In this document: piece after piece, positions 1-64,000 of the stretch
Layout: every line of letters starts with the position of its first letter
Numbering within the stretch: position 1 is the stretch's first letter
Source of the DNA: Onishia taeanensis
Lineage (GTDB): Bacteria; Pseudomonadota; Gammaproteobacteria; Pseudomonadales; Halomonadaceae
Assembly: GCF_003268885.1 (NCBI RefSeq)
Contig: NZ_QLSX01000007.1
Location: 62,001-126,000, forward strand
Direction: 5' to 3'
DNA length: 64,000 nt
Made by a program: the position numbers and the translations under genes
Notes under the pieces: generated by a model
What the model saw: only the letters and a program-made list of their open reading frames with translations
What the model was told of the DNA's origin: nothing
The model's database searches: none

Positions 1-300
1 CCAGCCCAGGGGGCCCTCGGTGGCGATATAGACCGCATCGGGGCGACGATCTCGCCATAACCGCGCCAGGGCTCGTCCGGCGGGAAGGCCTAGCTTGACG
101 GCTTTATAGCCGGGAAGGTGAAACCCGCTTACCTGTAGTTCGTCCTCGATCCCTTCTGCACGGCAACCGTTGTCAGGCTTCGGGCGCACCAGCTGCAGGG
201 TGATGTTTCGTGCATCGAGTTCGCGGCTCAGGTGACCCAGGGTATGGGCCACACCGTTGATATCCGGCGACCAGGTTTCGCTGACGAAGCAGATGCGCAT
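1..300 (-). CDS. GT4-family glycosyltransferase, N-terminal part (runs off the left edge)
   Basis: One hundred N-terminal residues of a GT-B fold sugar transferase are visible; the rest lies beyond base 1. The protein opens MRICFVSETWSPDINGV, the usual first strand and glycine loop of GT4 enzymes. The segment IATEGPLGW at the edge is typical of the MgtA-like GDP-mannose-dependent alpha-mannosyltransferases that act on membrane glycolipids. The donor specificity is an inference from those motifs, because the nucleotide-sugar site is in the missing C-terminal half. The start is the ATG at 298-300, and no earlier in-frame ATG fits the family. The next gene on this strand ends about 180 bases upstream, so the gene probably has its own promoter. 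Confidence 0.75.
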   Translation of the reverse strand, partial: MRICFVSETWSPDINGVAHTLGHLSRELDARNITLQLVRPKPDNGCRAEGIEDELQVSGFHLPGYKAVKLGLPAGRALARLWRDRRPDAVYIATEGPLGW

Positions 301-483
301 AAGGCTCGTGTGTCCCGTTCATGAGTCGTGAATTCAGGATCACGGTGGCGCATGACAGGACAGGGACGAATTGGTGAAGCCTGGATGACACTCGGTGCCA
401 AATGTTGTCGCATAAGGCGTTGGCCTGCGCTTCCCATGAGTTCTCACAGCGTTGGCGAGCGGCTTTATCCTCGCAGCCCAGGC
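301..483. other. Intergenic gap upstream of the glycosyltransferase
   Basis: No convincing gene is visible. The 21 bases at 433-453 match 5173-5193 at 19 positions; the second copy leads straight into the DnaA-box pair. This could be chance or a dispersed intergenic element. Confidence 0.4.
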
Positions 484-1401
484 CTAGCGAAGTACCCGGC
501 GGGGGTCGATGGGCTTGCCACCACGACGCATGTCGAAGAGCAATTCATTGCCGCGGTCGCCAGAGCTTGTTCGGCACACTGCGTCGCCGCGGCTCACGCG
601 CTCGCCAACGTCGACCGACAGTGACTGGCAGAGCGCATAGACACTCTGCAGGTTATCGGCGTGGTGCACGATTACCACGCGGCCCAGCTGGCGCATGCTG
701 CCGGCGAAGCGGACTTCGCCGTCGGCAACGGCGAGTGCTTTATCGGAGCTGGCGCTGGTCAGCAGCATGGGCTGCAGGGTGCCGCGTGAGTCCTTGCCAT
801 ACTCCCGTGCGACCCGGTGTTTCTCGAGCGGCCAGGGCCAGCTGCCGGCCGAGGAGGGCAGAGGGCCACTGAGTGCTGGACGACGCGTTGAGGACGATGA
901 AGACGAGCCCGATGACCGGGAGGCGACGCTCGATGATGCGCTGCCACCATTGAGTGGCACCTTGATCAGTTGGCCGACACGTAGCGAGGAGGCGGAAGTG
1001 CCGGGGTTGCCGGCGCTCAAGCGGCTGGCGCGGGTGCCGAAGTGCCGGGCAATGGCCGTGTAGGTATCGCCAGGGCGCACCTGGTAACGGTAAGGACCGC
1101 CGTAGGGAGCCCGTTCCTGGTGGGTGGGAATCAGCAGGCGCTGGCCGATGGCCAGGGAACGGGCCTGGACGCCTGGGTTGAAACGCTGCAGGCGCTTCAG
1201 GGGCACACCGGCCTGATTGGCCAATTCGCCCAGGGTATCGCCGCGCTTTACGCTGACCCAGTTGCCGGGAGTGACCGACTGGTTCCAGCCGCCATGACTC
1301 GCACAGCCGGCCATCAGCAGGGCGATCAGAAGCAGAACGGCGAGGTTCAGACGCTGGCGTCGAGGGTACGATCCTTGTCCTGCCACAGCTCGTTGATCCA
1401 T
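484..1401 (-). CDS. LysM and LytM (degenerate M23) domain lipoprotein, NlpD/ActS-like
   Basis: Predicted envelope lipoprotein of 305 residues. A hydrophobic signal ends in the lipobox LMAGC (lipidated Cys33). Two LysM peptidoglycan-binding modules follow at about 48-91 and 105-149, then a Ser-rich linker (about 154-172) and a LytM/M23-type domain at about 187-303. The active-site residues of real M23 peptidases (the HxxxD and HxH zinc ligands) are absent: the expected HLHFE-type strand reads ELLFDM. Such inactive LytM proteins usually activate cell-wall amidases during division or envelope stress, so this role is inferred. The start at 1401 overlaps the end of the upstream acyltransferase gene by 55 bases; a GTG at 1386 is an alternative. 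The two genes are probably co-transcribed. Confidence 0.8.
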   Translation of the reverse strand: MDQRAVAGQGSYPRRQRLNLAVLLLIALLMAGCASHGGWNQSVTPGNWVSVKRGDTLGELANQAGVPLKRLQRFNPGVQARSLAIGQRLLIPTHQERAPYGGPYRYQVRPGDTYTAIARHFGTRASRLSAGNPGTSASSLRVGQLIKVPLNGGSASSSVASRSSGSSSSSSTRRPALSGPLPSSAGSWPWPLEKHRVAREYGKDSRGTLQPMLLTSASSDKALAVADGEVRFAGSMRQLGRVVIVHHADNLQSVYALCQSLSVDVGERVSRGDAVCRTSSGDRGNELLFDMRRGGKPIDPRRVLR

Positions 1402-2219
1402 GTCTGGAAGCGTTCCTTGTAATCCGGGTCTTGATGGTAGTCGCCGCCCGGCATCCAGGCCGGGACATCGAGTCGTCGCACGTTGACCCGAATGGCTCCC
1501 TCGCGTCCGCAGAGGAAGCGCCAAAACGTCGGCTGAGGGCGTGCATAGGCGATGGCCACGTCGAGAATGCCGCTGAGCCGGTGCCCCAGCAAGCCTACCA
1601 CCTGGGCGGTGCCGCCGGCCTTGGGCCGCAGAAGATGACGGTAGGGGCTTTGCTGGGCCGCCTGCTTGGCCGGTGTGAACCGGGTGCCCTCGACGAAGTT
1701 GTAGATCGCGGTCGGCATGTCCTGAGCGCGTTCGCACATCTGCTGTGTGGCCTCGCGATCACGACGGGCCAGTTTGGGGTTCTTCTCGAGTGCCTCGCGG
1801 GAGTAGCGGCGCATGAAGGGAAACTCCAGCGCCCACCAGGCGAGCCCGATGACCGGAATCCAGATCAGCTCGCGTTTGATGAAGAAGCGAGGGATCGGGA
1901 TACGCCGATGCAGCGCCATCTGCAGCATGAAGATGTCGGTCCAGCTCTGGTGATTGGCCACCACCAGCCACCAGCGATCGGGGCTGAGCCCCTCAGGGGT
2001 GTCGATATGCAGGTCGGGCCTGAGCCAGTGACGCATCCACCACAGGTTGAAGCCGATCCACTGCAGGGCGATGGCGTTCAGTACCTTGAGCAGCTCGCGG
2101 CGCAGCGGACGTCCGGGTGTCACAACTTTGAGCAGGATCAGGGTGAGCAGCGGTATTGACCAGATCAAGGTGTTGATCACCAGCAGCAGCAGACTGACGA
2201 GCCCCTTTAGGGTCGACAT
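1347..2219 (-). CDS. 1-acyl-glycerol-3-phosphate acyltransferase family protein (PlsC/YihG-like)
   Basis: A 290-residue membrane acyltransferase that should transfer acyl chains to a lysophospholipid at the inner membrane. The N-terminal 30 residues form a hydrophobic helix. The catalytic box NHQSWTD (residues 89-95, the HX4D motif) and the second block FVEGTR (175-180), which binds the glycerol phosphate, are both intact. The sequence resembles the YihG/YihG-like branch more than housekeeping PlsC, judging from its N-terminal extension and length. Its 3' end overlaps the start of the LysM/LytM lipoprotein gene by 55 bases. The exact acyl acceptor cannot be read from the sequence. Confidence 0.85.
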   Translation of the reverse strand: MSTLKGLVSLLLLVINTLIWSIPLLTLILLKVVTPGRPLRRELLKVLNAIALQWIGFNLWWMRHWLRPDLHIDTPEGLSPDRWWLVVANHQSWTDIFMLQMALHRRIPIPRFFIKRELIWIPVIGLAWWALEFPFMRRYSREALEKNPKLARRDREATQQMCERAQDMPTAIYNFVEGTRFTPAKQAAQQSPYRHLLRPKAGGTAQVVGLLGHRLSGILDVAIAYARPQPTFWRFLCGREGAIRVNVRRLDVPAWMPGGDYHQDPDYKERFQTWINELWQDKDRTLDASV

Positions 2220-2363
2220 GCGTTCTCCTTCAACGACTTGGCGCAGGGTGCCAATGCTACTGCAAGTCCCGGGGGCTGCCCAGCGGTACGATCAACGCCC
2301 GGGCAGCAAACCTGCTGCTGGTGGCAGAAGTTTCTCCCCCCAAAGTATCTGATGGACATGGCG

Positions 2364-3263
2364 CTAGGCGCCCGAGACCGGTGCCGCGACGGTGGTCTGG
2401 AGTACCTCGGCAAGTGCTTGGGCGGCTACTGATAGCTTGCGATCCTGATGCGACAGTAGCCCGACGTCGTGGACGATCGCCGGATCATGGAGCGGCAGGC
2501 AGCGTGCTCCCAGCGCCTGCATCTGAGGCGTGCACAGCGAGGGGACGGCACTGACGCCCAGGCCGCTGGCGACCATGCGCCCGACCGTCGCCAGCTGGTG
2601 ACTCTCGAAGGCCACCGTCAGGGCAATGCCCCGGGAGGCCAGCGCCTGCTCCAGCAGGCGGCGCACCATGGAGGGGCGCTGCAGGGCGATCAGGTCCTCG
2701 CCAAGCAGTGCCGACCAGGAAAGCGACGCTTCACTGGCAAGCGCAGAGGCCGGGGGCACCACGGCGACGAAGCGGTCGGTAAACAAGGGCGTGAAGGCGA
2801 GGTCATCCGTCGCTTCAGGCGCGAAGGCGATACCCAGCTCGACCCGTTCTCGACGCACCATTTCAATGACCTCTTCGTTAATAACGTCGTGAACGGTTAC
2901 ATTGATACGTGGGAAACGGTGGCGAAAAGCCATCAGCGCATCGGGTAGCAGGTTACAGGCAAAGGATGGCATCGCGGCGATGGCGACACGGCCCAGTTCC
3001 AGCGTGAAATGCTGGCGCAGGCGCTCCTCGGTATTGTCCCAGTCGGCAATCAGGCGTTTGGCCAGCGGGACCAGGGCTTCGCCTTCGGGCGTGAGGCTGA
3101 CGCGACGGGTGCTGCGAATCAGCAGAGGTCCACCCAGGCTATCCTCGAGTCCCTTGATGGTGAGACTCAGAGCCGGTTGGGAGAGATGCAGGCGATCACA
3201 GGCCCGGGTGAAGCTCAGGGTCTGGGCCACGGCAAGAAAGGCGCGAAGTTGCTTGACGGTCAT
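2364..3263 (-). CDS. LysR-family regulator, divergent from scoAB
   Basis: A 299-residue LysR-type transcription factor. The N-terminal winged helix-turn-helix (about residues 1-60, MTVKQLRAFLAVAQTLSFT onward) and a periplasmic-binding-protein-like effector domain (about 90-295) are complete. The gene is transcribed away from scoA, with 143 bases between the two starts. That arrangement is typical for a LysR protein controlling its neighbour, so control of acetoacetate/3-ketoacid use is a reasonable inference. The ligand is unknown. The intergenic region carries an AT-rich block with a TGAT-N4-ATCA dyad that may be the operator. Confidence 0.85.
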   Translation of the reverse strand: MTVKQLRAFLAVAQTLSFTRACDRLHLSQPALSLTIKGLEDSLGGPLLIRSTRRVSLTPEGEALVPLAKRLIADWDNTEERLRQHFTLELGRVAIAAMPSFACNLLPDALMAFRHRFPRINVTVHDVINEEVIEMVRRERVELGIAFAPEATDDLAFTPLFTDRFVAVVPPASALASEASLSWSALLGEDLIALQRPSMVRRLLEQALASRGIALTVAFESHQLATVGRMVASGLGVSAVPSLCTPQMQALGARCLPLHDPAIVHDVGLLSHQDRKLSVAAQALAEVLQTTVAAPVSGA

Positions 3264-3303
3264 GAGGTCATCCGCGAAAGGGCATGTTGGACTTATTGGC
3301 GAA

Positions 3304-3315
3304 TGATATTAATCA
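3304..3315. promoter_or_regulatory. Candidate LysR operator between the regulator and scoA
   Basis: TGAT-ATTA-ATCA dyad inside the only strongly AT-rich block (about 3295-3345) of the divergent intergenic region. Position and dyad fit a LysR (T-N11-A class) site. No binding evidence exists. Confidence 0.35.
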
Positions 3316-3406
3316 ATAAATAAAACAAACTTAACAAATAGATCGTCTTGCCACGACACTGGCAATGACTCGACAACAATCACACTTCAACCATCGAGGC
3401 AGCGAT

Positions 3407-4108
3407 ATGGCCGGATTCGACAAGCGTGTGGGTTCTTATGAGGAAGCGATGGACGGGCTCGAGAGCGGCATGACCGTGATCGCGGGCGGCTTCGGGCTTT
3501 GCGGGATTCCCGAGAACCTGATCGGTGAGATCAAGCGCCGCGGCGTTAAGGATCTGACCATCTATTCCAACAACTGCGGTGTCGATGGCTTCGGCCTGGG
3601 GTTGTTGCTGGAGGACCGTCAGATCAGCCGCATCTATGCGTCCTACGTGGGTGAGAACGCGCTCTTCGAGCAGCAGATGCTGAACGAGGAAATCGAGGTC
3701 GTGCTGACACCGCAGGGCACGCTGGCCGAGAAGATGCGCGCAGGCGGCGCGGGTATCCCGGCGTTCTATACCGCTACTGGCTATGGCACCCCGATCGGCG
3801 ACGGCAAGGAAGTTCGCGAGTTCAACGGCCGCCATTACATTCTCGAGGAATCGGTGGTCGGCGACTTCGCCATCGTCAAAGGCTGGAAGGCCGACCGTTA
3901 TGGCAACGTCGTATATCGCGACACGGCACAGAACTTCAATCCGCTGGCGGCGACCGCGGGCAAGATCACCGTGGTCGAGGTTGAGGAAATCGTCGAGCCG
4001 GGTGAGCTCAAGCCCGACCAGATCCATACGCCGGGTATCTATGTGGATCGCGTCATCAAGGGCAGCTTCGAGAAGCGCATCGAGAAGCGCACCGTGCGTG
4101 AAGGTTGA
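3407..4108 (+). CDS. scoA: 3-oxoacid CoA-transferase, subunit A
   Basis: Alpha subunit (233 residues) of a succinyl-CoA:3-ketoacid (acetoacetate) CoA-transferase, the enzyme that activates acetoacetate by exchanging CoA from succinyl-CoA. The glycine-rich CoA-binding segment GGFGLCG is at residues 27-33. The ATG at 3407 has a GAGG Shine-Dalgarno nearby and gives the usual N-terminus MAGFDKR; the frame is open 42 bases further upstream, but that extension is not family-like. Subunit B follows 75 bases downstream. Together with bdhA at 10034 this supports growth on 3-hydroxybutyrate and acetoacetate, for instance when polyhydroxybutyrate is mobilised. AtoDA-type specificity cannot be excluded. 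Confidence 0.9.
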
Positions 4109-4183
4109 GCCACGCCTTTTCAGCTCCGCCGGTGTGTGACCGGTGCTTCTCCACCCCAGACAAGAAAGAAAAGAGGCAACATC

Positions 4184-4846
4184 ATGGCATTGACTCGTGA
4201 ACAGATGGCGCAGCGTGTGGCGCGCGAACTCGAAGACGGTTTCTACGTCAACCTTGGAATCGGCATTCCGACCCTGGTGGCCAACTATGTGCCTGAGGGC
4301 ATCGATGTAATGCTGCAGTCCGAGAACGGCCTGCTGGGCATGGGACGCTTCCCCACCGAGGCGGAAGTCGACCCGGACATGATCAACGCCGGCAAGCAGA
4401 CCGTGACGGCCCGTGATGGCGCGGCCATCTTCTCCTCGGCGGAATCTTTCGCGATGATTCGCGGCGGCCATGTCGACCTGACGGTGTTGGGCGCCTTCGA
4501 GGTCGATCAGAATGGCAACATCGCGTCCTGGATGATCCCCGGCAAGCTGATCAAGGGCATGGGCGGCGCCATGGATCTGGTGGCTGGCGCCGAAAATATC
4601 ATTTGCACCATGACCCACGCCTCCAAGCACGGCGAGTCCAAGCTGCTCGAGCAGTGCAACCTGCCGCTGACCGGCGCGGGCTGCATCAATCGCGTGCTGA
4701 CCGACCTGGCATATCTTGAGATCAAGGACGGTGCCTTCCACCTGGTGGAGCGCGCTCCCGGCGTTAGCGTCGAGGAAATCGTCGAGAAGACGGCCGGCAA
4801 GCTCGTGGTGCCCGACCATGTGCCTGAAATGACCTTCGAGGCCTGA
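4184..4846 (+). CDS. scoB: 3-oxoacid CoA-transferase, subunit B
   Basis: Beta subunit (220 residues) carrying the catalytic glutamate that forms the enzyme-CoA thioester, seen as Glu47 in SENGLLGMG. The N-terminal glycine loop NLGIGIPT (residues 23-30) is also intact. It is the second gene of a two-gene operon with scoA. The start at 4184 is preceded by AAGAGG (about 10 bases), and the longer open frame upstream lacks family similarity. A hairpin with a T-run about 40 bases after the stop ends the transcript. The gene pair is standard and nothing is missing. Confidence 0.92.
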   Translation: MALTREQMAQRVARELEDGFYVNLGIGIPTLVANYVPEGIDVMLQSENGLLGMGRFPTEAEVDPDMINAGKQTVTARDGAAIFSSAESFAMIRGGHVDLTVLGAFEVDQNGNIASWMIPGKLIKGMGGAMDLVAGAENIICTMTHASKHGESKLLEQCNLPLTGAGCINRVLTDLAYLEIKDGAFHLVERAPGVSVEEIVEKTAGKLVVPDHVPEMTFEA

Positions 4847-4885
4847 GGAGAGCCGCGATCCGGCTGAGGGGAATATCTCGCAACG

Positions 4886-4918
4886 AGCCTGGGAACCGCC
4901 ATCGGTCCCGGGCTTTTT
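4886..4918 (+). terminator. Rho-independent terminator after scoB
   Basis: Imperfect stem AGCCTGGGAACC / GGTCCCGGGCT with a GCCATC loop, followed by five T residues. It lies about 40 bases after the scoB stop. Confidence 0.8.
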
Positions 4919-5033
4919 ATTGGCAAGTCATTGTGCAAGCCACTGGGTTAGTGACACTGCCCCGTCAGTAGACCATGGACTGGAGACGTAAGAGCGCCAC
5001 CTTGCAAACGGCGGCCGTGGGCCAGCGCTGTGA

Positions 5034-5098
5034 AATAGCCCTTGGGAATAGTTCTTAGGAATAGCCCTTAGAAATGGCTCTTTGAAAAGGCTCTGTAG
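5034..5098. repeat. 13-bp tandem array, five units
   Basis: Consecutive 13-mers: AATAGCCCTTGGG, AATAGTTCTTAGG, AATAGCCCTTAGA, AATGGCTCTTTGA, AAAGGCTCTGTAG. The period is exact and the units diverge progressively to the right. No protein is encoded here. Confidence 0.85.
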
Positions 5099-5191
5099 AC
5101 TGGGACCTGGGCTGGTGAAAATCTGATCATGATAAGAATGGCGGGTCAGTGTCCCGTCGCGATAGCCGCTCTCCCATGAATTTTCACAGCG

Positions 5192-5214
5192 TTATCCACA
5201 GAATCTGTGCATAA
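5192..5214. promoter_or_regulatory. Inverted pair of consensus DnaA boxes
   Basis: TTATCCACA (5192-5200), a 5-base spacer GAATC, then TGTGCATAA (5206-5214), which is TTATGCACA on the other strand. Both match the TTATNCACA consensus exactly. No AT-rich unwinding element or dnaA/dnaN/gidA gene is near, so an origin is not implied. A DnaA-titration, DnaA-reactivation or transcriptional site is possible. Confidence 0.55.
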
Positions 5215-5431
5215 GTTCCGACTGGGCTGGAAAGTCCTCGTGAAGCGGGTAGAATGCGCCCCGTCCTACCTAGCCTCCCTGACTCAGGCCTTTCGAGCCT
5301 GTATGCAGGTTGGCTATTAGCTATTGTGTCGATCCTTGAGGCTCGGCTATAGATCGTCACGTTTGATCGTTATCGTCATTGCCATCGTCCTGATGCATGA
5401 CCACTTTCGTTACCGTTGGGGAGAGCGTTTG

Positions 5432-6781
5432 GTGCGTAGTCTGCCGGCAACCCTGCCGATCCTGTTCGTCTGTGAAATCAGCTTCCTGCTCGGCCATGGC
5501 TTGATCATGACCCTGCTTGGCGTGCGTATGTCGTTGGAGGGGTTCCCCTCGCAGATGGCGGGCCTTCTGATGTCGAGCTTTTCGTTTGGCTTCGTGATCG
5601 GTAGCTACTGGCTCGAAAAGCGCATCCGCGCCGTGGGACACATCCGCGTCTTCGCCGCCTGTGCGGCGACACTCGCGGTCACCGCCATGCTGCACGGACT
5701 CTGGGTCAACCCCTGGGCTTGGTTGGTCTGGCGGGTCTTCGGCGGCGGTGCCACGGCGGGCCTGCTGATGGTGATGGAGTCGTGGGTTTCCGGTGAGTCC
5801 AGCAACGATAACCGCGGCAAGGTGCTGGGCTGGTATCTGGTCATCTCGACGCTGTCGCTGGCGGGTGGTCAATGGCTATTGAACAGCGCCGATCCCGCCA
5901 CGATGGTGCTGTTTTCGGTCGCGGGCATGCTGTTCGCCATGTCGCTGGTACCGCTGTCGATCCACCGTATTCATGGCCCGCGGGCGGCCCAGGAGCTCAA
6001 GCCTCAGAAGATCAAGCTCCGTGAACTGTTCCGGCGTGCACCGGTGGGACTGGTGGGTGCCTTCACGGCAGGCCTGATGGTGCAGGCCTTCTTTGCCATG
6101 ACCCCCTATTACGGTCAGGAAATTGGTCTGTCGACCGGTCAGACTGCCCAGTTCATGGCGATTACCACCTTGGTGGCGTTGTTTGCTCAGTGGGGACTGG
6201 GGCGGCTGTCCGACCGTATCGACCGCCGCAAGGTGATCCTTGCCATGGCGGCGATCATGGCGGTCTCCGGGGCCTTTATCTCGGTAGCCGCAAGGGTCGA
6301 CTACCTGATGCTGCTGCTGGTGGCGAGCTTCCATACCGCCATGCTGCATACGCTCTACTCCTTGAGCCTTGCGCATACCAATGATTGGCTTGAGCCTGAA
6401 GAGATCGTGGCGGCCAACGGCAAGCTGATGATGACCTATGGCGTCGGCTCGATCGTCGGTCCCTTCGGCGCTTCCCTGGTAATGCAGGTGATTGGTCCTG
6501 ATGGCCTGTGGTTCTTTCTTGGCGCAGTGGCGCTGACGCTTGCCGGCTTCATTAGTCTGCGGCTGCTGATCCGTCGTGGCATTGCGAGGGAAGATGTGGA
6601 GCAGGAGCCTTTTGTGGCTATGCCGGTGCTGGAGACCCAGCATTACCTGAATGAACTCGATCCGCGTCGCGAACCCGTGCAGTTCGAGCTGGACCTGCAG
6701 GGCGAATCGCTGTCGGACGAAAACCGCTATACGCGAGAGGAAGAAGACCCAGAACTAGAACCCACCACCACGGCGGCGTGA
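5432..6781 (+). CDS. MFS transporter, YcaD-like (UMF2-type)
   Basis: A 449-residue inner-membrane transporter with about twelve hydrophobic helices. The segment MESWVSGESSNDNRG after the fourth or fifth helix is characteristic of the YcaD-like group. The inter-domain loop contains the MFS-type GLGRLSDRIDRRK block in the second half. The C-terminal tail of about 70 residues is hydrophilic and acidic. Start choice: GTG at 5432 has GGGGAG eight bases upstream; ATG at 5393 is in frame but lacks a ribosome site, and the frame extends to 5324. The substrate is unknown. No partner gene is adjacent, and a shared hairpin separates it from trxA. Confidence 0.8.
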   Translation: MRSLPATLPILFVCEISFLLGHGLIMTLLGVRMSLEGFPSQMAGLLMSSFSFGFVIGSYWLEKRIRAVGHIRVFAACAATLAVTAMLHGLWVNPWAWLVWRVFGGGATAGLLMVMESWVSGESSNDNRGKVLGWYLVISTLSLAGGQWLLNSADPATMVLFSVAGMLFAMSLVPLSIHRIHGPRAAQELKPQKIKLRELFRRAPVGLVGAFTAGLMVQAFFAMTPYYGQEIGLSTGQTAQFMAITTLVALFAQWGLGRLSDRIDRRKVILAMAAIMAVSGAFISVAARVDYLMLLLVASFHTAMLHTLYSLSLAHTNDWLEPEEIVAANGKLMMTYGVGSIVGPFGASLVMQVIGPDGLWFFLGAVALTLAGFISLRLLIRRGIAREDVEQEPFVAMPVLETQHYLNELDPRREPVQFELDLQGESLSDENRYTREEEDPELEPTTTAA

Positions 6782-6795
6782 GAAGGCATCAGTAA

Positions 6796-6829
6796 AACGC
6801 CCAGTTCCGTCAGAGCGGACCTGGGCGTT
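6796..6829 (-). terminator. Terminator between the MFS gene and trxA
   Basis: Nine-base stem AACGCCCAG / CTGGGCGTT with an inner TCCG/CGGA pairing. The A-run at 6794-6797 gives a U-tract on the minus strand, so it serves trxA and may also stop MFS transcription. Confidence 0.75.
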
Positions 6830-6851
6830 GCATGACGATAAGTGGCCGCGC

Positions 6852-7175
6852 TCAGGCGTGGCGAGCAATCATTTCATCGAAGCTTTCTTTCGGCTGTACG
6901 CCGGTCAGCGCTTCTACCTTGCCACCGTCCTTGAACAAGGCGATGGTCGGAAGGCCTCGCACGCCGTTCTTGGCGGCAAGATCGGGCGCATCATCGACGT
7001 TGATGGTGACGACCTTGAGGGCGTCGCCTCGCTCCTCGGCGATGGACTCGACGACAGGGTCGAGCATCTTGCAGGGGCCGCACCAGGGCGCCCAGAACTT
7101 CACGAGTACCGGTGTTTTACTCTCGATTACATCCTGCGTGTAGTTGCTGTCGGTAACCGCTGCCAGGTTGGCCAT
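6852..7175 (-). CDS. trxA: Thioredoxin
   Basis: Cytosolic thioredoxin of 107 residues that reduces protein disulfides with electrons from thioredoxin reductase. The active site WCGPC is at residues 31-35 (Cys32 and Cys35), the cis-proline loop GLPT follows, and the length is standard. The start at 7175 is preceded by AAAGGAGAG; the frame stays open upstream to 7250 without family similarity. It is a single-gene unit converging on the MFS gene across a hairpin. Confidence 0.95.
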   Translation of the reverse strand: MANLAAVTDSNYTQDVIESKTPVLVKFWAPWCGPCKMLDPVVESIAEERGDALKVVTINVDDAPDLAAKNGVRGLPTIALFKDGGKVEALTGVQPKESFDEMIARHA

Positions 7176-7400
7176 GTATCTCTCTCCTTTAGCATCGCGT
7201 AATGAATGCCGGGTGTTTGCACAAACGTCGTCCGGCGCCAGTGCACCCACCTTAGCGCCTCGGGAATTTAGTTCGCAAGCTCATTTTTACATGCGTTCGT
7301 CATGTCCATGTGGCAGTGGTAACCGTAGCCCTGCCGCCGCAGATGAGACTGTGACCCGGAAGACAGCCTTGAGGAGCTCCATGAAACCGTCCTGGAGGGA

Positions 7401-8168
7401 TCAGGCGATCTCACAGCGAGTGTGCTGGGGGAGCAGCAGTTCGGCTGAGCGATCATGCTTGCCCGGCAGGCAAGGCTGGATCAGCGCCAGGCCACCGAGG
7501 GTAATGCGGTGCTCGTCACCGCCGGCGAAGGCGAGCCGCTGTGAACAGGTCGGATAGAAGCGGTAGTTGAGCAGTGCCGATACCGGAAAGACGCCGTGAT
7601 GGCGGTCGCTGCTACTGTCCATGCCCGCCTGTTCCAACTCGGCATCCAGAGTGTTGATGTCACTGCCCAGGCGCTCGCAGTCGAAGCCGGCGTGATGAAG
7701 CCGTGGCCCCATCACGGCAAGCCAGGCCGCCAGCGGATGAGCGCGCTGTAACAGGCAGAAGGTGTCCCAGTCCGGCATTGGCCAGGGGCGACCTCTTGCC
7801 AGTAGGTTCTGGCCTCGCGTGTCTTCCTGAAGTGCCTGGGCGACCAGTGCCTGAAGAATCTCTCGGGGCTCTCGCGTCAGGGTGCCCAGCTGAAGTTCAC
7901 CGAGTACCAGCCAGGGGCCATCATCGGGGGGCGCATAGAGTGATACCAGCAGGCCTCGATCTGCCATGGCATGTCGCTCTGTCGCGCGATAGCCGAACTG
8001 GTTGAGTGTGGGCAGCAGCTTGGCGGCGGCAAAGGGCCCATGATTCAGGGTCAGCAAGGCGAGGAACTCGGGTTCGCTGCCCACCGGCCACAGCCGAAGG
8101 CCACCGATCTCCGGGTGCAGATGGATGTAGTCCAGCCACAACTGCTGGAGAAATTCTTGGCGTTGCAT
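7401..8168 (-). CDS. DUF1338-family (2-oxoadipate dioxygenase/decarboxylase-like) protein, divergent
   Basis: A 255-residue protein that I align by eye to the short DUF1338 group (VOC-like fold, non-haem iron). Matching blocks are the N-terminal LWLDYIHLHPE, the FGYRATERHAMADRGL region, LVLGELQLG, ARGRPWPMPDWDTF and LAAWLAVMGPRLHHAGFD. The metal-ligand candidates Glu in LGELQ and His in RLHHAGFD remain. The first His, expected in the segment reading EFLALLTLNHG, appears displaced or lost. Activity on 2-oxo acids is known for larger family members (HglS/YdcJ); here function is unknown. The gene stands alone, about 320 bases from grxA, and both are on the minus strand. Confidence 0.6.
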   Translation of the reverse strand: MQRQEFLQQLWLDYIHLHPEIGGLRLWPVGSEPEFLALLTLNHGPFAAAKLLPTLNQFGYRATERHAMADRGLLVSLYAPPDDGPWLVLGELQLGTLTREPREILQALVAQALQEDTRGQNLLARGRPWPMPDWDTFCLLQRAHPLAAWLAVMGPRLHHAGFDCERLGSDINTLDAELEQAGMDSSSDRHHGVFPVSALLNYRFYPTCSQRLAFAGGDEHRITLGGLALIQPCLPGKHDRSAELLLPQHTRCEIA

Positions 8169-8299
8169 CGGACGCTCTCTCCCTGACGTCGAGCCTTAGG
8201 GTATTCCACTGAGTATAGGTGCAGCGGGCCTCTAGGCTTTCAACGCGAGCGAGATGCAACCGACCGGGTGCGGCTATTGTCCTTTGGCCTCAAACGAAA

Positions 8300-8321
8300 A
8301 CAGCCGCCCGGAGGCGGCTGT
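8300..8321 (-). terminator. Terminator downstream of grxA
   Basis: Perfect nine-base stem ACAGCCGCC / GGCGGCTGT with loop CGGA. On the minus strand it is followed by TTTTCGTTT. It lies about 170 bases after the grxA stop. Confidence 0.7.
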
Positions 8322-8400
8322 ATGGCAGGCAGTCGGCATCTGTATGATTGACCGATTGCCAAGCTATTTGCGAACTCTCAGTGGTCTCTCTAAGAAGAAG

Positions 8401-8460
8401 GTACCTATGCTGTCAGTACCCATGAAGTTTGTACCTATGTAGTAAGTACGTGTTCTTTCT
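8401..8460. repeat. 15-bp tandem array, three to four units
   Basis: Units GTACCTATGCTGTCA, GTACCCATGAAGTTT, GTACCTATGTAGTAA and a partial fourth beginning GTACGTG. The period is exact and the 5' half of each unit is conserved. Confidence 0.75.
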
Positions 8461-8489
8461 CAAGAGTTCGTCTGAAGGGGTCTAGCCTC

Positions 8490-8765
8490 TTACTGCTCTG
8501 CGCCTTCCGGCATCAGGGCGTTGTCGCTAACGTATTGGTTGAACTCGGTGAAGCCACCCACGTGGGTCTGATCAACGAAAATCTGCGGTACGGTTTCGAC
8601 CGGCTTGCCGATGGTCTTTTCCATATCGGCCTTGCTGATGCCTTCTTCATGGATGTCGATATAGCGATAGCCGCTGATGGCGCTGGCATCGCTCAGCTTT
8701 TCGGCGAGTTCTTTGGCGCGAACGCAGAAGGGGCAACCGGGGCGACCGAAGATAACAACAAACAT
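8490..8765 (-). CDS. grxA: Glutaredoxin 1 (GrxA type)
   Basis: A 91-residue dithiol glutaredoxin that reduces protein or mixed disulfides using glutathione. The redox site GCPFC gives Cys11 and Cys14, followed by VRAKELAEKL as in E. coli GrxA. The cis-Pro block ETVPQIFVDQ and the glutathione-binding GGFTEF loop are intact. The start at 8765 is preceded by AAGGAG, and a longer open frame to 8822 has no family similarity. The gene is monocistronic, with a terminator about 170 bases beyond its stop. Confidence 0.93.
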   Translation of the reverse strand: MFVVIFGRPGCPFCVRAKELAEKLSDASAISGYRYIDIHEEGISKADMEKTIGKPVETVPQIFVDQTHVGGFTEFNQYVSDNALMPEGAEQ

Positions 8766-8909
8766 GTAGGGCTCCTTGAATAAGCGTGATAAACGACTGG
8801 TTCGATTTGAATATTGGCACATTGTTCACCAATGCGCCGGGGGATGCCAATAGAGTCTGGCTACGCCAACTATTACAGGCTGCTATAGCGGAGCCGACAG
8901 GCTCCCGGC

Positions 8910-9731
8910 TTAGCCGGTCTCGTGTCGGTCTTCATCGGCGCGCACCAGCAGCTTGGCCAAGTCGCCGTGGATATCTGGGGCACTGACCAGCAGGTTTTCT
9001 CCGTAGAGGTCTTCTGGGATGCTCGACGGGCAGGCATAGAGATGGCCGGTGCGAGCGCCAGCCTCGCGAGCAATCAGGACGCCAGCGGCAAAGTCCCAGG
9101 GAGAGACGCTTTCGTAGTAGGCATCGAGGCGGCCGCAAGCCACATTGCACAGGTCGAGGGCGGCGGCGCCGTTACGGCGCACATCCTGACAGTACTCGAG
9201 TACGGCGGCCAGGCGACGGATCAGCGGCGGTCGACTGTCGCGACGATAGGGAAAGCCGGTGGCCACCAGGCTGTTGGTCAGCTGCGAAGCGCGGCTGACG
9301 CGAATTCTCTCGTCATTGCGCCATGAGCCCTGGCCGCGCACTGCGGTAAAGGTTTCGCCGAGGAAGGGGGCATGGACGACGCCGATCTCGGTGCGGCCAT
9401 CCTTGACCCAGGCGATGGACACCGCCACGTGGGCAAGGCCATGCGCGAAATTGACGGTGCCATCAATGGGGTCCACCACCCAGAGTGCGCCCGACTGCTC
9501 AATGGCGCCGCGATCCGGCGACAGCTCTTCGGTCAGTCGCGCTTCGCCGGGGAAGTGCTCTTCGAGGGCGCGCCCGATCAGGGTGTCGACGGCGACATCG
9601 GTATCCGTCACCAGCTCGTTCCCGGCTTTGTAGCGCTGGGAGAAGTCCTGTGACTGACGGGCGTCGATGATGGCCTGGCCGGCCTGTCTGGCGATGTCGA
9701 TGGCGATCTCGAGGCGTTGGGCAGTCTGCAT
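8910..9731 (-). CDS. Inositol monophosphatase family protein (CysQ/SuhB-like)
   Basis: A Mg-dependent phosphatase of the IMPase superfamily, 273 residues. The metal and phosphate site is complete: Glu68/Glu69 in LTEEL, DPIDGT at 87-92, and the distal PWDFAAG with Asp213. The likely substrate is inositol-1-phosphate or a nucleotide 3'-phosphate; the sequence alone does not decide, and SuhB-type co-factor roles in rRNA transcription are known for relatives. The start at 9731 gives a normal N-terminus, while the open frame continues to 9788. It is a single gene with no operon partner. Confidence 0.85.
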   Translation of the reverse strand: MQTAQRLEIAIDIARQAGQAIIDARQSQDFSQRYKAGNELVTDTDVAVDTLIGRALEEHFPGEARLTEELSPDRGAIEQSGALWVVDPIDGTVNFAHGLAHVAVSIAWVKDGRTEIGVVHAPFLGETFTAVRGQGSWRNDERIRVSRASQLTNSLVATGFPYRRDSRPPLIRRLAAVLEYCQDVRRNGAAALDLCNVACGRLDAYYESVSPWDFAAGVLIAREAGARTGHLYACPSSIPEDLYGENLLVSAPDIHGDLAKLLVRADEDRHETG

Positions 9732-10033
9732 GGCGGCTCCGCAGCGGTGAGGGAAAATTCGTATTGTCGGAAGTTCGCATTCTAGCATTACGTGGCTCTT
9801 ATGGCGTCTCCGCTTGCCGCATATCCCTGTCCATCTCTATATCGCTATTAACGTAGCTTGCCCTGTTTTAGCCCACGCGTTATTCACTGCAGTGCTTGCC
9901 CGCACGGCCTAGGTCTTTCGTCTGAACACCCGTATATGTTGCAGCGCCGCACTGGTGTTTTCCGCAAGCCTCATCGTATGCTGACTTAGGATCTCCGCCT
10001 TGCGGAGTGTCATGCCTTTTACAGGAGTTAGCG
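9732..10033. other. Divergent intergenic region upstream of bdhA
   Basis: About 300 bases. I see no gene, no clear sigma-70 promoter and no repeat beyond a ten-base palindrome CACTGCAGTG at 9885-9894. It must hold the promoters for the two divergent genes. Confidence 0.5.
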
Positions 10034-10810
10034 ATGAGTACCACGTCACAGGAGGCATCTCCGCGCGTTGCCTTGGTCACCGGGACCACCAGCGGTATCG
10101 GGGCAGCAGTGGTCGAGGAATTCTGCCGCCAAGGCCATCAGGTACTGGCGGTGGATTTCAACCCTGATGGTCAGGCAGTGGCTGAAGCGGCTGGCGCGGT
10201 CTTCTTTCAGGCGGATCTGACCGATGGGAATGCGTGCCGTGCGGCGGTGGCTGAGACGCTGCGTCGCTTCGGGCGCCTGGATATCTTGGTCAACAATGCC
10301 GGTATCCAGCATGTGTCCAGCATCGAAGAGTTTCCGGAGGCCAAGTGGCGCCAGATCATCGACCTGATGCTGACCGCGCCCTTCCTGCTGACGCAGGCGG
10401 CCTGGCCGTCGATGCGCGAGGGTGGATGGGGGCGCATCATCAACATCGCTTCGGTGCACGCTCAAGTCGCTTCACCCGGCAAAGCCGCCTACATCAGTGC
10501 CAAACACGGCATGATTGGCCTGACCAAGACCGCGGCGCTGGAGGGGGGCAGTCAGGGCATCACTGCCAACGCTATCTGCCCGGCCTATGTGAAGACGCCG
10601 CTGGTCGATAATCAGATTGCCGACCAGGCCAAGCTCAATGACATGGATGAGCAGCAGGTCATCGAACAGATCATGCTCAAGAATGCCGCGGTCAAACGCC
10701 TGATCGAGCCGGGCGAAGTGGCATCACTGGTCGCCTACCTGGCCTCGGATCTTGCTGGCGCTGTCACCGGGGCGAGCTGGAACATCGACCTGGGCTGGAC
10801 CGCCCAATAA
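10034..10810 (+). CDS. bdhA: 3-hydroxybutyrate dehydrogenase (SDR)
   Basis: Short-chain dehydrogenase of 258 residues that oxidises (R)-3-hydroxybutyrate to acetoacetate with NAD. The cofactor loop GTTSGIG is at 17-23, NNAG at 87-90, and the catalytic Ser140, Tyr153 and Lys157 (YISAK) are intact. The C-terminal signature NIDLGWTAQ is typical for this enzyme. The start at 10034 has AGGAG seven bases upstream. It would feed the scoAB CoA-transferase, although the two loci are about 5 kb apart and separately transcribed. Its 3' end faces roxR across a perfect inverted repeat. Confidence 0.92.
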   Translation: MSTTSQEASPRVALVTGTTSGIGAAVVEEFCRQGHQVLAVDFNPDGQAVAEAAGAVFFQADLTDGNACRAAVAETLRRFGRLDILVNNAGIQHVSSIEEFPEAKWRQIIDLMLTAPFLLTQAAWPSMREGGWGRIINIASVHAQVASPGKAAYISAKHGMIGLTKTAALEGGSQGITANAICPAYVKTPLVDNQIADQAKLNDMDEQQVIEQIMLKNAAVKRLIEPGEVASLVAYLASDLAGAVTGASWNIDLGWTAQ

Positions 10811-10828
10811 CGGTGGCGGCCTGGCTTT

Positions 10829-10865
10829 CCGGTAAGACGCCGGGCCAGGTCTAGCGTCTTACCGG
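10829..10865. terminator. Perfect inverted repeat between bdhA and roxR
   Basis: CCGGTAAGACGC (10829-10840) and GCGTCTTACCGG (10854-10865) are perfect 12-base complements around a 13-base loop. The right arm encodes the last residues of RoxR, whose stop lies in the loop. There is no U-tract; it looks like a shared, possibly Rho-assisted, terminator or 3' stabiliser. Confidence 0.6.
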
Positions 10866-11390
10866 GTGTTTCTGCAGCTTGCGCTGCAGGGTGCGACGGT
10901 GCATGCCCAGCGCCCGAGCCGTCGCCGAGATGTTGCCGTCATGTTCCTGAAGCACCTTCTGGATGTGCTCCCAGGTCACGCGGTTGATCGAAGGGGGGTT
11001 GTCGGCAACCTCGGCATCCGGGTTGCCATCCTGATGCTCCAGGGCCGCCAGGATCTCGTCGGCGTCGGCAGGCTTGCACAGATAGTTTGCTGCGCCGAGT
11101 TTGATCGCCTCCACGGCGGTGGCGATGCTCGAATAGCCGGTCAGCACCACCACTCGGCAGGCCGGAGCCAGCTCGAGCAGCTCCGGCAGAAGCTTCAGCC
11201 CTGAGCTCTGTTCGAGCTTCAGGTCCAGGGTGGCGATCTCGGGCGGTGACTGCCGGGCATGTGTCAGGGCCTGTTCGGCATCGTGGGCCACCATGACATC
11301 GAAACCGCGACGGCTCATGGCCCGCTGCATGACATGGCAGAACATCTCGTCGTCGTCGATGATCAGCAGGCGTTGTGGCGTCTCTGACAT
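10851..11390 (-). CDS. roxR: Redox response regulator, RoxR/RegA/PrrA family
   Basis: A 179-residue response regulator: receiver domain (about 1-120) plus a Fis-type helix-turn-helix (about 140-176). Asp56 (ATLDLKLE) is the phosphorylation site, with the acid pair Asp12/Asp13, Thr84 and Lys106 completing the receiver. The DNA-binding helix GNISATARALGMHRRTLQRK is the near-invariant RegA/PrrA/RoxR signature. Family members control respiratory oxidases and other redox-responsive genes. The sensor roxS is the next gene upstream, with about 155 bases between them that hold a 13-bp tandem array next to the roxS stop. A perfect 12-bp inverted repeat overlaps its stop codon. Confidence 0.9.
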   Translation of the reverse strand: MSETPQRLLIIDDDEMFCHVMQRAMSRRGFDVMVAHDAEQALTHARQSPPEIATLDLKLEQSSGLKLLPELLELAPACRVVVLTGYSSIATAVEAIKLGAANYLCKPADADEILAALEHQDGNPDAEVADNPPSINRVTWEHIQKVLQEHDGNISATARALGMHRRTLQRKLQKHPVRR

Positions 11391-11496
11391 GTTGTCCTCG
11401 TCTCTCTGGTCTTACTGCGTGCCGGGTCGTGCTTGGCATGGTCGGTGTGGTGACATCTTCACGGCGAGGCGGGTGTGTGCCCAGCCTCGTTTTCAG

Positions 11497-11548
11497 CCCT
11501 CTGTCCAAGCCCCTTGTTCACAATCCTCTGTTCACAAACTCTTGTTCA
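11497..11548. repeat. 13-bp tandem array, four units, at the roxS stop codon
   Basis: Units CCCTCTGTCCAAG, CCCCTTGTTCACA, ATCCTCTGTTCAC and AAACTCTTGTTCA. The last unit contains the roxS stop (11546-11548). The array sits in the roxS-roxR gap. Confidence 0.7.
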
Positions 11549-12829
11549 GGCCTGGCCCGTATCCCGTCTGGGCAGCTTGACCTCCGTCAGGGTGCCACCT
11601 TCTTCATGATTGTACAGGCTGACATTGCCACCAAACCGGTTGATCGTGGCATGGGTGAGTACCAGGCCGATTCCCATGCCCTTGGACTTGGTCGATATGA
11701 AGGTTTCACCGAGCTGGTCGGCAATCGACAGGCTGACCCCGGGGCCATGGTCACGAATGTCGAAGATCACCTCGTTGGCATCCCAGTTCAGGCTGATGAC
11801 GATGTTCTCGGGGTTAGCGTCTGCGGCGTTGTTGAGCAGGTTCATCAGCGCCTGCTCCAGGGTCGCATCGACTGCGAGCTCCGGTTTGCCGCGGCGCTCT
11901 GCTATTTCCAGCTTATGACTGACGTCGGGACGCACTACCAGCCAGCGCTGTACCACGCTTGAAAGCCATTCCTCGGCCACGCGACTCTCGGGCTCGCCTA
12001 GACGCCGCCGATCGGCATTGGCGACCAGTTGCTGAAGCCGTGTCTTGCAGGTGTCGACCTGCGTTCTCAGCAGATCGATATCCTCGATCAACTGAGGACG
12101 GTCGCCGGCATCTTGGCGCATCTCCTTGAGTAGCACCGCCATGGTGGATAACGGTGAGCCCAGCTCATGGGCAGTGCCGGCGGCCTGGGTGGCCACCGCC
12201 AGTACCTGTTCGTTGCGCAGCGCAGCCTCGCGTGTGCGAGACAGGGTCTTCTCGCGGCGCCTGAGGGCATGCGCCATCTTGAAAATAAAGAAGGTCACCA
12301 GGCCTGCCGACAGCCCGAAGTTGATCCACATTCCCAGCACATGGAGGCTGATGTTGCTGGCGATCACGCCGTTGCTGAGCTGGGGGACCTGATCGAAAAA
12401 CAGCATCAGGAAGGTGTAACCCGCCATGGCGCCGCTAGCGATGATCCAGGCGTATATCCAGGGCAGGGTCGCGGCGGCAATGGTCACCGGTACCAGGTAG
12501 TAACTGATGAAGGGGTTGGTGGAGCCGCCGGTGAAGTAGAAAAGCAGGGTGAGGCCAGTGACATCGACCATCAGGTGCAGCAGGTATTCAGTGTCGGTGA
12601 CGGCCCGCGGCCGGCCTAGCCGCCACCAGGTAGCAACGTTCATGAGCCCCATGGCCACGATCACGCTAATGATCGGCAGCACGCGTAGCTGAAAGCCCAG
12701 CACTTCAATGCCGAAGATGATGGCCCCCAGAAAACCGGTCCAGGTGATACCGCGGACGATCGTCAGTCTCACCAAGTTGCGATTAGGGGTCGACAGGGGT
12801 AGCGGCAGGGCGGCTTGAGCTGCTTGCAT
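11546..12829 (-). CDS. roxS: Redox sensor histidine kinase, RoxS/RegB/PrrB family
   Basis: Membrane sensor kinase of 427 residues, partner of RoxR. About six hydrophobic helices span residues 25-185. The ubiquinone-binding motif GGSTNPF is at 101-107. The H-box is AAGTAHELGSP with His221, and the ATP-binding domain (N and G boxes RDHGPGVS and KGMGIGL) follows to the end. Cys261 lies exactly 40 residues after the phosphorylated His, the same distance as His225 to the redox-active Cys265 of Rhodobacter RegB. Quinone state and cysteine oxidation are therefore likely inputs. The start at 12829 has a GGAG-type site; the frame is open to 12985. Confidence 0.9.
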   Translation of the reverse strand: MQAAQAALPLPLSTPNRNLVRLTIVRGITWTGFLGAIIFGIEVLGFQLRVLPIISVIVAMGLMNVATWWRLGRPRAVTDTEYLLHLMVDVTGLTLLFYFTGGSTNPFISYYLVPVTIAAATLPWIYAWIIASGAMAGYTFLMLFFDQVPQLSNGVIASNISLHVLGMWINFGLSAGLVTFFIFKMAHALRRREKTLSRTREAALRNEQVLAVATQAAGTAHELGSPLSTMAVLLKEMRQDAGDRPQLIEDIDLLRTQVDTCKTRLQQLVANADRRRLGEPESRVAEEWLSSVVQRWLVVRPDVSHKLEIAERRGKPELAVDATLEQALMNLLNNAADANPENIVISLNWDANEVIFDIRDHGPGVSLSIADQLGETFISTKSKGMGIGLVLTHATINRFGGNVSLYNHEEGGTLTEVKLPRRDTGQA

Positions 12830-12922
12830 GATGGCTCCGGTCCGAGGGTGGCTGCATGATACCGCAAACCCTGATAGCTGCATCAGTTGGCGTGAAAGGT
12901 GGGGGCCGGTGTTGCATAAAAA

Positions 12923-12952
12923 AATGCCGCAACCCTGCAAGGTTGCGGCATT
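12923..12952 (-). terminator. Terminator of the small motility-type gene
   Basis: Perfect 12-base stem AATGCCGCAACC / GGTTGCGGCATT with a six-base loop. On the minus strand a T-run follows (the A-run from 12918). It lies about 45 bases after the 12998 stop. Confidence 0.88.
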
Positions 12953-12997
12953 GCTGATTAAGGGTGCCGAGCAAGGCACCCCCATCAGCGTTGGCGA

Positions 12998-13222
12998 TCA
13001 GGCGTAGGTGTTGACCTGCGTACCCATGGTGCCTGATTGGGCCAATTCACCTTGCGGGGCAACCGCTTGGCCAGGCGGTGTGACAGCCTCCATCAGCTGA
13101 TTGATGTGCGATGCCTGAGTATCCAGGTTTTCCCTGAACATTTCGGCTTGTGCCTGCTGACTGCTGTTGAACTGCTGCAGCGCCATGGCCATGCCGACCG
13201 TGCCATTGATGGATGCATCCAT
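12998..13222 (-). CDS. Small YjfB-like putative motility protein
   Basis: A 74-residue protein without signal peptide or membrane helix, rich in Gln, Ala and Met. Its opening MDASINGTVGMAMALQQF and the following amphipathic helix resemble the YjfB 'putative motility protein' family; similarity is judged by eye and is moderate. Supporting context is the FliA-like promoter 46 bases upstream (TACA-N15-GCCGATAG). AAGGA precedes the ATG at 13222, and a strong terminator follows, so the gene forms its own transcription unit. No other flagellar gene is in the window. The molecular role is unknown. Confidence 0.65.
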   Translation of the reverse strand: MDASINGTVGMAMALQQFNSSQQAQAEMFRENLDTQASHINQLMEAVTPPGQAVAPQGELAQSGTMGTQVNTYA

Positions 13223-13267
13223 AGAGTGTTCCTTCTGTTGCGGATGAATTTGGGTACATCGCTATGT

Positions 13268-13294
13268 CTATCGGCGTATTCGTCCCTATCTGTA
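13268..13294 (-). promoter_or_regulatory. FliA (sigma-28) type promoter for the small motility-type gene
   Basis: On the minus strand: TACA (13291-13294), exactly 15 bases, then GCCGATAG (13268-13275). The consensus is TAAA-N15-GCCGATAA, so ten of twelve bases match. The start codon is 46 bases downstream. Confidence 0.6.
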
Positions 13295-13519
13295 ATCCTA
13301 CTCTTCACTAGTCTGTTGGCCAGCCTGCTAAATGGATAGACCTCGAAGTAGTACGCCGCCGAACAGCCGGTTACTCGCTTGCGACCGCTGCTCGGGAATG
13401 GGCTGGTGATCTGCAGGAAGTCCTTGTTCGAACGTCAGGATGAGCGAGGTACATGAGCAAGGTGTCGAGTAGGGTGGGATTAAAAAAGGCCAGGATAATA
13501 ACGTCCCTAGATGGGCCAA

Positions 13520-13548
13520 TTGGGCCGTTGCGCTGGGAGTGTTAAGAT
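13520..13548 (+). promoter_or_regulatory. Candidate sigma-70 promoter for prfC
   Basis: TTGGGC, a 17-base spacer, then TAAGAT. The match is moderate; it lies about 50 bases before the prfC start. Confidence 0.35.
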
Positions 13549-13599
13549 AGCGCCATCTTTTGGCCCTGTGGCCAGCCACCTCTAGCAGTGACGGATTTC

Positions 13600-15183
13600 A
13601 TGAGCGAGCTTGAGACTCAAGTCGATCTGCGACGCACCTTCGCGATCATCTCCCACCCCGACGCGGGCAAGACCACCATCACCGAGAAAATGCTGCTGTT
13701 CGGGAACGCCATCCAGATGGCGGGTTCCGTGAAGAGCAAGCGCAATGACCGCCATGCCACTTCCGACTGGATGAAGATGGAGCAGGAGCGCGGCATCTCG
13801 GTGACTACCTCGGTGATGCAGTTCCCCTACAAGGGACGTATCGTCAATCTACTCGATACCCCGGGCCACGAGGACTTCTCCGAGGATACCTACCGCACGC
13901 TGACCGCAGTGGACTCGGCGCTGATGGTCATCGACGGTGCCAAGGGCGTCGAGGACCGTACCATCAAGCTGATGGATGTCTGTCGCCTGCGTACCACGCC
14001 GATCCTCACCTTCATCAACAAGATGGACCGCGATACTCGCGACCCCATCGAGGTGATGGACGAAGTCGAGACGGTGCTCAATATCCAGTGTGCGCCCATG
14101 ACCTGGCCGATCGGCATGGGGCGTCATTTCCGTGGGGTTTATCACCTCTACAACGACGTCATCCACCTCTACAAGCAGGGGCAGGGCAGCCGCATTCCCG
14201 AGGATGTACGCATCGAGGGACTCGATAGTGCCGAGGTCGATGAGGTCCTGGGTGAGTCCCAGGCCGAGGAACTGCGGATGGAGGTCGAGCTGGTTCGTGG
14301 CGCCTCCCATGAGTTCGATCTTGACGCCTATCGTCGCGGCGAACTGACGCCCGTCTACTTCGGCACCGCCATGGGCAATTTCGGCGTCCGTGAGATGCTG
14401 GATGGCTTCGTCGAGTATGCACCGACGCCACAGCCCCGTGAGACCGATTCGCGTGAGGTGGATGCCAACGACGAGCGTTTCACCGGCTTCGTGTTCAAGA
14501 TTCAGGCCAATATGGATCCCAAGCACCGCGACCGGGTGGCCTTCCTGCGAGTCTGTTCCGGCAAGTACGACCGCAACATGAAGATGCGTCACGTGCGTAT
14601 CGGCAAGGATGTCAAAGTGCCCGACGCCTTGACCTTCATGGCTTCGGATCGTGCGCATGTGGAAGAGGCCTGGCCCGGCGATATCATCGGCCTGCATAAC
14701 CACGGCACCATCCAGATCGGCGATACCTTCACGGTCGGCGAGGACATGCGTTTCACCGGTATTCCGCACTTTGCGCCGGAGCTGTTCAAGCGCGTACGCC
14801 TCAAGGACCCGCTGAAGATGAAGGCGCTGCAGAAGGGCCTTCAGCAGCTCTCCGAGGAAGGTGCCACTCAGGTTTTCATGCCCCTGGACAACAACGACCT
14901 GATCCTCGGCGCTGTGGGTACGCTGCAGTTCGACGTGGTCGCCCACCGGCTCAAGGAAGAGTACAAGGTCGATTGCCTCTATGAGGGGGTCAACGTTCAG
15001 ACGGCTCGCTGGATCTATTGCGATGATCCCAAGAAGCTCGACGAGTTCAAACGCAAGGCGAGCACCAACCTGGCCTATGATGGCGGCGGCTGTTTGACCT
15101 ATATCGCGCCGACCCGCGTCAACCTGCAGATGACCCAGGAACGCTGGCCGGATATCCGCTTCAGCGCGACACGCGAGCACTAA
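13600..15183 (+). CDS. prfC: Peptide chain release factor 3
   Basis: Translational GTPase of 527 residues that removes RF1/RF2 from the ribosome after termination. The G1 motif (about 18-26, SHPDAGKTT), DTPGHED and NKMD boxes are intact, and the length matches the family (about 528). The ATG at 13600 gives the standard N-terminus MSELETQV; an in-frame GTG at 13588 is less likely. tatD follows after a gap of about 40 bases that begins with a 14-bp tandem duplication at the stop codon. Confidence 0.96.
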
Positions 15184-15214
15184 TGCCTAAGCCCTAATTC
15201 CTAAGCACTAAGCC
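15181..15214. repeat. 14-bp tandem duplication at the prfC stop codon
   Basis: TAATGCCTAAGCCC, TAATTCCTAAGCAC, then TAAGCC partial. The first unit begins with the prfC stop codon and the array runs into the tatD leader. Confidence 0.55.
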
Positions 15215-15224
15215 GGCCCTCAAT

Positions 15225-16043
15225 ATGCTCATTGACGCCCACTGTCACCTGGATTTCCCCGATTTCGACGTCGACCGCGAGGCGGTGTTCGAGCGGGCCA
15301 GGGCGGTGGGCGTCGAGCATTTCGTGGTGCCGGGCACGACGCGGGCTCGGTGGCCGTCCGTGCTGGCGCTGGGGAGGCGGGTTGATACGAGTGTTTGTTT
15401 GGGGCTGCATCCCTATTTTCTCGACGATCACTGCGTGAATGCTAGCCGCTTTGACCCCCATCGCTTGGGTGCCCGCCAGTTGGATGGAGATGACGACCTG
15501 GTTGCTCTGGAGGCGGCGCTCGACGCACATCCTGAGGTCGTGGCGGTGGGGGAGTGTGGCATCGATGCCCGCTTCGAGAACACCTTGGGCGCCCAGTGGG
15601 TGCTATTCAAGGCGCAGCTTCGAATCGCCAAGGCACGCCATTTGCCGGTGGTGATCCACTGCGTGCATGCCAACGACCAGGTAGCCAAGTGCCTCAAGGA
15701 AGTCGGTCTGCCGGCGGGCGGACTGATCCACGCCTTTGCCGGCAGTCTGCAGCAGGCACAGCGGTTTCTGGCACTGGGTTTCGTGCTGGGACTTGGCGGG
15801 GCGGTGACCCACGAGCGGGCACAGCGCCTAAGGCGCTGCGTGGCGGCTTTGCCAGAAGATGGCTTTGTGCTGGAAACCGACAGCCCTGACATGCCGCCGG
15901 CGGGCTTCAAGGGCGAGCGTAACGAGCCGGCAAGGCTTGCGCGAATCGCCGCTGACGTCGCCGCACTGCGTCATATCTCTCGCGCCACGCTGGAAAAGGC
16001 CACTACGGCCAACGCGGTGCGAGTCTTCAGGCTGGCCGGCTAG
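15225..16043 (+). CDS. TatD-family metal-dependent hydrolase (YjjV-like)
   Basis: A 272-residue TIM-barrel hydrolase of the TatD family (putative deoxyribonuclease or deacylase). Metal ligands are visible: His6 and His8 in DAHCHLD, Glu in VGECGID, His in VIHCVHA, and Asp in ETDSPDMPP. The region after the first strand is closer to YjjV than to TatD proper. It lies about 40 bases behind prfC and is probably co-transcribed; this prfC-yjjV link is also known in enterics. It converges on ygfZ. Confidence 0.88.
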   Translation: MLIDAHCHLDFPDFDVDREAVFERARAVGVEHFVVPGTTRARWPSVLALGRRVDTSVCLGLHPYFLDDHCVNASRFDPHRLGARQLDGDDDLVALEAALDAHPEVVAVGECGIDARFENTLGAQWVLFKAQLRIAKARHLPVVIHCVHANDQVAKCLKEVGLPAGGLIHAFAGSLQQAQRFLALGFVLGLGGAVTHERAQRLRRCVAALPEDGFVLETDSPDMPPAGFKGERNEPARLARIAADVAALRHISRATLEKATTANAVRVFRLAG

Positions 16044-16109
16044 CGAGGGATTGGCATCCTGTTGGTCTGGCTGGCAGATGGTAGGGATGCCATATGATTC
16101 CGCCGGGCC

Positions 16110-16148
16110 AGCCCTTGTGAGGAGCCCTTGTGATCAGCCCTTGTGAGT
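16110..16148. repeat. 13-bp tandem triplication overlapping the 3' end of ygfZ
   Basis: AGCCCTTGTGAGG, AGCCCTTGTGATC, AGCCCTTGTGAGT: an 11-base core repeated three times at exact 13-base spacing. The third unit encodes the last residues of YgfZ, and the stop lies at the junction of units two and three. Confidence 0.85.
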
Positions 16149-17174
16149 GGCCAGTTCTTCCGGGTCCAGGCGCTCAAGCGGGTAGGGAAGACGCTGGCGC
16201 TGGCAGCGCACGCCGTCCACGGTCAGCGGCTCGGTGACTTCCTTGGTGGTCAGGACCGCCAGCAGCTCGACCTGATCGTAGGCGTCGCGTTCGGCGGCGA
16301 AGACTTCCCCCTGCCGTTTGCCCTCGGCGTCCAATAGCTCGCTGCCGACCGTGGGCACGTCATTTCCCTCGAGGGTCAGTCTCACCAGGCGTTTCTTGAC
16401 CTGCCCGCGGAAGTGAGCCCGGGCCACGACTTCCTGGCCGGTATAACAGCCTTTCTTGAAGCTGATACCGCCAAGCGCCTCCCAGTTAATCATTTGCGGC
16501 AGGTAGCTGTCCTGCTGGCTGGCGCTCAGCCAGCCGAGGCCGGCCTGGATGTCCTGAAGGCACCATACGGCATTGCCGACTGGTGTTGCCTGTTGCGTCA
16601 GTGCCTGCCAGCTATCCTCGAGGTCGGCGATCGGCATAAGGGCGATCAGGCGCGGACGTGGCCCGGGGTGACGAACCACCAGCTGATCACCATGCTGGTG
16701 CTGATGCCAGATATGCGGCGGTTCTACGTCGAGGCGCGCCTCGAGCAAGGCGGGGGCATCATGGCCAATCAGGCCAATCGCTGCCAGGTCGTCGCGCAGG
16801 CGCATCTCGGTCTTGTAGAAAACGGCGAACTTCTCAAGGTGGGCCTTAAGCGGCTCAAGCAGCGACTGTTCCATCAGCAGCCAATAACACTCCGGGGCTA
16901 CCCGGAGGACTTGAGCATTGGCCAGCATGCGGCCCTTGGTGGCGCAGAAGCAGGTCAGCGGCGCAAAATCTCCATCGGCCAGAGACATCTGGGCGCTGGT
17001 CTGTCCCTGCAGGAAGCGCTCGGCATCACTGCCTGCCACTTCGAGAATGCCCAGGTGCACCAGTGGCGTGACGACGGTGCCATCCAATGCCTGGCGCGCC
17101 GGGGCCGGCGTATCAAAGGTGACACGGGCCTCGCCGTCGGTGGTGGCGCCGATGCGCTCACTCCAGTCGGTCAT
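16134..17174 (-). CDS. ygfZ: tRNA-modifying/Fe-S assembly protein YgfZ
   Basis: Folate-binding GcvT-like protein of 346 residues that supports Fe-S cluster enzymes such as MiaB. The diagnostic YgfZ motif KGCYTGQE occupies residues 241-248 with the essential Cys243. The start at 17174 has an AGGGAG site; the open frame continues to 17297 without family similarity. It is monocistronic and converges on tatD, and its last codons lie inside a 13-bp tandem triplication. Confidence 0.92.
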   Translation of the reverse strand: MTDWSERIGATTDGEARVTFDTPAPARQALDGTVVTPLVHLGILEVAGSDAERFLQGQTSAQMSLADGDFAPLTCFCATKGRMLANAQVLRVAPECYWLLMEQSLLEPLKAHLEKFAVFYKTEMRLRDDLAAIGLIGHDAPALLEARLDVEPPHIWHQHQHGDQLVVRHPGPRPRLIALMPIADLEDSWQALTQQATPVGNAVWCLQDIQAGLGWLSASQQDSYLPQMINWEALGGISFKKGCYTGQEVVARAHFRGQVKKRLVRLTLEGNDVPTVGSELLDAEGKRQGEVFAAERDAYDQVELLAVLTTKEVTEPLTVDGVRCQRQRLPYPLERLDPEELATHKG

Positions 17175-17329
17175 ACAAATCTCCCTGTTGGAATCGGCAT
17201 TTGGTGGATGCGTTTCCATGGTCTGTGGGTTGGCTATGGGGGCAATCGGCGCCGATTCAAGGCTGGCCGGCCGCTGCCGAGGGCATGCTAAACTCATCGT
17301 TCAATCACGTCCCTTGCAGGAGAGGATCC

Positions 17330-17521
17330 ATGGCGAGCATTTCACTGGCCTTCAAAGGGGTCGAAAGTACCGAACTGGTCAATCGCATCACCACCGCCTT
17401 GATGATGCTCGATGGCGTCGAGAGCGCGGAAGTGGGACGCCATGGCGCCGAGGTAGAAGGGCGCGTGCGCCGCGATGCCCTGATCAAGGCGGTCGAGAAA
17501 CTCGGCGTAAAGGTACACTGA
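17330..17521 (+). CDS. Small HMA-fold-like protein without the CxxC metal motif
   Basis: A 63-residue protein whose pattern (beta-strand ISLAFKGV, helix TELVNRITTALMML, GVESAEVGRHGAEVEG, helix DALIKAVEKLGVKVH) resembles a heavy-metal-associated ferredoxin-like domain. The CxxC metal-binding pair is absent, so metal transfer is doubtful. A strong CAGGAGAGG site precedes the ATG. The stop is one base from the ATG of the OsmC gene, so the two are translationally coupled and probably act together. Function is not known. Confidence 0.6.
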   Translation: MASISLAFKGVESTELVNRITTALMMLDGVESAEVGRHGAEVEGRVRRDALIKAVEKLGVKVH

Positions 17522-17522
17522 C

Positions 17523-17939
17523 ATGACAATTACCGTGATCAGTCAAGGCGAGGGCGGGCTGCGCCAAAAAGTCGAGCTGGAAGGCTTCGAAGACCTGTAT
17601 GTCGACGCCCCGAGCGTGGCCGGCGGTGATGACAGCGCCCCCGATCCCCATGACTATTTCGATCTTTCGCTGGCCGCCTGTAAGGCGATTACCGCGCAGA
17701 TGTACGCCTACCGCAAGGGCTGGCCGCTCACCGGCGTCACGGTGTGGGTCGTGCGCGATGAACGCGATGAGCGGCATGGGGTCTACCGGCTGGACGTCAG
17801 CCTGCGCTTCGAAGGTATTGATGATGCCAAGCAGCTTGACCGGCTGACGGAGATTTCCGATCGATGCCCCATCCATCGTTTGATGACCACATCGACGGTG
17901 GACATTACCACTCGTCAGGCTTCCCCTGATCAAGATTGA
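17523..17939 (+). CDS. OsmC-family protein
   Basis: A 138-residue OsmC/YhfA-type thiol peroxidase-like protein. The two conserved cysteines are Cys53 (LAACKAI) and Cys115 (DRCPIHR), the pair that reduces organic hydroperoxides in characterised family members. It is coupled to the small HMA-like gene upstream. uvrB begins 55 bases downstream. Physiological substrate is unknown; YhfA-like members may have other roles. Confidence 0.85.
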
Positions 17940-17940
17940 C

Positions 17941-17955
17941 TTATACCGTTATCTT
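17941..17955 (+). repeat. Shared 15-mer TTATACCGTTATCTT, copy 1 (upstream of uvrB)
   Basis: The same 15 bases recur at 20872-20886 upstream of the fumarase gene. This copy directly follows the OsmC stop and lies 40 bases before the uvrB start. A TTGACT is at 17936, but no convincing -10 element follows at 17 bases. Confidence 0.5.
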
Positions 17956-17994
17956 TCTTATCAGGTTAGCCATCATTCATTGTCGGGAAGCAAC

Positions 17995-20025
17995 ATGAGC
18001 AAAGCCTTTCGTCTGCAGTCCAAATTCAAGCCCGCAGGGGACCAGCCGGCGGCTATTGATAGCTTGATAAAGGGCCTGGATTCGGGCCTGGCCCATCAAA
18101 CGTTGCTGGGGGTGACCGGCTCGGGCAAGACCTTCACCATGGCCAATGTGGTCGAGCGGGTACAGCGACCGACAATCGTCATGGCGCCCAACAAGACCCT
18201 GGCGGCGCAGCTCTACGGCGAGTTCAAGGCCTTCTTTCCCGACAATGCCGTCGAGTACTTCGTCTCCTATTACGACTACTATCAGCCCGAGGCCTATGTA
18301 CCGTCCTCGGATACCTTCATCGAGAAAGACGCCTCGGTGAACGATCACATCGAGCAGATGCGCCTGTCGGCGACCAAGGCGTTGCTTGAACGTCGCGATG
18401 CGCTGATCGTGGTGTCGGTGTCGGCAATCTATGGCCTGGGTGACCCCGATCAGTACCTGAAGATGCGCCTGCACTTCACTCGGGGTGAGCAGATCGACCA
18501 GCGCAAGATGCTGCGGCGTTTGGCGGAGCTGCAATACACGCGCAACGACATGGACTTCCGTCGCGGTACCTATCGGGTGCGTGGCGACGTCATCGATATA
18601 TTCCCCGCCGATGCCGAAGACGAGGCCGTGCGGGTCGAACTGTTCGATGACGAGATCGACGGCATCAGTCTGTTTGATCCGCTGACCGGCGAGATTCGCG
18701 GCAAGGTCCCGCGCATGACCATCTATCCGAAGAGTCACTACGTCACACCGCGGGACACCATCCTCGAGGCGGCCGAGCGCATCAAGGGCGAGATGACCGA
18801 GCGCCTGGACTTCCTGCGCAAGCACGACAAGCTGGTCGAGGCGCAGCGTCTTGAACAGCGCACTCTCTATGACATCGAGATGATGCATGAGCTTGGCTAC
18901 TGCAACGGCATCGAGAACTACTCCCGTTATCTCTCCGGCCGCGCTCCGGGCGAGCCGCCGCCCACCTTCTTCGATTATCTGCCCGCCGATTCGCTGCTGG
19001 TGATCGACGAGTCTCACGTCAGCGTGCCCCAGGTCGGTGGCATGTACAAAGGGGACCGGTCGCGCAAGGAGACCCTGGTCGAGTACGGCTTCCGTCTACC
19101 ATCGGCGCTGGATAACCGCCCGATGAAGTTCGAGGAATGGGAGCGAATCAGCCCTCAGACGATCTTCGTCTCGGCAACGCCCGGACCCTATGAAGCGGAA
19201 CATGCGGGTCAGGTGGTCGAACAGGTGGTGCGTCCCACCGGCCTGGTGGACCCGGAAATCGAAGTGCGGCCGGCCTCCACTCAGGTCGATGACCTGCTGT
19301 CCGAAATCAAGCTGCGTACCGACGTTGGCGAGCGGGTACTGGTGACCACCCTGACCAAGCGCATGGCCGAGGATCTGACCGAGTACCTCGACGAGCACGA
19401 CGTACGGGTGCGTTACCTGCATTCCGACATCGATACCGTGGAGCGCGTCGAGATCATTCGCGATCTGCGCTTGGGCAAGTTCGATGTGCTGGTAGGGATC
19501 AACCTGCTGCGGGAAGGCCTGGATATCCCCGAGGTCTCGCTCGTGGCGATTCTCGACGCCGACAAGGAAGGGTTCCTGCGCAACGAGCGCTCCTTGATTC
19601 AGACCATCGGCCGGGCCGCGCGCAACGCCCATGGCAAGGCGATCCTCTATGGCGATCGGGTGACCGACTCGATGCGCAAGTCGATGGACGAGACCGACCG
19701 GCGCAGGGAAAAACAGCTGGCCTTCAACGAGGCACACGGTATTTCGCCGGTGACGATTACCAAGTCGGTACAAGACATCATGGAAGGCGCTCAGGCGCCG
19801 GGCAGCAAGCGCAGTCGCCAGCGGGGAGAACGCAAGGTAGCCGAGCCGGTGGGCGAGTACAGCACCGAGCAGTTGGCAACGCTTTCCCCCGATGAAGTGC
19901 GGCGCCAGGTGTCGAAGCTTGAAGATGCCATGCACGAGGCGGCTCAGAACCTCGAGTTCGAGGAAGCGGCCCGCCTTCGTGATCGGCTGCACACTCTTAA
20001 GGAACGCCAGTTGGCTCTGGGATAG
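17995..20025 (+). CDS. uvrB: Excinuclease ABC subunit B
   Basis: DNA-damage recognition helicase of nucleotide excision repair, 676 residues, working with UvrA and UvrC. Walker A GVTGSGKT is at 39-46, the beta-hairpin [12 protein letters not shown] follows, DESHV is the Walker B box, and a C-terminal UVR domain (about 638-672) binds UvrC. The ATG at 17995 gives MSKAFRL; a TTG at 17980 is in frame. No LexA box is visible upstream. nei starts three bases after the stop, suggesting one repair transcript. Confidence 0.96.
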
Positions 20026-20028
20026 CCG

Positions 20029-20849
20029 ATGCCGGAAGGTCCTGAAATCCGCCGCGTGGCCGATCGCCTAGGCCGTCAGCTGGTCGACAAGCCGCTGGAG
20101 TCTGTGTGGTTCGCTTTTCCGGAGCTCAAGGGTGAGGGTGCCAACCTTGAAGGCCGCCGTGTGATGGCCGTAGAGAGCTGGGGCAAGGCACTGTTGACCC
20201 ATTTCGATGATGACCGGGTGATGTATTCCCACAATCAGCTCTACGGGGTATGGAACTCCATCGTGCCGGCCAACCACCCTCGACGCGCCGATCACTCAGG
20301 GTACGTCTTCAGGCCAGTGGCCATGCGGCCAGCCTCTACAGCGCTTCGGATGTCTCGCTATGGCCGCCGGACCAAATAGGGCAGCATCCTTTTCTGTCGC
20401 GTCTTGGTCCGGACCTGCTGAGTCATGGCGTCTCGGCCGACGATATCGAAGAGCGGCTCACTGCGCCCAGATTCCGGCAACGTGCGCTGGGTGGCTTGCT
20501 GCTCGACCAGGGCTTTTATGCAGGAATTGGTAACTATCTACGCTCGGAAATGCTGTTCTTTGCGGGCTTGGCGCCACAGCGACGCCCGATGGATCTTGGA
20601 CCCACTCAGCGCTTGAGGCTTGCGAGCGTGATGCGTCACGTGATTCAGCAAGCCTATCGTGAGGCCGGCGTCACGAATCACCCGGCCTGGGTCGAGCGCG
20701 AAAAACGCGCAGGGGCAACTCGTGGGCGTTGGCGCTTTGCCGTTTTTGATCGTGACGGCCAGGCCTGCCATGCCTGCGGCGACCAGGTGTCACGGCGCAT
20801 GGTGACATCTCGGCGGCTGTATTATTGTGCGAGCTGCCAGTCGGGTTGA
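20029..20849 (+). pseudogene. nei: Endonuclease VIII, disrupted by a frameshift
   Basis: Fpg/Nei-family DNA glycosylase split into two frames. The first frame (from 20029) has the catalytic Pro2-Glu3 and Lys53 (WGKALLTHF) and reaches YGVWNSIVPANHP, then runs into unrelated residues and stops at 20379. The homologous sequence resumes in another frame at about 20280 with RRSLRVRL, YSASDVSL and the C-terminal CxxC...CxxC zinc finger, ending at 20849. The shift corresponds to loss of one base near 20275-20285; total length 821 bases would be 822 if intact. It may be a real loss of function or a sequencing error. Both halves are otherwise well conserved. Confidence 0.85.
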
Positions 20850-20871
20850 TACCTGCTTTCTTTAGTGGAAA

Positions 20872-20886
20872 TTATACCGTTATCTT
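20872..20886 (+). repeat. Shared 15-mer TTATACCGTTATCTT, copy 2 (upstream of the fumarase gene)
   Basis: Identical to 17941-17955. This copy overlaps a 10-base direct repeat TACCTGCTTT (20850-20859 and 20886-20895). Confidence 0.5.
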
Positions 20887-21025
20887 ACCTGCTTTGAGTC
20901 TCCGGATCCGTGGAAGTGGCCTAAGCGATTCAGCGGACGGGGGCGATGGGGTACAATGCCCGCATTTCGTTCGCCGTGACCTGACCGCGGTGGACCCGAT
21001 GACAACGCTAGGGAGTCGTTTCGAT

Positions 21026-22531
21026 ATGACCGTGATCCGCCAGGATGATCTGATCCAGAGTGTCGCCGACGCGCTGCAATACATCTCCTACTATCATCCC
21101 AAGGATTTCATCGACGCCATGCACGGCGCCTACGAGCGGGAAGAAAACCCCGCCGCCAAGGATGCCATCGCCCAGATCCTGATCAATTCTCGCATGTGTG
21201 CCCTGGGTCATCGTCCGATCTGTCAGGACACCGGCATCGTCACTGTCTTCGTGCACGTCGGTATGAACGTACAGTGGGACGCCGAAATGAGCCTCGATGA
21301 CATGGTCAATGAAGGCGTGCGCCGCGCCTACAAATTGCCTGACAACGTCCTACGCGCCTCAGTGCTCGCCGATCCGGACGGCAAGCGACAGAACACCAAG
21401 GACAATACCCCGGCAATCATTCATCACAAGCTTGTGCCCGGCGACAAGGTCGAGGTGCATGTGGCCGCAAAGGGCGGCGGCAGCGAAGCCAAGTCCAAGT
21501 TCGCGATGTTGAACCCGTCCGACTCGGTAGTCGACTGGGTGCTGGAGCAGCTTCCCAAGATGGGCGCTGGCTGGTGTCCGCCGGGCATGCTGGGCATCGG
21601 CATTGGCGGTACCGCCGAAAAGGCCATGGAGATCGCCAAGGAATCATTGCTCGATCCCATCGACATCCAGGAGCTGCAGGCGCGTGGTGCAAGCAATCGC
21701 GCCGAGGAACTGCGTCTGGAGCTCTACGACAAGGTTAACCAGAGCGGCATCGGCGCTCAGGGGCTGGGTGGCTTGACCACGGTGCTCGATATCAAGGTCA
21801 CGGATTACCCGACCCACGCCGCCAACAAGCCGGTGGCGATCATTCCCAACTGTGCGGCGACTCGTCATGTGCACTTCAGCCTCGACGGCAGCGGTGCCGC
21901 CGAACTGCCGGCGCCGAAGCTCGAGGACTGGCCGGAAATTACCCGTGAAATCGGCGAAAACGTCAAACGCGTCAATCTCGATACCGTGACGCCGGAAGAG
22001 GTGAAGAGCTGGCAGCCGGGCGACACTCTGCTGCTCAACGGCAAGCTGTTGACCGGTCGTGACGCTGCTCACAAACGCATGACCGAGATGCTGGCCAAGG
22101 GCGAACCGCTGCCGGTCGACATGAAAGGGCGCTTCATCTATTACGTGGGCCCGGTCGACCCTGTGCGCGACGAAGTCGTGGGCCCGGCTGGCCCGACCAC
22201 CGCGACCCGCATGGACAAGTTTACTCGCACGATGCTCGAGGAAACCGGCCTGCTGGGCATGGTCGGCAAGGCCGAACGTGGCCCGATGGCCATCGAAGCG
22301 ATTCGTGACAACCAGGCGACTTACCTGATGGCTGTTGGCGGCGCCGCCTATCTGGTGGCTCAGGCCATCAAGAAGTCACGAGTGGTCGGCTTTGAAGACT
22401 TGGGCATGGAAGCCATCTACGAATTCGAGGTCGAAGACATGCCCGTGACCGTGGCGGTCGACAGCCAAGGTGAGTCGGTTCACCAGAGCGGTCCGGCGAA
22501 GTGGAAGGAAATCATCGCCCAGCGCGCGTGA
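21026..22531 (+). CDS. Fumarate hydratase, class I (4Fe-4S)
   Basis: Single-chain class I fumarase, 501 residues, interconverting fumarate and malate. The three cluster cysteines are Cys66 (PICQDTG), Cys184 (AGWCPPG) and Cys276 (IPNCAATR); their spacing matches E. coli FumA. The ATG at 21026 has GGGAG about eleven bases upstream; ATG 20999 and a longer open frame from 20825 are less likely. It is a standalone gene; cls follows about 90 bases downstream on the same strand. The 4Fe-4S cluster makes it oxygen-sensitive. Confidence 0.92.
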   Translation: MTVIRQDDLIQSVADALQYISYYHPKDFIDAMHGAYEREENPAAKDAIAQILINSRMCALGHRPICQDTGIVTVFVHVGMNVQWDAEMSLDDMVNEGVRRAYKLPDNVLRASVLADPDGKRQNTKDNTPAIIHHKLVPGDKVEVHVAAKGGGSEAKSKFAMLNPSDSVVDWVLEQLPKMGAGWCPPGMLGIGIGGTAEKAMEIAKESLLDPIDIQELQARGASNRAEELRLELYDKVNQSGIGAQGLGGLTTVLDIKVTDYPTHAANKPVAIIPNCAATRHVHFSLDGSGAAELPAPKLEDWPEITREIGENVKRVNLDTVTPEEVKSWQPGDTLLLNGKLLTGRDAAHKRMTEMLAKGEPLPVDMKGRFIYYVGPVDPVRDEVVGPAGPTTATRMDKFTRTMLEETGLLGMVGKAERGPMAIEAIRDNQATYLMAVGGAAYLVAQAIKKSRVVGFEDLGMEAIYEFEVEDMPVTVAVDSQGESVHQSGPAKWKEIIAQRA

Positions 22532-22622
22532 ATTCCTACCATGCCAGCGTAACCGCTGGGCGGCCCCTGCACCCTTGTCGCGGAGGCCGATACGGGATGA
22601 TGACTGTCGAAAGGATGCGACC

Positions 22623-24041
22623 ATGACCTCCTGGCTGCTGGGAACGGCCATCTTCCTGATCCATGTGTCAGGCCTGTTATCGGCTGTGATTGCGCTGATG
22701 TCCAGCCGGACATCGCAGGGCGCGATCGCCTGGATCATTTCGCTGGTGTCGCTTCCCTATCTGGCACTGCCGGCCTTCTGGATCTTTGGTCGGCCGCGTT
22801 TCTATGGCTATGTGTCGGCACGGGGCGAGCGAGATACGGTGCTTCGCCGCGTGCTCGAACGCTATCGCTCACAGGTCGACCCCTTCCTTGCCGGCAACAG
22901 TCAGGGGGATCTGCGCGCCGTTGAACAGCTGGCACTGATGCCGATGACCCGCGGCAACCGCACCCAGTTGCTGATCGATGGAGAAACCACCTTCGAGAGC
23001 CTCTTCGCCGGCATTGATGCCGCCGAAGACTACGTGCTCATCCAATTCTTCATCGTGCGCCATGACGCCCTCGGCGTAAGCCTCAAGCGGCACCTGCAGA
23101 AGGCCGCGGAACGCGGCGTGCGCGTGTACTTCCTGTATGACGAGATCGGCAGCCGTAAGCTCAAGGAAGGCTACATTCGAGACCTTTGCGAGGCGGGTGT
23201 CGAGGTCAGCGCCTTCCATTCCTCCCGGGGTTGGCGGCACCGCTTCCAGCTCAACTTCCGCAACCACCGCAAGATACTGGTGGTAGACGGCCGGGAAGGC
23301 TGGCTCGGGGGCTTCAATGTTGGCGTCGAGTATCTGGGGCAGGATCCGCGACATGGGCACTGGCGCGATACCCATCTTAAGCTGACGGGGCCCAGCGTGC
23401 TGGGTCTTCAGGAAGCTTTCTGGGAAGACTGGCACTGGGCTACAGGCGAGGTGTTAAGCATTTCCTGGGAGCCCCAGGGGGCCTGTGACAATGGCCAGAA
23501 CGTGGTGGTGGTACCCTCGGGACCGGCAGATCGCCAGGAAACGGCGAGCCTGCTGGTCCAGCACGCCATTCATAGCGCCGAGCGTCGCCTGTGGGTCACC
23601 AGCCCCTATTTCGTGCCTGACCACAGCGTACTGGATGCACTGCGTCTGGCGGCGATGCGTGGCGTTGATGTGCGCATCATGATTCCCGAGCGTCCCGACC
23701 ACCTGCTGGTGTTCCTGTCGGCCTTCGCGTTCCTCCCGGACATGCTGCGTGCCGGCATCAAGGTGTATCGCTACCAGCCTGGCTTCATGCATCAGAAGGT
23801 CATATTGATCGACGACAGCGCCGCCAGCGTGGGCACCGTTAATCTCGATAACCGCTCTTTCCGGCTCAACTTCGAGATCACGGCCTTCGTGCCGGACACG
23901 CGTTTTGCCGCGGAGGTCGAGACCATGCTGGAGGCGGATTTCGCCAATTGCCGCCAGGTCAACTATGAAGAGCTTCAGCAGCGCCCCCTGTGGCGCAAGC
24001 TGGTCTCCCGGGCGGCGTATCTGTTATCGCCCATCCAGTGA
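22623..24041 (+). CDS. cls: Cardiolipin synthase (ClsA type)
   Basis: Membrane phospholipase-D-family enzyme of 472 residues that joins two phosphatidylglycerols into cardiolipin. Two N-terminal membrane helices (about 3-24 and 35-56) precede two HKD motifs: His215/Lys217/Asp222 (NHRKILVVDG) and His390/Lys392/Asp397 (MHQKVILIDD). The start at 22623 gives MTSWLLGT and leaves 91 bases after the fumarase stop; the longer open frame overlaps that gene and is not family-like. Confidence 0.93.
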   Translation: MTSWLLGTAIFLIHVSGLLSAVIALMSSRTSQGAIAWIISLVSLPYLALPAFWIFGRPRFYGYVSARGERDTVLRRVLERYRSQVDPFLAGNSQGDLRAVEQLALMPMTRGNRTQLLIDGETTFESLFAGIDAAEDYVLIQFFIVRHDALGVSLKRHLQKAAERGVRVYFLYDEIGSRKLKEGYIRDLCEAGVEVSAFHSSRGWRHRFQLNFRNHRKILVVDGREGWLGGFNVGVEYLGQDPRHGHWRDTHLKLTGPSVLGLQEAFWEDWHWATGEVLSISWEPQGACDNGQNVVVVPSGPADRQETASLLVQHAIHSAERRLWVTSPYFVPDHSVLDALRLAAMRGVDVRIMIPERPDHLLVFLSAFAFLPDMLRAGIKVYRYQPGFMHQKVILIDDSAASVGTVNLDNRSFRLNFEITAFVPDTRFAAEVETMLEADFANCRQVNYEELQQRPLWRKLVSRAAYLLSPIQ

Positions 24042-24192
24042 CAGGCCTGGTTTTCCCCCTAGAAGAGACAACAACTTGCATCAGGCCGACCCTGCCGATT
24101 GGCAGTCAGCGGGTGAGCGGCTAGAGTAGCAGGCTTCGCGGGTTCGGGCAGTTCGGACCCCCGCCCAGTTATGACATTCCATCGGAGTCGCG

Positions 24193-25110
24193 GTGAACCT
24201 CGAGACCAAGTGGCTGGAAGACTTCGTCGCCCTGTCCAATACCCGCAGTTTTTCGGCCTCGGCGCGACAGCGCCATGTCACCCAGCCGGCCTTCAGTCGT
24301 CGTATTCGATCGCTTGAACAGGCGGTGGGAGTGACCCTGGTAGATCGCTCGACCACTCCTGTCGGGCTGACACCCGAAGGCCAGCTGTTCCTGGTCACGG
24401 CGCGTAACCTGGTAGAGCAGTTGAATGAGTGCCTGGGTCATCTGCGCGGCGTGGCCATGGATACCGAGGCGCTGGATATCGTCGCCGCGCACTCGCTGGC
24501 TCTGGCCTTTTATCCGCAGTGGATCTCACGGCTGCAGCAGGGATTGGGGGAGCTGCCGACACGCCTGGTGGCGATGAACGTTGGTGAGGCCATTCATGTG
24601 CTGCGTGAGGGCAACTGTGACCTGATGCTCGGCTATTACGATCCCTACGCCAGCATGCAGCTCGATGCCGAAGTCTTTCCGTCCTTCTCGGTCGGCCAGG
24701 TCAAGATGATCCCCGTCTGCTTGCCCGATGCCGACGGCGCGCCGCGCTTTCCGCTGTCCGGCGAAGGGCAGATTCCCTTCCTCTCCTACACCCAGGGTGC
24801 CTTTCTGGGTCGCAGCGTGCGTATGCTGCTCAAGAATGATCCGCTGCGCCTGCGGCTGCGAACCGTCTACGAGACGGCCATGGCAGAGGGCCTCAAGGGC
24901 ATGGTGATGCAAGGAGTTGGCATGGCCTGGATACCTGACTTCTGCATCCGCGAGGAGCTCTCCAGCGGGCGTCTGGTCCGCGCCGGAGGCGAGGGCTGGG
25001 ACGTGCCGCTGGAGATTCGCCTGTATCGCTGCTCGCTGGTCCACAAGCCGGGCGTCGAGAAGCTCTGGCGCCAGATGATGAAGCTGCCCAGGGACTTTCT
25101 GGAAGCCTGA
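24193..25110 (+). CDS. LysR-family regulator, HypT (YjiE)-like
   Basis: A 305-residue LysR protein starting at GTG 24193. The helix-turn-helix region ETKWLEDFVALSNTRSFS...HVTQPAFSRRIRSLE is the form seen in HypT, the hypochlorite-responsive regulator that protects against methionine oxidation; whether the sensing residues are present was not checked. The gene is flanked by cls and the convergent NMNAT/Nudix gene, so no target is obvious. A second regulator of this subtype occurs at 60672-61580. Function beyond DNA binding is an inference. Confidence 0.8.
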   Translation: MNLETKWLEDFVALSNTRSFSASARQRHVTQPAFSRRIRSLEQAVGVTLVDRSTTPVGLTPEGQLFLVTARNLVEQLNECLGHLRGVAMDTEALDIVAAHSLALAFYPQWISRLQQGLGELPTRLVAMNVGEAIHVLREGNCDLMLGYYDPYASMQLDAEVFPSFSVGQVKMIPVCLPDADGAPRFPLSGEGQIPFLSYTQGAFLGRSVRMLLKNDPLRLRLRTVYETAMAEGLKGMVMQGVGMAWIPDFCIREELSSGRLVRAGGEGWDVPLEIRLYRCSLVHKPGVEKLWRQMMKLPRDFLEA

Positions 25111-25161
25111 TCCGATTCGTAAGCCCCGGTTTTCTCAGCAGCGTTCTGGGAATGGCGCCCG

Positions 25162-26256
25162 CTAAGGGGTGCCGAAGCTGGCGGGCAGGCCCAGGAAGGT
25201 CTGAATGATGAAAAAGTGATCTTCGAACAGTTCCTCCGGCTCCAGATCCGCAAGCGCCACCCAGCGAGCCCGCTCGCCGCCCTTGGCGTGCTTGAGTTGG
25301 GGTAGCTGCTGCTCCGGGCGCAGCGCGAAATAGAAGGCCTCGGCCAGAGTCCGACCGCGCCAGCTGCGATGCGGTTCGTCGAACAGGCGTTGCCCGCGCA
25401 GCGAGCCCTTGAGTACCGGTGTCGGCACCTTCAAGCGCACCCGCTCCCGTAGCTCCCTAAGGCAGGCATCCAGCAGCCGCTCGTGGGGGTTGATGAACCC
25501 TCCTGGCAGCGCCAGCAGGCCCTTGCCGGGCGCCGCGCTGCGCTTGACCATCAACACGTGCCCCGATTGCACCACCACCGCATTGACCGTCACGAAAATG
25601 GGCGGGTAGGGCGCATCTGCCCAGGCGCGTCGATACTGCTGAAGCAGCTGCTGCTCCTCTAACAGATGCTGATAGTGCTGGCTGCGAGTGAAGGCCTGAA
25701 GCGTGTCGAGTACGCCGGGGGGCAGGTCGTGGGCGGCGCCGGTAGAGGCGTAATCACTGGCGGCAGCCGGCGAGCGGAAAAGCCGTTCGCGAATCCCGCT
25801 GGCGGAGATGCCCTCGACCAGCGGCACGCTAACCGATTCCCACTGCGGGAACAGGGTGAGGTAGTAGCTCGATTGGCCACGGCTGGCCCCAATCAGCCCG
25901 ATACGGGGCAGGCGCCCCTGGCTTGGCGAGGCGATGTCGCGCACCTTTCGCTGAACGTCGCGAACCCAGACGTCATCATTGTAGAGAGCATCAAGCAAGG
26001 GCTCGATTTCCAGCCGGGCATTGTCGGTCTCGTCGAAACAGCTTCTCAGCATGTCGTGGCGCTCCTCGAAGCGCCAGGGGTTGCGCAGCGAGCGAGCCTG
26101 CCAGGCCGAGCCGACAAGTACGATTACCTGATGGGCACGTTTCAATGCCTCGTGGATGACCGCTCTATGCCCCAGATGTGGAGGCTGAAAACGGCCAATG
26201 AAGACCAGACAGTCGAAATCCTTATGGCAATCGTTGGTTAGCTGGGTATGCGCCAT
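25162..26256 (-). CDS. Bifunctional nicotinamide-nucleotide adenylyltransferase / Nudix hydrolase
   Basis: A 364-residue NAD-metabolism enzyme. The N-terminal NadM-type domain (about 14-190) has the nucleotidyl-transfer motif GRFQPPHLGH (21-30) and SASGIRERL (151-159). The C-terminal Nudix domain (about 218-355) has the box starting GGFINPHE (252-259) and RELRE. The last part of the Nudix signature reads ERVRL where REUxEExGU is expected, so the second metal-binding Glu and the Gly are missing. The adenylyltransferase should work; ADP-ribose hydrolysis is uncertain. It converges with the HypT-like gene. Confidence 0.85.
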   Translation of the reverse strand: MAHTQLTNDCHKDFDCLVFIGRFQPPHLGHRAVIHEALKRAHQVIVLVGSAWQARSLRNPWRFEERHDMLRSCFDETDNARLEIEPLLDALYNDDVWVRDVQRKVRDIASPSQGRLPRIGLIGASRGQSSYYLTLFPQWESVSVPLVEGISASGIRERLFRSPAAASDYASTGAAHDLPPGVLDTLQAFTRSQHYQHLLEEQQLLQQYRRAWADAPYPPIFVTVNAVVVQSGHVLMVKRSAAPGKGLLALPGGFINPHERLLDACLRELRERVRLKVPTPVLKGSLRGQRLFDEPHRSWRGRTLAEAFYFALRPEQQLPQLKHAKGGERARWVALADLEPEELFEDHFFIIQTFLGLPASFGTP

Positions 26257-26410
26257 GCGGGCTCCGTGGCTGATGACCGGGGTGCGCTAGGGGGCGCATT
26301 ATCGACGCTCGCCGTCTCGCCTGCAATCTGGCGTTGGCGGCTGGCGAAGCAGAGAGCCAAGGGCTCGGGTATGCTGGGTGCAGTCGATGACACTGTTGCA
26401 GGGAGCTTGC

Positions 26411-27316
26411 ATGTTACGAACCTGGATTATTTTCTGGTGGGATGTGGTCCGCCATGCAGTGAAGCTGTGGCTGGAACGCAATGCCTTCAGCTACGCCGGC
26501 TCACTGGCCTTCTATACGCTGTTCTCGCTGGCACCGACCATCATTATTGCGGTCATGGTCATTGGTTTGGTGCTTGGCGAGGAGGCTGCACAGGGGCAAA
26601 TCGTCTCTCAGTTACAGGGCACCATGGGCCTTGGGGCCGCTGAGGCCATCCAGAATGCCGTCGCCCAGTCGCGCATCCAGGAGTCTGGCCTGCTGCCTAG
26701 TATGCTTGGCTTTGGTGCCTTGCTGATCGGTGCCACAACGGTATTCGCGCAGATGCAGTTTTCGCTTAACACCATCTGGGGCGTGATGCCTCACCCCAGT
26801 AGCAACAGCATGTTGAAATTCATCAAGAGTCGAGTGCTGTCGCTGGCAGTGGTGCTGTCCATTGGCTTTCTGTTATTGGTGTCACTGATTCTCGGAGTGG
26901 TCGTGCGCGCGGTGTTGCATGCGGCCAATGACCTCTGGCCCGGCATCGGTTTCATGGTCGGCGGGCTGGAGTTCCTGATTTCCCTGGCCATGATCGCCTT
27001 GCTGTTCGCTACGATCTTCAAGGTATTGCCGGATGTGGTGTTGCGCTGGAAGGACGTGATGGTAGGGGCGTGCGTGACGGCGGTACTGTTTTCGATTGGT
27101 CGATACGGCATCGCCATTTATCTGACCTATACGGCCACGGCATCAACCTATGGCGCCGCCGGTTCGGTGGTGTTGATTCTGCTTTGGGTCTATTACTCGT
27201 CGTTGATCCTGTTGTTCGGGGCGGCGTTTACCAAGTGCCACCTGCTGGCCCGGGGAAAACATATCGTGCCGCGAAATTCAGCGGTGCTGGTCAAGCATGA
27301 GGTGCAAACCGACTGA
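26411..27316 (+). CDS. YihY/BrkB-family inner-membrane protein
   Basis: A 301-residue integral membrane protein with about six hydrophobic helices and the family segments NAFSYAGSLAFYTLFSLAP and AAGSVVLILLWVYYSS. The family is widespread and once called ribonuclease BN in error; its transport or structural role is unclear. The ATG at 26411 has GGGAG eight bases upstream. It faces the small minus-strand ORF at 27322. Confidence 0.85.
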   Translation: MLRTWIIFWWDVVRHAVKLWLERNAFSYAGSLAFYTLFSLAPTIIIAVMVIGLVLGEEAAQGQIVSQLQGTMGLGAAEAIQNAVAQSRIQESGLLPSMLGFGALLIGATTVFAQMQFSLNTIWGVMPHPSSNSMLKFIKSRVLSLAVVLSIGFLLLVSLILGVVVRAVLHAANDLWPGIGFMVGGLEFLISLAMIALLFATIFKVLPDVVLRWKDVMVGACVTAVLFSIGRYGIAIYLTYTATASTYGAAGSVVLILLWVYYSSLILLFGAAFTKCHLLARGKHIVPRNSAVLVKHEVQTD

Positions 27317-27321
27317 GATGA

Positions 27322-27501
27322 TCAATACCGAGTTGCCGGTTTGCTTGTCAGCCGATGTCGACCACTCTCGATTTGGGTTGACGTGTCGGGCAGTCGAACC
27401 AGCCCGAATTGCATCTCTACCGTCGCCGCTTTGATAGCGACCCCCAGAGCGGCAAGTGATAGGCACGTGGCAGCCAGCAGCAGAAATGTCAGAGCAAACA
27501 T
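27322..27501 (-). CDS. Small membrane protein, 59 residues (hypothetical)
   Basis: An open frame of 59 codons beginning MFALTFLLLAATCLSLAALG, a single hydrophobic helix of about 22 residues, followed by a polar tail with no Cys. No homologue is recognised. The Shine-Dalgarno is weak (GACGGAT). Upstream on this strand (about 27555-27600) is an AT-rich block that could hold a promoter. It converges on yihY with five bases between the stops. The hydrophobic composition and lack of an overlapping gene make it plausible; expression is unproven. Confidence 0.4.
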   Translation of the reverse strand: MFALTFLLLAATCLSLAALGVAIKAATVEMQFGLVRLPDTSTQIESGRHRLTSKPATRY

Positions 27502-27650
27502 GAAAACATCCGTCTTGTGGCTTGTGATTGTAACTTGAATGTAGCCCGATCCACACTAATTGTATATAGAAGTTATATCAGTATACCGCATGTACAACTC
27601 CAGGCTGAGGCAACATGCCCTGGTTGTTTTGGACATCAAGGAGGCCATGA

Positions 27651-27923
27651 ATGAGCAAGTGCTGCCTGAAGGCGCTGGTCACTGGAAAGGTGCAGGGCGT
27701 CTGGTATCGCAAAGCGACTCAGGAGCAGGCGTTAAAGGCAGGGGTAGCAGGACACGCCCGTAACTTGGCGGATGGACGTGTCGAGGTATTGCTATGCGGT
27801 GAGTCGAGCAACGTGGATGCGGTCGCCCGGTGGCTGTGGGAAGGACCACCGAACGCCCGGGTCACTCATGTCGCCATCGAAGGCGTCGATTGGCAGGATC
27901 ACTACGCCTTCATCACGCTTTAG
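27651..27923 (+). CDS. acyP: Acylphosphatase
   Basis: A 90-residue acylphosphatase that hydrolyses carboxyl-phosphate bonds such as acetyl phosphate or carbamoyl phosphate. The P-loop GKVQGVWYR ends in the catalytic Arg20, and Asn38 (GHARNLADG) is the second catalytic residue. AAGGAGG precedes the ATG by six bases. It is monocistronic and converges on the nucleoside hydrolase gene. Confidence 0.92.
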   Translation: MSKCCLKALVTGKVQGVWYRKATQEQALKAGVAGHARNLADGRVEVLLCGESSNVDAVARWLWEGPPNARVTHVAIEGVDWQDHYAFITL

Positions 27924-27976
27924 GCCGCTATTTCCAAGCCTGGGTGTATAGCGCCAAGGCTCTTGCTGGCCGAAAG

Positions 27977-28918
27977 CTACTTCAGCGTATCGACAATCCA
28001 GTCAATCACCGCGGGACCGTCTGCGCTTAGGCAGGCGGTGATCATCGGCGTCTGAGACCAGCGCGGTGCCAGGAACACGCGGCCATCAGGAGCAAACACT
28101 GTCTGCCCTTCGGCGACGCCTTCGGTGACCACGTTAAGATGGCCCTTGGCGGTTGTGAAAAGCTCGGGCTGGATGAGATAGGCCAGCGCGCAGCTGTCGT
28201 GGGGGCAGCAACCGTCAATGCCAAGCGCCTGCTGATAGAAGGCCCGGTAGAAGGCATAGCTCTCGGCCAGCACCTGGCCAAGCTTGCCCTGGCCGGCGGC
28301 GATGGTGTCCATGTCCTTGGGGGCCAGGACGCAGCGGTGGGTGGCATCCAGTCCCACCAGCGTCAGCGGCCAGCCTGCGGTCAGTACCCGGGCAGCGGCA
28401 TGCGGATCATTGAAGATATTGGCTTCTGCTACCGGGGTGACATTGCCGCCTTCCTTGATTGACCCTCCCATTACGATGACCTGCTTGACCTTCTCGGTAA
28501 TGCTCGGGTCGAGCTGCAGCGCGGCCGCCAGGTTGCCAAGCGGCCCAACGGCCACCAGGCTTACCTCGCCTGGGCGAGCGTTGATGGTGTCGACGATAAA
28601 CTGGGGGGCGCTGACTGAAAGCGCCTTGCCTTCTATATCGGGCAGGTCGATGTTGCCAAGGCCGTTGGCACCATGGATATGCGCAGGCGCCGGATGCTTG
28701 GGCTTGACCAGCGGTGCGGCGGCGCCTTGGGCGACTGGGATTTTCTGCCCCGCCAGCTCGGCAAGCAGCAGGGCGTTATGGGTGGCGGTGTCGATATCGA
28801 CGTTGCCATAGGTGGTGGTCATGCCCAGTAGCTCGATCTCAGGGTGGGCGAGGGCAATGGCGATGGCCTGGGCATCGTCAACGCCCGGGTCGGTGTCAAA
28901 GATGATCGGTTGGCTCAT
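27977..28918 (-). CDS. Inosine-uridine-preferring nucleoside hydrolase
   Basis: A 313-residue ribonucleoside hydrolase that splits nucleosides to base and ribose. The calcium and ribose site DTDPGVDDA (8-16) is intact, and the C-terminal His240-Asp241 (CPHDSCALAY) completes the active site. It is the last gene of a three-gene minus-strand operon after a hydroxyacid dehydrogenase and ribokinase, so the released ribose can be phosphorylated by the neighbour. Base preference (purine or pyrimidine) cannot be told. About 105 bases separate it from rbsK and contain a tandem duplication. Confidence 0.9.
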   Translation of the reverse strand: MSQPIIFDTDPGVDDAQAIAIALAHPEIELLGMTTTYGNVDIDTATHNALLLAELAGQKIPVAQGAAAPLVKPKHPAPAHIHGANGLGNIDLPDIEGKALSVSAPQFIVDTINARPGEVSLVAVGPLGNLAAALQLDPSITEKVKQVIVMGGSIKEGGNVTPVAEANIFNDPHAAARVLTAGWPLTLVGLDATHRCVLAPKDMDTIAAGQGKLGQVLAESYAFYRAFYQQALGIDGCCPHDSCALAYLIQPELFTTAKGHLNVVTEGVAEGQTVFAPDGRVFLAPRWSQTPMITACLSADGPAVIDWIVDTLK

Positions 28919-28984
28919 GGGGCTTCCTTGTCGACGCGGGCGGCGGCCCGCGCATCAGTGTAGAGACTGTCTATGCCGGGCCGC

Positions 28985-29010
28985 CTCGTTAGAGGTGGCT
29001 CGTTAGGTGG
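28985..29010. repeat. Short tandem duplication after rbsK
   Basis: CTCGTTAGAGGTGG followed directly by CTCGTTAGGTGG: two units that differ by a two-base indel. It lies 14 bases past the rbsK stop. Confidence 0.5.
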
Positions 29011-29023
29011 CTTGCCAGAAAGG

Positions 29024-29962
29024 TCAGTGACGCGTGAGCGACAGCGCCGGCCATTCTGCAAGTGCTTTATCGACGGCATGGGCATCGGGGATACTCGGTG
29101 CGGCGCCTTCGCGCTGCACGCAAATCGCCGAGGCAGCACTTGCCCGACGCAGGCAGGTCTCGACGTCACTCCCAGCAAGCCTGGCGGCCATGAAGTGGCC
29201 GATGAAGGTGTCGCCGGCAGCGGTGGTGTCCCTGGCCTCGACCCGGTAAGCGGGCAGTACGAGCCGGGTGTCGCCGTGCTGATAGCAGACACCGTCACCT
29301 CCCAGGGTCAGCACCAGCTCAACGCCAGGCAAGCGTTCACCGAGTGCCATGAGCAGGGCATCGGCATCGCTGTCTTCTGACAAGTTGACCAGCGCGGCCG
29401 CCTCGCCGCGATTGACGAACAGCAGCTGGCAGGCCGACAGCGGCAGCTCGTTCACGGCGGCGTGCATCGGCGCTGGATTGAAGGCGATTGACAGCCCTCT
29501 GGCATGGGCCTGCTCCATGGCGCGAGCCAGGCCGTTGGTTTCGTTCTGCAGCAGCAGCCAGCCGCTGGGATCGGCATTGTCGATGCGCGTGTCGATGTCG
29601 GCATTTGCAAAGCCGTGGTTGGCACCCGGGTAAAGAATGATGGCATTCTCGGCCTGGTCATCGACCTGGATCAGGGCATGACCGCTGGGTTCATCGACGA
29701 GGTCCACTGCCTCGGCGCCGACACCGGCGTCGGTGAGTTGCCTGAGTGCCCAGTCGTCGCTGAGGCCGAGGCGCCCCCAGTGTTCGACGCGGCCACCGGC
29801 CAGGGCCATGGCGAGCGACTGATTGGCGCCCTTGCCGCCGAGTACCTGCTGATAGCCGGTACTGGCCAGCGTCTCGCCGGGGCGAACCAAGTGGGGTACG
29901 CGATAGACGTGATCGATGTTGATGGAGCCCAGGTTGTAAAGTGGGCGAGGGGTATCAGGCAT
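29024..29962 (-). CDS. rbsK: Ribokinase
   Basis: PfkB-family kinase of 312 residues that makes ribose-5-phosphate. The ribose-binding GGKGANQ is at 42-48 and the catalytic loop DTTAAGDTF at 245-253, with Asp251 as base. It overlaps the upstream dehydrogenase gene by eight bases and precedes the nucleoside hydrolase. Together they convert nucleosides to ribose phosphate. No ribose transporter genes are nearby. Confidence 0.9.
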   Translation of the reverse strand: MPDTPRPLYNLGSINIDHVYRVPHLVRPGETLASTGYQQVLGGKGANQSLAMALAGGRVEHWGRLGLSDDWALRQLTDAGVGAEAVDLVDEPSGHALIQVDDQAENAIILYPGANHGFANADIDTRIDNADPSGWLLLQNETNGLARAMEQAHARGLSIAFNPAPMHAAVNELPLSACQLLFVNRGEAAALVNLSEDSDADALLMALGERLPGVELVLTLGGDGVCYQHGDTRLVLPAYRVEARDTTAAGDTFIGHFMAARLAGSDVETCLRRASAASAICVQREGAAPSIPDAHAVDKALAEWPALSLTRH

Positions 29963-30896
29963 CCGAGTTTCCTTGCCAGGCGCGGATATTGTCCACGGTC
30001 AGCCGGACCACATTGGCGCGTGCCTCGGGTGTGATCCAGGCATTGTGCGGGGTGACGATCAGGTTAAGTGGCTCGTCGAGAGCCTCGATCAGGGCGTGAC
30101 CGTTCCGCGGGGGTTCCGCCGGCAGCGAATCGACCCCGAGACCGCCCAAGCGCCCCTCACGCAGCGCCTCTAGGGCCGCCTGTTCGTCTATGATACCGCC
30201 TCGTGCGCAATTGATCAGCAGCGCATCTTCCTTGAAGCGCTCCAGCAGGGCGGCATCGACCAGATGGCGGGTCTGCTCGGTCAAAGGGCAGTGCAGGCTC
30301 ACAACGTCCGCCTGGGGCGCCAGTTCATGCAGGCTAGGGCGTTGGTCGTCGGCCTTGCCGGGGCGGGCGGCGAAGCTGACGCGCATCTCGAACGCCTCCG
30401 CCAGCGCCGCCACCCGCGAGCCAAGCTCACCCTGGCCGACGATCACCAGGTGCTTTCCCGAAAGCTGCAGGGTGCGGTGATTTAACAGGCAGAAAAAGGC
30501 GCTCTGCTGCCAGGCACCGTCGGCAACCTCGCGCTGGTAGAGCGGAAGCCGATTGGCCAGGGTCAGCATCAGCATCAGGGTGTGCTGGGCGACGCTGGCC
30601 GTGCCATAGGCGGTAACGTTGCGCACCTCTATGCCCAGCCGCTTGGCAGCCTGCATGTCGATATTATTGGTGCCGGTCGCCAATACGCAGATCAGCTTCA
30701 GGCTGGGCAGCGCCTCGAGGGTCTCTGAATTCAATAGCACCTTGTTGACGATGGCCACACTGGTGCCGTCCAGGCGCTCCAGGCATTCCTCCGGGGCAGT
30801 GGTGTCATGGACCTTCAGGGTATCGACTTCGGCGCGAAGCGGGTTCAGGTCGATATCGTCGCCAAGGCTGGCGGCATCAAGGATCACGGCTTTCAT
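29955..30896 (-). CDS. D-2-hydroxyacid dehydrogenase (glycerate dehydrogenase-like)
   Basis: NAD-dependent dehydrogenase of 313 residues. The Rossmann motif GQGELG is at 154-159, and the catalytic triad Arg232 (CARGG), Glu261 (PAEPP) and His284 (TPHNAW) is complete. The closest known type by memory is HprA/glycerate dehydrogenase, but the substrate is not certain. It is the first gene of the operon with rbsK (8-base overlap) and the nucleoside hydrolase, an unusual partner whose link to ribose use is unexplained. The start at 30896 is chosen over an in-frame extension to 30944. Confidence 0.85.
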   Translation of the reverse strand: MKAVILDAASLGDDIDLNPLRAEVDTLKVHDTTAPEECLERLDGTSVAIVNKVLLNSETLEALPSLKLICVLATGTNNIDMQAAKRLGIEVRNVTAYGTASVAQHTLMLMLTLANRLPLYQREVADGAWQQSAFFCLLNHRTLQLSGKHLVIVGQGELGSRVAALAEAFEMRVSFAARPGKADDQRPSLHELAPQADVVSLHCPLTEQTRHLVDAALLERFKEDALLINCARGGIIDEQAALEALREGRLGGLGVDSLPAEPPRNGHALIEALDEPLNLIVTPHNAWITPEARANVVRLTVDNIRAWQGNSDA

Positions 30897-31240
30897 GGGA
30901 GCGTCCTGATCGTATTGTGGGGTATCGTATAGGGTTGGCTGCAACGCATGATGATAATGCGCGCTTGCTCGCCTTGCCCGTCAGGGGGCGCAACACGCTA
31001 TAATGTCGCGCTTTCGCAGCAGGCTTGGAAAGCGCGCCGGCCGCCCCGACATTGGTACAAGGCTTGAGCGCCAAGGTGGCCACAGGCCCCGCTGTTTTGC
31101 GATGCGGTGTGCCAATAGCGGACGCTACGCCAGGTTTCTCGTGTCTGACTTAGGTCTCTAGCGACGCGTGCCTAGTGGCATGCTTAGCAGTGGTACGTAA
31201 ACAATTGTGCTTATGTAGTCGTGCTCAGGAGAGTTGAACG
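30897..31240. other. Divergent intergenic region upstream of fmdB-aspS
   Basis: About 340 bases. A TATAAT-containing promoter (30974-31004) points toward fmdB. The remaining roughly 230-base leader shows no gene or recognisable riboswitch. Confidence 0.5.
30974..31004 (+). promoter_or_regulatory. Candidate sigma-70 promoter of the fmdB-aspS operon
   Basis: TTGCCC, a 19-base spacer and a perfect TATAAT (30999-31004). The leader to the fmdB start would be about 230 bases. Confidence 0.4.
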
Positions 31241-31507
31241 ATGCCCATCTATGAATATGAGTGCAAGGCCTGTGGCCATCGCCTGGAAAAGCTGCAGAAA
31301 ATCAGCGCCGACCCGCTGACCGAATGCCCGGCCTGCGCCAAGGAAGAGCTCCAGCGGCTGATCAGTGCAGCGGGCTTCCGGCTGGCCGGCAACGGCTGGT
31401 ACGAGACCGATTTCAAGTCCGGCAGCAAGAAGAATCTTGCCGGCGAGGGTGGGGCTGACAAGACTGCCCCGACCAAGACGACGGCCAAGGACGGAACGGC
31501 GGCCTAA
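31241..31507 (+). CDS. FmdB-family zinc-ribbon protein
   Basis: An 88-residue putative regulatory protein. The zinc ribbon has Cys8, Cys11, Cys29 and Cys32. The C-terminal part is a low-complexity tail rich in Lys, Thr and Gly. A GGAGAG site precedes the ATG. The gene lies 50 bases upstream of aspS, an arrangement seen in many gammaproteobacteria. The role is unknown. Confidence 0.85.
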   Translation: MPIYEYECKACGHRLEKLQKISADPLTECPACAKEELQRLISAAGFRLAGNGWYETDFKSGSKKNLAGEGGADKTAPTKTTAKDGTAA

Positions 31508-31557
31508 GCGTCCCGTCCTCCTTTATTATTCGATAACGCAACAGAACAGGATTTGAC

Positions 31558-33342
31558 ATGCGCAGCCATTATTGCGGCCAGCTGAACGAGACTCTGGTGG
31601 ACCAGCAGGTCACCTTGTGCGGGTGGGTTCACCGCCGCCGTGACCATGGTGGGGTAATCTTCCTCGACCTGCGCGACCGTGACGGTCTGGCGCAGGTGGT
31701 GGTGGATCCCGATACCGCCGAAGCCTTCTCGACCGCCGACCGCGCACGCAACGAGTTCGTGCTGCGCATTACCGGCCGGGTGCGCCTGCGCCCCGAAGGT
31801 ACCCAGAACCCCAACATGCCCACTGGCATGATCGAGGTGCTGGCCAAGGACGTCGAGGTGCTCAACACCGCCGCCACCCCACCGTTCCAGCTCGATGAAC
31901 ATGGCAAGGTCGGCGAGGAAACGCGCCTCAAGCATCGCTATATCGACCTGCGCCGCCCAGAGATGATCGACAAGCTGCGCCTGCGCTCGCGCATCTCTCA
32001 CAGCGTGCGTGCCTTTCTCGAGGGGCAGGGCTTCCTCGATATCGAGACGCCGATCCTGACCCGTGCCACGCCGGAAGGCGCCCGCGACTACCTGGTGCCG
32101 AGCCGCACACACGCGGGCAGTTTCTTCGCGCTCCCGCAGTCGCCGCAGCTTTTCAAGCAGCTGCTGATGGTGTCCGGCGTTGATCGCTATTATCAGATCG
32201 CCAAGTGCTTCCGTGACGAGGACCTGCGCGCCGACCGTCAGCCGGAATTCACCCAGATCGACCTCGAGGCATCCTTCGTCGACGAAGACGACGTCATGGC
32301 CATCACCGAGACCATGATCCGTCAGCTGTTCCAGGAAGTGCTCGACGTTGAGCTGCCGCTGTTCCCGCGCATGCCGTATGCCGAAGCCATGAGCCGCTTT
32401 GGTTCTGACAAGCCGGACCTGCGCATCCCGCTGGAGCTCACCGATGTCGACGACCTGATGAAGGACGTCGACTTCAAGGTCTTCTCCGGTCCGGCCCAGG
32501 CCGACGATGGCCGTGTGGCGGCGCTCAAGGTGCCGGGCGGTGCCAAGCTGTCGCGCAAGGAAATCGACGAGTACACCAAGTTCGTCGGCATCTACGGCGC
32601 TCGCGGTCTGGCCTGGATCAAGGTCAACGAACGTGCCAAGGGCATCGAAGGTCTGCAGTCGCCGATCGTCAAGTTCATGGACGGCATCATCGAAGATTTG
32701 CTTGATCGCGTCGAAGCTCAGGACGGCGATATCATCTTCTTCGGCGCCGATAACGCACGCATCGTCAACGAGGCGATCGGCGCGTTGCGCGTCAAGCTGG
32801 GTGAAGACCTCGAGCTCTATACCCGCGAATGGGCACCGCTGTGGGTGGTCGACTTCCCGATGTTCGAGGAAGACGGCAACGGCCGCATGCAGGCGCTTCA
32901 CCACCCGTTCACCGCCCCGTCCTGCGATGTCGACACCCTGCGCGACCGCCCGGCCGAGGCGCTGTCCAAGGCCTACGACATGGTGCTCAACGGGACCGAA
33001 CTGGGCGGTGGCTCGATTCGTATCCACGATCATGGCATGCAGCGCGCGGTCCTTGATGTGCTGGGCATCGGCGAGGAAGAAGCCGACGAGAAGTTCGGCT
33101 TCCTGCTCGACGCCCTGCAGTATGGCGCACCGCCCCATGGCGGTCTGGCCTTCGGCCTCGACCGCCTGGTAATGCTGATGACCGGTGCCAAGACTATCCG
33201 TGAGGTCATCGCCTTCCCGAAAACCCAGAGCGCCGCTTGCCTGATGACCGACGCTCCGGGCGTGGTATCTCCGACGCAGCTCAAAGAGCTCAATATCCGC
33301 CTGCGCCAGAAAGCCAAGCCCGAGGGTGAGCAGGGCGCTTGA
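31558..33342 (+). CDS. aspS: Aspartyl-tRNA synthetase, probably non-discriminating
   Basis: Class II synthetase of 594 residues with the N-terminal anticodon-binding OB fold, the catalytic core ([18 protein letters not shown], motif 2) and the bacterial GAD insertion domain. The anticodon domain reads [11 protein letters not shown] (22-32); the His equivalent to His31 of Pseudomonas AspRS marks the type that also charges tRNA-Asn, which would require GatCAB to form Asn-tRNA. That second point is an inference. A hairpin lies between aspS and yebC, and the genes are probably co-transcribed with fmdB. Confidence 0.95.
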
Positions 33343-33375
33343 GCCACACCTAGCACCTGATACACGCAATTCCGA

Positions 33376-33403
33376 TCCGCCGGCGCCCTTGGGCGCCGGC
33401 GGA
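33376..33403 (+). terminator. Strong hairpin between aspS and yebC
   Basis: Perfect 13-base inverted repeat TCCGCCGGCGCCC / GGGCGCCGGCGGA with a two-base centre. A T-run follows only about 14 bases later, after the yebC ribosome site AAAAGGAGG. It may attenuate or partially terminate transcription. Confidence 0.5.
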
Positions 33404-33425
33404 GCATGAAAAGGAGGTTTTTTTC

Positions 33426-34175
33426 ATGGCCGGACATAGCAAATGGGCCAATATCAAGCATCGCAAGGCGGCACAGGACGCCAAGCGCGGCAAGATCTTC
33501 TCCAAGCTGATTCGTGAACTGACGGTGGCCGCGCGACTGGGCGGCAGTGAGCCAAACGACAACCCGCGTCTGCGAGCGGCCATCGACAAGGCGCTTGGCA
33601 GCAACATGACCAAGGACACCATCCAGCGCGCCGTCGACCGCGGGGCGGGTAACACAGATGGCGACGCCATGGAGGAAACCGTCTACGAGGGGTATGGCCC
33701 GGATGGTGTCGCCGTGCTGGTCGAGTGCATGACCGACAACCGCAATCGCACTGTCTCGGAAGTGCGCCATGCTTTCTCCAAGCATGGTGGCAACCTTGGC
33801 ACCACCGGTTCTGTGTCCTTCATGTTCCATCACCAGGGGCGGCTGCAGTTTACCGATGGCACCAGCGAGGAAGCGCTGATGGAGGCCACTCTGGAGGCCG
33901 GCGCCGAAGACGTGGTCAGCCATGACGATGGCAGCATCGAAGTCGTCACCCAGCCGGGGGATTTCTGGACGGTCAAGGACGCACTGCTCGAGGCAGACCT
34001 GACGCCATCGCACAGCGAGATTGGCAAGTATCCCGACAACTACTCGCTTGTCGACGACGTCGAGGTGGCACAGAAGGTCATCAAGCTGGTGGACATGCTC
34101 GAGGATCTCGATGATGTGCAGAACGTCTATTCCAATGCCGATTTCGACGAGGCCGTTCTTGATCAGCTCGAATAA
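33426..34175 (+). CDS. yebC: YebC/PmpR-family protein
   Basis: A 249-residue YebC-type factor, standard length, beginning [22 protein letters not shown], with [11 protein letters not shown] and the [14 protein letters not shown] block. Relatives act as transcription regulators and, in recent work, as helpers of ribosomes stalled on proline stretches. It is preceded by AAAAGGAGG and followed by ruvC after 27 bases, the usual yebC-ruvC order. Confidence 0.95.
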
Positions 34176-34202
34176 CGTGGTACCAGGCGACGAGGCTTGT
34201 CC

Positions 34203-34748
34203 ATGCTGATACTGGGTATCGATCCGGGGTCCCGCATCACCGGCTATGGCGTGCTCGATGTCAGCCAGCCGCGGCCGGTATACGTCGCCAGCGGCTGTAT
34301 TCGCCTTAAGGACGATGATCTCGCCCAGCGCCTGGCCCAGTGCTACGCCGGCATCAGCGAACTGATCGCTGTGCATCGACCGTCAGAATTCGCCATCGAA
34401 CAGGTGTTCATGTCCAACAACGCTGCCTCGGCGCTGAAACTCGGCCAGGCACGTGGGGCCGCCATCGTATGTGCCGCTAATCACGGGCTGCCGGTCAGCG
34501 AATATGGACCACGCCAGATCAAGCAGGCGGTCACCGGCACCGGGGCCGCCGACAAGAGTCAGGTGCAGCATATGGTGACGGCCGTATTGGGGCTTTCGGC
34601 AACGCCCCAGGCGGATGCCGCCGACGCCCTGGCCATCGCTCTGACCCATGCCCATGCGCGTCTCGGCCTGGTGCAAAAGGGCGCCTTTGGCGGACGTACC
34701 GGTCGCCAGGGTCGGGGCAAGGGCTGGCGGGACTATCGTCCTGAGTGA
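34203..34748 (+). CDS. ruvC: Holliday junction resolvase RuvC
   Basis: Crossover-junction endonuclease of 181 residues that cuts Holliday junctions in the RuvABC complex. The four catalytic acids Asp7, Glu66, Asp138 and Asp141 are at the same positions as in E. coli RuvC. The C-terminal extension [12 protein letters not shown] is basic and slightly longer than usual. ruvA follows after 239 bases, which hold a long 12-bp tandem array. Confidence 0.95.
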
Positions 34749-34889
34749 CGTTCCGGCCACGATAATGCCCCACCTTCAGGAGTATGCAGCGTCGAGCATC
34801 TTATCCTTGGCCAGGCACCGGCGCTTTTATATTATCAAACGCTGTTTGTATATACTGGTCAGCCCATGGGGCGACCAGTATAGTGATTC

Positions 34890-34973
34890 AGCACTCTCTC
34901 ACGCGCTCTCTCAAGAGCTCTCTCAAGAGCTCTCTCAAGAACTATCTCAAGAGCTATCTCGAAAAATATCTCA
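34890..34973. repeat. 12-bp tandem array, seven units, directly upstream of ruvA
   Basis: Units: AGCACTCTCTCA, CGCGCTCTCTCA, AGAGCTCTCTCA twice, AGAACTATCTCA, AGAGCTATCTCG, AAAAATATCTCA. The 84-base array ends 14 bases before the ruvA ATG and its last bases form part of the AAGGA ribosome site. In frame with ruvA it would encode repeating (K/R)S(L/Y)(L) motifs, but the family N-terminus is MIGRL at 34988. Confidence 0.9.
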
Positions 34974-34987
34974 AGGATCGTGACGGC

Positions 34988-35602
34988 ATGATTGGACGCC
35001 TGCGTGGCACTCTGCTGGAAAAGCAGCCGCCCTGGCTGGTCGTGGATGTAGGCGGGGTAGGCTATGAGCTCGAAGCCTCCATGACGACTCTGCTGGCCCT
35101 GCCCGGTGTCGGTGAAACGATACAGTTGCACACTCATCTGACCGTGCGCGAGGATGCGCACCTGCTGTTTGGCTTCGCCCGAGAAAAGGAACGTGCCCTG
35201 TTCAGGGCCCTGATCAAGGTCAACGGGGTAGGCCCTAAGCTGGCCCTGGCCATCCTCTCCGGTATGGACGAGGATCAGTTCATTCGTTGTGTAATGGATG
35301 ACGACGTCAAGGCCCTGACCCGACTACCGGGCGTCGGCAAGAAGACCGCCGAGCGGCTGGTGATCGAAATGCGCGACCGATTCCCGCATTGGACCCAGGC
35401 AACCGAGGGTGCTCTTGCCGGGCTCGAACAGGCAGCCGGCACAGGCGCCTCGGCAAGCGATTCCCGCGCCGATGCCGAAGCCGCGCTGGTGGCGCTGGGC
35501 TACAAGCCCACCGAAGCCGCCAAGATGATCGCCGCTCAAGATGAGGGCCTGTCGACCGAGGCCCTGATCAAGGGCGCTCTGGCCCGCAAGTTGGCGGGTT
35601 GA
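34988..35602 (+). CDS. ruvA: Holliday junction branch-migration protein RuvA
   Basis: A 204-residue DNA-binding subunit that forms the tetrameric platform on Holliday junctions for RuvB. It starts [12 protein letters not shown], has the helix-hairpin-helix blocks [13 protein letters not shown] and [13 protein letters not shown], and ends in the RuvB-binding domain (about 155-204). The ATG at 34988 is the family start, with AAGGA ten bases before it. The frame is open to 34784 through a tandem array, which could allow an N-terminal extension. ruvB begins 80 bases downstream. Confidence 0.95.
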
Positions 35603-35682
35603 TGATTCATGACCCATGGCAAAAGTGAGCGCATGCGCCTCAAGGCAGTTCCCGCACAGCACCTCCAGGCAACGGAGGGCCT

Positions 35683-36732
35683 ATGATCGACAGTGATCGG
35701 CTGATCGCCGCTCAGCCCCGCGAAGGGGAAGCGCCGATCGATCATGCCATTCGTCCCCAGCGGCTGGCCGACTATATCGGCCAGCCGGCGGTGCGCGAGC
35801 AGCTCGATATCTTCATCAGCGCCGCCCGTGGTCGCGGTGAGAGCCTCGACCATACGCTGGTCTTCGGCCCCCCCGGGCTTGGCAAGACTACCCTGGCCAA
35901 CATCATCGCCCATGAGATGGACGTCGATATCAAGTCCACGTCGGGGCCGGTGCTTGAGCGGGCGGGGGATCTGGCCGCCATGCTGACCAACCTGCAGCCG
36001 GGCGATGTGCTGTTCATCGACGAGATTCACCGCCTGTCCCCGGCGGTAGAAGAAGTCCTATACCCGGCCATGGAAGACTTCCAGCTCGATATCGTGATCG
36101 GTGAAGGGCCTGCGGCACGCTCCATCAAGCTTGATCTGCCACGTTTCACACTGGTCGGTGCCACCACCCGTGCGGGGCTTTTGACATCGCCGCTGCGTGA
36201 TCGCTTCGGTATCGTTCAGCGGCTCGAATTCTACAGCCTCTCCGAACTCACCGAGATCGTTTCCCGTTCCGCAAGGCTGCTTGGGGTCGAGGCAGACCAG
36301 GCAGGTGCTGCCGAGATCGCTCGCCGAGCGCGTGGCACGCCGCGTATCGCTAACCGCCTGCTGCGACGGGTGCGGGACTTCAGCGAGGTACGCGGTAGCG
36401 GTGCGCTGGAGGCCGATATCGCCGACCAGGCGCTTAACTTGTTGAACGTCGACTCCCACGGCCTCGATCACATGGACCGACGCCTACTCCTGGCGATGAT
36501 CGAGAAGTTCGAAGGCGGACCAGTGGGCGTCGATAGCCTGGCGGCGGCGATCAGCGAAGAGCGCGACACCATCGAAGATGTCATCGAGCCCTACCTGATT
36601 CAGCAAGGTTTCATGATGCGCACGGCTCGCGGCCGCGTGGTCACGCGTCAGGCCTATCTGCATTTCGGCCTCAGCCGGGATGAAGGCTTGCCACCGAGTG
36701 ACTCAACGCATACGCAAGAGGGCGGGGCATGA
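35683..36732 (+). CDS. ruvB: Holliday junction helicase RuvB
   Basis: AAA+ motor of 349 residues for branch migration. Walker [10 protein letters not shown] is at 62-70 and Walker B DEIH at 113-116; sensor and arginine-finger segments ([16 protein letters not shown]) and the C-terminal winged helix are present. GGAG precedes the ATG. It overlaps ybgC by four bases (ATGA). Confidence 0.96.
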
Positions 36733-37124
36733 GCGAATTCCAGCACCCGGTCACCGTCTATATCGAAGATACCGATGCGGGTGGCATCGTTTACTACGTC
36801 AATTATCTCAAGTATATGGAACGGGCCCGCAGCGAGTGGCTGAAGCAGCTGGGCATTACCCAGCGCGCACTGCTCGAGGACGGCATCCAACTGGTGGTGC
36901 ATCGGCTGGAGTGCCGCTATGCCAAGCCTGCCAGGCTTGACGATGAACTCAGCGTCAGCGCCGAGGTCAAGGCCCACAGTGCCTGTCGGCTGAGTTTTCA
37001 TCAGGTCGTGCAGCACCGCGGGGAACCCCTGTGCCATGCCACGGTCGACATCGCCTGCCTGGATGCGACCAGCCTGAGGCCCAGGCGCTGGCCAGCCAGC
37101 CTGGGCAAGGCGCTGTCAGCCTGA
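36729..37124 (+). CDS. ybgC: Tol-Pal associated acyl-CoA thioesterase YbgC
   Basis: Hot-dog fold thioesterase of 131 residues. The catalytic block [21 protein letters not shown] carries Asp16; it is the standard YbgC signature. It overlaps ruvB by four bases and starts the tol-pal cluster, 89 bases before tolQ. It acts in the cytosol on acyl-CoA and is tied to Tol-Pal and phospholipid metabolism in other gammaproteobacteria. Confidence 0.93.
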
Positions 37125-37213
37125 AGAAATGAGTCGCCGGCCTGGGGCGCTAACGTCGCAGGTTCGGCTCGAGGTTTTCGTATGACGAACGCGTTTGATA
37201 AAAGAGGACTCCC

Positions 37214-37903
37214 GTGAACGACTCCATGTCCATACCACATCTGATCCTGAACGCCAGTGGCGTGGTGCAGTTCGTGATGCTGCTGCTGATCATCGCCTCG
37301 GTGCTGTCCTGGGTGGTGATCTTTCAGCGCAGCTTCGTACTGCGTCGCGCCAAGCGGGCCCACAAGGCCTTCGAGGACCGCTTCTGGTCAGGCATTGATC
37401 TCAACGAGTTGTACCGAGAGACACCCGCGGAACAGGAAACCCAGGGTGCCGAACACGTCTTCCGCTCCGGCTTTCGCGAGTTCAACCGTCTGCTGCCCAA
37501 GACGCGTAACCCCCAGGCGATACTCGAGGGCGTTCAGCGCTCGATGCGGGTCGCCTGGTCGCGCGAAGAAGAGCGCCTGAATCTGCACCTGATCTTCCTC
37601 GCCACCGTCGCCTCCGCCAGCCCGTATATCGGTCTGTTCGGCACCGTTTGGGGCATCATGGGCTCTTTCCAGAGCCTGTCGATGACGCAGCAGGCCACGC
37701 TTGCCACCGTCGCTCCCTGGATCGCCGAGGCCCTGATCGCCACCGCCATGGGGCTGTTCGCGGCGATTCCGGCGGTTATCTTCTATAACCGCCTGTCTGC
37801 CTCGTCCAGCAAGCTGCTCGGTAAGTACGAAGACTTTGCCGAAGAGTTTCATTCCATCCTGCACCGCAACCTCCAGGGGCGCGGTGATCAGGATGCGGCC
37901 TGA
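37214..37903 (+). CDS. tolQ: Tol-Pal system proton channel protein TolQ
   Basis: Inner-membrane protein of 229 residues with three helices (about 17-37, 137-160 and 172-193). The conserved block SPYIGLFGTVWGIMGSF, and the last helix that lines the proton channel with TolR, are intact. It starts at GTG 37214 with a GAGG site; ATG at 37226 is an alternative. It energises TolA for outer-membrane constriction at division. tolR follows 12 bases later. Confidence 0.95.
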   Translation: MNDSMSIPHLILNASGVVQFVMLLLIIASVLSWVVIFQRSFVLRRAKRAHKAFEDRFWSGIDLNELYRETPAEQETQGAEHVFRSGFREFNRLLPKTRNPQAILEGVQRSMRVAWSREEERLNLHLIFLATVASASPYIGLFGTVWGIMGSFQSLSMTQQATLATVAPWIAEALIATAMGLFAAIPAVIFYNRLSASSSKLLGKYEDFAEEFHSILHRNLQGRGDQDAA

Positions 37904-37915
37904 GGGAGCAATGCC

Positions 37916-38359
<444 letters not shown>

Positions 38360-38368
38360 GGAGCACGC

Positions 38369-39484
38369 ATGGCCAGACATGACTCCCGCGTGGGCTACGG
38401 CCTGCCGGTGGCCCTGGCGCTTGCCCTGCACGTCGGGGTCGTCGTGATCAATGTGCTGGAATTTCCGACCTCTGAAGAGGAGCCGAGCTCGGCGTCAGTG
38501 GTCAAGGCGACGCTGGTCAGCACCGAAACCGCAACCGACCAGGCGCAGCGTGCCGAGGCCGCCAGAGCCCGTGCCGCTAAGCGTCAGGCAGAGGAAGAGG
38601 CCGCCGCTGCTGAGCGCCAACGCCAGCAGGAAGCCGAACAGGCAGCGGCCGAGCAGCAAGCTCAGCAAGCGGCCGAACAGGCAGCGGCACGCAAGGCCGC
38701 CGAACAAGCACGCAGTGAGGCCGAGGCCGATGCCCAGCGTCGTGCCGAAGAAGCCGCCGCCGCCGAAGCCCGCCGACAGCAAGAGGAGCAGGCGCGCCAG
38801 GAGGCTGAGGCACAGCGTCAGGCACAGGCCGAAGCCGAGCAACAGCGTCAAGAGGAAGCCCGCCGCCAGGCGGAGGCCGACGCAGAAGCCAAGCGCCAGG
38901 AGGAAGCCCGTCAGAAGGCACAGGCTCAGGCTGAGGCCAAGCGCCAGGAAGAAGCCCGCCAGCAGGCCGAAGCTGAAGCCGAAGCAAAGCGTCAGCAAGA
39001 GGCGCGAAAGCAGGCTGAAGCCGAGGCCGAACGCAAACGCCAGGAAGAGGCTCGCCAGCAGGCCGAAGCCGAAGCTGAGCGCAAGCGTCGGGAAGAAGCC
39101 GCCAAGCGTGCGGCCGAAGCGGCCAGCAATAGCCTGGACAGCGCCATTGCCGGCGAGGAAGAGGACATCGCCAATGCTCGTCAGGCGGAGCAGGCCAGTA
39201 ATAGCTTCCAGAACCTGGTGCGCAGCGCCGTCGAGCAAGCCTGGATTGTTCCGCCTAATCTGAGTTCAGGTGTCCAAGCGCTGGTGCGCCTGACGCTGCT
39301 GCCTACCGGCGAGCTGGTCAATACGCAGCTCGTCCAGAGCAGTGGCGATGCGGCCTTCGATCGCTCGGTCCTTCAGGCAGTAGAGCGCGCTGCGCCCTTC
39401 CGCGAGATGCAAGATCTGCCCCCTGCGGCCCAGCGCCGCTTTCGAGACTTTAACCTGAGATTCAAACCGGGAGATGTGCGCTGA
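38369..39484 (+). CDS. tolA: Tol-Pal system envelope-spanning protein TolA
   Basis: A 371-residue protein with the three TolA domains: an N-terminal membrane helix (about 10-29, [17 protein letters not shown]), a long Ala/Glu/Gln/Arg/Lys-rich helix (about 50-255) that spans the periplasm, and a C-terminal globular domain (about 270-371, [18 protein letters not shown]) that contacts Pal and TolB. The repetitive helix explains the low-complexity DNA at about 38520-39120. AAGGAG precedes the ATG, and the stop overlaps tolB by one base. Confidence 0.93.
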
Positions 39485-40767
39485 TGAAACGTTATTCGAG
39501 CCTGTGGTGCGGCATGCTGCTGATGATGATTGCCAGCCTTGCCCATGCTGATCTGACCATCGAAATTACCCAGGGCAGTGATCGGGCCACGCCGATTGCC
39601 GTGGTGCCTTTCGCCGAGCAGGGCGCTCAGCTGCCCACGGATATTGCCAGCGTGATCGCCAACGATCTTGAGCGCAGTGGTCAGTTCAAGCCCCTGTCCC
39701 GAGACAATCTTATCGCCACGCCGAGTGCCAGCAGCGAGGTCAACTATCGCGACTGGCGGGCGGTGGATGCCGATTACCTGGTGGTGGGCAAGGTCGGCAC
39801 CGATGGCAGCATTCAGTACGAACTGATGGACGTCTACGGCCAGGAGCGCATGCTCGGCAAGGTCATCAATCTCGCCGGCCCCGATCAGTCGCGAGCAGCG
39901 GCGCACCGTATAAGCGACGAGATATTCGAGGCCATCACCGGGATTCGTGGTGCCTTCTCGACCCAGATCGCCTATGTCACCGCACAAGGGGTGGGCGAGA
40001 ATATCCAGTATGGCCTGCAAGTGGCCGACGCTGACGGCTACAACAGCCAGCAGATCCTGTCCTCTGACGAGCCGATTCTGTCACCGGACTGGTCGCCGGA
40101 TGGTCAGAAGCTCGCCTATGTGTCGTTTGAAACTGGACGTCCGGCCATCTATATCCAGAACCTGGCATCCAGTCAGCGGGTACGAGCCAGCTCTTTCGAG
40201 GGCATCAACGGGGCACCGGCCTGGTCCCCGGACGGCCGCAAGTTGGCCATGTCGCTCTCCAAGGATGGCCAGCCGGAAATCTATGTGATGGACATCGGCG
40301 CCGGCAGCTTTCAGCGCCTGACACGCAGCGACGCCATTGATACCGAGCCTAGTTGGGCGCCAGACGGCCAAAGCCTGGTGTTCACATCCGACCGAAGCGG
40401 CGGCCCGCAGCTATATCGCTATGATATGGCCAGCGGCGAAGCCAAGCGCCTGACCTTCACCGGCAACTATAATTCTCGTGGGCGCTTTGCACCTGATGGC
40501 GAGACCCTGTTCATGATCCATCGCGGCAGCCAGGGCTTCCAGGTGGCTAAACAGGACATGGAGACTGGCCGCTTGATCACCTTGACCGACTCGCGTGCCG
40601 ATGAATCACCCAGTGTTGCCCCCAACGGCACCATGGTAATCTTCGCCACCCAGCAGGGCGGAAAAGGGGTGCTCTCGGCGGTCTCGGCGGATGGCAAGGC
40701 GTCTTTCCGGCTTCCCGCAGCTCAGGGTGATGTTCGCGAACCCGCCTGGTCACCGTTTCTGAATTAA
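39484..40767 (+). CDS. tolB: Tol-Pal system periplasmic beta-propeller TolB
   Basis: A 427-residue periplasmic protein: signal peptide ending SLAHA (about residue 22), an N-terminal alpha/beta domain (to about 160), then a beta-propeller with repeated WSPDG/WAPDG/FAPDG blades. It shuttles between Pal and TolA. The start overlaps the tolA stop by one base (TGATG), so translation is coupled. pal is 54 bases downstream across a small hairpin. Confidence 0.96.
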
Positions 40768-40788
40768 ACGATCATTTCGTTTATACCC

Positions 40789-40803
40789 TGCCAGTCACTG
40801 GCA
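40789..40803 (+). other. Small palindromic hairpin between tolB and pal
   Basis: TGCCAGT-C-ACTGGCA, a perfect seven-base inverted repeat with a one-base centre, followed by TCTTTC. It could damp transcription between tolB and pal; too weak to call a terminator. Confidence 0.35.
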
Positions 40804-40821
40804 TCTTTCAAGGAGTCGAAT

Positions 40822-41355
40822 ATGCACGTTACCCCCTATGCCAAGCATCTCGCCGCAGCCCTTTCGCTGGTCGTCATGGCCGGTTGCTCCAGCACCGGCG
40901 GCACTCAGGACGGGTCCATGGCGGGCAGCGAAGGCGCCACCAGCGGCGGCGCTTCCAGCCAGGGCATGAACTCTGGGCAGGTCGGGTCCAGCAGCATGGG
41001 CATGCGGGATGGCCAGCAGGACGGCATTCCTCAGGTCCGCACGATCTATTTCGATTATGACCGTGACACCATCCGCAGTGAGTTCGAGTCGGTCATGGCT
41101 GCTCATGCCGAGTATCTGCGCACTCACCCCAACGCCTCTGTGGTGTTGCAGGGGCATACTGACGAGCGCGGCACCCGCGAGTACAACCTGGCCCTCGGCG
41201 AGCGTCGTGCCAACGCTGTCCAGCGCTTCCTGATGGTACAGGGCGTGTCTCCGTCACAGCTCGAGGTGGTCAGCTATGGTGAAGAACGCCCGGCCGTGCG
41301 GGGCAGCAGCGAAGACAGCTATGCCCAGAACCGCCGTGTGGTCTTCGACTACTGA
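40822..41355 (+). CDS. pal: Peptidoglycan-associated lipoprotein Pal
   Basis: Outer-membrane lipoprotein of 177 residues with lipobox VMAGC (Cys22). A Gly/Ser-rich linker (about 23-62) leads to an OmpA-like domain (about 68-177) with the peptidoglycan-binding segment LQGHTDERGTREYNLALGE. AAGGAG lies upstream of the ATG. It anchors the outer membrane to the wall and binds TolB/TolA. Confidence 0.95.
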   Translation: MHVTPYAKHLAAALSLVVMAGCSSTGGTQDGSMAGSEGATSGGASSQGMNSGQVGSSSMGMRDGQQDGIPQVRTIYFDYDRDTIRSEFESVMAAHAEYLRTHPNASVVLQGHTDERGTREYNLALGERRANAVQRFLMVQGVSPSQLEVVSYGEERPAVRGSSEDSYAQNRRVVFDY

Positions 41356-41391
41356 GTCGCTACGGATCGCCTGCAGCCGATGGAGTGATAC

Positions 41392-42180
41392 ATGAAAGAT
41401 GGTCTGTCGAGATTCACGTTGACGACCCTTGGCGCCGGGCTCTGCCTGGCGCTGCCGCCGCTGGTGAGCGCCGCGCCGGTGGTCGAGGATCTCTCGCAAG
41501 GCTCCGGTAGCTTCTATCAGCGCGCCGAAGTGCGCGAGGAGTCCGGAGGCAGCCTGGTGTTGTTTAACCAGGTGCAGGAGAACCAGGATGAAATCAAGCG
41601 GCTGCGTGGCCAGATCGAAGAGCTGCGCTATCAGCTAGATCAGCAGCGTCAGATGGCGCAGCAGCGCTATCTGGAGCTCGAGAAGCGCATTCAGTCCGGC
41701 GAGCGAGCCGCGGCCGCTGAACAGGCAGCGGCAACCGGTGAAGAAGAGGGCGCCAAGACGGCGACGAGTGAGTCTTCGGCCGGCAGCGAGCCAACCACCA
41801 GCAATGAAGCGCGAGCCGCCTATCAGGCCGCCTTTGCCAAGGTGCAGGCGCGGGACTTTCCTGCCGCCATCACTGCCTTCGAAGGTTTCGTCGCCGATTA
41901 CCCCAACACCGGGCTGACCGCCAACGGTCACTACTGGCTGGGTGAGCTGTACTCGGCTCAGACGGAACTCGACAAGGCATCGGCGGCCTTCGAGCGAGTG
42001 ATTCAGAACTTCCCGCAGAGCAGCAAGATGCCGGATGCCCTCTACAAGCAGGGGCTGTTGAGAGCGCGTCAAGGCAAGCCTGAGGAAAGCCGTGCCTTGC
42101 TAGAGCGGGTACGTAAGGAATTTCCTGACAGCAGTGCGGCGGGGCTGGCCAACGATTTCCTCAACCGGTCTGCGGGCTGA
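41392..42180 (+). CDS. cpoB: Cell division coordinator CpoB (YbgF)
   Basis: Periplasmic protein of 262 residues. A signal peptide ends near SAAPV (about 26), a coiled-coil trimerisation helix follows (about 55-105), then an Ala/Glu/Thr linker and TPR-like repeats to the end (about 140-260). In E. coli it links PBP1B and the Tol complex. It closes the tol-pal operon, 36 bases after pal. Confidence 0.92.
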   Translation: MKDGLSRFTLTTLGAGLCLALPPLVSAAPVVEDLSQGSGSFYQRAEVREESGGSLVLFNQVQENQDEIKRLRGQIEELRYQLDQQRQMAQQRYLELEKRIQSGERAAAAEQAAATGEEEGAKTATSESSAGSEPTTSNEARAAYQAAFAKVQARDFPAAITAFEGFVADYPNTGLTANGHYWLGELYSAQTELDKASAAFERVIQNFPQSSKMPDALYKQGLLRARQGKPEESRALLERVRKEFPDSSAAGLANDFLNRSAG

Positions 42181-42206
42181 CGCGATTGGCCCCTCAAGGA
42201 GCATCG

Positions 42207-42968
42207 ATGAGCTGCAAGATCGATTATCAGGCGCGTCCTGATCTACTGGCGGGGCGGGTGATCCTGGTCACCGGGGCCGGCGACGGCATCGGCCATGCCG
42301 CCGCGCTGAGCTATGCTCGCCATGGCGCTACGGTGATTTTGCTCGGTCGGACGATCGCCAAGCTGGAGGCCACCTATGATGCCATCGAGGCGGCGGGTGG
42401 CCCTCAGCCGGCTATTTTTCCGCTGAATTTCGAAGGCGCCACGCTCAAGGACTACCACGACATGGCCGAGACGCTCGACAAGGAGTTCGGCCGCCTCGAC
42501 GGTATCCTTCACAACGCGAGTCTGCTGGGGCGGTTGACGCCCTTCGAGCAGTACAACCCCGCGCTGTGGGAGCAGGTCATGCAGGTCAATATCAACGGTC
42601 CGATCTGGATGACACAGGCGCTCTTGCCGCTGCTAAAAACCTCTGACGATGCCTCGGTGGTCTTCACCTCCTCGAGCGTGGGACGCAAGGGGCGGGCGTT
42701 CTGGGGCGCCTATGCGGTTTCCAAGGCGGCGACCGAGAATTTCAGCGAATTGTTGGCCGATGAGCTGGAGAATGTCTCCAACATTCGCGTCAACACCCTG
42801 AATCCGGGTGCCACACGCACGCAGATGCGCAAGACGGCCTATCCCGCCGAGGACCCTAAGCGGCTGCGTACTCCTGACGAGATCATGCCGACCTATCTGT
42901 GGCTGATCGGCCCTGATAGTCAGGGGCATAGCGGCGAGCGCTTCGACGCTCAACCGCCGAAGGCCTGA
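42207..42968 (+). CDS. yciK: YciK-family short-chain dehydrogenase
   Basis: SDR of 253 residues. The cofactor loop GAGDGIG (23-29), a catalytic Ser in TSSSVG and the YAVSK block are present; LHNASLLGRLTPFEQ is typical of YciK. The substrate is unknown. The ATG at 42207 has CAAGGAG upstream. The homologue in Pseudomonas sits beside mupP-ubiG, and the same neighbourhood exists here. Confidence 0.88.
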   Translation: MSCKIDYQARPDLLAGRVILVTGAGDGIGHAAALSYARHGATVILLGRTIAKLEATYDAIEAAGGPQPAIFPLNFEGATLKDYHDMAETLDKEFGRLDGILHNASLLGRLTPFEQYNPALWEQVMQVNINGPIWMTQALLPLLKTSDDASVVFTSSSVGRKGRAFWGAYAVSKAATENFSELLADELENVSNIRVNTLNPGATRTQMRKTAYPAEDPKRLRTPDEIMPTYLWLIGPDSQGHSGERFDAQPPKA

Positions 42969-43030
42969 TATCAGGACACTGATCAGTGACCATCGCGTTG
43001 AAATACGCGCTCAGCGGTAAGGCTTAGAGG

Positions 43031-43063
43031 GGCTCTTCTCGGGTTCCTCTGAGGTTCTTCAAG
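43031..43063. repeat. 11-bp tandem array after yciK, three units
   Basis: GGCTCTTCTCG, GGTTCCTCTGA, GGTTCTTCAAG. It immediately precedes and slightly overlaps the 13-bp array at 43061. Confidence 0.5.
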
Positions 43064-43112
43064 GCAACATCTCAAGGCACAACCCCAAGGCACAATCCCA
43101 AGGCAAAACGAC
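43061..43112. repeat. 13-bp tandem array, four units, after yciK
   Basis: AAGGCAACATCTC, AAGGCACAACCCC, AAGGCACAATCCC, AAGGCAAAACGAC at exact 13-base spacing. It runs into the left arm of the terminator. Confidence 0.85.
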
Positions 43113-43150
43113 GATGGGCCTGGCTCCACGAGCCAGGCCCATCGTCGTTT
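43106..43150. terminator. Bidirectional terminator between yciK and mupP
   Basis: Perfect 20-base stem (43106-43125 with 43131-43150) around CCACG; T-runs are present on both strands. It separates the convergent yciK and mupP-ubiG units. Confidence 0.92.
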
Positions 43151-43179
43151 GGGGTCGTGTCACCTGTTTCCGGCCTCGA

Positions 43180-43842
43180 TCAGTATCCGAGGGCTCTGGC
43201 CAGTGCCGCGGGCGTGTCGAAGACATGATCCGCCGACCAGGCATGGATGTCCTCAACTTCGTCCAGATAGCCATAGCCCACAGCGACGGCGGTCATGCCG
43301 GCGGCGCGGGCGGCCTCGATATCTCGGCGATGATCACCGATATACCAGCATTCCTCGGCCGTGACGCCCAGCCGGCGCGCGGCTTCCCACAGCGGCGCTG
43401 GATCGGGCTTCTTGACCGGAAGATCATCGGCGCAGAGGAAAGCTCCCGGGGTAAGAGCCAGGGCCTCGATCAGGGGAGCGGCATAGGCGCGGGGCTTGTT
43501 GGTGACAATGCCCCAGGCCCGTGGCGATACGGCCCAGGCCGTGATCAGCGGTGCGAGCCCCTCGAATAGTCGGCTCTCGGCGGCCACATCCTGTCCGTAA
43601 GCGTCGAGCAGAAAGCTTCGGGCTGCATCATGCTGGGCGTGGTCGCGCTCGAGTCCCAGTGCCAGAGTGACCAGCGCGCTGCCGCCATTGGACACCTGAG
43701 CCCGGATCGTTTCGTAGGGCAGGGCAGGCAGGTCATGGTAGGCGCGCAGGGCATTGGTGGCCCGCGCCAGGTCGGGAGCGGTGTCCACCAGGGTGCCATC
43801 CAGATCAAAGAGCAGGGCACGAGGGGGCGTCGCTAGGCTCAT
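43180..43842 (-). CDS. mupP: N-acetylmuramic acid 6-phosphate phosphatase MupP (HAD family)
   Basis: A 220-residue HAD phosphatase with the motif DLDGTLVDT (Asp13, Asp15), a TNKPR motif II and the [14 protein letters not shown] motif. By sequence it resembles phosphoglycolate phosphatases; by context it is MupP, which sits between ubiG and yciK in Pseudomonas and works in peptidoglycan recycling. The two readings are hard to separate without a search. It overlaps ubiG by four bases (ATGA). Confidence 0.8.
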
Positions 43843-44663
43843 GTCGTCTCTCGCCGGGTCTGGATCATGTAGTTCACCGAGACATCGTAGGCATCCAGGC
43901 GATAGCGACGGGTCAGCGGGTTGTAGGTCAGTCCGGTCTGCTCGCCGAGGTGCAGACCTGCGGCACGCGCCCAGCCAGCGAGCTCGGCAGGACGAATGAA
44001 CTTCTTGTAGTCATGGGTGCCTCGGGGCAGGAGCCGCAGCACGTACTCGGCGCCGAGGATCGCAAAGGCGTAGGCCTTGGGGTTGCGGTTGATGGTCGAA
44101 AAGAACACCTGTCCCCCCGGCTTGACCAGGGTGGCACAGGCGCGAACCACGGCCGCAGGGTCCGGGACGTGCTCGAGCATCTCAAGGCAGGTGACAATGT
44201 CATAGGCCTCAGGCTGTTCGGCGGCCATTTCTTCGGCGCTGGCCTGGCGATAGTCGACCTCCACGCCGCTCTCCTCGCGATGCAGCCGGGCCACCGCCAG
44301 CGGCGCTTCACCCATGTCGATGCCGGTTACCCGAGCGCCACGGTGCGCCATGGCTTCGGCTAGGATCCCGCCGCCACAGCCGACGTCGATGACGCGCTTG
44401 CCCGCCAGGCCCGACCGGGCGTCGATGAAATCAAGGCGCAACGGATTGATCTCATGCAGCGGCTTGAACTCGCTTTCCTTGTCCCACCAGCGGCTGGCCA
44501 GGGCCTCGAACTTGGCCACTTCGGCGGCATCGACATTATCTCGATAGTCGGTGCCGGGGCGGGCGCTTTGGTCTTTCTGTGAGGTTTCCTCTGGGGTTTG
44601 ATCTGGGGTTCGACCTAAACCTTGCTGTGGGGCGTGATGTGACGCCTGGGATTCACTGCTCAT
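43839..44663 (-). CDS. ubiG: 3-demethylubiquinone-9 3-methyltransferase (UbiG)
   Basis: SAM-dependent O-methyltransferase of 274 residues in ubiquinone synthesis. The SAM loop is [16 protein letters not shown], followed by [11 protein letters not shown] and [23 protein letters not shown] typical of UbiG. The start at 44663 has a GGGAG site. Residues about 1-43 form a Gln/Thr/Glu-rich extension not needed by E. coli UbiG, and its DNA has a 12-bp tandem array. The gene overlaps mupP by four bases. Confidence 0.93.
44579..44614. repeat. 12-bp in-frame tandem array inside the ubiG N-terminal extension
   Basis: GTGAGGTTTCCT, CTGGGGTTTGAT, CTGGGGTTCGAC at exact 12-base spacing; related bases continue to 44638. 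On the coding strand it gives repeats around TPDQ and TPEE. Confidence 0.55.
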
Positions 44664-44817
44664 CTGATGCTTCTCCCGCAAAATGATCGCTGGCCACGCT
44701 GTGCAATAGCGTGGGCTAGAGTCGGTGTCATGGCTGTGGCTCCCTCGACGGTGCCGGGTTTAGCCGCAGCAAAAAAAGGTTAGTCAACGCTAGGCAAAGG
44801 CTCATTCAGGTCCTGGC

Positions 44818-46149
44818 TTAAACAGGACGCATGGTCCGCTCATACTGACGGGCCTCATGGAGCAGTGCCTTTCGGTCGAGTCCCACGAGTTCCCCAGCAT
44901 CCAGGCGAGCGCTGCCTGCGACCCAGACATGGCTGACCTGACGGCTTTGTACGGCATAGACCGCCGCCGAAGCCGGGTGGTGTACGGGGACGCTGTTCAG
45001 GGCTTCAAGATCTACGGCGATCAGGTCGGCATCGAAGCCTTCGAGGAGCTGCCCCCGGCGTTTTTCCATACCAAGAGCCCTGGCGCTGTCGCGGGTGGCC
45101 ATGGCCAGCGCCGCCATCGCCGGCAGGGCAGCGGCGTCACCGCTGACGCCCTTGGCCAGCAGGGCTGCCGTCTTCATCTCATCGAACATGTCCAGGTCAT
45201 TGTTGCTGGCGGCGCCGTCGGTGCCGAGCCCGACGGTGATGCCGACCTTCTGGAGCCTGGCCACCGGGCAAAAGCCGCTAGCGAGCTTGAGGTTAGACTG
45301 GGGGCAGTGGATGACGGCGGTGTCGGTCTCACGCAGCAGCGCCAGGTCTTCATCGTCGACCTGGGTCATGTGCACGGCCTGAAAATGCGGGCCGAGCAGG
45401 CCTGAATCGAACAGCCGGCGCAGCGGGCGTTTGCCGTCTTTGGCGAGTCCCTGTTCGACTTCATCGCGCGTCTCATGCACGTGCATCTGGATCGGCAGGC
45501 CGAGCTGCTTGCGAGCCTCGCACAGTCTGCCAAGGCTAGCATCGCCGACCGTGTAGGGCGCATGGGGGCCGAAGGCCAGTGAAATCAGGGAGTGGTCGCT
45601 CAGGCTGGCCTTCAGCGCCTCGGTCTGGCGCACGCCGCTCTCAAAGTCTTTTGACCAGGGCGTGGGAAAGTCAATCAGCGGCGTGCAGAGCTGCGCGCGC
45701 ATGCCTGCTTCTTCGACCACCGGTACAACGGCCTCCGGCGCCAGGTACATGTCGGCGAAGGTCGTGGTGCCTGAGGTGAGCATCTCGGCGCAGGCCAGCC
45801 GCGTGCCCGCCGCCACGAACTCGGGATTTACATGAGCGGCCTCTGCCGGCCAGATGTGCTCGTTGAGCCAGGTCATCAGCGGCAGGTCGTCGGCGAAGCC
45901 GCGCATCAGGCTCATGCCGGCGTGATTGTGGGCGTTGATCAGCCCCGGCAGCAGGGCATGATGCGTGAGGCGCAGGGTTCGCGCCGGACGGACGCACTGC
46001 GCGACCTCGCCGATCGGCCAAGGGCCGAGCAGGCGACCGGCATCGATGGCAATGGCATGGTCCTCGAGGGTCGGCAGGCCATCACTCATCGGCAGAATCC
46101 AGCGCGCCTCGATCACGAGCTCTACGTCACGCGGTGCGTTAGATGGCAT
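44818..46149 (-). CDS. mtaD: 5-methylthioadenosine/S-adenosylhomocysteine deaminase
   Basis: Amidohydrolase of 443 residues in the MTA/SAH deaminase family. The metal ligands appear as HNHAG, MHVHETRDE and GLGTDGAASNNDLDM; PGLINAHNHAGMSLMRG is the family signature. It converts methylthioadenosine to methylthioinosine for salvage. The start at 46149 has AAGGAG. mtnA is divergent, 71 bases away, and completes the MTA-related salvage as in Pseudomonas. Confidence 0.9.
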   Translation of the reverse strand: MPSNAPRDVELVIEARWILPMSDGLPTLEDHAIAIDAGRLLGPWPIGEVAQCVRPARTLRLTHHALLPGLINAHNHAGMSLMRGFADDLPLMTWLNEHIWPAEAAHVNPEFVAAGTRLACAEMLTSGTTTFADMYLAPEAVVPVVEEAGMRAQLCTPLIDFPTPWSKDFESGVRQTEALKASLSDHSLISLAFGPHAPYTVGDASLGRLCEARKQLGLPIQMHVHETRDEVEQGLAKDGKRPLRRLFDSGLLGPHFQAVHMTQVDDEDLALLRETDTAVIHCPQSNLKLASGFCPVARLQKVGITVGLGTDGAASNNDLDMFDEMKTAALLAKGVSGDAAALPAMAALAMATRDSARALGMEKRRGQLLEGFDADLIAVDLEALNSVPVHHPASAAVYAVQSRQVSHVWVAGSARLDAGELVGLDRKALLHEARQYERTMRPV

Positions 46150-46220
46150 CGCATCACTCCTTCGGTATGATGAGCCCATTCTACCCGCTCCTGCTGATGC
46201 TTGCCTGCCCCGGAGAGACC

Positions 46221-47285
46221 ATGACTGCCCACCTGACGCCGATTCGCTGGTGCAATGACGACAGCCTCGAACTGCTCGATCAGCGCTGGCTGCCAAGCCG
46301 TCGCGAGACGCTGCGAATCGACAGTGCCGAGGCGGCCGCCGAAGCGATCACCGCCATGGTGGTGCGCGGTGCGCCGGCGATCGGCATTACCGCGGCCTAT
46401 GGCGTCGTGCTGGCTGCGCGGCAGGCGTCGGGACCCGACTGGCCGGCGACGCTGGACGCCGCAATGGCAAGGCTTGCGGCATCGCGTCCCACGGCGATCA
46501 ACCTGTTCTGGGCGCTGGAGCGCATGCGGGCGGTGGTCACGGCACACCGCCATGCTGTCGCGCCGCCGGTCGAGACGCTGCTTGAGACGGCCCGGGATAT
46601 CCAACGCCAGGATCTTGCCGACTGCCTGGCGATGGGGGAATACGGTGCCGACCTGCTCGCCCGCGAGGCGCCGAAGGCGGTCATGACCCACTGCAATACC
46701 GGGGCACTGGCCACCGGCGGCCATGGCACGGCGCTCGGCGTGATCCGCAGCGGCTGGGCCCGGGGGCTGATTACCCACGTGCATGCCAATGAGACGCGCC
46801 CCTGGCTGCAGGGCGCTCGCCTGACAGCCTGGGAGCTTGCCGAGGAACGCATCCCCGTGACCCTGGCCGTGGATTCGGCAGCCTCGCTGCTGATGGCTCG
46901 CGGGGACATTGGCTGGCTGATCGTCGGCGCCGATCGGGTAACGGCCAACGGCGATGTGGCCAACAAGATCGGCACCTTGGCGCTGGCGGTACAGGCGCGC
47001 CATTTCGGCGTCAAGGTGATGGTGGTCGCACCGACCGGCACCTTCGATGCGAGCCTGGAAAGCGGCGCAGACATTCCCATCGAGACCCGCGACGCCCGCG
47101 AGCTGACCCACCAGGGCGAGCGTGCCGTGGCACCCGACGGTATCGATATTTACAATCCGGTGTTTGATGTCACCCCGGCCGGGCTGATCGATGCCATCGT
47201 CAGCGAAAAGGGCGTCATCGAATCGCCTAATCGGGCCAGCCTGGCGGCCTGGTTGGGAGAGGCCTCCCGAGGAGGCTCCGCCTGA
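46221..47285 (+). CDS. mtnA: Methylthioribose-1-phosphate isomerase
   Basis: Isomerase of 354 residues that opens methylthioribose-1-phosphate to methylthioribulose-1-phosphate. VRGAPAIGITAAYG, MTHCNTGALATGGHGTALG (catalytic Cys) and VGADRVTANGDVANKIGT (catalytic Asp) are intact. The ATG at 46221 has CGGAGAG; the frame stays open to 46143 across the divergent promoter. It pairs with mtaD. Confidence 0.94.
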   Translation: MTAHLTPIRWCNDDSLELLDQRWLPSRRETLRIDSAEAAAEAITAMVVRGAPAIGITAAYGVVLAARQASGPDWPATLDAAMARLAASRPTAINLFWALERMRAVVTAHRHAVAPPVETLLETARDIQRQDLADCLAMGEYGADLLAREAPKAVMTHCNTGALATGGHGTALGVIRSGWARGLITHVHANETRPWLQGARLTAWELAEERIPVTLAVDSAASLLMARGDIGWLIVGADRVTANGDVANKIGTLALAVQARHFGVKVMVVAPTGTFDASLESGADIPIETRDARELTHQGERAVAPDGIDIYNPVFDVTPAGLIDAIVSEKGVIESPNRASLAAWLGEASRGGSA

Positions 47286-47341
47286 CAGTTGGCTATGCCA
47301 TAATGCAGGGATTCGCTCATCGAACAGATGGTTACAGCAAA

Positions 47342-47367
47342 AGCTAATATTTAAAGTTGATATCTAA
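47342..47367. repeat. 13-bp tandem duplication upstream of galU
   Basis: AGCTAATATTTAA and AGTTGATATCTAA, ten of thirteen bases identical, ending just before the AAAAGGA ribosome site of galU. Confidence 0.45.
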
Positions 47368-47377
47368 AAGGACTGCC

Positions 47378-48268
47378 ATGATTCGCAAGGCTGTGTTGCC
47401 CGTCGCTGGTCTAGGTACTCGCTGCTTGCCGGCCTCCAAAGCCATTCCCAAGGAAATGATCACCATCGTCGACAAACCGGTGATTCAGTACGTGGTCGAA
47501 GAGGCTGTGGCCGCTGGCATCAAGGAAATTGTGCTGGTGACCCACTCGAGCAAGGGCGCCATCGAGAACCATTTCGACAAGCATTTCGAGCTGGAGACGA
47601 CCCTTGAGGCCAAGGGCAAGCTCGAGTTGCTCGATGAGCTGCGTCACATCATCCCCGATGACGTCAAGATCATCAGCGTGCGCCAGCCCGAGCCGCTGGG
47701 TCTAGGCCACGCGGTGCTCTGCGCTCGTCCGGTGATCGGCGATGACGAGCCCTTTGCCGTCTTGCTGCCCGATGTGCTGGTCGACAGCCTGGGCCTTGAT
47801 CAGAACGATCTGGCCGGCATGATCCAGGCTTTCGAGCATAGCGGCCAGTCACAGATCATGGTCGAGAACGTGCCCAAGGAGCTGACCTACAAGTACGGCA
47901 TCGTGGCCCTCGAAGGCGATACCCCGGAGGCTGGTCATTCCGCGCCGATGGCAAGCGTGGTCGAAAAGCCCGCCGTTGAAGATGCGCCGTCGAGCCTTGC
48001 CGTGATCGGCCGCTATCTGCTGCCGGGCTCCATCTTCGCGCTGCTGGCCGAGACCAAGCCCGGCGCCGGTGGCGAAATCCAACTGACGGATGCCATCGAT
48101 ACCCTGATTGCACGTGAGGGCGTTCAGGCGTTCCGCATGCAGGGAGCCACCTACGACTGCGGTCATCAGCTTGGCTATCTCGAGGCCATCCTGGCCTTTG
48201 CCAAGCGTCATCCCAAGTTCGGCGCCGGTTTCCAGGAACTGATGCAACGCTACGTCGCCGAGGAATAA
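47378..48268 (+). CDS. galU: UTP-glucose-1-phosphate uridylyltransferase
   Basis: A 296-residue pyrophosphorylase making UDP-glucose. LPVAGLGTRCLPASKAIPKEM holds the nucleotide loop, and KPVIQYVVEEAVAAGI, GLGHAVLCA and VEKP blocks are intact. AAAAGGA precedes the ATG at 47378; a TTG at 47357 is in frame but unlikely. The ugd-like gene follows after three bases, so the two are co-transcribed. Confidence 0.95.
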   Translation: MIRKAVLPVAGLGTRCLPASKAIPKEMITIVDKPVIQYVVEEAVAAGIKEIVLVTHSSKGAIENHFDKHFELETTLEAKGKLELLDELRHIIPDDVKIISVRQPEPLGLGHAVLCARPVIGDDEPFAVLLPDVLVDSLGLDQNDLAGMIQAFEHSGQSQIMVENVPKELTYKYGIVALEGDTPEAGHSAPMASVVEKPAVEDAPSSLAVIGRYLLPGSIFALLAETKPGAGGEIQLTDAIDTLIAREGVQAFRMQGATYDCGHQLGYLEAILAFAKRHPKFGAGFQELMQRYVAEE

Positions 48269-48271
48269 GCC

Positions 48272-49570
48272 ATGCGCGTTGTCGTACAGGGAAGTGAACT
48301 TGCCGCCGCGACGGCTGCGGCGGCATTGGCAAGCGTGGGTCATCGCGTCACCTGGCAACCTCACGCCGGCCAGCCCTGGGTCGAGCTGGAACAGGCCGAT
48401 TGGCTGACTCGTGAGCCGGAGCTGATCGCCCAGTTGGAGGCGGCCTGTCGCGACGGGGCCCTCACGATCGGCGACACCAAGGCCGAGTCGGCAGCTGAGC
48501 TCACCGAGATCGATATACTTTGGCTGGCCCTGGCCCCGGATCAGCGCGATGCGGCGCAGGCAGCCGTCGAGCAGCTCGCCGCCCGCCAGTCGGCGCCGCT
48601 TGTCGTGATCAACAACTCGACTTTCCCGGTCGGCGAGACCGAACGGCTCGAAGCGCTGATGGGCCATGCCGGCCAGGTCGCCGTGGCGTTGCCGGACATG
48701 CTCGAGGAGGGACGTGCCTGGCAGGTCTTTACCCGCCCGGTGCGCTGGCTGCTGGGCAGCGAGGATACGCGCGCCACGGATCAGGTGCGTGAACTGCTGC
48801 GGGCCTTCAACCGCCGCAGCGAAGTCTTCCAGTGCATGCCGCGACGTGCCGCCGAGCTGACCAAACTAGCCATCAACGGCATGCTGGCCACCCGCATCAG
48901 CTACATGAACGATATTGCCGGTCTGGCCGACACCCTGGGGGTCGATGTCGAGCATGTCCGTCAGGGTATGGGCGCGGATACCCGCATCGGCTATGAGTAT
49001 CTCTATCCGGGCTGCGGCTTCGGTGGCCCAAACTTCTCACGGGACCTGATGCGTCTGGCAGACGTGCAGTCGGCCAGCGGCCGGGGCTCCGCGCTGCTAA
49101 GCCAGGTGCTCGATATCAACGAGCACAAGAAGGAGACCCTCTTCCGCAAACTGTGGGCCTACTTCCAGGGCCAACTTGAGGGTCGCACCGTGGCCATCTG
49201 GGGGGCAGCCTTCAAGCCAGGCACGGCACGCATCGACCATGCACCGGTGTTGCCCTTGCTCGAGGCGCTGTGGGCCCAGGGCGTCAAGGTACGCTTACAC
49301 GACCCGGCCGCTCTTCATGCTCTGCGAGACCGTGTCGGCGAGCATCCGCTGCTCACGCTGTGTGAAGGTGACCCTTATGCGGCCTGCCAGGGGGCCGACG
49401 CGCTGATGCTGGTTACCGAGTGGAAATGCTACTGGAACCCGGACTGGCGCCTGCTCGGCAGCCTCTTGGGCGAACGTTTGATCCTCGACGGACGCAATAT
49501 CTTCGATCCTGACTTCGTGGCAGGTCGCGGCTTGGTCTATCGGGGCATCGGGCGGCGTGCCAATCCCTGA
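48272..49570 (+). CDS. UDP-glucose dehydrogenase family protein lacking the catalytic motifs
   Basis: A 432-residue homologue of Ugd in all three domains. The N-terminal cofactor loop reads QGSELAA (6-12) where GxGYVG is expected, and the acidic residue after the second strand is replaced in VTWQP. The catalytic loop reads GFGGPNFSRD (249-258) where GYGGSCFPKD is usual, so the nucleophile Cys is Asn254 and the catalytic Lys is gone. Lys198 and Asn202 of the central helix remain; Cys248 is two residues before the loop and may be a substitute. Coupled to galU (three-base gap). Either a non-catalytic UDP-sugar-binding protein or a changed enzyme. Confidence 0.75.
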   Translation: MRVVVQGSELAAATAAAALASVGHRVTWQPHAGQPWVELEQADWLTREPELIAQLEAACRDGALTIGDTKAESAAELTEIDILWLALAPDQRDAAQAAVEQLAARQSAPLVVINNSTFPVGETERLEALMGHAGQVAVALPDMLEEGRAWQVFTRPVRWLLGSEDTRATDQVRELLRAFNRRSEVFQCMPRRAAELTKLAINGMLATRISYMNDIAGLADTLGVDVEHVRQGMGADTRIGYEYLYPGCGFGGPNFSRDLMRLADVQSASGRGSALLSQVLDINEHKKETLFRKLWAYFQGQLEGRTVAIWGAAFKPGTARIDHAPVLPLLEALWAQGVKVRLHDPAALHALRDRVGEHPLLTLCEGDPYAACQGADALMLVTEWKCYWNPDWRLLGSLLGERLILDGRNIFDPDFVAGRGLVYRGIGRRANP

Positions 49571-49611
49571 TTGCCGGCTGCTGGCACTGGTTCCAATCGG
49601 GAGCGGGCACT

Positions 49612-49779
49612 TTAAGCCTCAATCCTGCTCCAGCCCAGGCGGGTGTTGATGTCGGTATTGTTGGTGCCTGCCGTCAGCACCTTGATCAATACTTTGCCCG
49701 GACCGGTCGTCGGAATGGGAACCTCTCGATACTCAAGCTTGTCATATTAGCCGGTACCGGTAGTCACTACCGCTTTCAT
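49612..49779 (-). pseudogene. Decayed 5' fragment of a zinc-type alcohol dehydrogenase (MDR family)
   Basis: Read from the ATG at 49779 it gives MKAVVTTGTG, a TAA stop, then YDKLEYREVPIPTTGPG and VLIKVLTAGTNNTDIN up to GWSRIEA and a second stop. This is the beginning of an MDR alcohol dehydrogenase/quinone reductase (about 56 codons) with an internal stop and no remaining catalytic domain. It lies in the gap between the ugd-like gene and sodB. Confidence 0.8.
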
Positions 49780-49830
49780 CATGTCGCTCATGAGCCCGTC
49801 CGTTATCTGCATGAATCGCTGCTAAGAACC

Positions 49831-49860
49831 AAAAAAACCCTCGCCGATGGCGAGGGTTTT
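49831..49860 (-). terminator. sodB terminator
   Basis: Perfect 12-base stem AAAACCCTCGCC / GGCGAGGGTTTT with loop GAT. On the minus strand a run of T residues follows (the A-run at 49831-49837). It is 45 bases after the sodB stop. Confidence 0.9.
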
Positions 49861-49904
49861 GACGCGGGGCACATCTCGGAAGATGTGCTTGTCCGAAACG
49901 CGAG

Positions 49905-50483
49905 TTACGCGAAGTTCTGCGCGACGAAATCCCAGTTAAGGATCTTCCACACGTTTTCGAGATATTTCGGACGCGCATTGCGATAGTCGATGTAGTAGGC
50001 GTGTTCCCACACATCGATGGTCAGCAGCGGGGTTTGGCCGTGAGCGACCGGGGTGTCTGCATCGTCGGTATTGACGATATCCACGCCGCCGTCATCGGTC
50101 TTGATCAGCCAGGTCCAGCCGGAACCGAAGTTACCAGCAGCCTTGGCGTTGAAGGCTTCCTTGAATTCCTCGAAGGAGCCGAACTTGGCGTTGATGGCAT
50201 CGGCCAGCGCACCGGTCGGCGCACCGCCACCGTTCGGGGACAGGCAGTGCCAGTAGAAGGTGTGGTTCCAGACCTGCGCTGCCTGGTTGAACAGGCCGCC
50301 GGAGGCAGACTTGATGATCTCTTCCAGTGACTTGTTAGCATCGTCGGTGCCGTCGGTCATCTGGTTGAGCTTGGTCACATAGGTCTGATGATGCTTGCCA
50401 TAGTGATATTCGAGCGTCTCGGCAGAAATGTGCGGTTCAAGCGCGTTCATTTCGTACGGCAGGGCGGGTAGTTCGAATGCCAT
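49905..50483 (-). CDS. sodB: Superoxide dismutase [Fe]
   Basis: A 192-residue iron superoxide dismutase. Ligands His27, His74, Asp157 and His161 (DVWEHAYY) are in place, and Gln70 in [10 protein letters not shown] is the iron-type residue. The start at 50483 gives [10 protein letters not shown]. It is monocistronic with a strong terminator; a divergent 312-base region separates it from the tamAB operon. Confidence 0.95.
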
Positions 50484-50795
50484 GATTTACTTACTCCTCG
50501 TCGGTCAAGGGAAGGTGCATCCACTCAAGTTCTGGAGCCCTCAAGAACATAATTCAAGGGGCGGGAGTCCAATTTGTCAGGGCGGATCCCGAACCTTTAA
50601 TGAGATGCCAAAGGCATGCCAAGAAGATGCTTTAAAGGCCAAAAAACCTTACGATACCAAGCATCTGCGCCTATGTAGTATCGCCTCATCATAGCACTCT
50701 GGGGTATGCTCGCCAATGATCGAGGTTTATGCCTCAATTGTGGCCACTCCGGTCTTACTATCTTCTTACATTTTCTACCTGGCAAGGAGTCACCT
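50484..50795. other. Divergent intergenic region between sodB and the tamAB operon
   Basis: About 310 bases with no gene seen. It must contain the sodB and tam-operon promoters, but I could not pick convincing boxes. The direct runs GATGCCAAAGGCATGCC and AGATGCTTTAAAGG hint at short partial repeats. Confidence 0.45.
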
Positions 50796-51644
50796 ATGGC
50801 CGAGCGCCCTGAGGAAGAGCGCCTGACCCACATCGTCCCGGATGTGAATGCCAGCCTAGGCGGCCAGGCTCGCTACGCGCCGCCAGCGCCAAGGCTATGG
50901 CCACTCTGGTGCCTGATTCTGCTGCTGGCGGGGGCCCTGGGCGGATTTGGCTACCTGGCGTGGCAGGAGCGTCTCAACCTCAAGGCGGATCTCCGCCAGT
51001 TGCAGGGTCAGCTATCCAACGTTCACGCCCGCTTCGATGGTTTCGATGCCAACCGAGGTGGCAACCTCGAGCGCTTCGAAAATGCCCTGGATGTCCTCGG
51101 CGAGGAGCAGGGCCAGTTGGTGCAGCGTCTCAACGAACAGGAAACCCAACTGGCGGACTTCCGCGACACGCTCTCCGGCAACGATGATAGTGACGCGCTT
51201 GTCGCGCGGCTCAACGCTCAAGCCGACCGCCAGGACAATCTGCAGGCCGTGCTTGACGCCACCCGCACCTCGCTGGACGCCCTCGAGAGCAACGGCGATG
51301 ACGCCCGGGCGGCCTTGGCGGCACGCCTGGACGTGATCAAGAGCGACACGACGGCGCTTAATGATCGCCTGGACGAGGTCGCAGCAAAGCTTTCGCAAAC
51401 CGAACAGCGCCAGTCTGCCCAAGAAGTGGTTTCCGCTTCGCTGATGAGCTCGACCCGCTCGCTCGAGACCGACCAGGACGCTCTGGCTGCGCGGGTCGAT
51501 GAGCTGGCAACTGGCCGAGACGAGGCCGCCACGTCAAGAGAGGCCTTGTTGAAGCGTCTCGATGAGCATCGTGCCCAACTGACCGAACTGCGACAGTCGC
51601 AGCTGGCCATCAGTGCCCAGCTGGAATCGCTGGAGAGTCGCTAA
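50796..51644 (+). CDS. Inner-membrane coiled-coil protein coupled to tamA
   Basis: A 282-residue protein I do not recognise. One membrane helix at about 35-56 (WPLWCLILLLAGALGGFGYLA) follows a cytosolic tail of about 34 residues. The remaining roughly 225 residues are Gln/Asp/Leu/Arg-rich with heptad-like spacing and no Cys, a long periplasmic coiled coil. AAGGAG precedes the ATG at 50796. The stop lies one base before the tamA ATG, and tamB follows tamA after 21 bases, so it belongs to that operon. A role as an inner-membrane partner of the translocation and assembly module is inferred from position and topology alone. Confidence 0.75.
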   Translation: MAERPEEERLTHIVPDVNASLGGQARYAPPAPRLWPLWCLILLLAGALGGFGYLAWQERLNLKADLRQLQGQLSNVHARFDGFDANRGGNLERFENALDVLGEEQGQLVQRLNEQETQLADFRDTLSGNDDSDALVARLNAQADRQDNLQAVLDATRTSLDALESNGDDARAALAARLDVIKSDTTALNDRLDEVAAKLSQTEQRQSAQEVVSASLMSSTRSLETDQDALAARVDELATGRDEAATSREALLKRLDEHRAQLTELRQSQLAISAQLESLESR

Positions 51645-51645
51645 G

Positions 51646-53517
51646 ATGCGCTGGAGCCCTGGATGGCGACTATGCATCTTGAGCCTTGGCCTCACAGCTG
51701 CACCTATTGCGCAGGCGCTGGATGTGGAGATTGACGGACTCGACGGCCCGGCTGCGGATAATGTGGTGCTCTATCTCGACGCGATCGAGCCTTCCCAGTA
51801 CCGCGAAGAGCGTCTGATGGCCAAGGTGCGCAATCAGACGCTTGAAGCCATGCGTGTGTATGGCTACTACGAGCCCAGTGTCGAGATCCGCTTCACGGGC
51901 GATCCCATCGATGGAGCCGAGCTTTCCATCACGCCGGGTGAACGGGTCAAGATTACCGTGCTGGAACTGGCCGTGACCGGTGATGCCGAGCAGGACGAAG
52001 CGTTCGATAGCGTCCTGGCGAACCCCGGGCTGGCCGTTGGCGAACCGCTGCTGCATGCCCCCTATGACAGCCTGCGCAGCAAGCTGTCGTCACTGTCTCT
52101 GCAGAGGGGCTACTTCGATGCGGATTTTCCGGATCGACGCATGGAGGTGCGCCCCTGGGAGCAGAGTGCGCGAATTTACCTGACGCTTGATAGCGGCCCT
52201 CGCTACCGCTTTGGTGACATCGTCATCAAGGGCAGTCAGATCGATGAAGACCGCATGCGCAGGATGCTGCCCTTCGCGTCTGGCGACCCGTACCTGGCAG
52301 GCCAATTGGCTCAGTACAACCAGCGCTTGTCGCAGAGCAACTGGTTTTCCTCGATTAGCGTGCGCCCTCGGCTGGATACCGCTTCTGATCTGGCACTGGA
52401 GCCGCCCTCGGGGCGGTCTCTCTCGCCCTGGTGGCAGGAGGCCGGTCTCGAAGGTGCTGTCGCCGCAACCGAGTCGGCCGAGGCCAGGCGCATCAACCAA
52501 CCCGCGCTGATCGCTGCCGGCCGCCTTAACCCGGACCAGCGCCATGAAGTGCCGGTCGATGTCACCGTGGTGCCTGCCGATCGGCATCGCTTCGAGGTGG
52601 GTGTCGGCTATGCCACCGACGTGGGGCCCCGCACCCGGCTGTCCTGGACGCAACCCTGGTTGAACAGCGCAGGCCACAGCCTGACCAATGAGCTTTTCCT
52701 CTCGGCACCCGAACAGGAATTCTCCGGTGAATACCTGATCCCGCTCGAGAACCCACTGCGCGACAGCTATCGTATCGACTACGGGTTTCAGCAGGTCGAC
52801 AACGAGGACACCCAGAGCCTGGAGATCTCGACGGAAGTGTCTCGGCGCTGGAAGTTCGACGACGGCTGGACCCAGGATGTGTTCGTGCGCACCACCTACG
52901 AGGACTTCACACAGGCCAGTGAAGACGACCAGGTGCTGCTGTATTACCCGGGCATCAGCTGGTCACGCACCCGCAGCCGCAACCCCATCTTCCCGACCTG
53001 GGGGGATCGCCAGCGCCTGTCGCTGTCCTACTCAGACACCACCTGGGGGTCAGACGCCACCTTCCTGCGGGCCACTCTCGATACCCAGTGGATTCGCATG
53101 CTCGGCGACGACAATCGCTTCGTGGGCCGTGTGGGCATGGGGGTCATCGAATCCAATGACTTCGACAAGATTCCCCCGTCGCTGCGTTTCTTCGCGGGTG
53201 GTGATAGCAGCGTACGTGGCTACGGCTATGAAAGCCTGTCGCCTGAAAACGCGGATGGCGAACTCACCGGCGGCCAGCAGCTGTTTACCGCCAGCCTGGA
53301 GGCCCAGCGCCGGGTCACGGGCGACTGGTGGGGCGCGGCCTTTGTCGATACCGGTAACGCTTTCAGCGCCTGGGGCGCCCCTGAACTGAAGACAGGGGCC
53401 GGCCTCGGCGTGCGCTGGATTTCCCCGGTGGGCCCGATTCGTTTCGATGTAGCGCATCCCCTGGATGACCCTGACAACGCCTATCGCATTCACTTCTCCA
53501 TTGGCCCGGAGCTCTAA
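51646..53517 (+). CDS. tamA: Translocation and assembly module outer-membrane protein TamA
   Basis: Omp85-family protein of 623 residues (E. coli TamA is 577). A signal peptide ends near AQALD (about 24), followed by POTRA domains (about 25-245) and a 16-strand beta-barrel to the C-terminus (FSIGPEL) with the lock motif SSVRGYGYESL. Between the last POTRA and the barrel is an extra, mostly polar stretch (about residues 246-305) rich in Ala, Glu and Pro that I do not expect in E. coli. It exports or assembles a subset of outer-membrane proteins together with TamB. Coupled to the coiled-coil gene upstream. Confidence 0.92.
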   Translation: MRWSPGWRLCILSLGLTAAPIAQALDVEIDGLDGPAADNVVLYLDAIEPSQYREERLMAKVRNQTLEAMRVYGYYEPSVEIRFTGDPIDGAELSITPGERVKITVLELAVTGDAEQDEAFDSVLANPGLAVGEPLLHAPYDSLRSKLSSLSLQRGYFDADFPDRRMEVRPWEQSARIYLTLDSGPRYRFGDIVIKGSQIDEDRMRRMLPFASGDPYLAGQLAQYNQRLSQSNWFSSISVRPRLDTASDLALEPPSGRSLSPWWQEAGLEGAVAATESAEARRINQPALIAAGRLNPDQRHEVPVDVTVVPADRHRFEVGVGYATDVGPRTRLSWTQPWLNSAGHSLTNELFLSAPEQEFSGEYLIPLENPLRDSYRIDYGFQQVDNEDTQSLEISTEVSRRWKFDDGWTQDVFVRTTYEDFTQASEDDQVLLYYPGISWSRTRSRNPIFPTWGDRQRLSLSYSDTTWGSDATFLRATLDTQWIRMLGDDNRFVGRVGMGVIESNDFDKIPPSLRFFAGGDSSVRGYGYESLSPENADGELTGGQQLFTASLEAQRRVTGDWWGAAFVDTGNAFSAWGAPELKTGAGLGVRWISPVGPIRFDVAHPLDDPDNAYRIHFSIGPEL

Positions 53518-53538
53518 ACCGGAAGGGACAAGACCGGA

Positions 53539-56500
53539 ATGAACATACTCAAGGCATGGAGCCGGGCGCTGTTGCGATTACTGCTGTGGTTGCCTATCTG
53601 GCTTATCGGCCTGGTCCTACTCGTGATGGGGCTGGCCCTATCTCCCTGGGGCACCGGACTGCTGCTTGAGCAGGGGCAGTCGAGAGGCTTCTTTACCTAT
53701 CGTGACGCCTCGGGAGCACCGCTTGATCACCTGGTAATAGAGGGGCTCTCTCTTGAGGCAGGGCCGGCCAGCATCGACGTTGAGCGCCTCGAGCTCGACT
53801 GGGCCGACGACTGCCTGCTCGATAGCAAGTTGTGCCTCGACCGTCTGGCTGTAGAAGGGGCGCGAATTCGCCTTGCCGCCAGCGAACCGAGTGCGCCCGA
53901 GCAATCCCCCACCGAGAGCGGGGCTGCACCAAGCATCTATGTCCCGTTCCCGATCGAGTTGCGCGACATCCTCCTCGACGATGTCGATGTGCGTCTTGCC
54001 GACGGCACGCACCTGACGTGGTCGCATTTCCAGACTGGCGCTTCGTTGGACGCTGGCACCCTGACCCTGTCGCCTACCACGCTGTCCGGCATGCGACTGG
54101 CTTTGCCCACCAGCGAGGGGCAGGCCCTGGCCCTTGAACAAACGGCCAGTGCGTCTTCGCCGCTGAGCGCCGGCGCGATCGACAGCGCAGGGAAGGTAGC
54201 CCGACAAACGCCACCGGTGACAAGCGATGCAACCGCATCCAGTGAACCTGCTGTCCCGCTGGCCCAGCGCGAACGCCTCTCTTTGCCGGAGATCACACTG
54301 CCGCTTGCCATAGAGGTGCCGAGCCTGATCATCGAGGATGCTGCACTCACCGGGCCGAGCACTTATCGCATTGATCGTCTGGCGATGAGCCTGTCAGGGC
54401 AGGGCAGCGATATCGAGATATCGCCCCTGACCCTTGCCATGCCCGAGGCCGATGCCCGCCTCGAGGCCAAGGTCACGCTGCGCGATGACTATCCGCTCGA
54501 GGCAAGTCTCAATGGCCAGGTCAAGCAGTTGGCCGCCATGCCGGCGCTTGCCGGTGAACGGCTCGACCTGCGCCTTGACGGCAGCCTGGCCGCTCTGAAG
54601 GTATCGCTGGCTGCCAAGGGGCCGGCGACCGCCCAGCTCGATGCCAGCCTCGACGCCCTGGCCCCCACCTTGCCGTTTGAGCTCAAGCTCGAGTCCGACG
54701 CTCTGCAATGGCCCTTGTCCGGTGCCACGCCCGCCGCTGACACCCCCACCGGCGCGGGAACGAAGGTGGAGCCTTACCGGTTGACTGACCTCAAGGCGCG
54801 TCTGGAGGGGAGTTTGCTCGACTATCGCCTGGCCCTGTCGGCCGAGGCCTCGGGTCCACAGGTTGCGCCCACCCGGCTGGCAGCGACCGGTACCGGCGAT
54901 GCCGAGCACTTTGCCTGGCTGCCGCTATCACTGAAGAGCGGTGACGGCGCTCTGATCAGCAGGGGTAACGTCAACTGGGCCGATGGGTTGACACTCGATG
55001 CTACCGTCAACTTGGACGGACTCGATCCCGGCGCCTACACCACTGCCGTGGCCGGCCGCCTGGACGGCGATGCCACCCTGAGCTTCGTGCAGGCAAATGA
55101 CGGCTGGCGGCTTGGCGTTCCGGAGCTTGCCATCGACGGCACGCTCAATGACCTGCCGGTCTCTCTGTCGGGCAGCCTCAGCGGCAACAGCGACATGCGC
55201 TGGAACATCGAGCGCCTGGATCTTCGCCAGGGCGAGAACCGCCTAACCGCCCAGGGCCAGATTGGCGAACAGATGGACCTGTCAGGCTCGCTTCAGGCGC
55301 CGGGACTCAACGCCCTGTCACCGGATCTTGGCGGCACCCTGCAGGGCGACTTCCAGCTTAGCGGTAGCCTGGACACACCCGCTCTGGCGCTGGATCTGAG
55401 CGGTGAGCGCCTGGTCTTTGCCGAAAACCGCCTCGGCGCCCTGACGCTGCGTGCCCGCACTCAGGGGCTCGAGGATCCTCAACTCGACCTCACACTGGAT
55501 GCGGAGCGCCTGGAGGCCGGTGGGCAGCGGTTATCGCGTCTGACGGTCGGCCTCGACGGGCGACTGTCCGCGCATCGGCTGACCATCGAGGCAACGGCCG
55601 GGCGAGGCATGCCGCTGTCCCGGGCCGGCCTGACGCTCGAGGGCGGACTCAACGCCGACCGCGATCGCTATCAGGGACAGCTGATGCCGCTGGAAGTCGA
55701 TGCTGATGCCGGCACCCTGCGCCTGGACGAAGCCCTGACCTTCGATGTCGACATGGCCAAGGCTGCCGCCAATCTCTCGCCGTTCTGCCTGCGCCGCGAG
55801 GAGGGAGGGCGCCTGTGTAGCACTCAGCCCATCGATGCATCGGCGCAGCAAGGGCGTGCCACACTGCAGCTTACTGAGCTGCCCATGTCGTTACTGGAGC
55901 CATATCTGCCCGTTGGCTGGAAGGCAAGCGGTGACAACAACGCCGACGTAGTGGTCGCCTGGCAGGACCAGGGCAGCAGCTGGTCACTTGATGCCAACCT
56001 CGACAGCCGCCTGGCCATCGAGGCCCAGGATGCCTTTGGCCAGCCCGTCACGCTGCCTACGACCCAGCTGACGCTTAGCGCCAACGCCACCCCTGCGGCC
56101 GCGAATGTCGAGCTCAACCTGGGGCTTGAGCAAGGCGGCAGCGCCAACCTGACGCTGCGGATCGATGACCCCCAAGGGCAAGGGACACTGGAGGGACGTC
56201 TGCAGCTCAAGAGCCTGCAGCTCGCACCTTATCGACCGCTGGCCGGCGATATGGAAACCCTTGAGGGTAGCCTGAACGGCAATATCGCGGTGGGCGGCAC
56301 CCTGGCCTTGCCCAGACTGACCGGCGACCTGACGCTCGATTCGCTGCAAGCGAAGGGCAGCGGTATTCCGATAGCGGTACGCGATGGTGAATTGGCGGTT
56401 CGCTTGCGTGGCGACAGCGGGCAGATCGAAGGGGTGATCCGCAGCGACCAGGGGCGTTTGGACATCCAGGGTGACGCACGCTGGCCAAGTCCTGATAAAT

Positions 56501-57540
56501 GGGAGCTGGCGATGTCGCTCAATGGTCAGGAAGAGCCATTGCAACTGGACATCCCCGATATAGGCCGACTGCGTATCGCCCCGGATATCAGCATCAACGT
56601 GCGGCCTGAGCTGCTAAGCGTGCGCGGCCAGGTCAAGGTGCCCTGGGCGCGCCTGGAGATCGGCCAGATTCCGCCGTCGGCCACCAGTCCTAGCCCTGAC
56701 GAGGTCATCATCACCCGCCGTGACGAACGCCGAGCTCGCCGCGAGGCGACGCGAGCCGAGCAGGCCGGCACCGGCGAGAATACCGCCGACGCACTGGCCT
56801 CGGCGGGTATGGCGACCAGCATCCAGGTCGAGCTTCTGCTGGGCCCTGACATGGACCTCAAGGCCTACGGCCTGGAAACCGGCCTGGACGGCCGCCTGCA
56901 GGTTCGCCAGAGCAGCGGCCCCGTTCAGCTGTTCGGCGAAGTCAGCCTCATAGGCGGCCGCTTCCGCGCCTACGGCCAGGACTTGAGAATCCGTCAGGGC
57001 CAGCTCCTGTTTAGCGGGCCCGCCGATCAGCCGCTGTTGCAGTTCGAGGCGATTCGCAACGAAGACAAGACCCAGGACGGGGTGATTGCCGGCCTACGAG
57101 TCACCGGTTCGGCAACGGCGCCCAGCCTGTCGGTGTTCTCCGAGCCCGCCATGGAAGAATCTCGGGCCTTGTCCTATCTGCTGCGGGGGCGCGCACCCAA
57201 TGATACCGAATCCGACAACAGTGCCCTGACCTCGGCATTGATCGGGCTGTCGCTGTCTCGCACCGGCGGTGCCGTGGGCCAGATTGGCGAGGTCTTCGGC
57301 ATTGGCGACCTGGCCCTCGATACGGCCGGCAGCGGCAATGAGTCCGAGGTCGTGGTCAGCGGGCAACTCAGCGACGATCTGCGTGTCAGCTATGGTGTCG
57401 GGGTATTCGAACCGATTGCCGAACTGACCCTGCGCTACACACTCTGGCGCAATCTATACCTCGAGGCCGTGTCTGGCGCCGCCCAGGCCGTTGACCTGGT
57501 GTATAGCTTCAGCCTCGGCAAGGCGGCCTCCAGGCAATGA
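53539..57540 (+). CDS. tamB: Translocation and assembly module inner-membrane protein TamB
   Basis: A 1333-residue AsmA-like protein with one N-terminal membrane helix (about 10-36) and a long periplasmic beta-taco region. The C-terminal DUF490 domain (about 980-1333) contains [17 protein letters not shown] and [15 protein letters not shown], typical of TamB. It bridges inner and outer membranes and is linked to phospholipid transport in recent work. It begins 21 bases after tamA, and its stop overlaps a possible msrA start (ATGA). Confidence 0.94.
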
Positions 57541-57560
57541 GCCGGTTTTCCTCACTATTT

Positions 57561-57584
57561 CACAAGGTCTTTCATAAGGTCTTT
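57561..57584. repeat. 12-bp tandem duplication between tamB and msrA
   Basis: CACAAGGTCTTT and CATAAGGTCTTT; a related CGTCATCTCAAGG follows into the msrA ribosome site. In frame it would read HKVFHKVF. Confidence 0.6.
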
Positions 57585-57605
57585 CGTCATCTCAAGGAGC
57601 TCAAC

Positions 57606-58241
57606 ATGCGCCATGCCGACAAGCAGCAACCCGTCAGCCCGGAACGTGCTCTACCGGGACGTGACACACCGCTGAGCATTAGCGGTATCCATCATGTCAA
57701 CGGCGCCGCCATGTGCCCGCCGTTTCCGGAAGGCAGCGAGGACATCGTTCTTGGGCTCGGCTGCTTCTGGGGCGCCGAGCGACTGTTCTGGGAGCTGCCC
57801 GGTGTCCTGGTCACGGCAGCCGGCTATGCCGGCGGCTACACGCCCAACCCGACCTACGAAGAGACCTGCAGCGGCTGGACGGGCCATACAGAGGTGGTGC
57901 GGGTGATCTACGACCCGGCCATTATCTCACTGGAGCGTCTGCTGCGCGTCTTCTGGGAAGCCCACGACCCCACTCAGGGCATGCGCCAGGGCAATGATAT
58001 CGGCACCCAGTACCGGTCGGCGATCTACGCGACCAGCGCTGCTCAACGCCAGGCGGCCGAGCAGAGCCGTGAGCAGTATCAGCATGCCTTGAAGGAAGCC
58101 GGCGGGGGAGAGATCACTACCGAGGTCGCGCCCCTGGAGGCCTTCTATTACGCCGAGGAGTACCACCAGCAGTATCTGGCGAAAAATCCCAATGGTTATT
58201 GCGGCCTGAAGGGAACCGGCGTCAGTTGTCCGATCGGCTAG
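57606..58241 (+). CDS. msrA: Peptide methionine-S-sulfoxide reductase MsrA
   Basis: Repair enzyme of 211 residues for oxidised methionines. The active site GCFWGAER gives Cys53; resolving cysteines lie in the C-terminal [20 protein letters not shown] lies nine bases before the ATG at 57606. An in-frame ATG at 57537 overlapping the tamB stop would add 23 residues containing a duplicated HKVF; I consider it less likely. msrA beside tamAB is a linkage also known from E. coli. Its end overlaps the convergent hydrolase gene by 20 bases. Confidence 0.93.
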
Positions 58242-59259
58242 CCACGAAGGTGGGCCAGTGAGTCGCAGGGCCTGCCGAGGCCCAGTCGTCAAGCTGCCTG
58301 GCCACGCGGCGCAACAGCCAGGAACTCGGTCGACCATGGCGGGACTCGATGAAACCGACGTGCCCGCCATGCCGGGCAATCTCGACTCTCACGGAATCCG
58401 CGGGGGTGGGAAGGCGCTCGAACAGATCGCCGGGCATGAACGGATCGTCGGCGGCATGCAGCATCAGCATCGGCAGCTCGATAGTGCCGAGCAGCCGACC
58501 CGCTGATGCGCGGGCATAGTAATCGCTAGCTGAGCTGAAGCCATGCAGCGGTGCCGTGACCTCGTTATCGTAGGCCCAGAAGGTGTCGAGCTCCTTGAGC
58601 TGATGCGGTGTAAGGGCGATCGGCAAGGGCCCCAAACGCATTTTTGCCGCAATCTTGCGCTTCAGATCCTTTAGCAGGTGGCGCTGATAGACCTTGGCAA
58701 AGCCACGATTCAGAGCGTCGGCACTGGCGGCCAGGTCCAGTGGAGCGCTGATGACGATTGCGCCAGCCAGGTCGAGGCCATCGCCTCCCTGCTCAGCCAC
58801 CAGCTTGGTCAGCATGTTGCCCCCCAGCGAAACGCCGGCGGCTACCTTCAGGGCGTGGGGATAGCGCTTCGCCAGCAGGCCAAGGACCCAGTAGGCATCG
58901 GCGGTATCGCCGCTGTGGTACGCCCTGGGCAGGCGATTGGGGGCCTTGCCGCAGCCACGAAAGTGCATCAGCACGCTGCGCCAGCCAAGCCGCGCAGCGG
59001 TGGCCATCAGCCCTTTGGCGTAGGGGGACTGGACTGATCCTTCCAGGCCATGAAAGAGGATGAACAGCGGGGCGTCAGCTGCCTCGGGGGCGGGTCGGCC
59101 CCAGGCCAATTCCACGAAATCGCCGTCCGGTAGATTGACGATCTCCGTTTCGAAGGCCAAACGCGGTGCCGGCAACATTCGCGGCAGCAGCGTCTGCAGG
59201 TGGCGGTTGGCAAGCCCTCTGGCAGGGCGAAAGTCGGCGGGAACGATGGTGCGTGACAT
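58222..59259 (-). CDS. YheT-like alpha/beta hydrolase
   Basis: Hydrolase of 345 residues. The oxyanion segment FHGLEGS (69-75), nucleophile elbow GVSLGGN with Ser144, a DDPFMPG acid loop and HGGHVGF final His form the triad. The N-terminal [15 protein letters not shown] is characteristic of YheT. The substrate is unknown. It converges on msrA with a 20-base overlap of the coding ends. Confidence 0.85.
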
Positions 59260-59329
59260 GCCTGCCTCGCGAGTTGGGAATACCCCCAAGCTTATCGTGC
59301 TTGAGGGATGCTGCAACACTTCTCGCTGG

Positions 59330-60646
59330 TCAGATGACCGGTGTCAGGTTCTCGGCCCCCTGGTCGGTCACCAGCACGTTGTCCTCGATACGTACCCCGC
59401 CATGGGGGGCCAGTGCCTCCACCGCGGCCCAATCGATATCGCTTCCGGCGGGTGTTTCACGAAGCGGATCCAACAGCATCGGAATCACATAGCAGCCCGG
59501 CTCCATGGTCACCACCATGCCGGCTTCCAGCGTTCGCGTTAGCCGCAGCGCCGGGTGCTCGGCAGGCGGCGGCAACGCCGTTCCGTCTGAGGCCTGCCGG
59601 CCGGCCACATCATGAACCTGAAGGCCCAGCAGATGCCCCAGTCCATGGGGGCAGAAAGCCCGAGTAATGCCTTGTTCGACAGCCGCGGTGGCACTGCATT
59701 TAATCATCCCCAGGTCACCGAGCAACGCCCCCAGTCCTTGATGCATTTGAGCATGCAGCGTCGGATAGTCGACACCGGGTCCCATGGCCCGGATCAGGTC
59801 CTGCTGGATCGTGGTGACGCCCTCGATCAGGCCAGCGAAGGCGTCGCTGGCATCGCCGCCGGCCCAGGTGCGGGTGATATCGGCCGAGTAGCCACGGTGG
59901 CGATGCCCGGCATCGATGAGCAGACTGTGATGATCAGTGGCAGCGGCGAGCTCATAGTGCTGGTAGTGCAACACAGCGGCATGCTGATTGACGCCAACGA
60001 TGCTTTGATAGGGTAGATCTGATTCGCGCTGACGACTGGCGCCGAGGTAGGCGAGCTGGATATCGAGCTCGGCACCGCCGTCGAAGAAGGCGTCACGAGC
60101 GGCACGGTGACCAAGCCCGGCACGCCGGTTTGCCTCGCGCAGGCAGTCGATCTCGTAAGCGCTCTTGCGCACGCGACCCTCGTCCAGGGCTTGAGTTAAT
60201 GCCGGCGGATTGAGCTCGGCGCCCAGGGTTCGGGCGGTCTCGGAATCGACGTCGCCAAGCACGGCAAAACGACCGGCAGGCAGGCGTGGCGGCGTTGGCG
60301 TGGCCACGCGCTCTACGGCAAAGGCTTCGACCCAGGCTTCTTCTGGCAGCTCGGTGCCCAGGTGCCAGAAATCCGTTGGCGCATGCAGCTGAAGACTCGG
60401 CGTCTGTCCGGGACGCACCAACAACCAGCTGTGATCCAGACCCTGCAGGGGTACCCAGTGCATAAAATGGCCGTAGGTGGCAAAGCTCGCGTGTTGATCG
60501 TCGGCGAAATGACGCTGCGGATGGCCGCTATAGAGCAATACGCCATCGAAACCCTGTGCCGTCAGCAAGCGGTCGTAGGCGGTCTGGAGTGTCTCGAGGT
60601 GGGCAAGTTGCTTGTGTTCAAGCGTCTCTTTCATGATGTCACTCAT
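59330..60646 (-). CDS. pepQ: Xaa-Pro dipeptidase (PepQ)
   Basis: M24B metallopeptidase of 438 residues that cleaves dipeptides with C-terminal proline. The binuclear metal site is seen in LIDAGHRHRGYSADITRTW, HGLGHLLGLQVHD, TMEPGCY and GVRIEDN. N-terminal similarity to E. coli PepQ is clear (LLYSG, FKAWVP-like FMHWVPLQ). Start 60646 or 60634. The gene lies 25 bases behind a LysR gene and downstream of a dipeptide ABC transporter on the same strand, so imported prolyl dipeptides are the likely substrate. Confidence 0.9.
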   Translation of the reverse strand: MSDIMKETLEHKQLAHLETLQTAYDRLLTAQGFDGVLLYSGHPQRHFADDQHASFATYGHFMHWVPLQGLDHSWLLVRPGQTPSLQLHAPTDFWHLGTELPEEAWVEAFAVERVATPTPPRLPAGRFAVLGDVDSETARTLGAELNPPALTQALDEGRVRKSAYEIDCLREANRRAGLGHRAARDAFFDGGAELDIQLAYLGASRQRESDLPYQSIVGVNQHAAVLHYQHYELAAATDHHSLLIDAGHRHRGYSADITRTWAGGDASDAFAGLIEGVTTIQQDLIRAMGPGVDYPTLHAQMHQGLGALLGDLGMIKCSATAAVEQGITRAFCPHGLGHLLGLQVHDVAGRQASDGTALPPPAEHPALRLTRTLEAGMVVTMEPGCYVIPMLLDPLRETPAGSDIDWAAVEALAPHGGVRIEDNVLVTDQGAENLTPVI

Positions 60647-60671
60647 ATTGGGTGTCCATGTAGGGGGCGAA

Positions 60672-61580
60672 TCAGACCGCCGCCGCATCAAGGGTCGACC
60701 AGAAGTTCTCGAGACCGCTTTGGCGAGCCTCACGATGACGATAAAGCCTAACTTCCAGAGAGATATCCCAGTGAGACGCGCCGGCGCGCATCAGTTGCCC
60801 CGTTGCCAGGACGTCACGCGCGACTCGCTCGGGTAACCAGCCAAGCCCATGGCCCAGGCATACCAATTCCTTGACGTTGCTGCTTTGAATACTCTCGGTC
60901 AGCACGTTGAAGTGGCAGGCCTGAGGCTGGCGAACCAGATGATCCTCGATCGCTGCCTGCATCAGCCCCCGAGCATGATAGGCAATCAGCGGTTGGGGAG
61001 CGCGTCTCTCTCCTGGCAACGTGAACCGGGGTTTCCCGAAACCGTCCGGGATGGTGACGGGCACCAGCCGCTCGGCACCGATGACTCGATGCTCGAAGGC
61101 CGTCATGTCGAGTTCCAGAGTCGTGCGCCCCTTCGGCCAGTAGCAGGCCGCCAGATCGCACTCACCGCGCTCCAGTGCCTGGAAGTAGTCGGCGGCCAGC
61201 CAACCGGTGGCACGCAGGTAAGGTTGTAGGGGAGGCTGCCCCATCTCATCCAACCAGCCGCTCAAGAAGTGCGATAGCAGGCTCTGGGGGGCTGCCAGCA
61301 ATAAGCGACGTGACTGCGCCTCATCCAGGCGCGTTATACGATCACGGGTAATGCGTATCCGCTCGGTGGTCTGCTCGCACAGCGCAAGAAACTCCTCGCC
61401 TGCCCGCGTCAGCGACAGCGGCAGAGTCTGGCGGTTGATCAGCGTCGTTCCCATTTCCTCCTCGAGCAGCTTGATGCGGCGCGAGAAGGTTGGCTGGGTG
61501 ACGTTCTGCTCATCCGCAGCCCGCGAGAAATGTCGCGTGCGGGCCAGGGCAATGAAGTCTTCCAGCCATCGTAATTCCAT
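60672..61580 (-). CDS. LysR-family regulator, HypT-like, in the dpp-pepQ unit
   Basis: A 302-residue LysR protein. The helix-turn-helix MELRWLEDFIALARTRHFS and NVTQPTFSRRIKLLE are similar to the other HypT-like protein at 24193. It lies between dppF (76-base gap) and pepQ (25-base gap) on the same strand, so it may be co-transcribed and regulate the peptide operon. Its signal is unknown. Confidence 0.8.
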   Translation of the reverse strand: MELRWLEDFIALARTRHFSRAADEQNVTQPTFSRRIKLLEEEMGTTLINRQTLPLSLTRAGEEFLALCEQTTERIRITRDRITRLDEAQSRRLLLAAPQSLLSHFLSGWLDEMGQPPLQPYLRATGWLAADYFQALERGECDLAACYWPKGRTTLELDMTAFEHRVIGAERLVPVTIPDGFGKPRFTLPGERRAPQPLIAYHARGLMQAAIEDHLVRQPQACHFNVLTESIQSSNVKELVCLGHGLGWLPERVARDVLATGQLMRAGASHWDISLEVRLYRHREARQSGLENFWSTLDAAAV

Positions 61581-61656
61581 AGCGTTCCTGTCGTGTGAGA
61601 TGCCGTATCGTGTCTATCCGCGCAGCAAAGCGAGGCGGCAGAAGCCGCCTCATGAC

Positions 61657-62732
61657 TCACAGACGGCCCTCCTCGACACCATGGCAGGCAACCCGGGCAC
61701 CGTCCTCGACGTCTATCAGTGCCGGCACTTCCTGGCGGCAGCGCTCGTTGGCATGTGGACAGCGGCCGTGGAAGACACACCCCGTTGGCAGGTTCACCGG
61801 GGTCGGCACCTCACCCTGCAGTCGGATATGCTGAGGGCGGTCATCTTCCAGTCGCGGGATCGCCGACAGCAAGGCCTGGGTATAAGGATGTCGCGGTTTC
61901 GCAAAGAGGGTGCCGGTGGGCGCAATTTCACACACCATGCCCAGATACATGACCGCCACCCGAGTGCCGAAGTGCTCGACCACAGCGAGATCGTGGGTGA
62001 TGAACAGGTAGGTCAGGTTGCGTTGCTGCTGCGCTTCCATCATCAGATTCAGCACCTGGGCCTGAATCGACACATCCAGCGCCGAGATCGGCTCATCGGC
62101 AACGATGAACTCAGGATCCACGGCCAGCGCTCGGGCAATGGCGATGCGCTGCCGCTGACCGCCCGAGAACTCATGACCGAAGCGCGACCCCCAATCAGGA
62201 TCGATGCCCACCGAATCCATGACGTCGCGCACCTGGTCACGCACGCGCTCCTTTGACCAGTCCGGGTGGTGCAGGCGAATCGGCTCTTCCAGCGTCTGCT
62301 GGATAGTCATGCGCGGATTGAGCGAGGCGTAGGGGTTCTGGAAGATCATCTGCATGCGCCGGCGGTAGGGCAACAGTTCCTTGGCGGACAGGTGATCGAT
62401 GCGCTGTCCGTCATAGTGGATCTCGCCTTTACTCGGCGACAGAAGCCCCATCACGGTTCGCGCCACTGTGGACTTGCCGCAGCCAGATTCACCCACCACG
62501 CACAGCGCTTCACCGCGGCGGATGTCGATATCAATGCCATTGATGGCATGCACGTGTTCCTGCTCACGGACCAGCTTGCCGCCCCTGAACTTGAGCTGCT
62601 CGAGGAAATCGCCAGACAGCGAGAAACGCTTGTAGAGATTGCGAATCTCCATCAGCGGTGCAGCGGTATCGTTTTCCCGGTTACCGGCGGCGGCCGCAGG
62701 AGCCTTGGAATCGTGCTGGGACACGGCGGCGG

Positions 62733-62736
<4 letters not shown>
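61657..62736 (-). CDS. dppF: Dipeptide/oligopeptide ABC transporter ATP-binding protein (DppF type)
   Basis: ABC ATPase of 359 residues. Walker A GESGCGKST (82-90), Q-loop, the signature FSGGQRQR and Walker B IVADEPISALD are complete, and the C-terminal oligopeptide-ABC cysteine cluster CVFHGRCPHANERC is present. The gene overlaps dppD by four bases (ATGA). It works as a heterodimer with DppD. Confidence 0.9.
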
Positions 62737-63755
<1,019 letters not shown>

Positions 63756-63765
63756 GGGTGACTCC

Positions 63766-63999
63766 TCAGCCCTTGTAGAGACGTGGATTGAGGACATCGC
63801 GCAGCCAGTCGCCCAGCAGGTTGATGACCAGCACGAGAATGACCAGCACCGCGCCCGGGATCAGGGTGATCCACCAGGAGCCCGACTGGATGTAGTCGAA
63901 GCCGGACTTGATCAACGAGCCAAGCGAGGGATGCGTCTCCGGCATGCCGAGCCCGAGGAAGGACAGCGCGGCCTCGGAGATGATGGCGTTGGCGACCTG
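63766..63999 (-). CDS. dppC: Dipeptide ABC transporter permease (DppC type), C-terminal part
   Basis: The last 77 residues of a permease whose 5' end lies beyond base 64000. AALSFLGLGMPETHPSLG followed by a membrane helix PGAVLVILVLVINLLGDWL and the typical ending DVLNPRLYKG identify the DppC/OppC subunit. It is upstream of dppD and dppF in the same operon. Confidence 0.88.
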   Translation of the reverse strand, partial: QVANAIISEAALSFLGLGMPETHPSLGSLIKSGFDYIQSGSWWITLIPGAVLVILVLVINLLGDWLRDVLNPRLYKG

Positions 64000-64000
64000 G

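Follow-up and report, generated by a model that had tools for sequence, protein, structure and literature searches.

Why do short tandem arrays, each built from a unit of its own, recur at gene junctions of Onishia taeanensis? The stretch of DNA analyzed here (the window, 64,000 nucleotides) had been described as carrying twelve such arrays, which were taken to suggest a continuing local duplication process rather than the dispersal of one mobile repeat. We therefore asked which arrays are real, how they are distributed within the genome and among its relatives, and which process accounts for them best.

Arrays of the window and their counterparts in congeners

Each array received a lag-match score (match +1, mismatch -1.5) and was ranked against 1000 dinucleotide shuffles, each covering the array plus its 50-bp flanks; for the array at 43031 the shuffled stretch was 42976-43058, so that the neighboring array was left out. 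Nine of the twelve arrays exceeded their local shuffles, with at most 2/1000 reaching the observed score. No shuffle in 1000 did so at 5034 (13 bp), 8401 (15 bp), 15176 (14 bp), 16110 (13 bp), 34891 (12 bp, score 45), 43059 (13 bp), 44574 (12 bp), or 57558 (12 bp), and two did so at 11515 (14 bp). This last array lies between histidine-kinase-like and response-regulator genes (both on the minus strand) and had been given as four 13-bp units from 11497; it is better read as 2.7 units of 14 bp with indels, at 11515..11548. Three arrays were weak against shuffles: those listed at 43031 (11 bp, 43030..43057; 28/1000), at 47342 (13 bp, 47340..47368, before a nucleotidyltransferase gene; 9/1000), and at 28985 (14/12 bp, 28993..29012; 35/1000).

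The junctions were compared with those of five other Onishia genomes at 81-90% identity (the closest at 88-90%), a comparison at the level of species. Across 61 window junctions the arrays differed by species, and both their presence and their copy number varied. The 13-bp array of ∼4.7 copies at 5034..5094, flanked by CoA-transferase (4184-4846) and MFS transporter (5363-6781) genes, was found in none of the three congeners comparable at that junction. Likewise, the 13-bp array of ∼3.8 copies at 43059..43108 (plus strand), in the junction where YciK-family oxidoreductase (42207-42968) and HAD-type phosphatase (43180-43842, minus strand) genes converge, was found in none of the five. At 16110..16146 (minus strand), ∼3 copies of a 13-bp unit cover the last codons and the stop of a ygfZ-like gene; all five congeners carry one CCCTTGTG or CCCTTGCG here and none has the array. 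The 14-bp array at 15176..15211 (plus strand), where prfC adjoins a TatD-like gene, has grown from the prfC stop region, and four of the five congeners carry a single AGCACTAA or AGCACTGA unit at this site. The fifth, G005, has ∼185 bp of extra DNA, 87 bp of which form a 7-bp CTTCCAG array.

Two other arrays had partial counterparts. The imperfect 15-bp array at 8401..8449 (score 11.5), upstream of the ORF at 7401-8168 (minus strand) and downstream of a glutaredoxin gene (8490-8765, minus strand), is matched by a 15-bp array in G005 (score 16.5), and the other four congeners lack one. The 12-bp array of 2.3 copies at 57558..57585 (plus strand), between tamB and msrA in the leader or an N-terminal extension of msrA, was read by eye also in G005 and in part in G004. 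The 12-bp array at 44574..44616 (minus strand) is in frame within the N-terminal stretch of ubiG, ahead of the region with a match to the UbiG model. This array and those at 34891 and 57558 fall within ORFs drawn by our simple gene caller; the ORF at 34891 is a leader miscalled as coding, and that at 57558 probably is as well. Since three window arrays were absent from all compared congeners and the 15176 site held a single unit in 4/5, the comparison shows lineage-specific local gain of arrays. Local origin was demonstrated at two sites and gain in one lineage at several. The local part of the earlier claim is thus upheld, whereas "continuing" is drawn from a comparison of species (81-90% identical) and not of strains. 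Dispersal of one mobile repeat was rightly discounted: the units are largely unrelated, and among the congeners some sites are single-copy and some arrays belong to one species.

Density, period, and reading frame

We sampled 864 kb of the 3.74-Mb genome, with gene starts and the coding/intergenic split taken from a simple in-house gene caller and not from annotation. In the 128,171 bp of intergenic DNA sampled we found 75 arrays (5.85 per 10 kb), counts that are slightly low because the caller places the ruvA leader array in coding DNA. Thirteen other Halomonadaceae genera held 11 in 130,004 bp sampled (0.85 per 10 kb; p about 2e-13), and the five congeners held 16 in 45,889 bp. For periods of 10-18 only, the counts were 58 in the own genome vs 4 in the other genera. 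These data demonstrate an excess over the other sampled genera, with an array density several times that of most of them; for two genera, G008 and G009 (∼10-12 kb of intergenic DNA per genus), the values of 3.15 and 3.26 arrays per 10 kb resembled those of the congeners. Coding arrays numbered 6.80 per 100 kb in the own genome, 3.04 in congeners, and 2.58 in other genera, and their excess was clear in the own genome only. Two of the comparisons proposed in the preliminary description bore it out: 27 intergenic arrays scored at least 15 in a 464-kb sample and none in three rounds of shuffling, and intergenic DNA exceeded coding DNA 8.6-fold in arrays per base (5.85 vs 0.68 per 10 kb). At a score of 15, eight ruvA-region loci of Chromohalobacter, with 11,932 bp of intergenic sequence, yielded 0 intergenic arrays. 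Convergent junctions were the densest class in the own genome, at 14.66 arrays per 10 kb. The units of an array match imperfectly, and such arrays are present in each of the five congeners, whose genomes were assembled separately.

The intergenic periods of the own genome peaked at 12-15 bp (40/75, 20 each at 12-13 and 14-15). The peak appears even though the power of the finder goes up overall with period, and the preferred period near 12-13 bp that had been suggested is supported by counts that peak at 12-15 bp. The period had no fixed length, extending over 11-18 bp and further. A threshold-free lag excess gave 0.91, 0.45, 0.42, and 0.66% at lags 12, 13, 14, and 15 in the own genome, and 0.70, 0.29, 0.16, and 0.43% (SE 0.13) with the arrays masked. 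The unmasked congeners gave 0.37 and 0.36% at lags 13 and 14 (the masked run had an SE of about 0.22), and the excess in other genera was small (0.32% at 12 and 0.28% at 15); the 12-15-bp excess was clear in the own genome only. A filter for reading frame was equally demonstrable: the period was divisible by three in 50/50 coding arrays of the own genome, 26 of them at 12 or 15 bp, and in 32/75 intergenic arrays.

The arrays consist of head-to-tail units of about 10 bp or more with an own unit per locus, which makes them minisatellites, and the statement that no named element fits is thereby corrected. We rejected a microsatellite or simple sequence repeat class, as a period of at most 9 occurred in just 5/75 intergenic arrays in a scan that began at period 5 and had lower power for short periods. 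A dispersed repeat of the REP/BIME or STAR type was rejected for want of one consensus across loci, and a CRISPR array since the units abut without spacers.

Unit sequences, placement, and the ruvA leader

The absence of a shared unit sequence holds broadly, with no dominant motif among 77 units and only mild enrichment of AGAG, TAGA, CTCTTA, AGCCCT, and similar motifs. The CAAGG/CAAGAG core that had been described did not emerge as a genome-wide motif: CAAGG was outside the 12 most enriched 5-mers, and AAGAG was mildly enriched (8/77 units vs 1.97 expected). Among pairs drawn from 60 units, 11 had a substring of at least 8 bases in common (9.5 expected) and 43 a 7-base substring (26 expected); some relatedness of units is therefore possible. 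The G+C fraction was 0.511 in array units vs 0.554 in other intergenic DNA. Folding of the units was no better than that of shuffled units, and hairpin-driven slippage was rejected. While the arrays do lie at gene junctions, a pull toward stops or starts was not observed for 51 arrays in six Onishia genomes: 11/53 edges lay near stops (within 12 bp; 12.5 expected) and 5/49 near starts (9.9 expected), no closer than random placement.

In the ruvA leader, ∼7 copies of a 12-bp unit (34891..34972, plus strand) follow a conserved -10-like CAGTATAGTG and precede the Shine-Dalgarno/ATG (34988) of ruvA (34988..35602, plus strand; TIGR00084). Read by eye, an array occupies the same place in 4/6 Onishia genomes (own, G001, G002, and G005), with a recurring TCAAG element. 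The leader arrays differ in unit and period, at 12 bp in Onishia, 14 in Halomonas ventosae 1_TX, and 19 in two H. halodenitrificans-type loci, each with 0/200 shuffles reaching the score. Weaker arrays were found in Billgrantia campisalis (16) and B. gudaonensis (11), where 0.01 of shuffles reached the score in a test of 80 loci, and a 14-bp array was read by eye in G017. Scores were at least 9 in 8/80 leaders and below 9 in 72/80. When the ruvA array DNA was searched in its own genome, the sole match at E ≤ 0.001 was itself. The CAAGG/CAAGAG-like core in the ruvA and msrA leaders would correspond to the Shine-Dalgarno region. By eye, the TCAAG part of the unit is apparently better preserved than the remainder within ruvA arrays, which could mean selection.

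Origin of the arrays

We consider it probable that the arrays are home-grown minisatellites, formed as local DNA was repeatedly duplicated in tandem (slippage), preferably in steps near 13 bp, and tolerated in non-coding DNA. A short local stretch (11-18 bp, mostly 12-15) would be duplicated in place, most likely via nascent-strand slippage in replication or gap filling, the units would extend to about 3-7 copies through further slippage, and the arrays would then decay through point mutation. Such a process would run genome-wide, at a raised level in the Onishia lineage. Only multiples of three would survive in coding DNA and few arrays at the divergent, promoter-bearing junctions of the own genome, with most tolerated in leaders and at 3′ ends; that arrays sit at stop codons and in leaders is as tolerance in non-coding DNA would predict. 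We infer slippage as the chemistry, near-neutrality, and a lineage-specific cause of the raised level and of the ∼13-bp step. A stronger version, in which a lineage-specific process with a built-in ∼13-bp step seeds arrays chromosome-wide, in coding and non-coding DNA alike and with the tested repair families present, is tentative; the step could, for example, be set by a polymerase or nuclease footprint or by primer length.

Repair families were searched in 19 genomes (six Onishia and 13 other genera) for presence only, not function. SbcD, the ExoI C-terminal domain, RecJ, the PolA 5′-nuclease, MutS, and DnaQ each had a match in 6/6 Onishia genomes, and repair loss as a cause was rejected, since these six families are present and do not set Onishia apart. 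The scores for RecJ fall on both sides of its curated cut-off, with 10/19 genomes above it, including 6/6 Onishia. Y-family polymerase matches (4, 1, 4, 2, 2, and 2 in G000-G005, some of them fragments, vs 1-3 elsewhere) were not read as a signal.

In a rival account the arrays are selected regulatory elements, namely Shine-Dalgarno-like units repeated in leaders and buffers at 3′ ends, with copy number as a dial for translation or termination. The ruvA array kept in place in four Onishia genomes with its TCAAG element, and the density at convergent junctions, are consistent with this. Yet units are largely unrelated between arrays, most window arrays vary by species, neither starts nor stops attract the array edges, most ruvA leaders score below 9, and coding arrays have the same period preference, which together leave the regulatory account unlikely. 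Some IS families make target duplications of 11-14 bp. Insertion with such a duplication, excision, and later growth would fit the size of the period peak, and at the 15176 site G005 has ∼100 bp of non-array DNA adjoining its 7-bp array. However, the periods vary without a fixed length, the units are largely unrelated, and four of the five congeners have no insert at that site, making a mobile-element footprint very improbable. We give equally little weight to staggered breaks with fill-in and Ku/LigD end joining, from which, on general reasoning, tandem duplications of short bounded length would be expected. Ku (PF02735) had no match in 6/6 Onishia genomes, and the two of 13 other genera with matches (G006 and G018) had 0 and 1 sampled intergenic arrays; the Ku-dependent route is thus largely refuted, and Ku-independent end joining is possible. 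Chance or assembly artefact could cover the three weak arrays but is scarcely tenable for the rest, given the high-scoring intergenic arrays that shuffling failed to produce and the imperfect arrays in five separately assembled congeners.

The closest parallels to these minisatellites are the repeats of Borgs and the intergenic repeats of Methanococcus and Natrialba. In the available part of the Borg report (PMC9879509), tandem repeats formed recently and independently, are rarely conserved among close Borgs, and are virtually absent from the host; those inside ORFs (43-65%) are all divisible by three, compared with just 14-38% of intergenic ones, and units are near-perfect, A-rich, and 18-36 nt in the examples. 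Onishia resembles Borgs in forming arrays independently in different lineages and shares the frame pattern, with intergenic arrays mostly not divisible by three, but its units are imperfect, peak at 12-15 bp, are far denser in intergenic DNA, and reside on a bacterial chromosome. As far as PMC4060949 is available, 6-11-bp tandem repeats of Methanococcus voltae, M. aeolicus, and Natrialba magadii show a lineage-specific excess that, much as in Onishia, is intergenic and not coding and is strong in few genomes; the simple-sequence-repeat patterns of that survey end at 11-bp units, whereas 12-15 bp dominates in Onishia. Short intergenic tandem repeats have also proliferated in one lineage in Portiera of Bemisia tabaci, according to the accessible portions of PMC5322561 and PMC7821994, the former using Halomonas elongata and Chromohalobacter salexigens as free-living relatives. 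Portiera, unlike Onishia with its dnaQ match, is a reduced endosymbiont without dnaQ and other replication/repair genes. Bacterial minisatellites/VNTR, as outlined in the available text of PMC2884548, are likewise short tandem arrays with an own unit per locus; compared with the usual ones, the Onishia density is unusually high and copy number is compared between species only. Among the papers listed in literature searches naming Halomonas or Onishia, judged by title and abstract opening, none showed such arrays.

These arrays call for caution at gene edges, where Shine-Dalgarno-like or stop-containing units that recur can arise as by-products of duplication and not as regulatory elements. If the rate is truly raised, Onishia would offer a culturable, free-living system for the birth of minisatellites and their typical unit length, which are usually studied in reduced symbionts, Borgs, or eukaryotes.

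Abundance and preferred period of the arrays

The preliminary description had listed 12 short tandem arrays, with units of 11–15 bp and located at gene junctions, over 52 kb. When each was ranked against 1000 dinucleotide shuffles of its local stretch, nine of the 12 were clear (0–2 of 1000 shuffles), and three, at 43031, 47342 and 28985, were weak, their scores being reached by 28, 9 and 35 of 1000 shuffles, respectively. Most listed arrays were detected both by Tandem Repeats Finder and by our own lag-match finder, and the whole window held four intergenic arrays with a score of at least 13, compared to a mean of 0.1 in ten shuffles. An earlier 464-kb sample of the genome yielded 27 intergenic arrays at score 15 versus none in three shuffle rounds. 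In our genome sample of 40 stretches of 20 kb plus the window (864 kb of 3,736,068 bp; score at least 14, periods 5–40), we found 75 arrays in 128,171 bp of intergenic DNA and 50 in 735,829 bp of coding DNA. Extrapolated from these 864 kb, the whole genome would carry ∼320 intergenic arrays.

As had been proposed, there is a preferred period: the 12–13 and 14–15 bp bins hold 20 intergenic arrays each, next to one at 5–6 bp, four at 7–9 bp, four at 10–11 bp, 14 at 16–18 bp, two at 19–21 bp, six at 22–27 bp and four at 28–40 bp. Finder power on implanted test arrays was 0.67–0.92 at 10 bp and at least 0.96 from 18 bp up. Since power climbs overall with period, the drop above 18 bp is real, while the drop below 10 bp is partly a loss of power. 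A survey of prokaryotes reports 6–11-bp tandem repeats in excess in the intergenic, and not in the coding, DNA of two Methanococcus species and Natrialba magadii, with simple-repeat patterns reaching 11 bp at most (PMC4060949).

Local origin and the ruvA leader

We compared window sites with five Onishia congeners by their flanks (81–90% identity where aligned). At 15176, where the window has a 14-bp array, four congeners carry a single AGCACTAA or AGCACTGA, and their gap before the next gene measures 13 bp; the fifth, G005, has ∼185 bp of extra DNA, including an 87-bp array of the 7-bp CTTCCAG. At 16110, likewise, congeners carry the unit once, around the stop codon. These single local copies imply that both arrays are copied local sequence, which upholds the suggestion of local duplication over a dispersed repeat. 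The array at 43059 was found in none of the five congeners and that at 5034 in none of three comparable ones, and the junction at window 49570–49905 has a 13-bp array in two congeners and none in the window. Such single-copy or array-free states indicate that arrays were gained in single lineages. A class apart from the imperfect 12–15-bp arrays is formed by long, near-perfect 7–8-bp arrays (e.g. 12 copies of CTTCCAG), which several Halomonadaceae carry at single sites (genome and locus: G005 L130, 15520–15606; G003 L153, 12517; G010 L177, 11788; G018 L193, 17470; G019 L169, 5937).

Upstream of ruvA, a −10-like CAGTATAGTG or close form is found in 80 of 80 Halomonadaceae loci, at a median of 53 bp from the start codon, and eight of the 80 leaders have arrays with a score of at least 9. 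The period is 12 bp in three Onishia (the finder reports 24 in two), 14 bp in H. ventosae 1_TX and 19 bp in two H. halodenitrificans-type loci, with weaker arrays of 16 bp in Billgrantia campisalis and 11 bp in B. gudaonensis. By eye, genome G017 has a 14-bp array, the Onishia G003 lacks a clear one and that of Onishia G004 is degraded. Different arrays at one position in several relatives imply that this leader gained arrays several times. RuvA matches put the window next to two records of Onishia taeanensis and one each of O. niordana and Halomonas salinarum (92–98% RuvA identity); judged by their identical contig positions, these four would be the congeners G005, G004, G002 and G001. RuvA starts at 34988, with its TIGR00084 match beginning at residue 1. 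This conserved start, with non-triplet arrays at the position elsewhere, suggests that the 12-bp array is leader and not an N-terminal extension. In one H. halodenitrificans leader (L106), an 18-bp array begins in ATAGTGGC, a continuation of the −10 region, so that the duplicated DNA includes a piece of the promoter. In 59 of the 80 loci (L032–L111), a palindrome-like element, GAAC/AAAC plus 2–4 bases plus GTT, lies ahead of the ruvA promoter, within 75 bp upstream of the −10 (window 34837–34847), and could be a regulator site.

No dominant motif was found among 77 arrays. Unit G+C is 0.511 versus 0.554 in other intergenic DNA, and units fold no better than shuffled ones. Among 60 units of period 10–18, 11 pairs have a common substring of at least 8 (about 9.5 expected) and 43 pairs one of exactly 7 (26 expected); judged by this 7-base sharing, some units may be weakly related. 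G001 and G002, both congeners, have a second array, its 12-bp unit near-identical to that of their own ruvA leader (ACTCTCTCAAG-like), at the junction of window 9731–10034 (G001 L115, 2967–3018; G002 L116, 12075–12116). These arrays at two junctions may reflect occasional unit transfer between sites.

Distribution, mechanism and reading frame

Intergenic arrays number 16 in 45,889 bp (3.49 per 10 kb) in the five congeners, sampled in the window-syntenic region only for four and with 100 kb extra for G003. Thirteen other Halomonadaceae genera, at 80–100 kb each, gave 11 in 130,004 bp (0.85 per 10 kb; p about 2e-13 against the own genome), and five more distant genomes of the same order gave 5 in 38,884 bp (1.29 per 10 kb). 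At periods of 10–18 bp, the own genome has 58 and the other genera four. Two of the other genera (G008 and G009), at 3.15 and 3.26 per 10 kb in small samples, blur the genus contrast.

The arrays would arise from local sequence by slippage during replication or gap filling, and would then grow and decay. Ku-dependent end joining is unlikely, as Onishia has no Ku match, and, as far as gene presence goes, loss of SbcD, ExoI, RecJ, the PolA 5′-nuclease, MutS or DnaQ is excluded. In Portiera of Bemisia tabaci, intergenic tandem repeats proliferate together with dnaQ loss (PMC5322561, PMC7821994). In G022, from another genus, the dnaQ match is split over two adjacent ORFs (C1:1424505–1425226), possibly by a frameshift or sequencing error, and 12,913 bp of its intergenic DNA held no arrays.

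By junction type, the own genome has 27 arrays in 18,421 bp of convergent, 36 in 65,574 bp of co-directional and 11 in 38,904 bp of divergent DNA, a gradient expected if promoters exclude arrays. It is absent among the 16 congener arrays (3 in 7,093 bp, 7 in 25,128 bp and 6 in 11,830 bp, respectively), and array edges show no attraction towards stop or start codons.

Coding arrays occur at 6.80 per 100 kb in the own genome, an excess not seen in congeners (3.04 versus 2.58 in other genera). The gene between putative tolR and tolB, flanks that we assign by gene order, contains six copies of a 48-bp coding repeat (38819–39104) and presumably encodes the usual TolA helix. Borg tandem repeats are of recent independent origin and divisible by three in ORFs (PMC9879509). 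The present arrays are alike in their independent origin and in coding periods divisible by three (50 of 50, versus 32 of 75 intergenic). Since coding arrays also favor 12 and 15 bp (26 of 50), one mutational process with a reading-frame filter is the simplest account.
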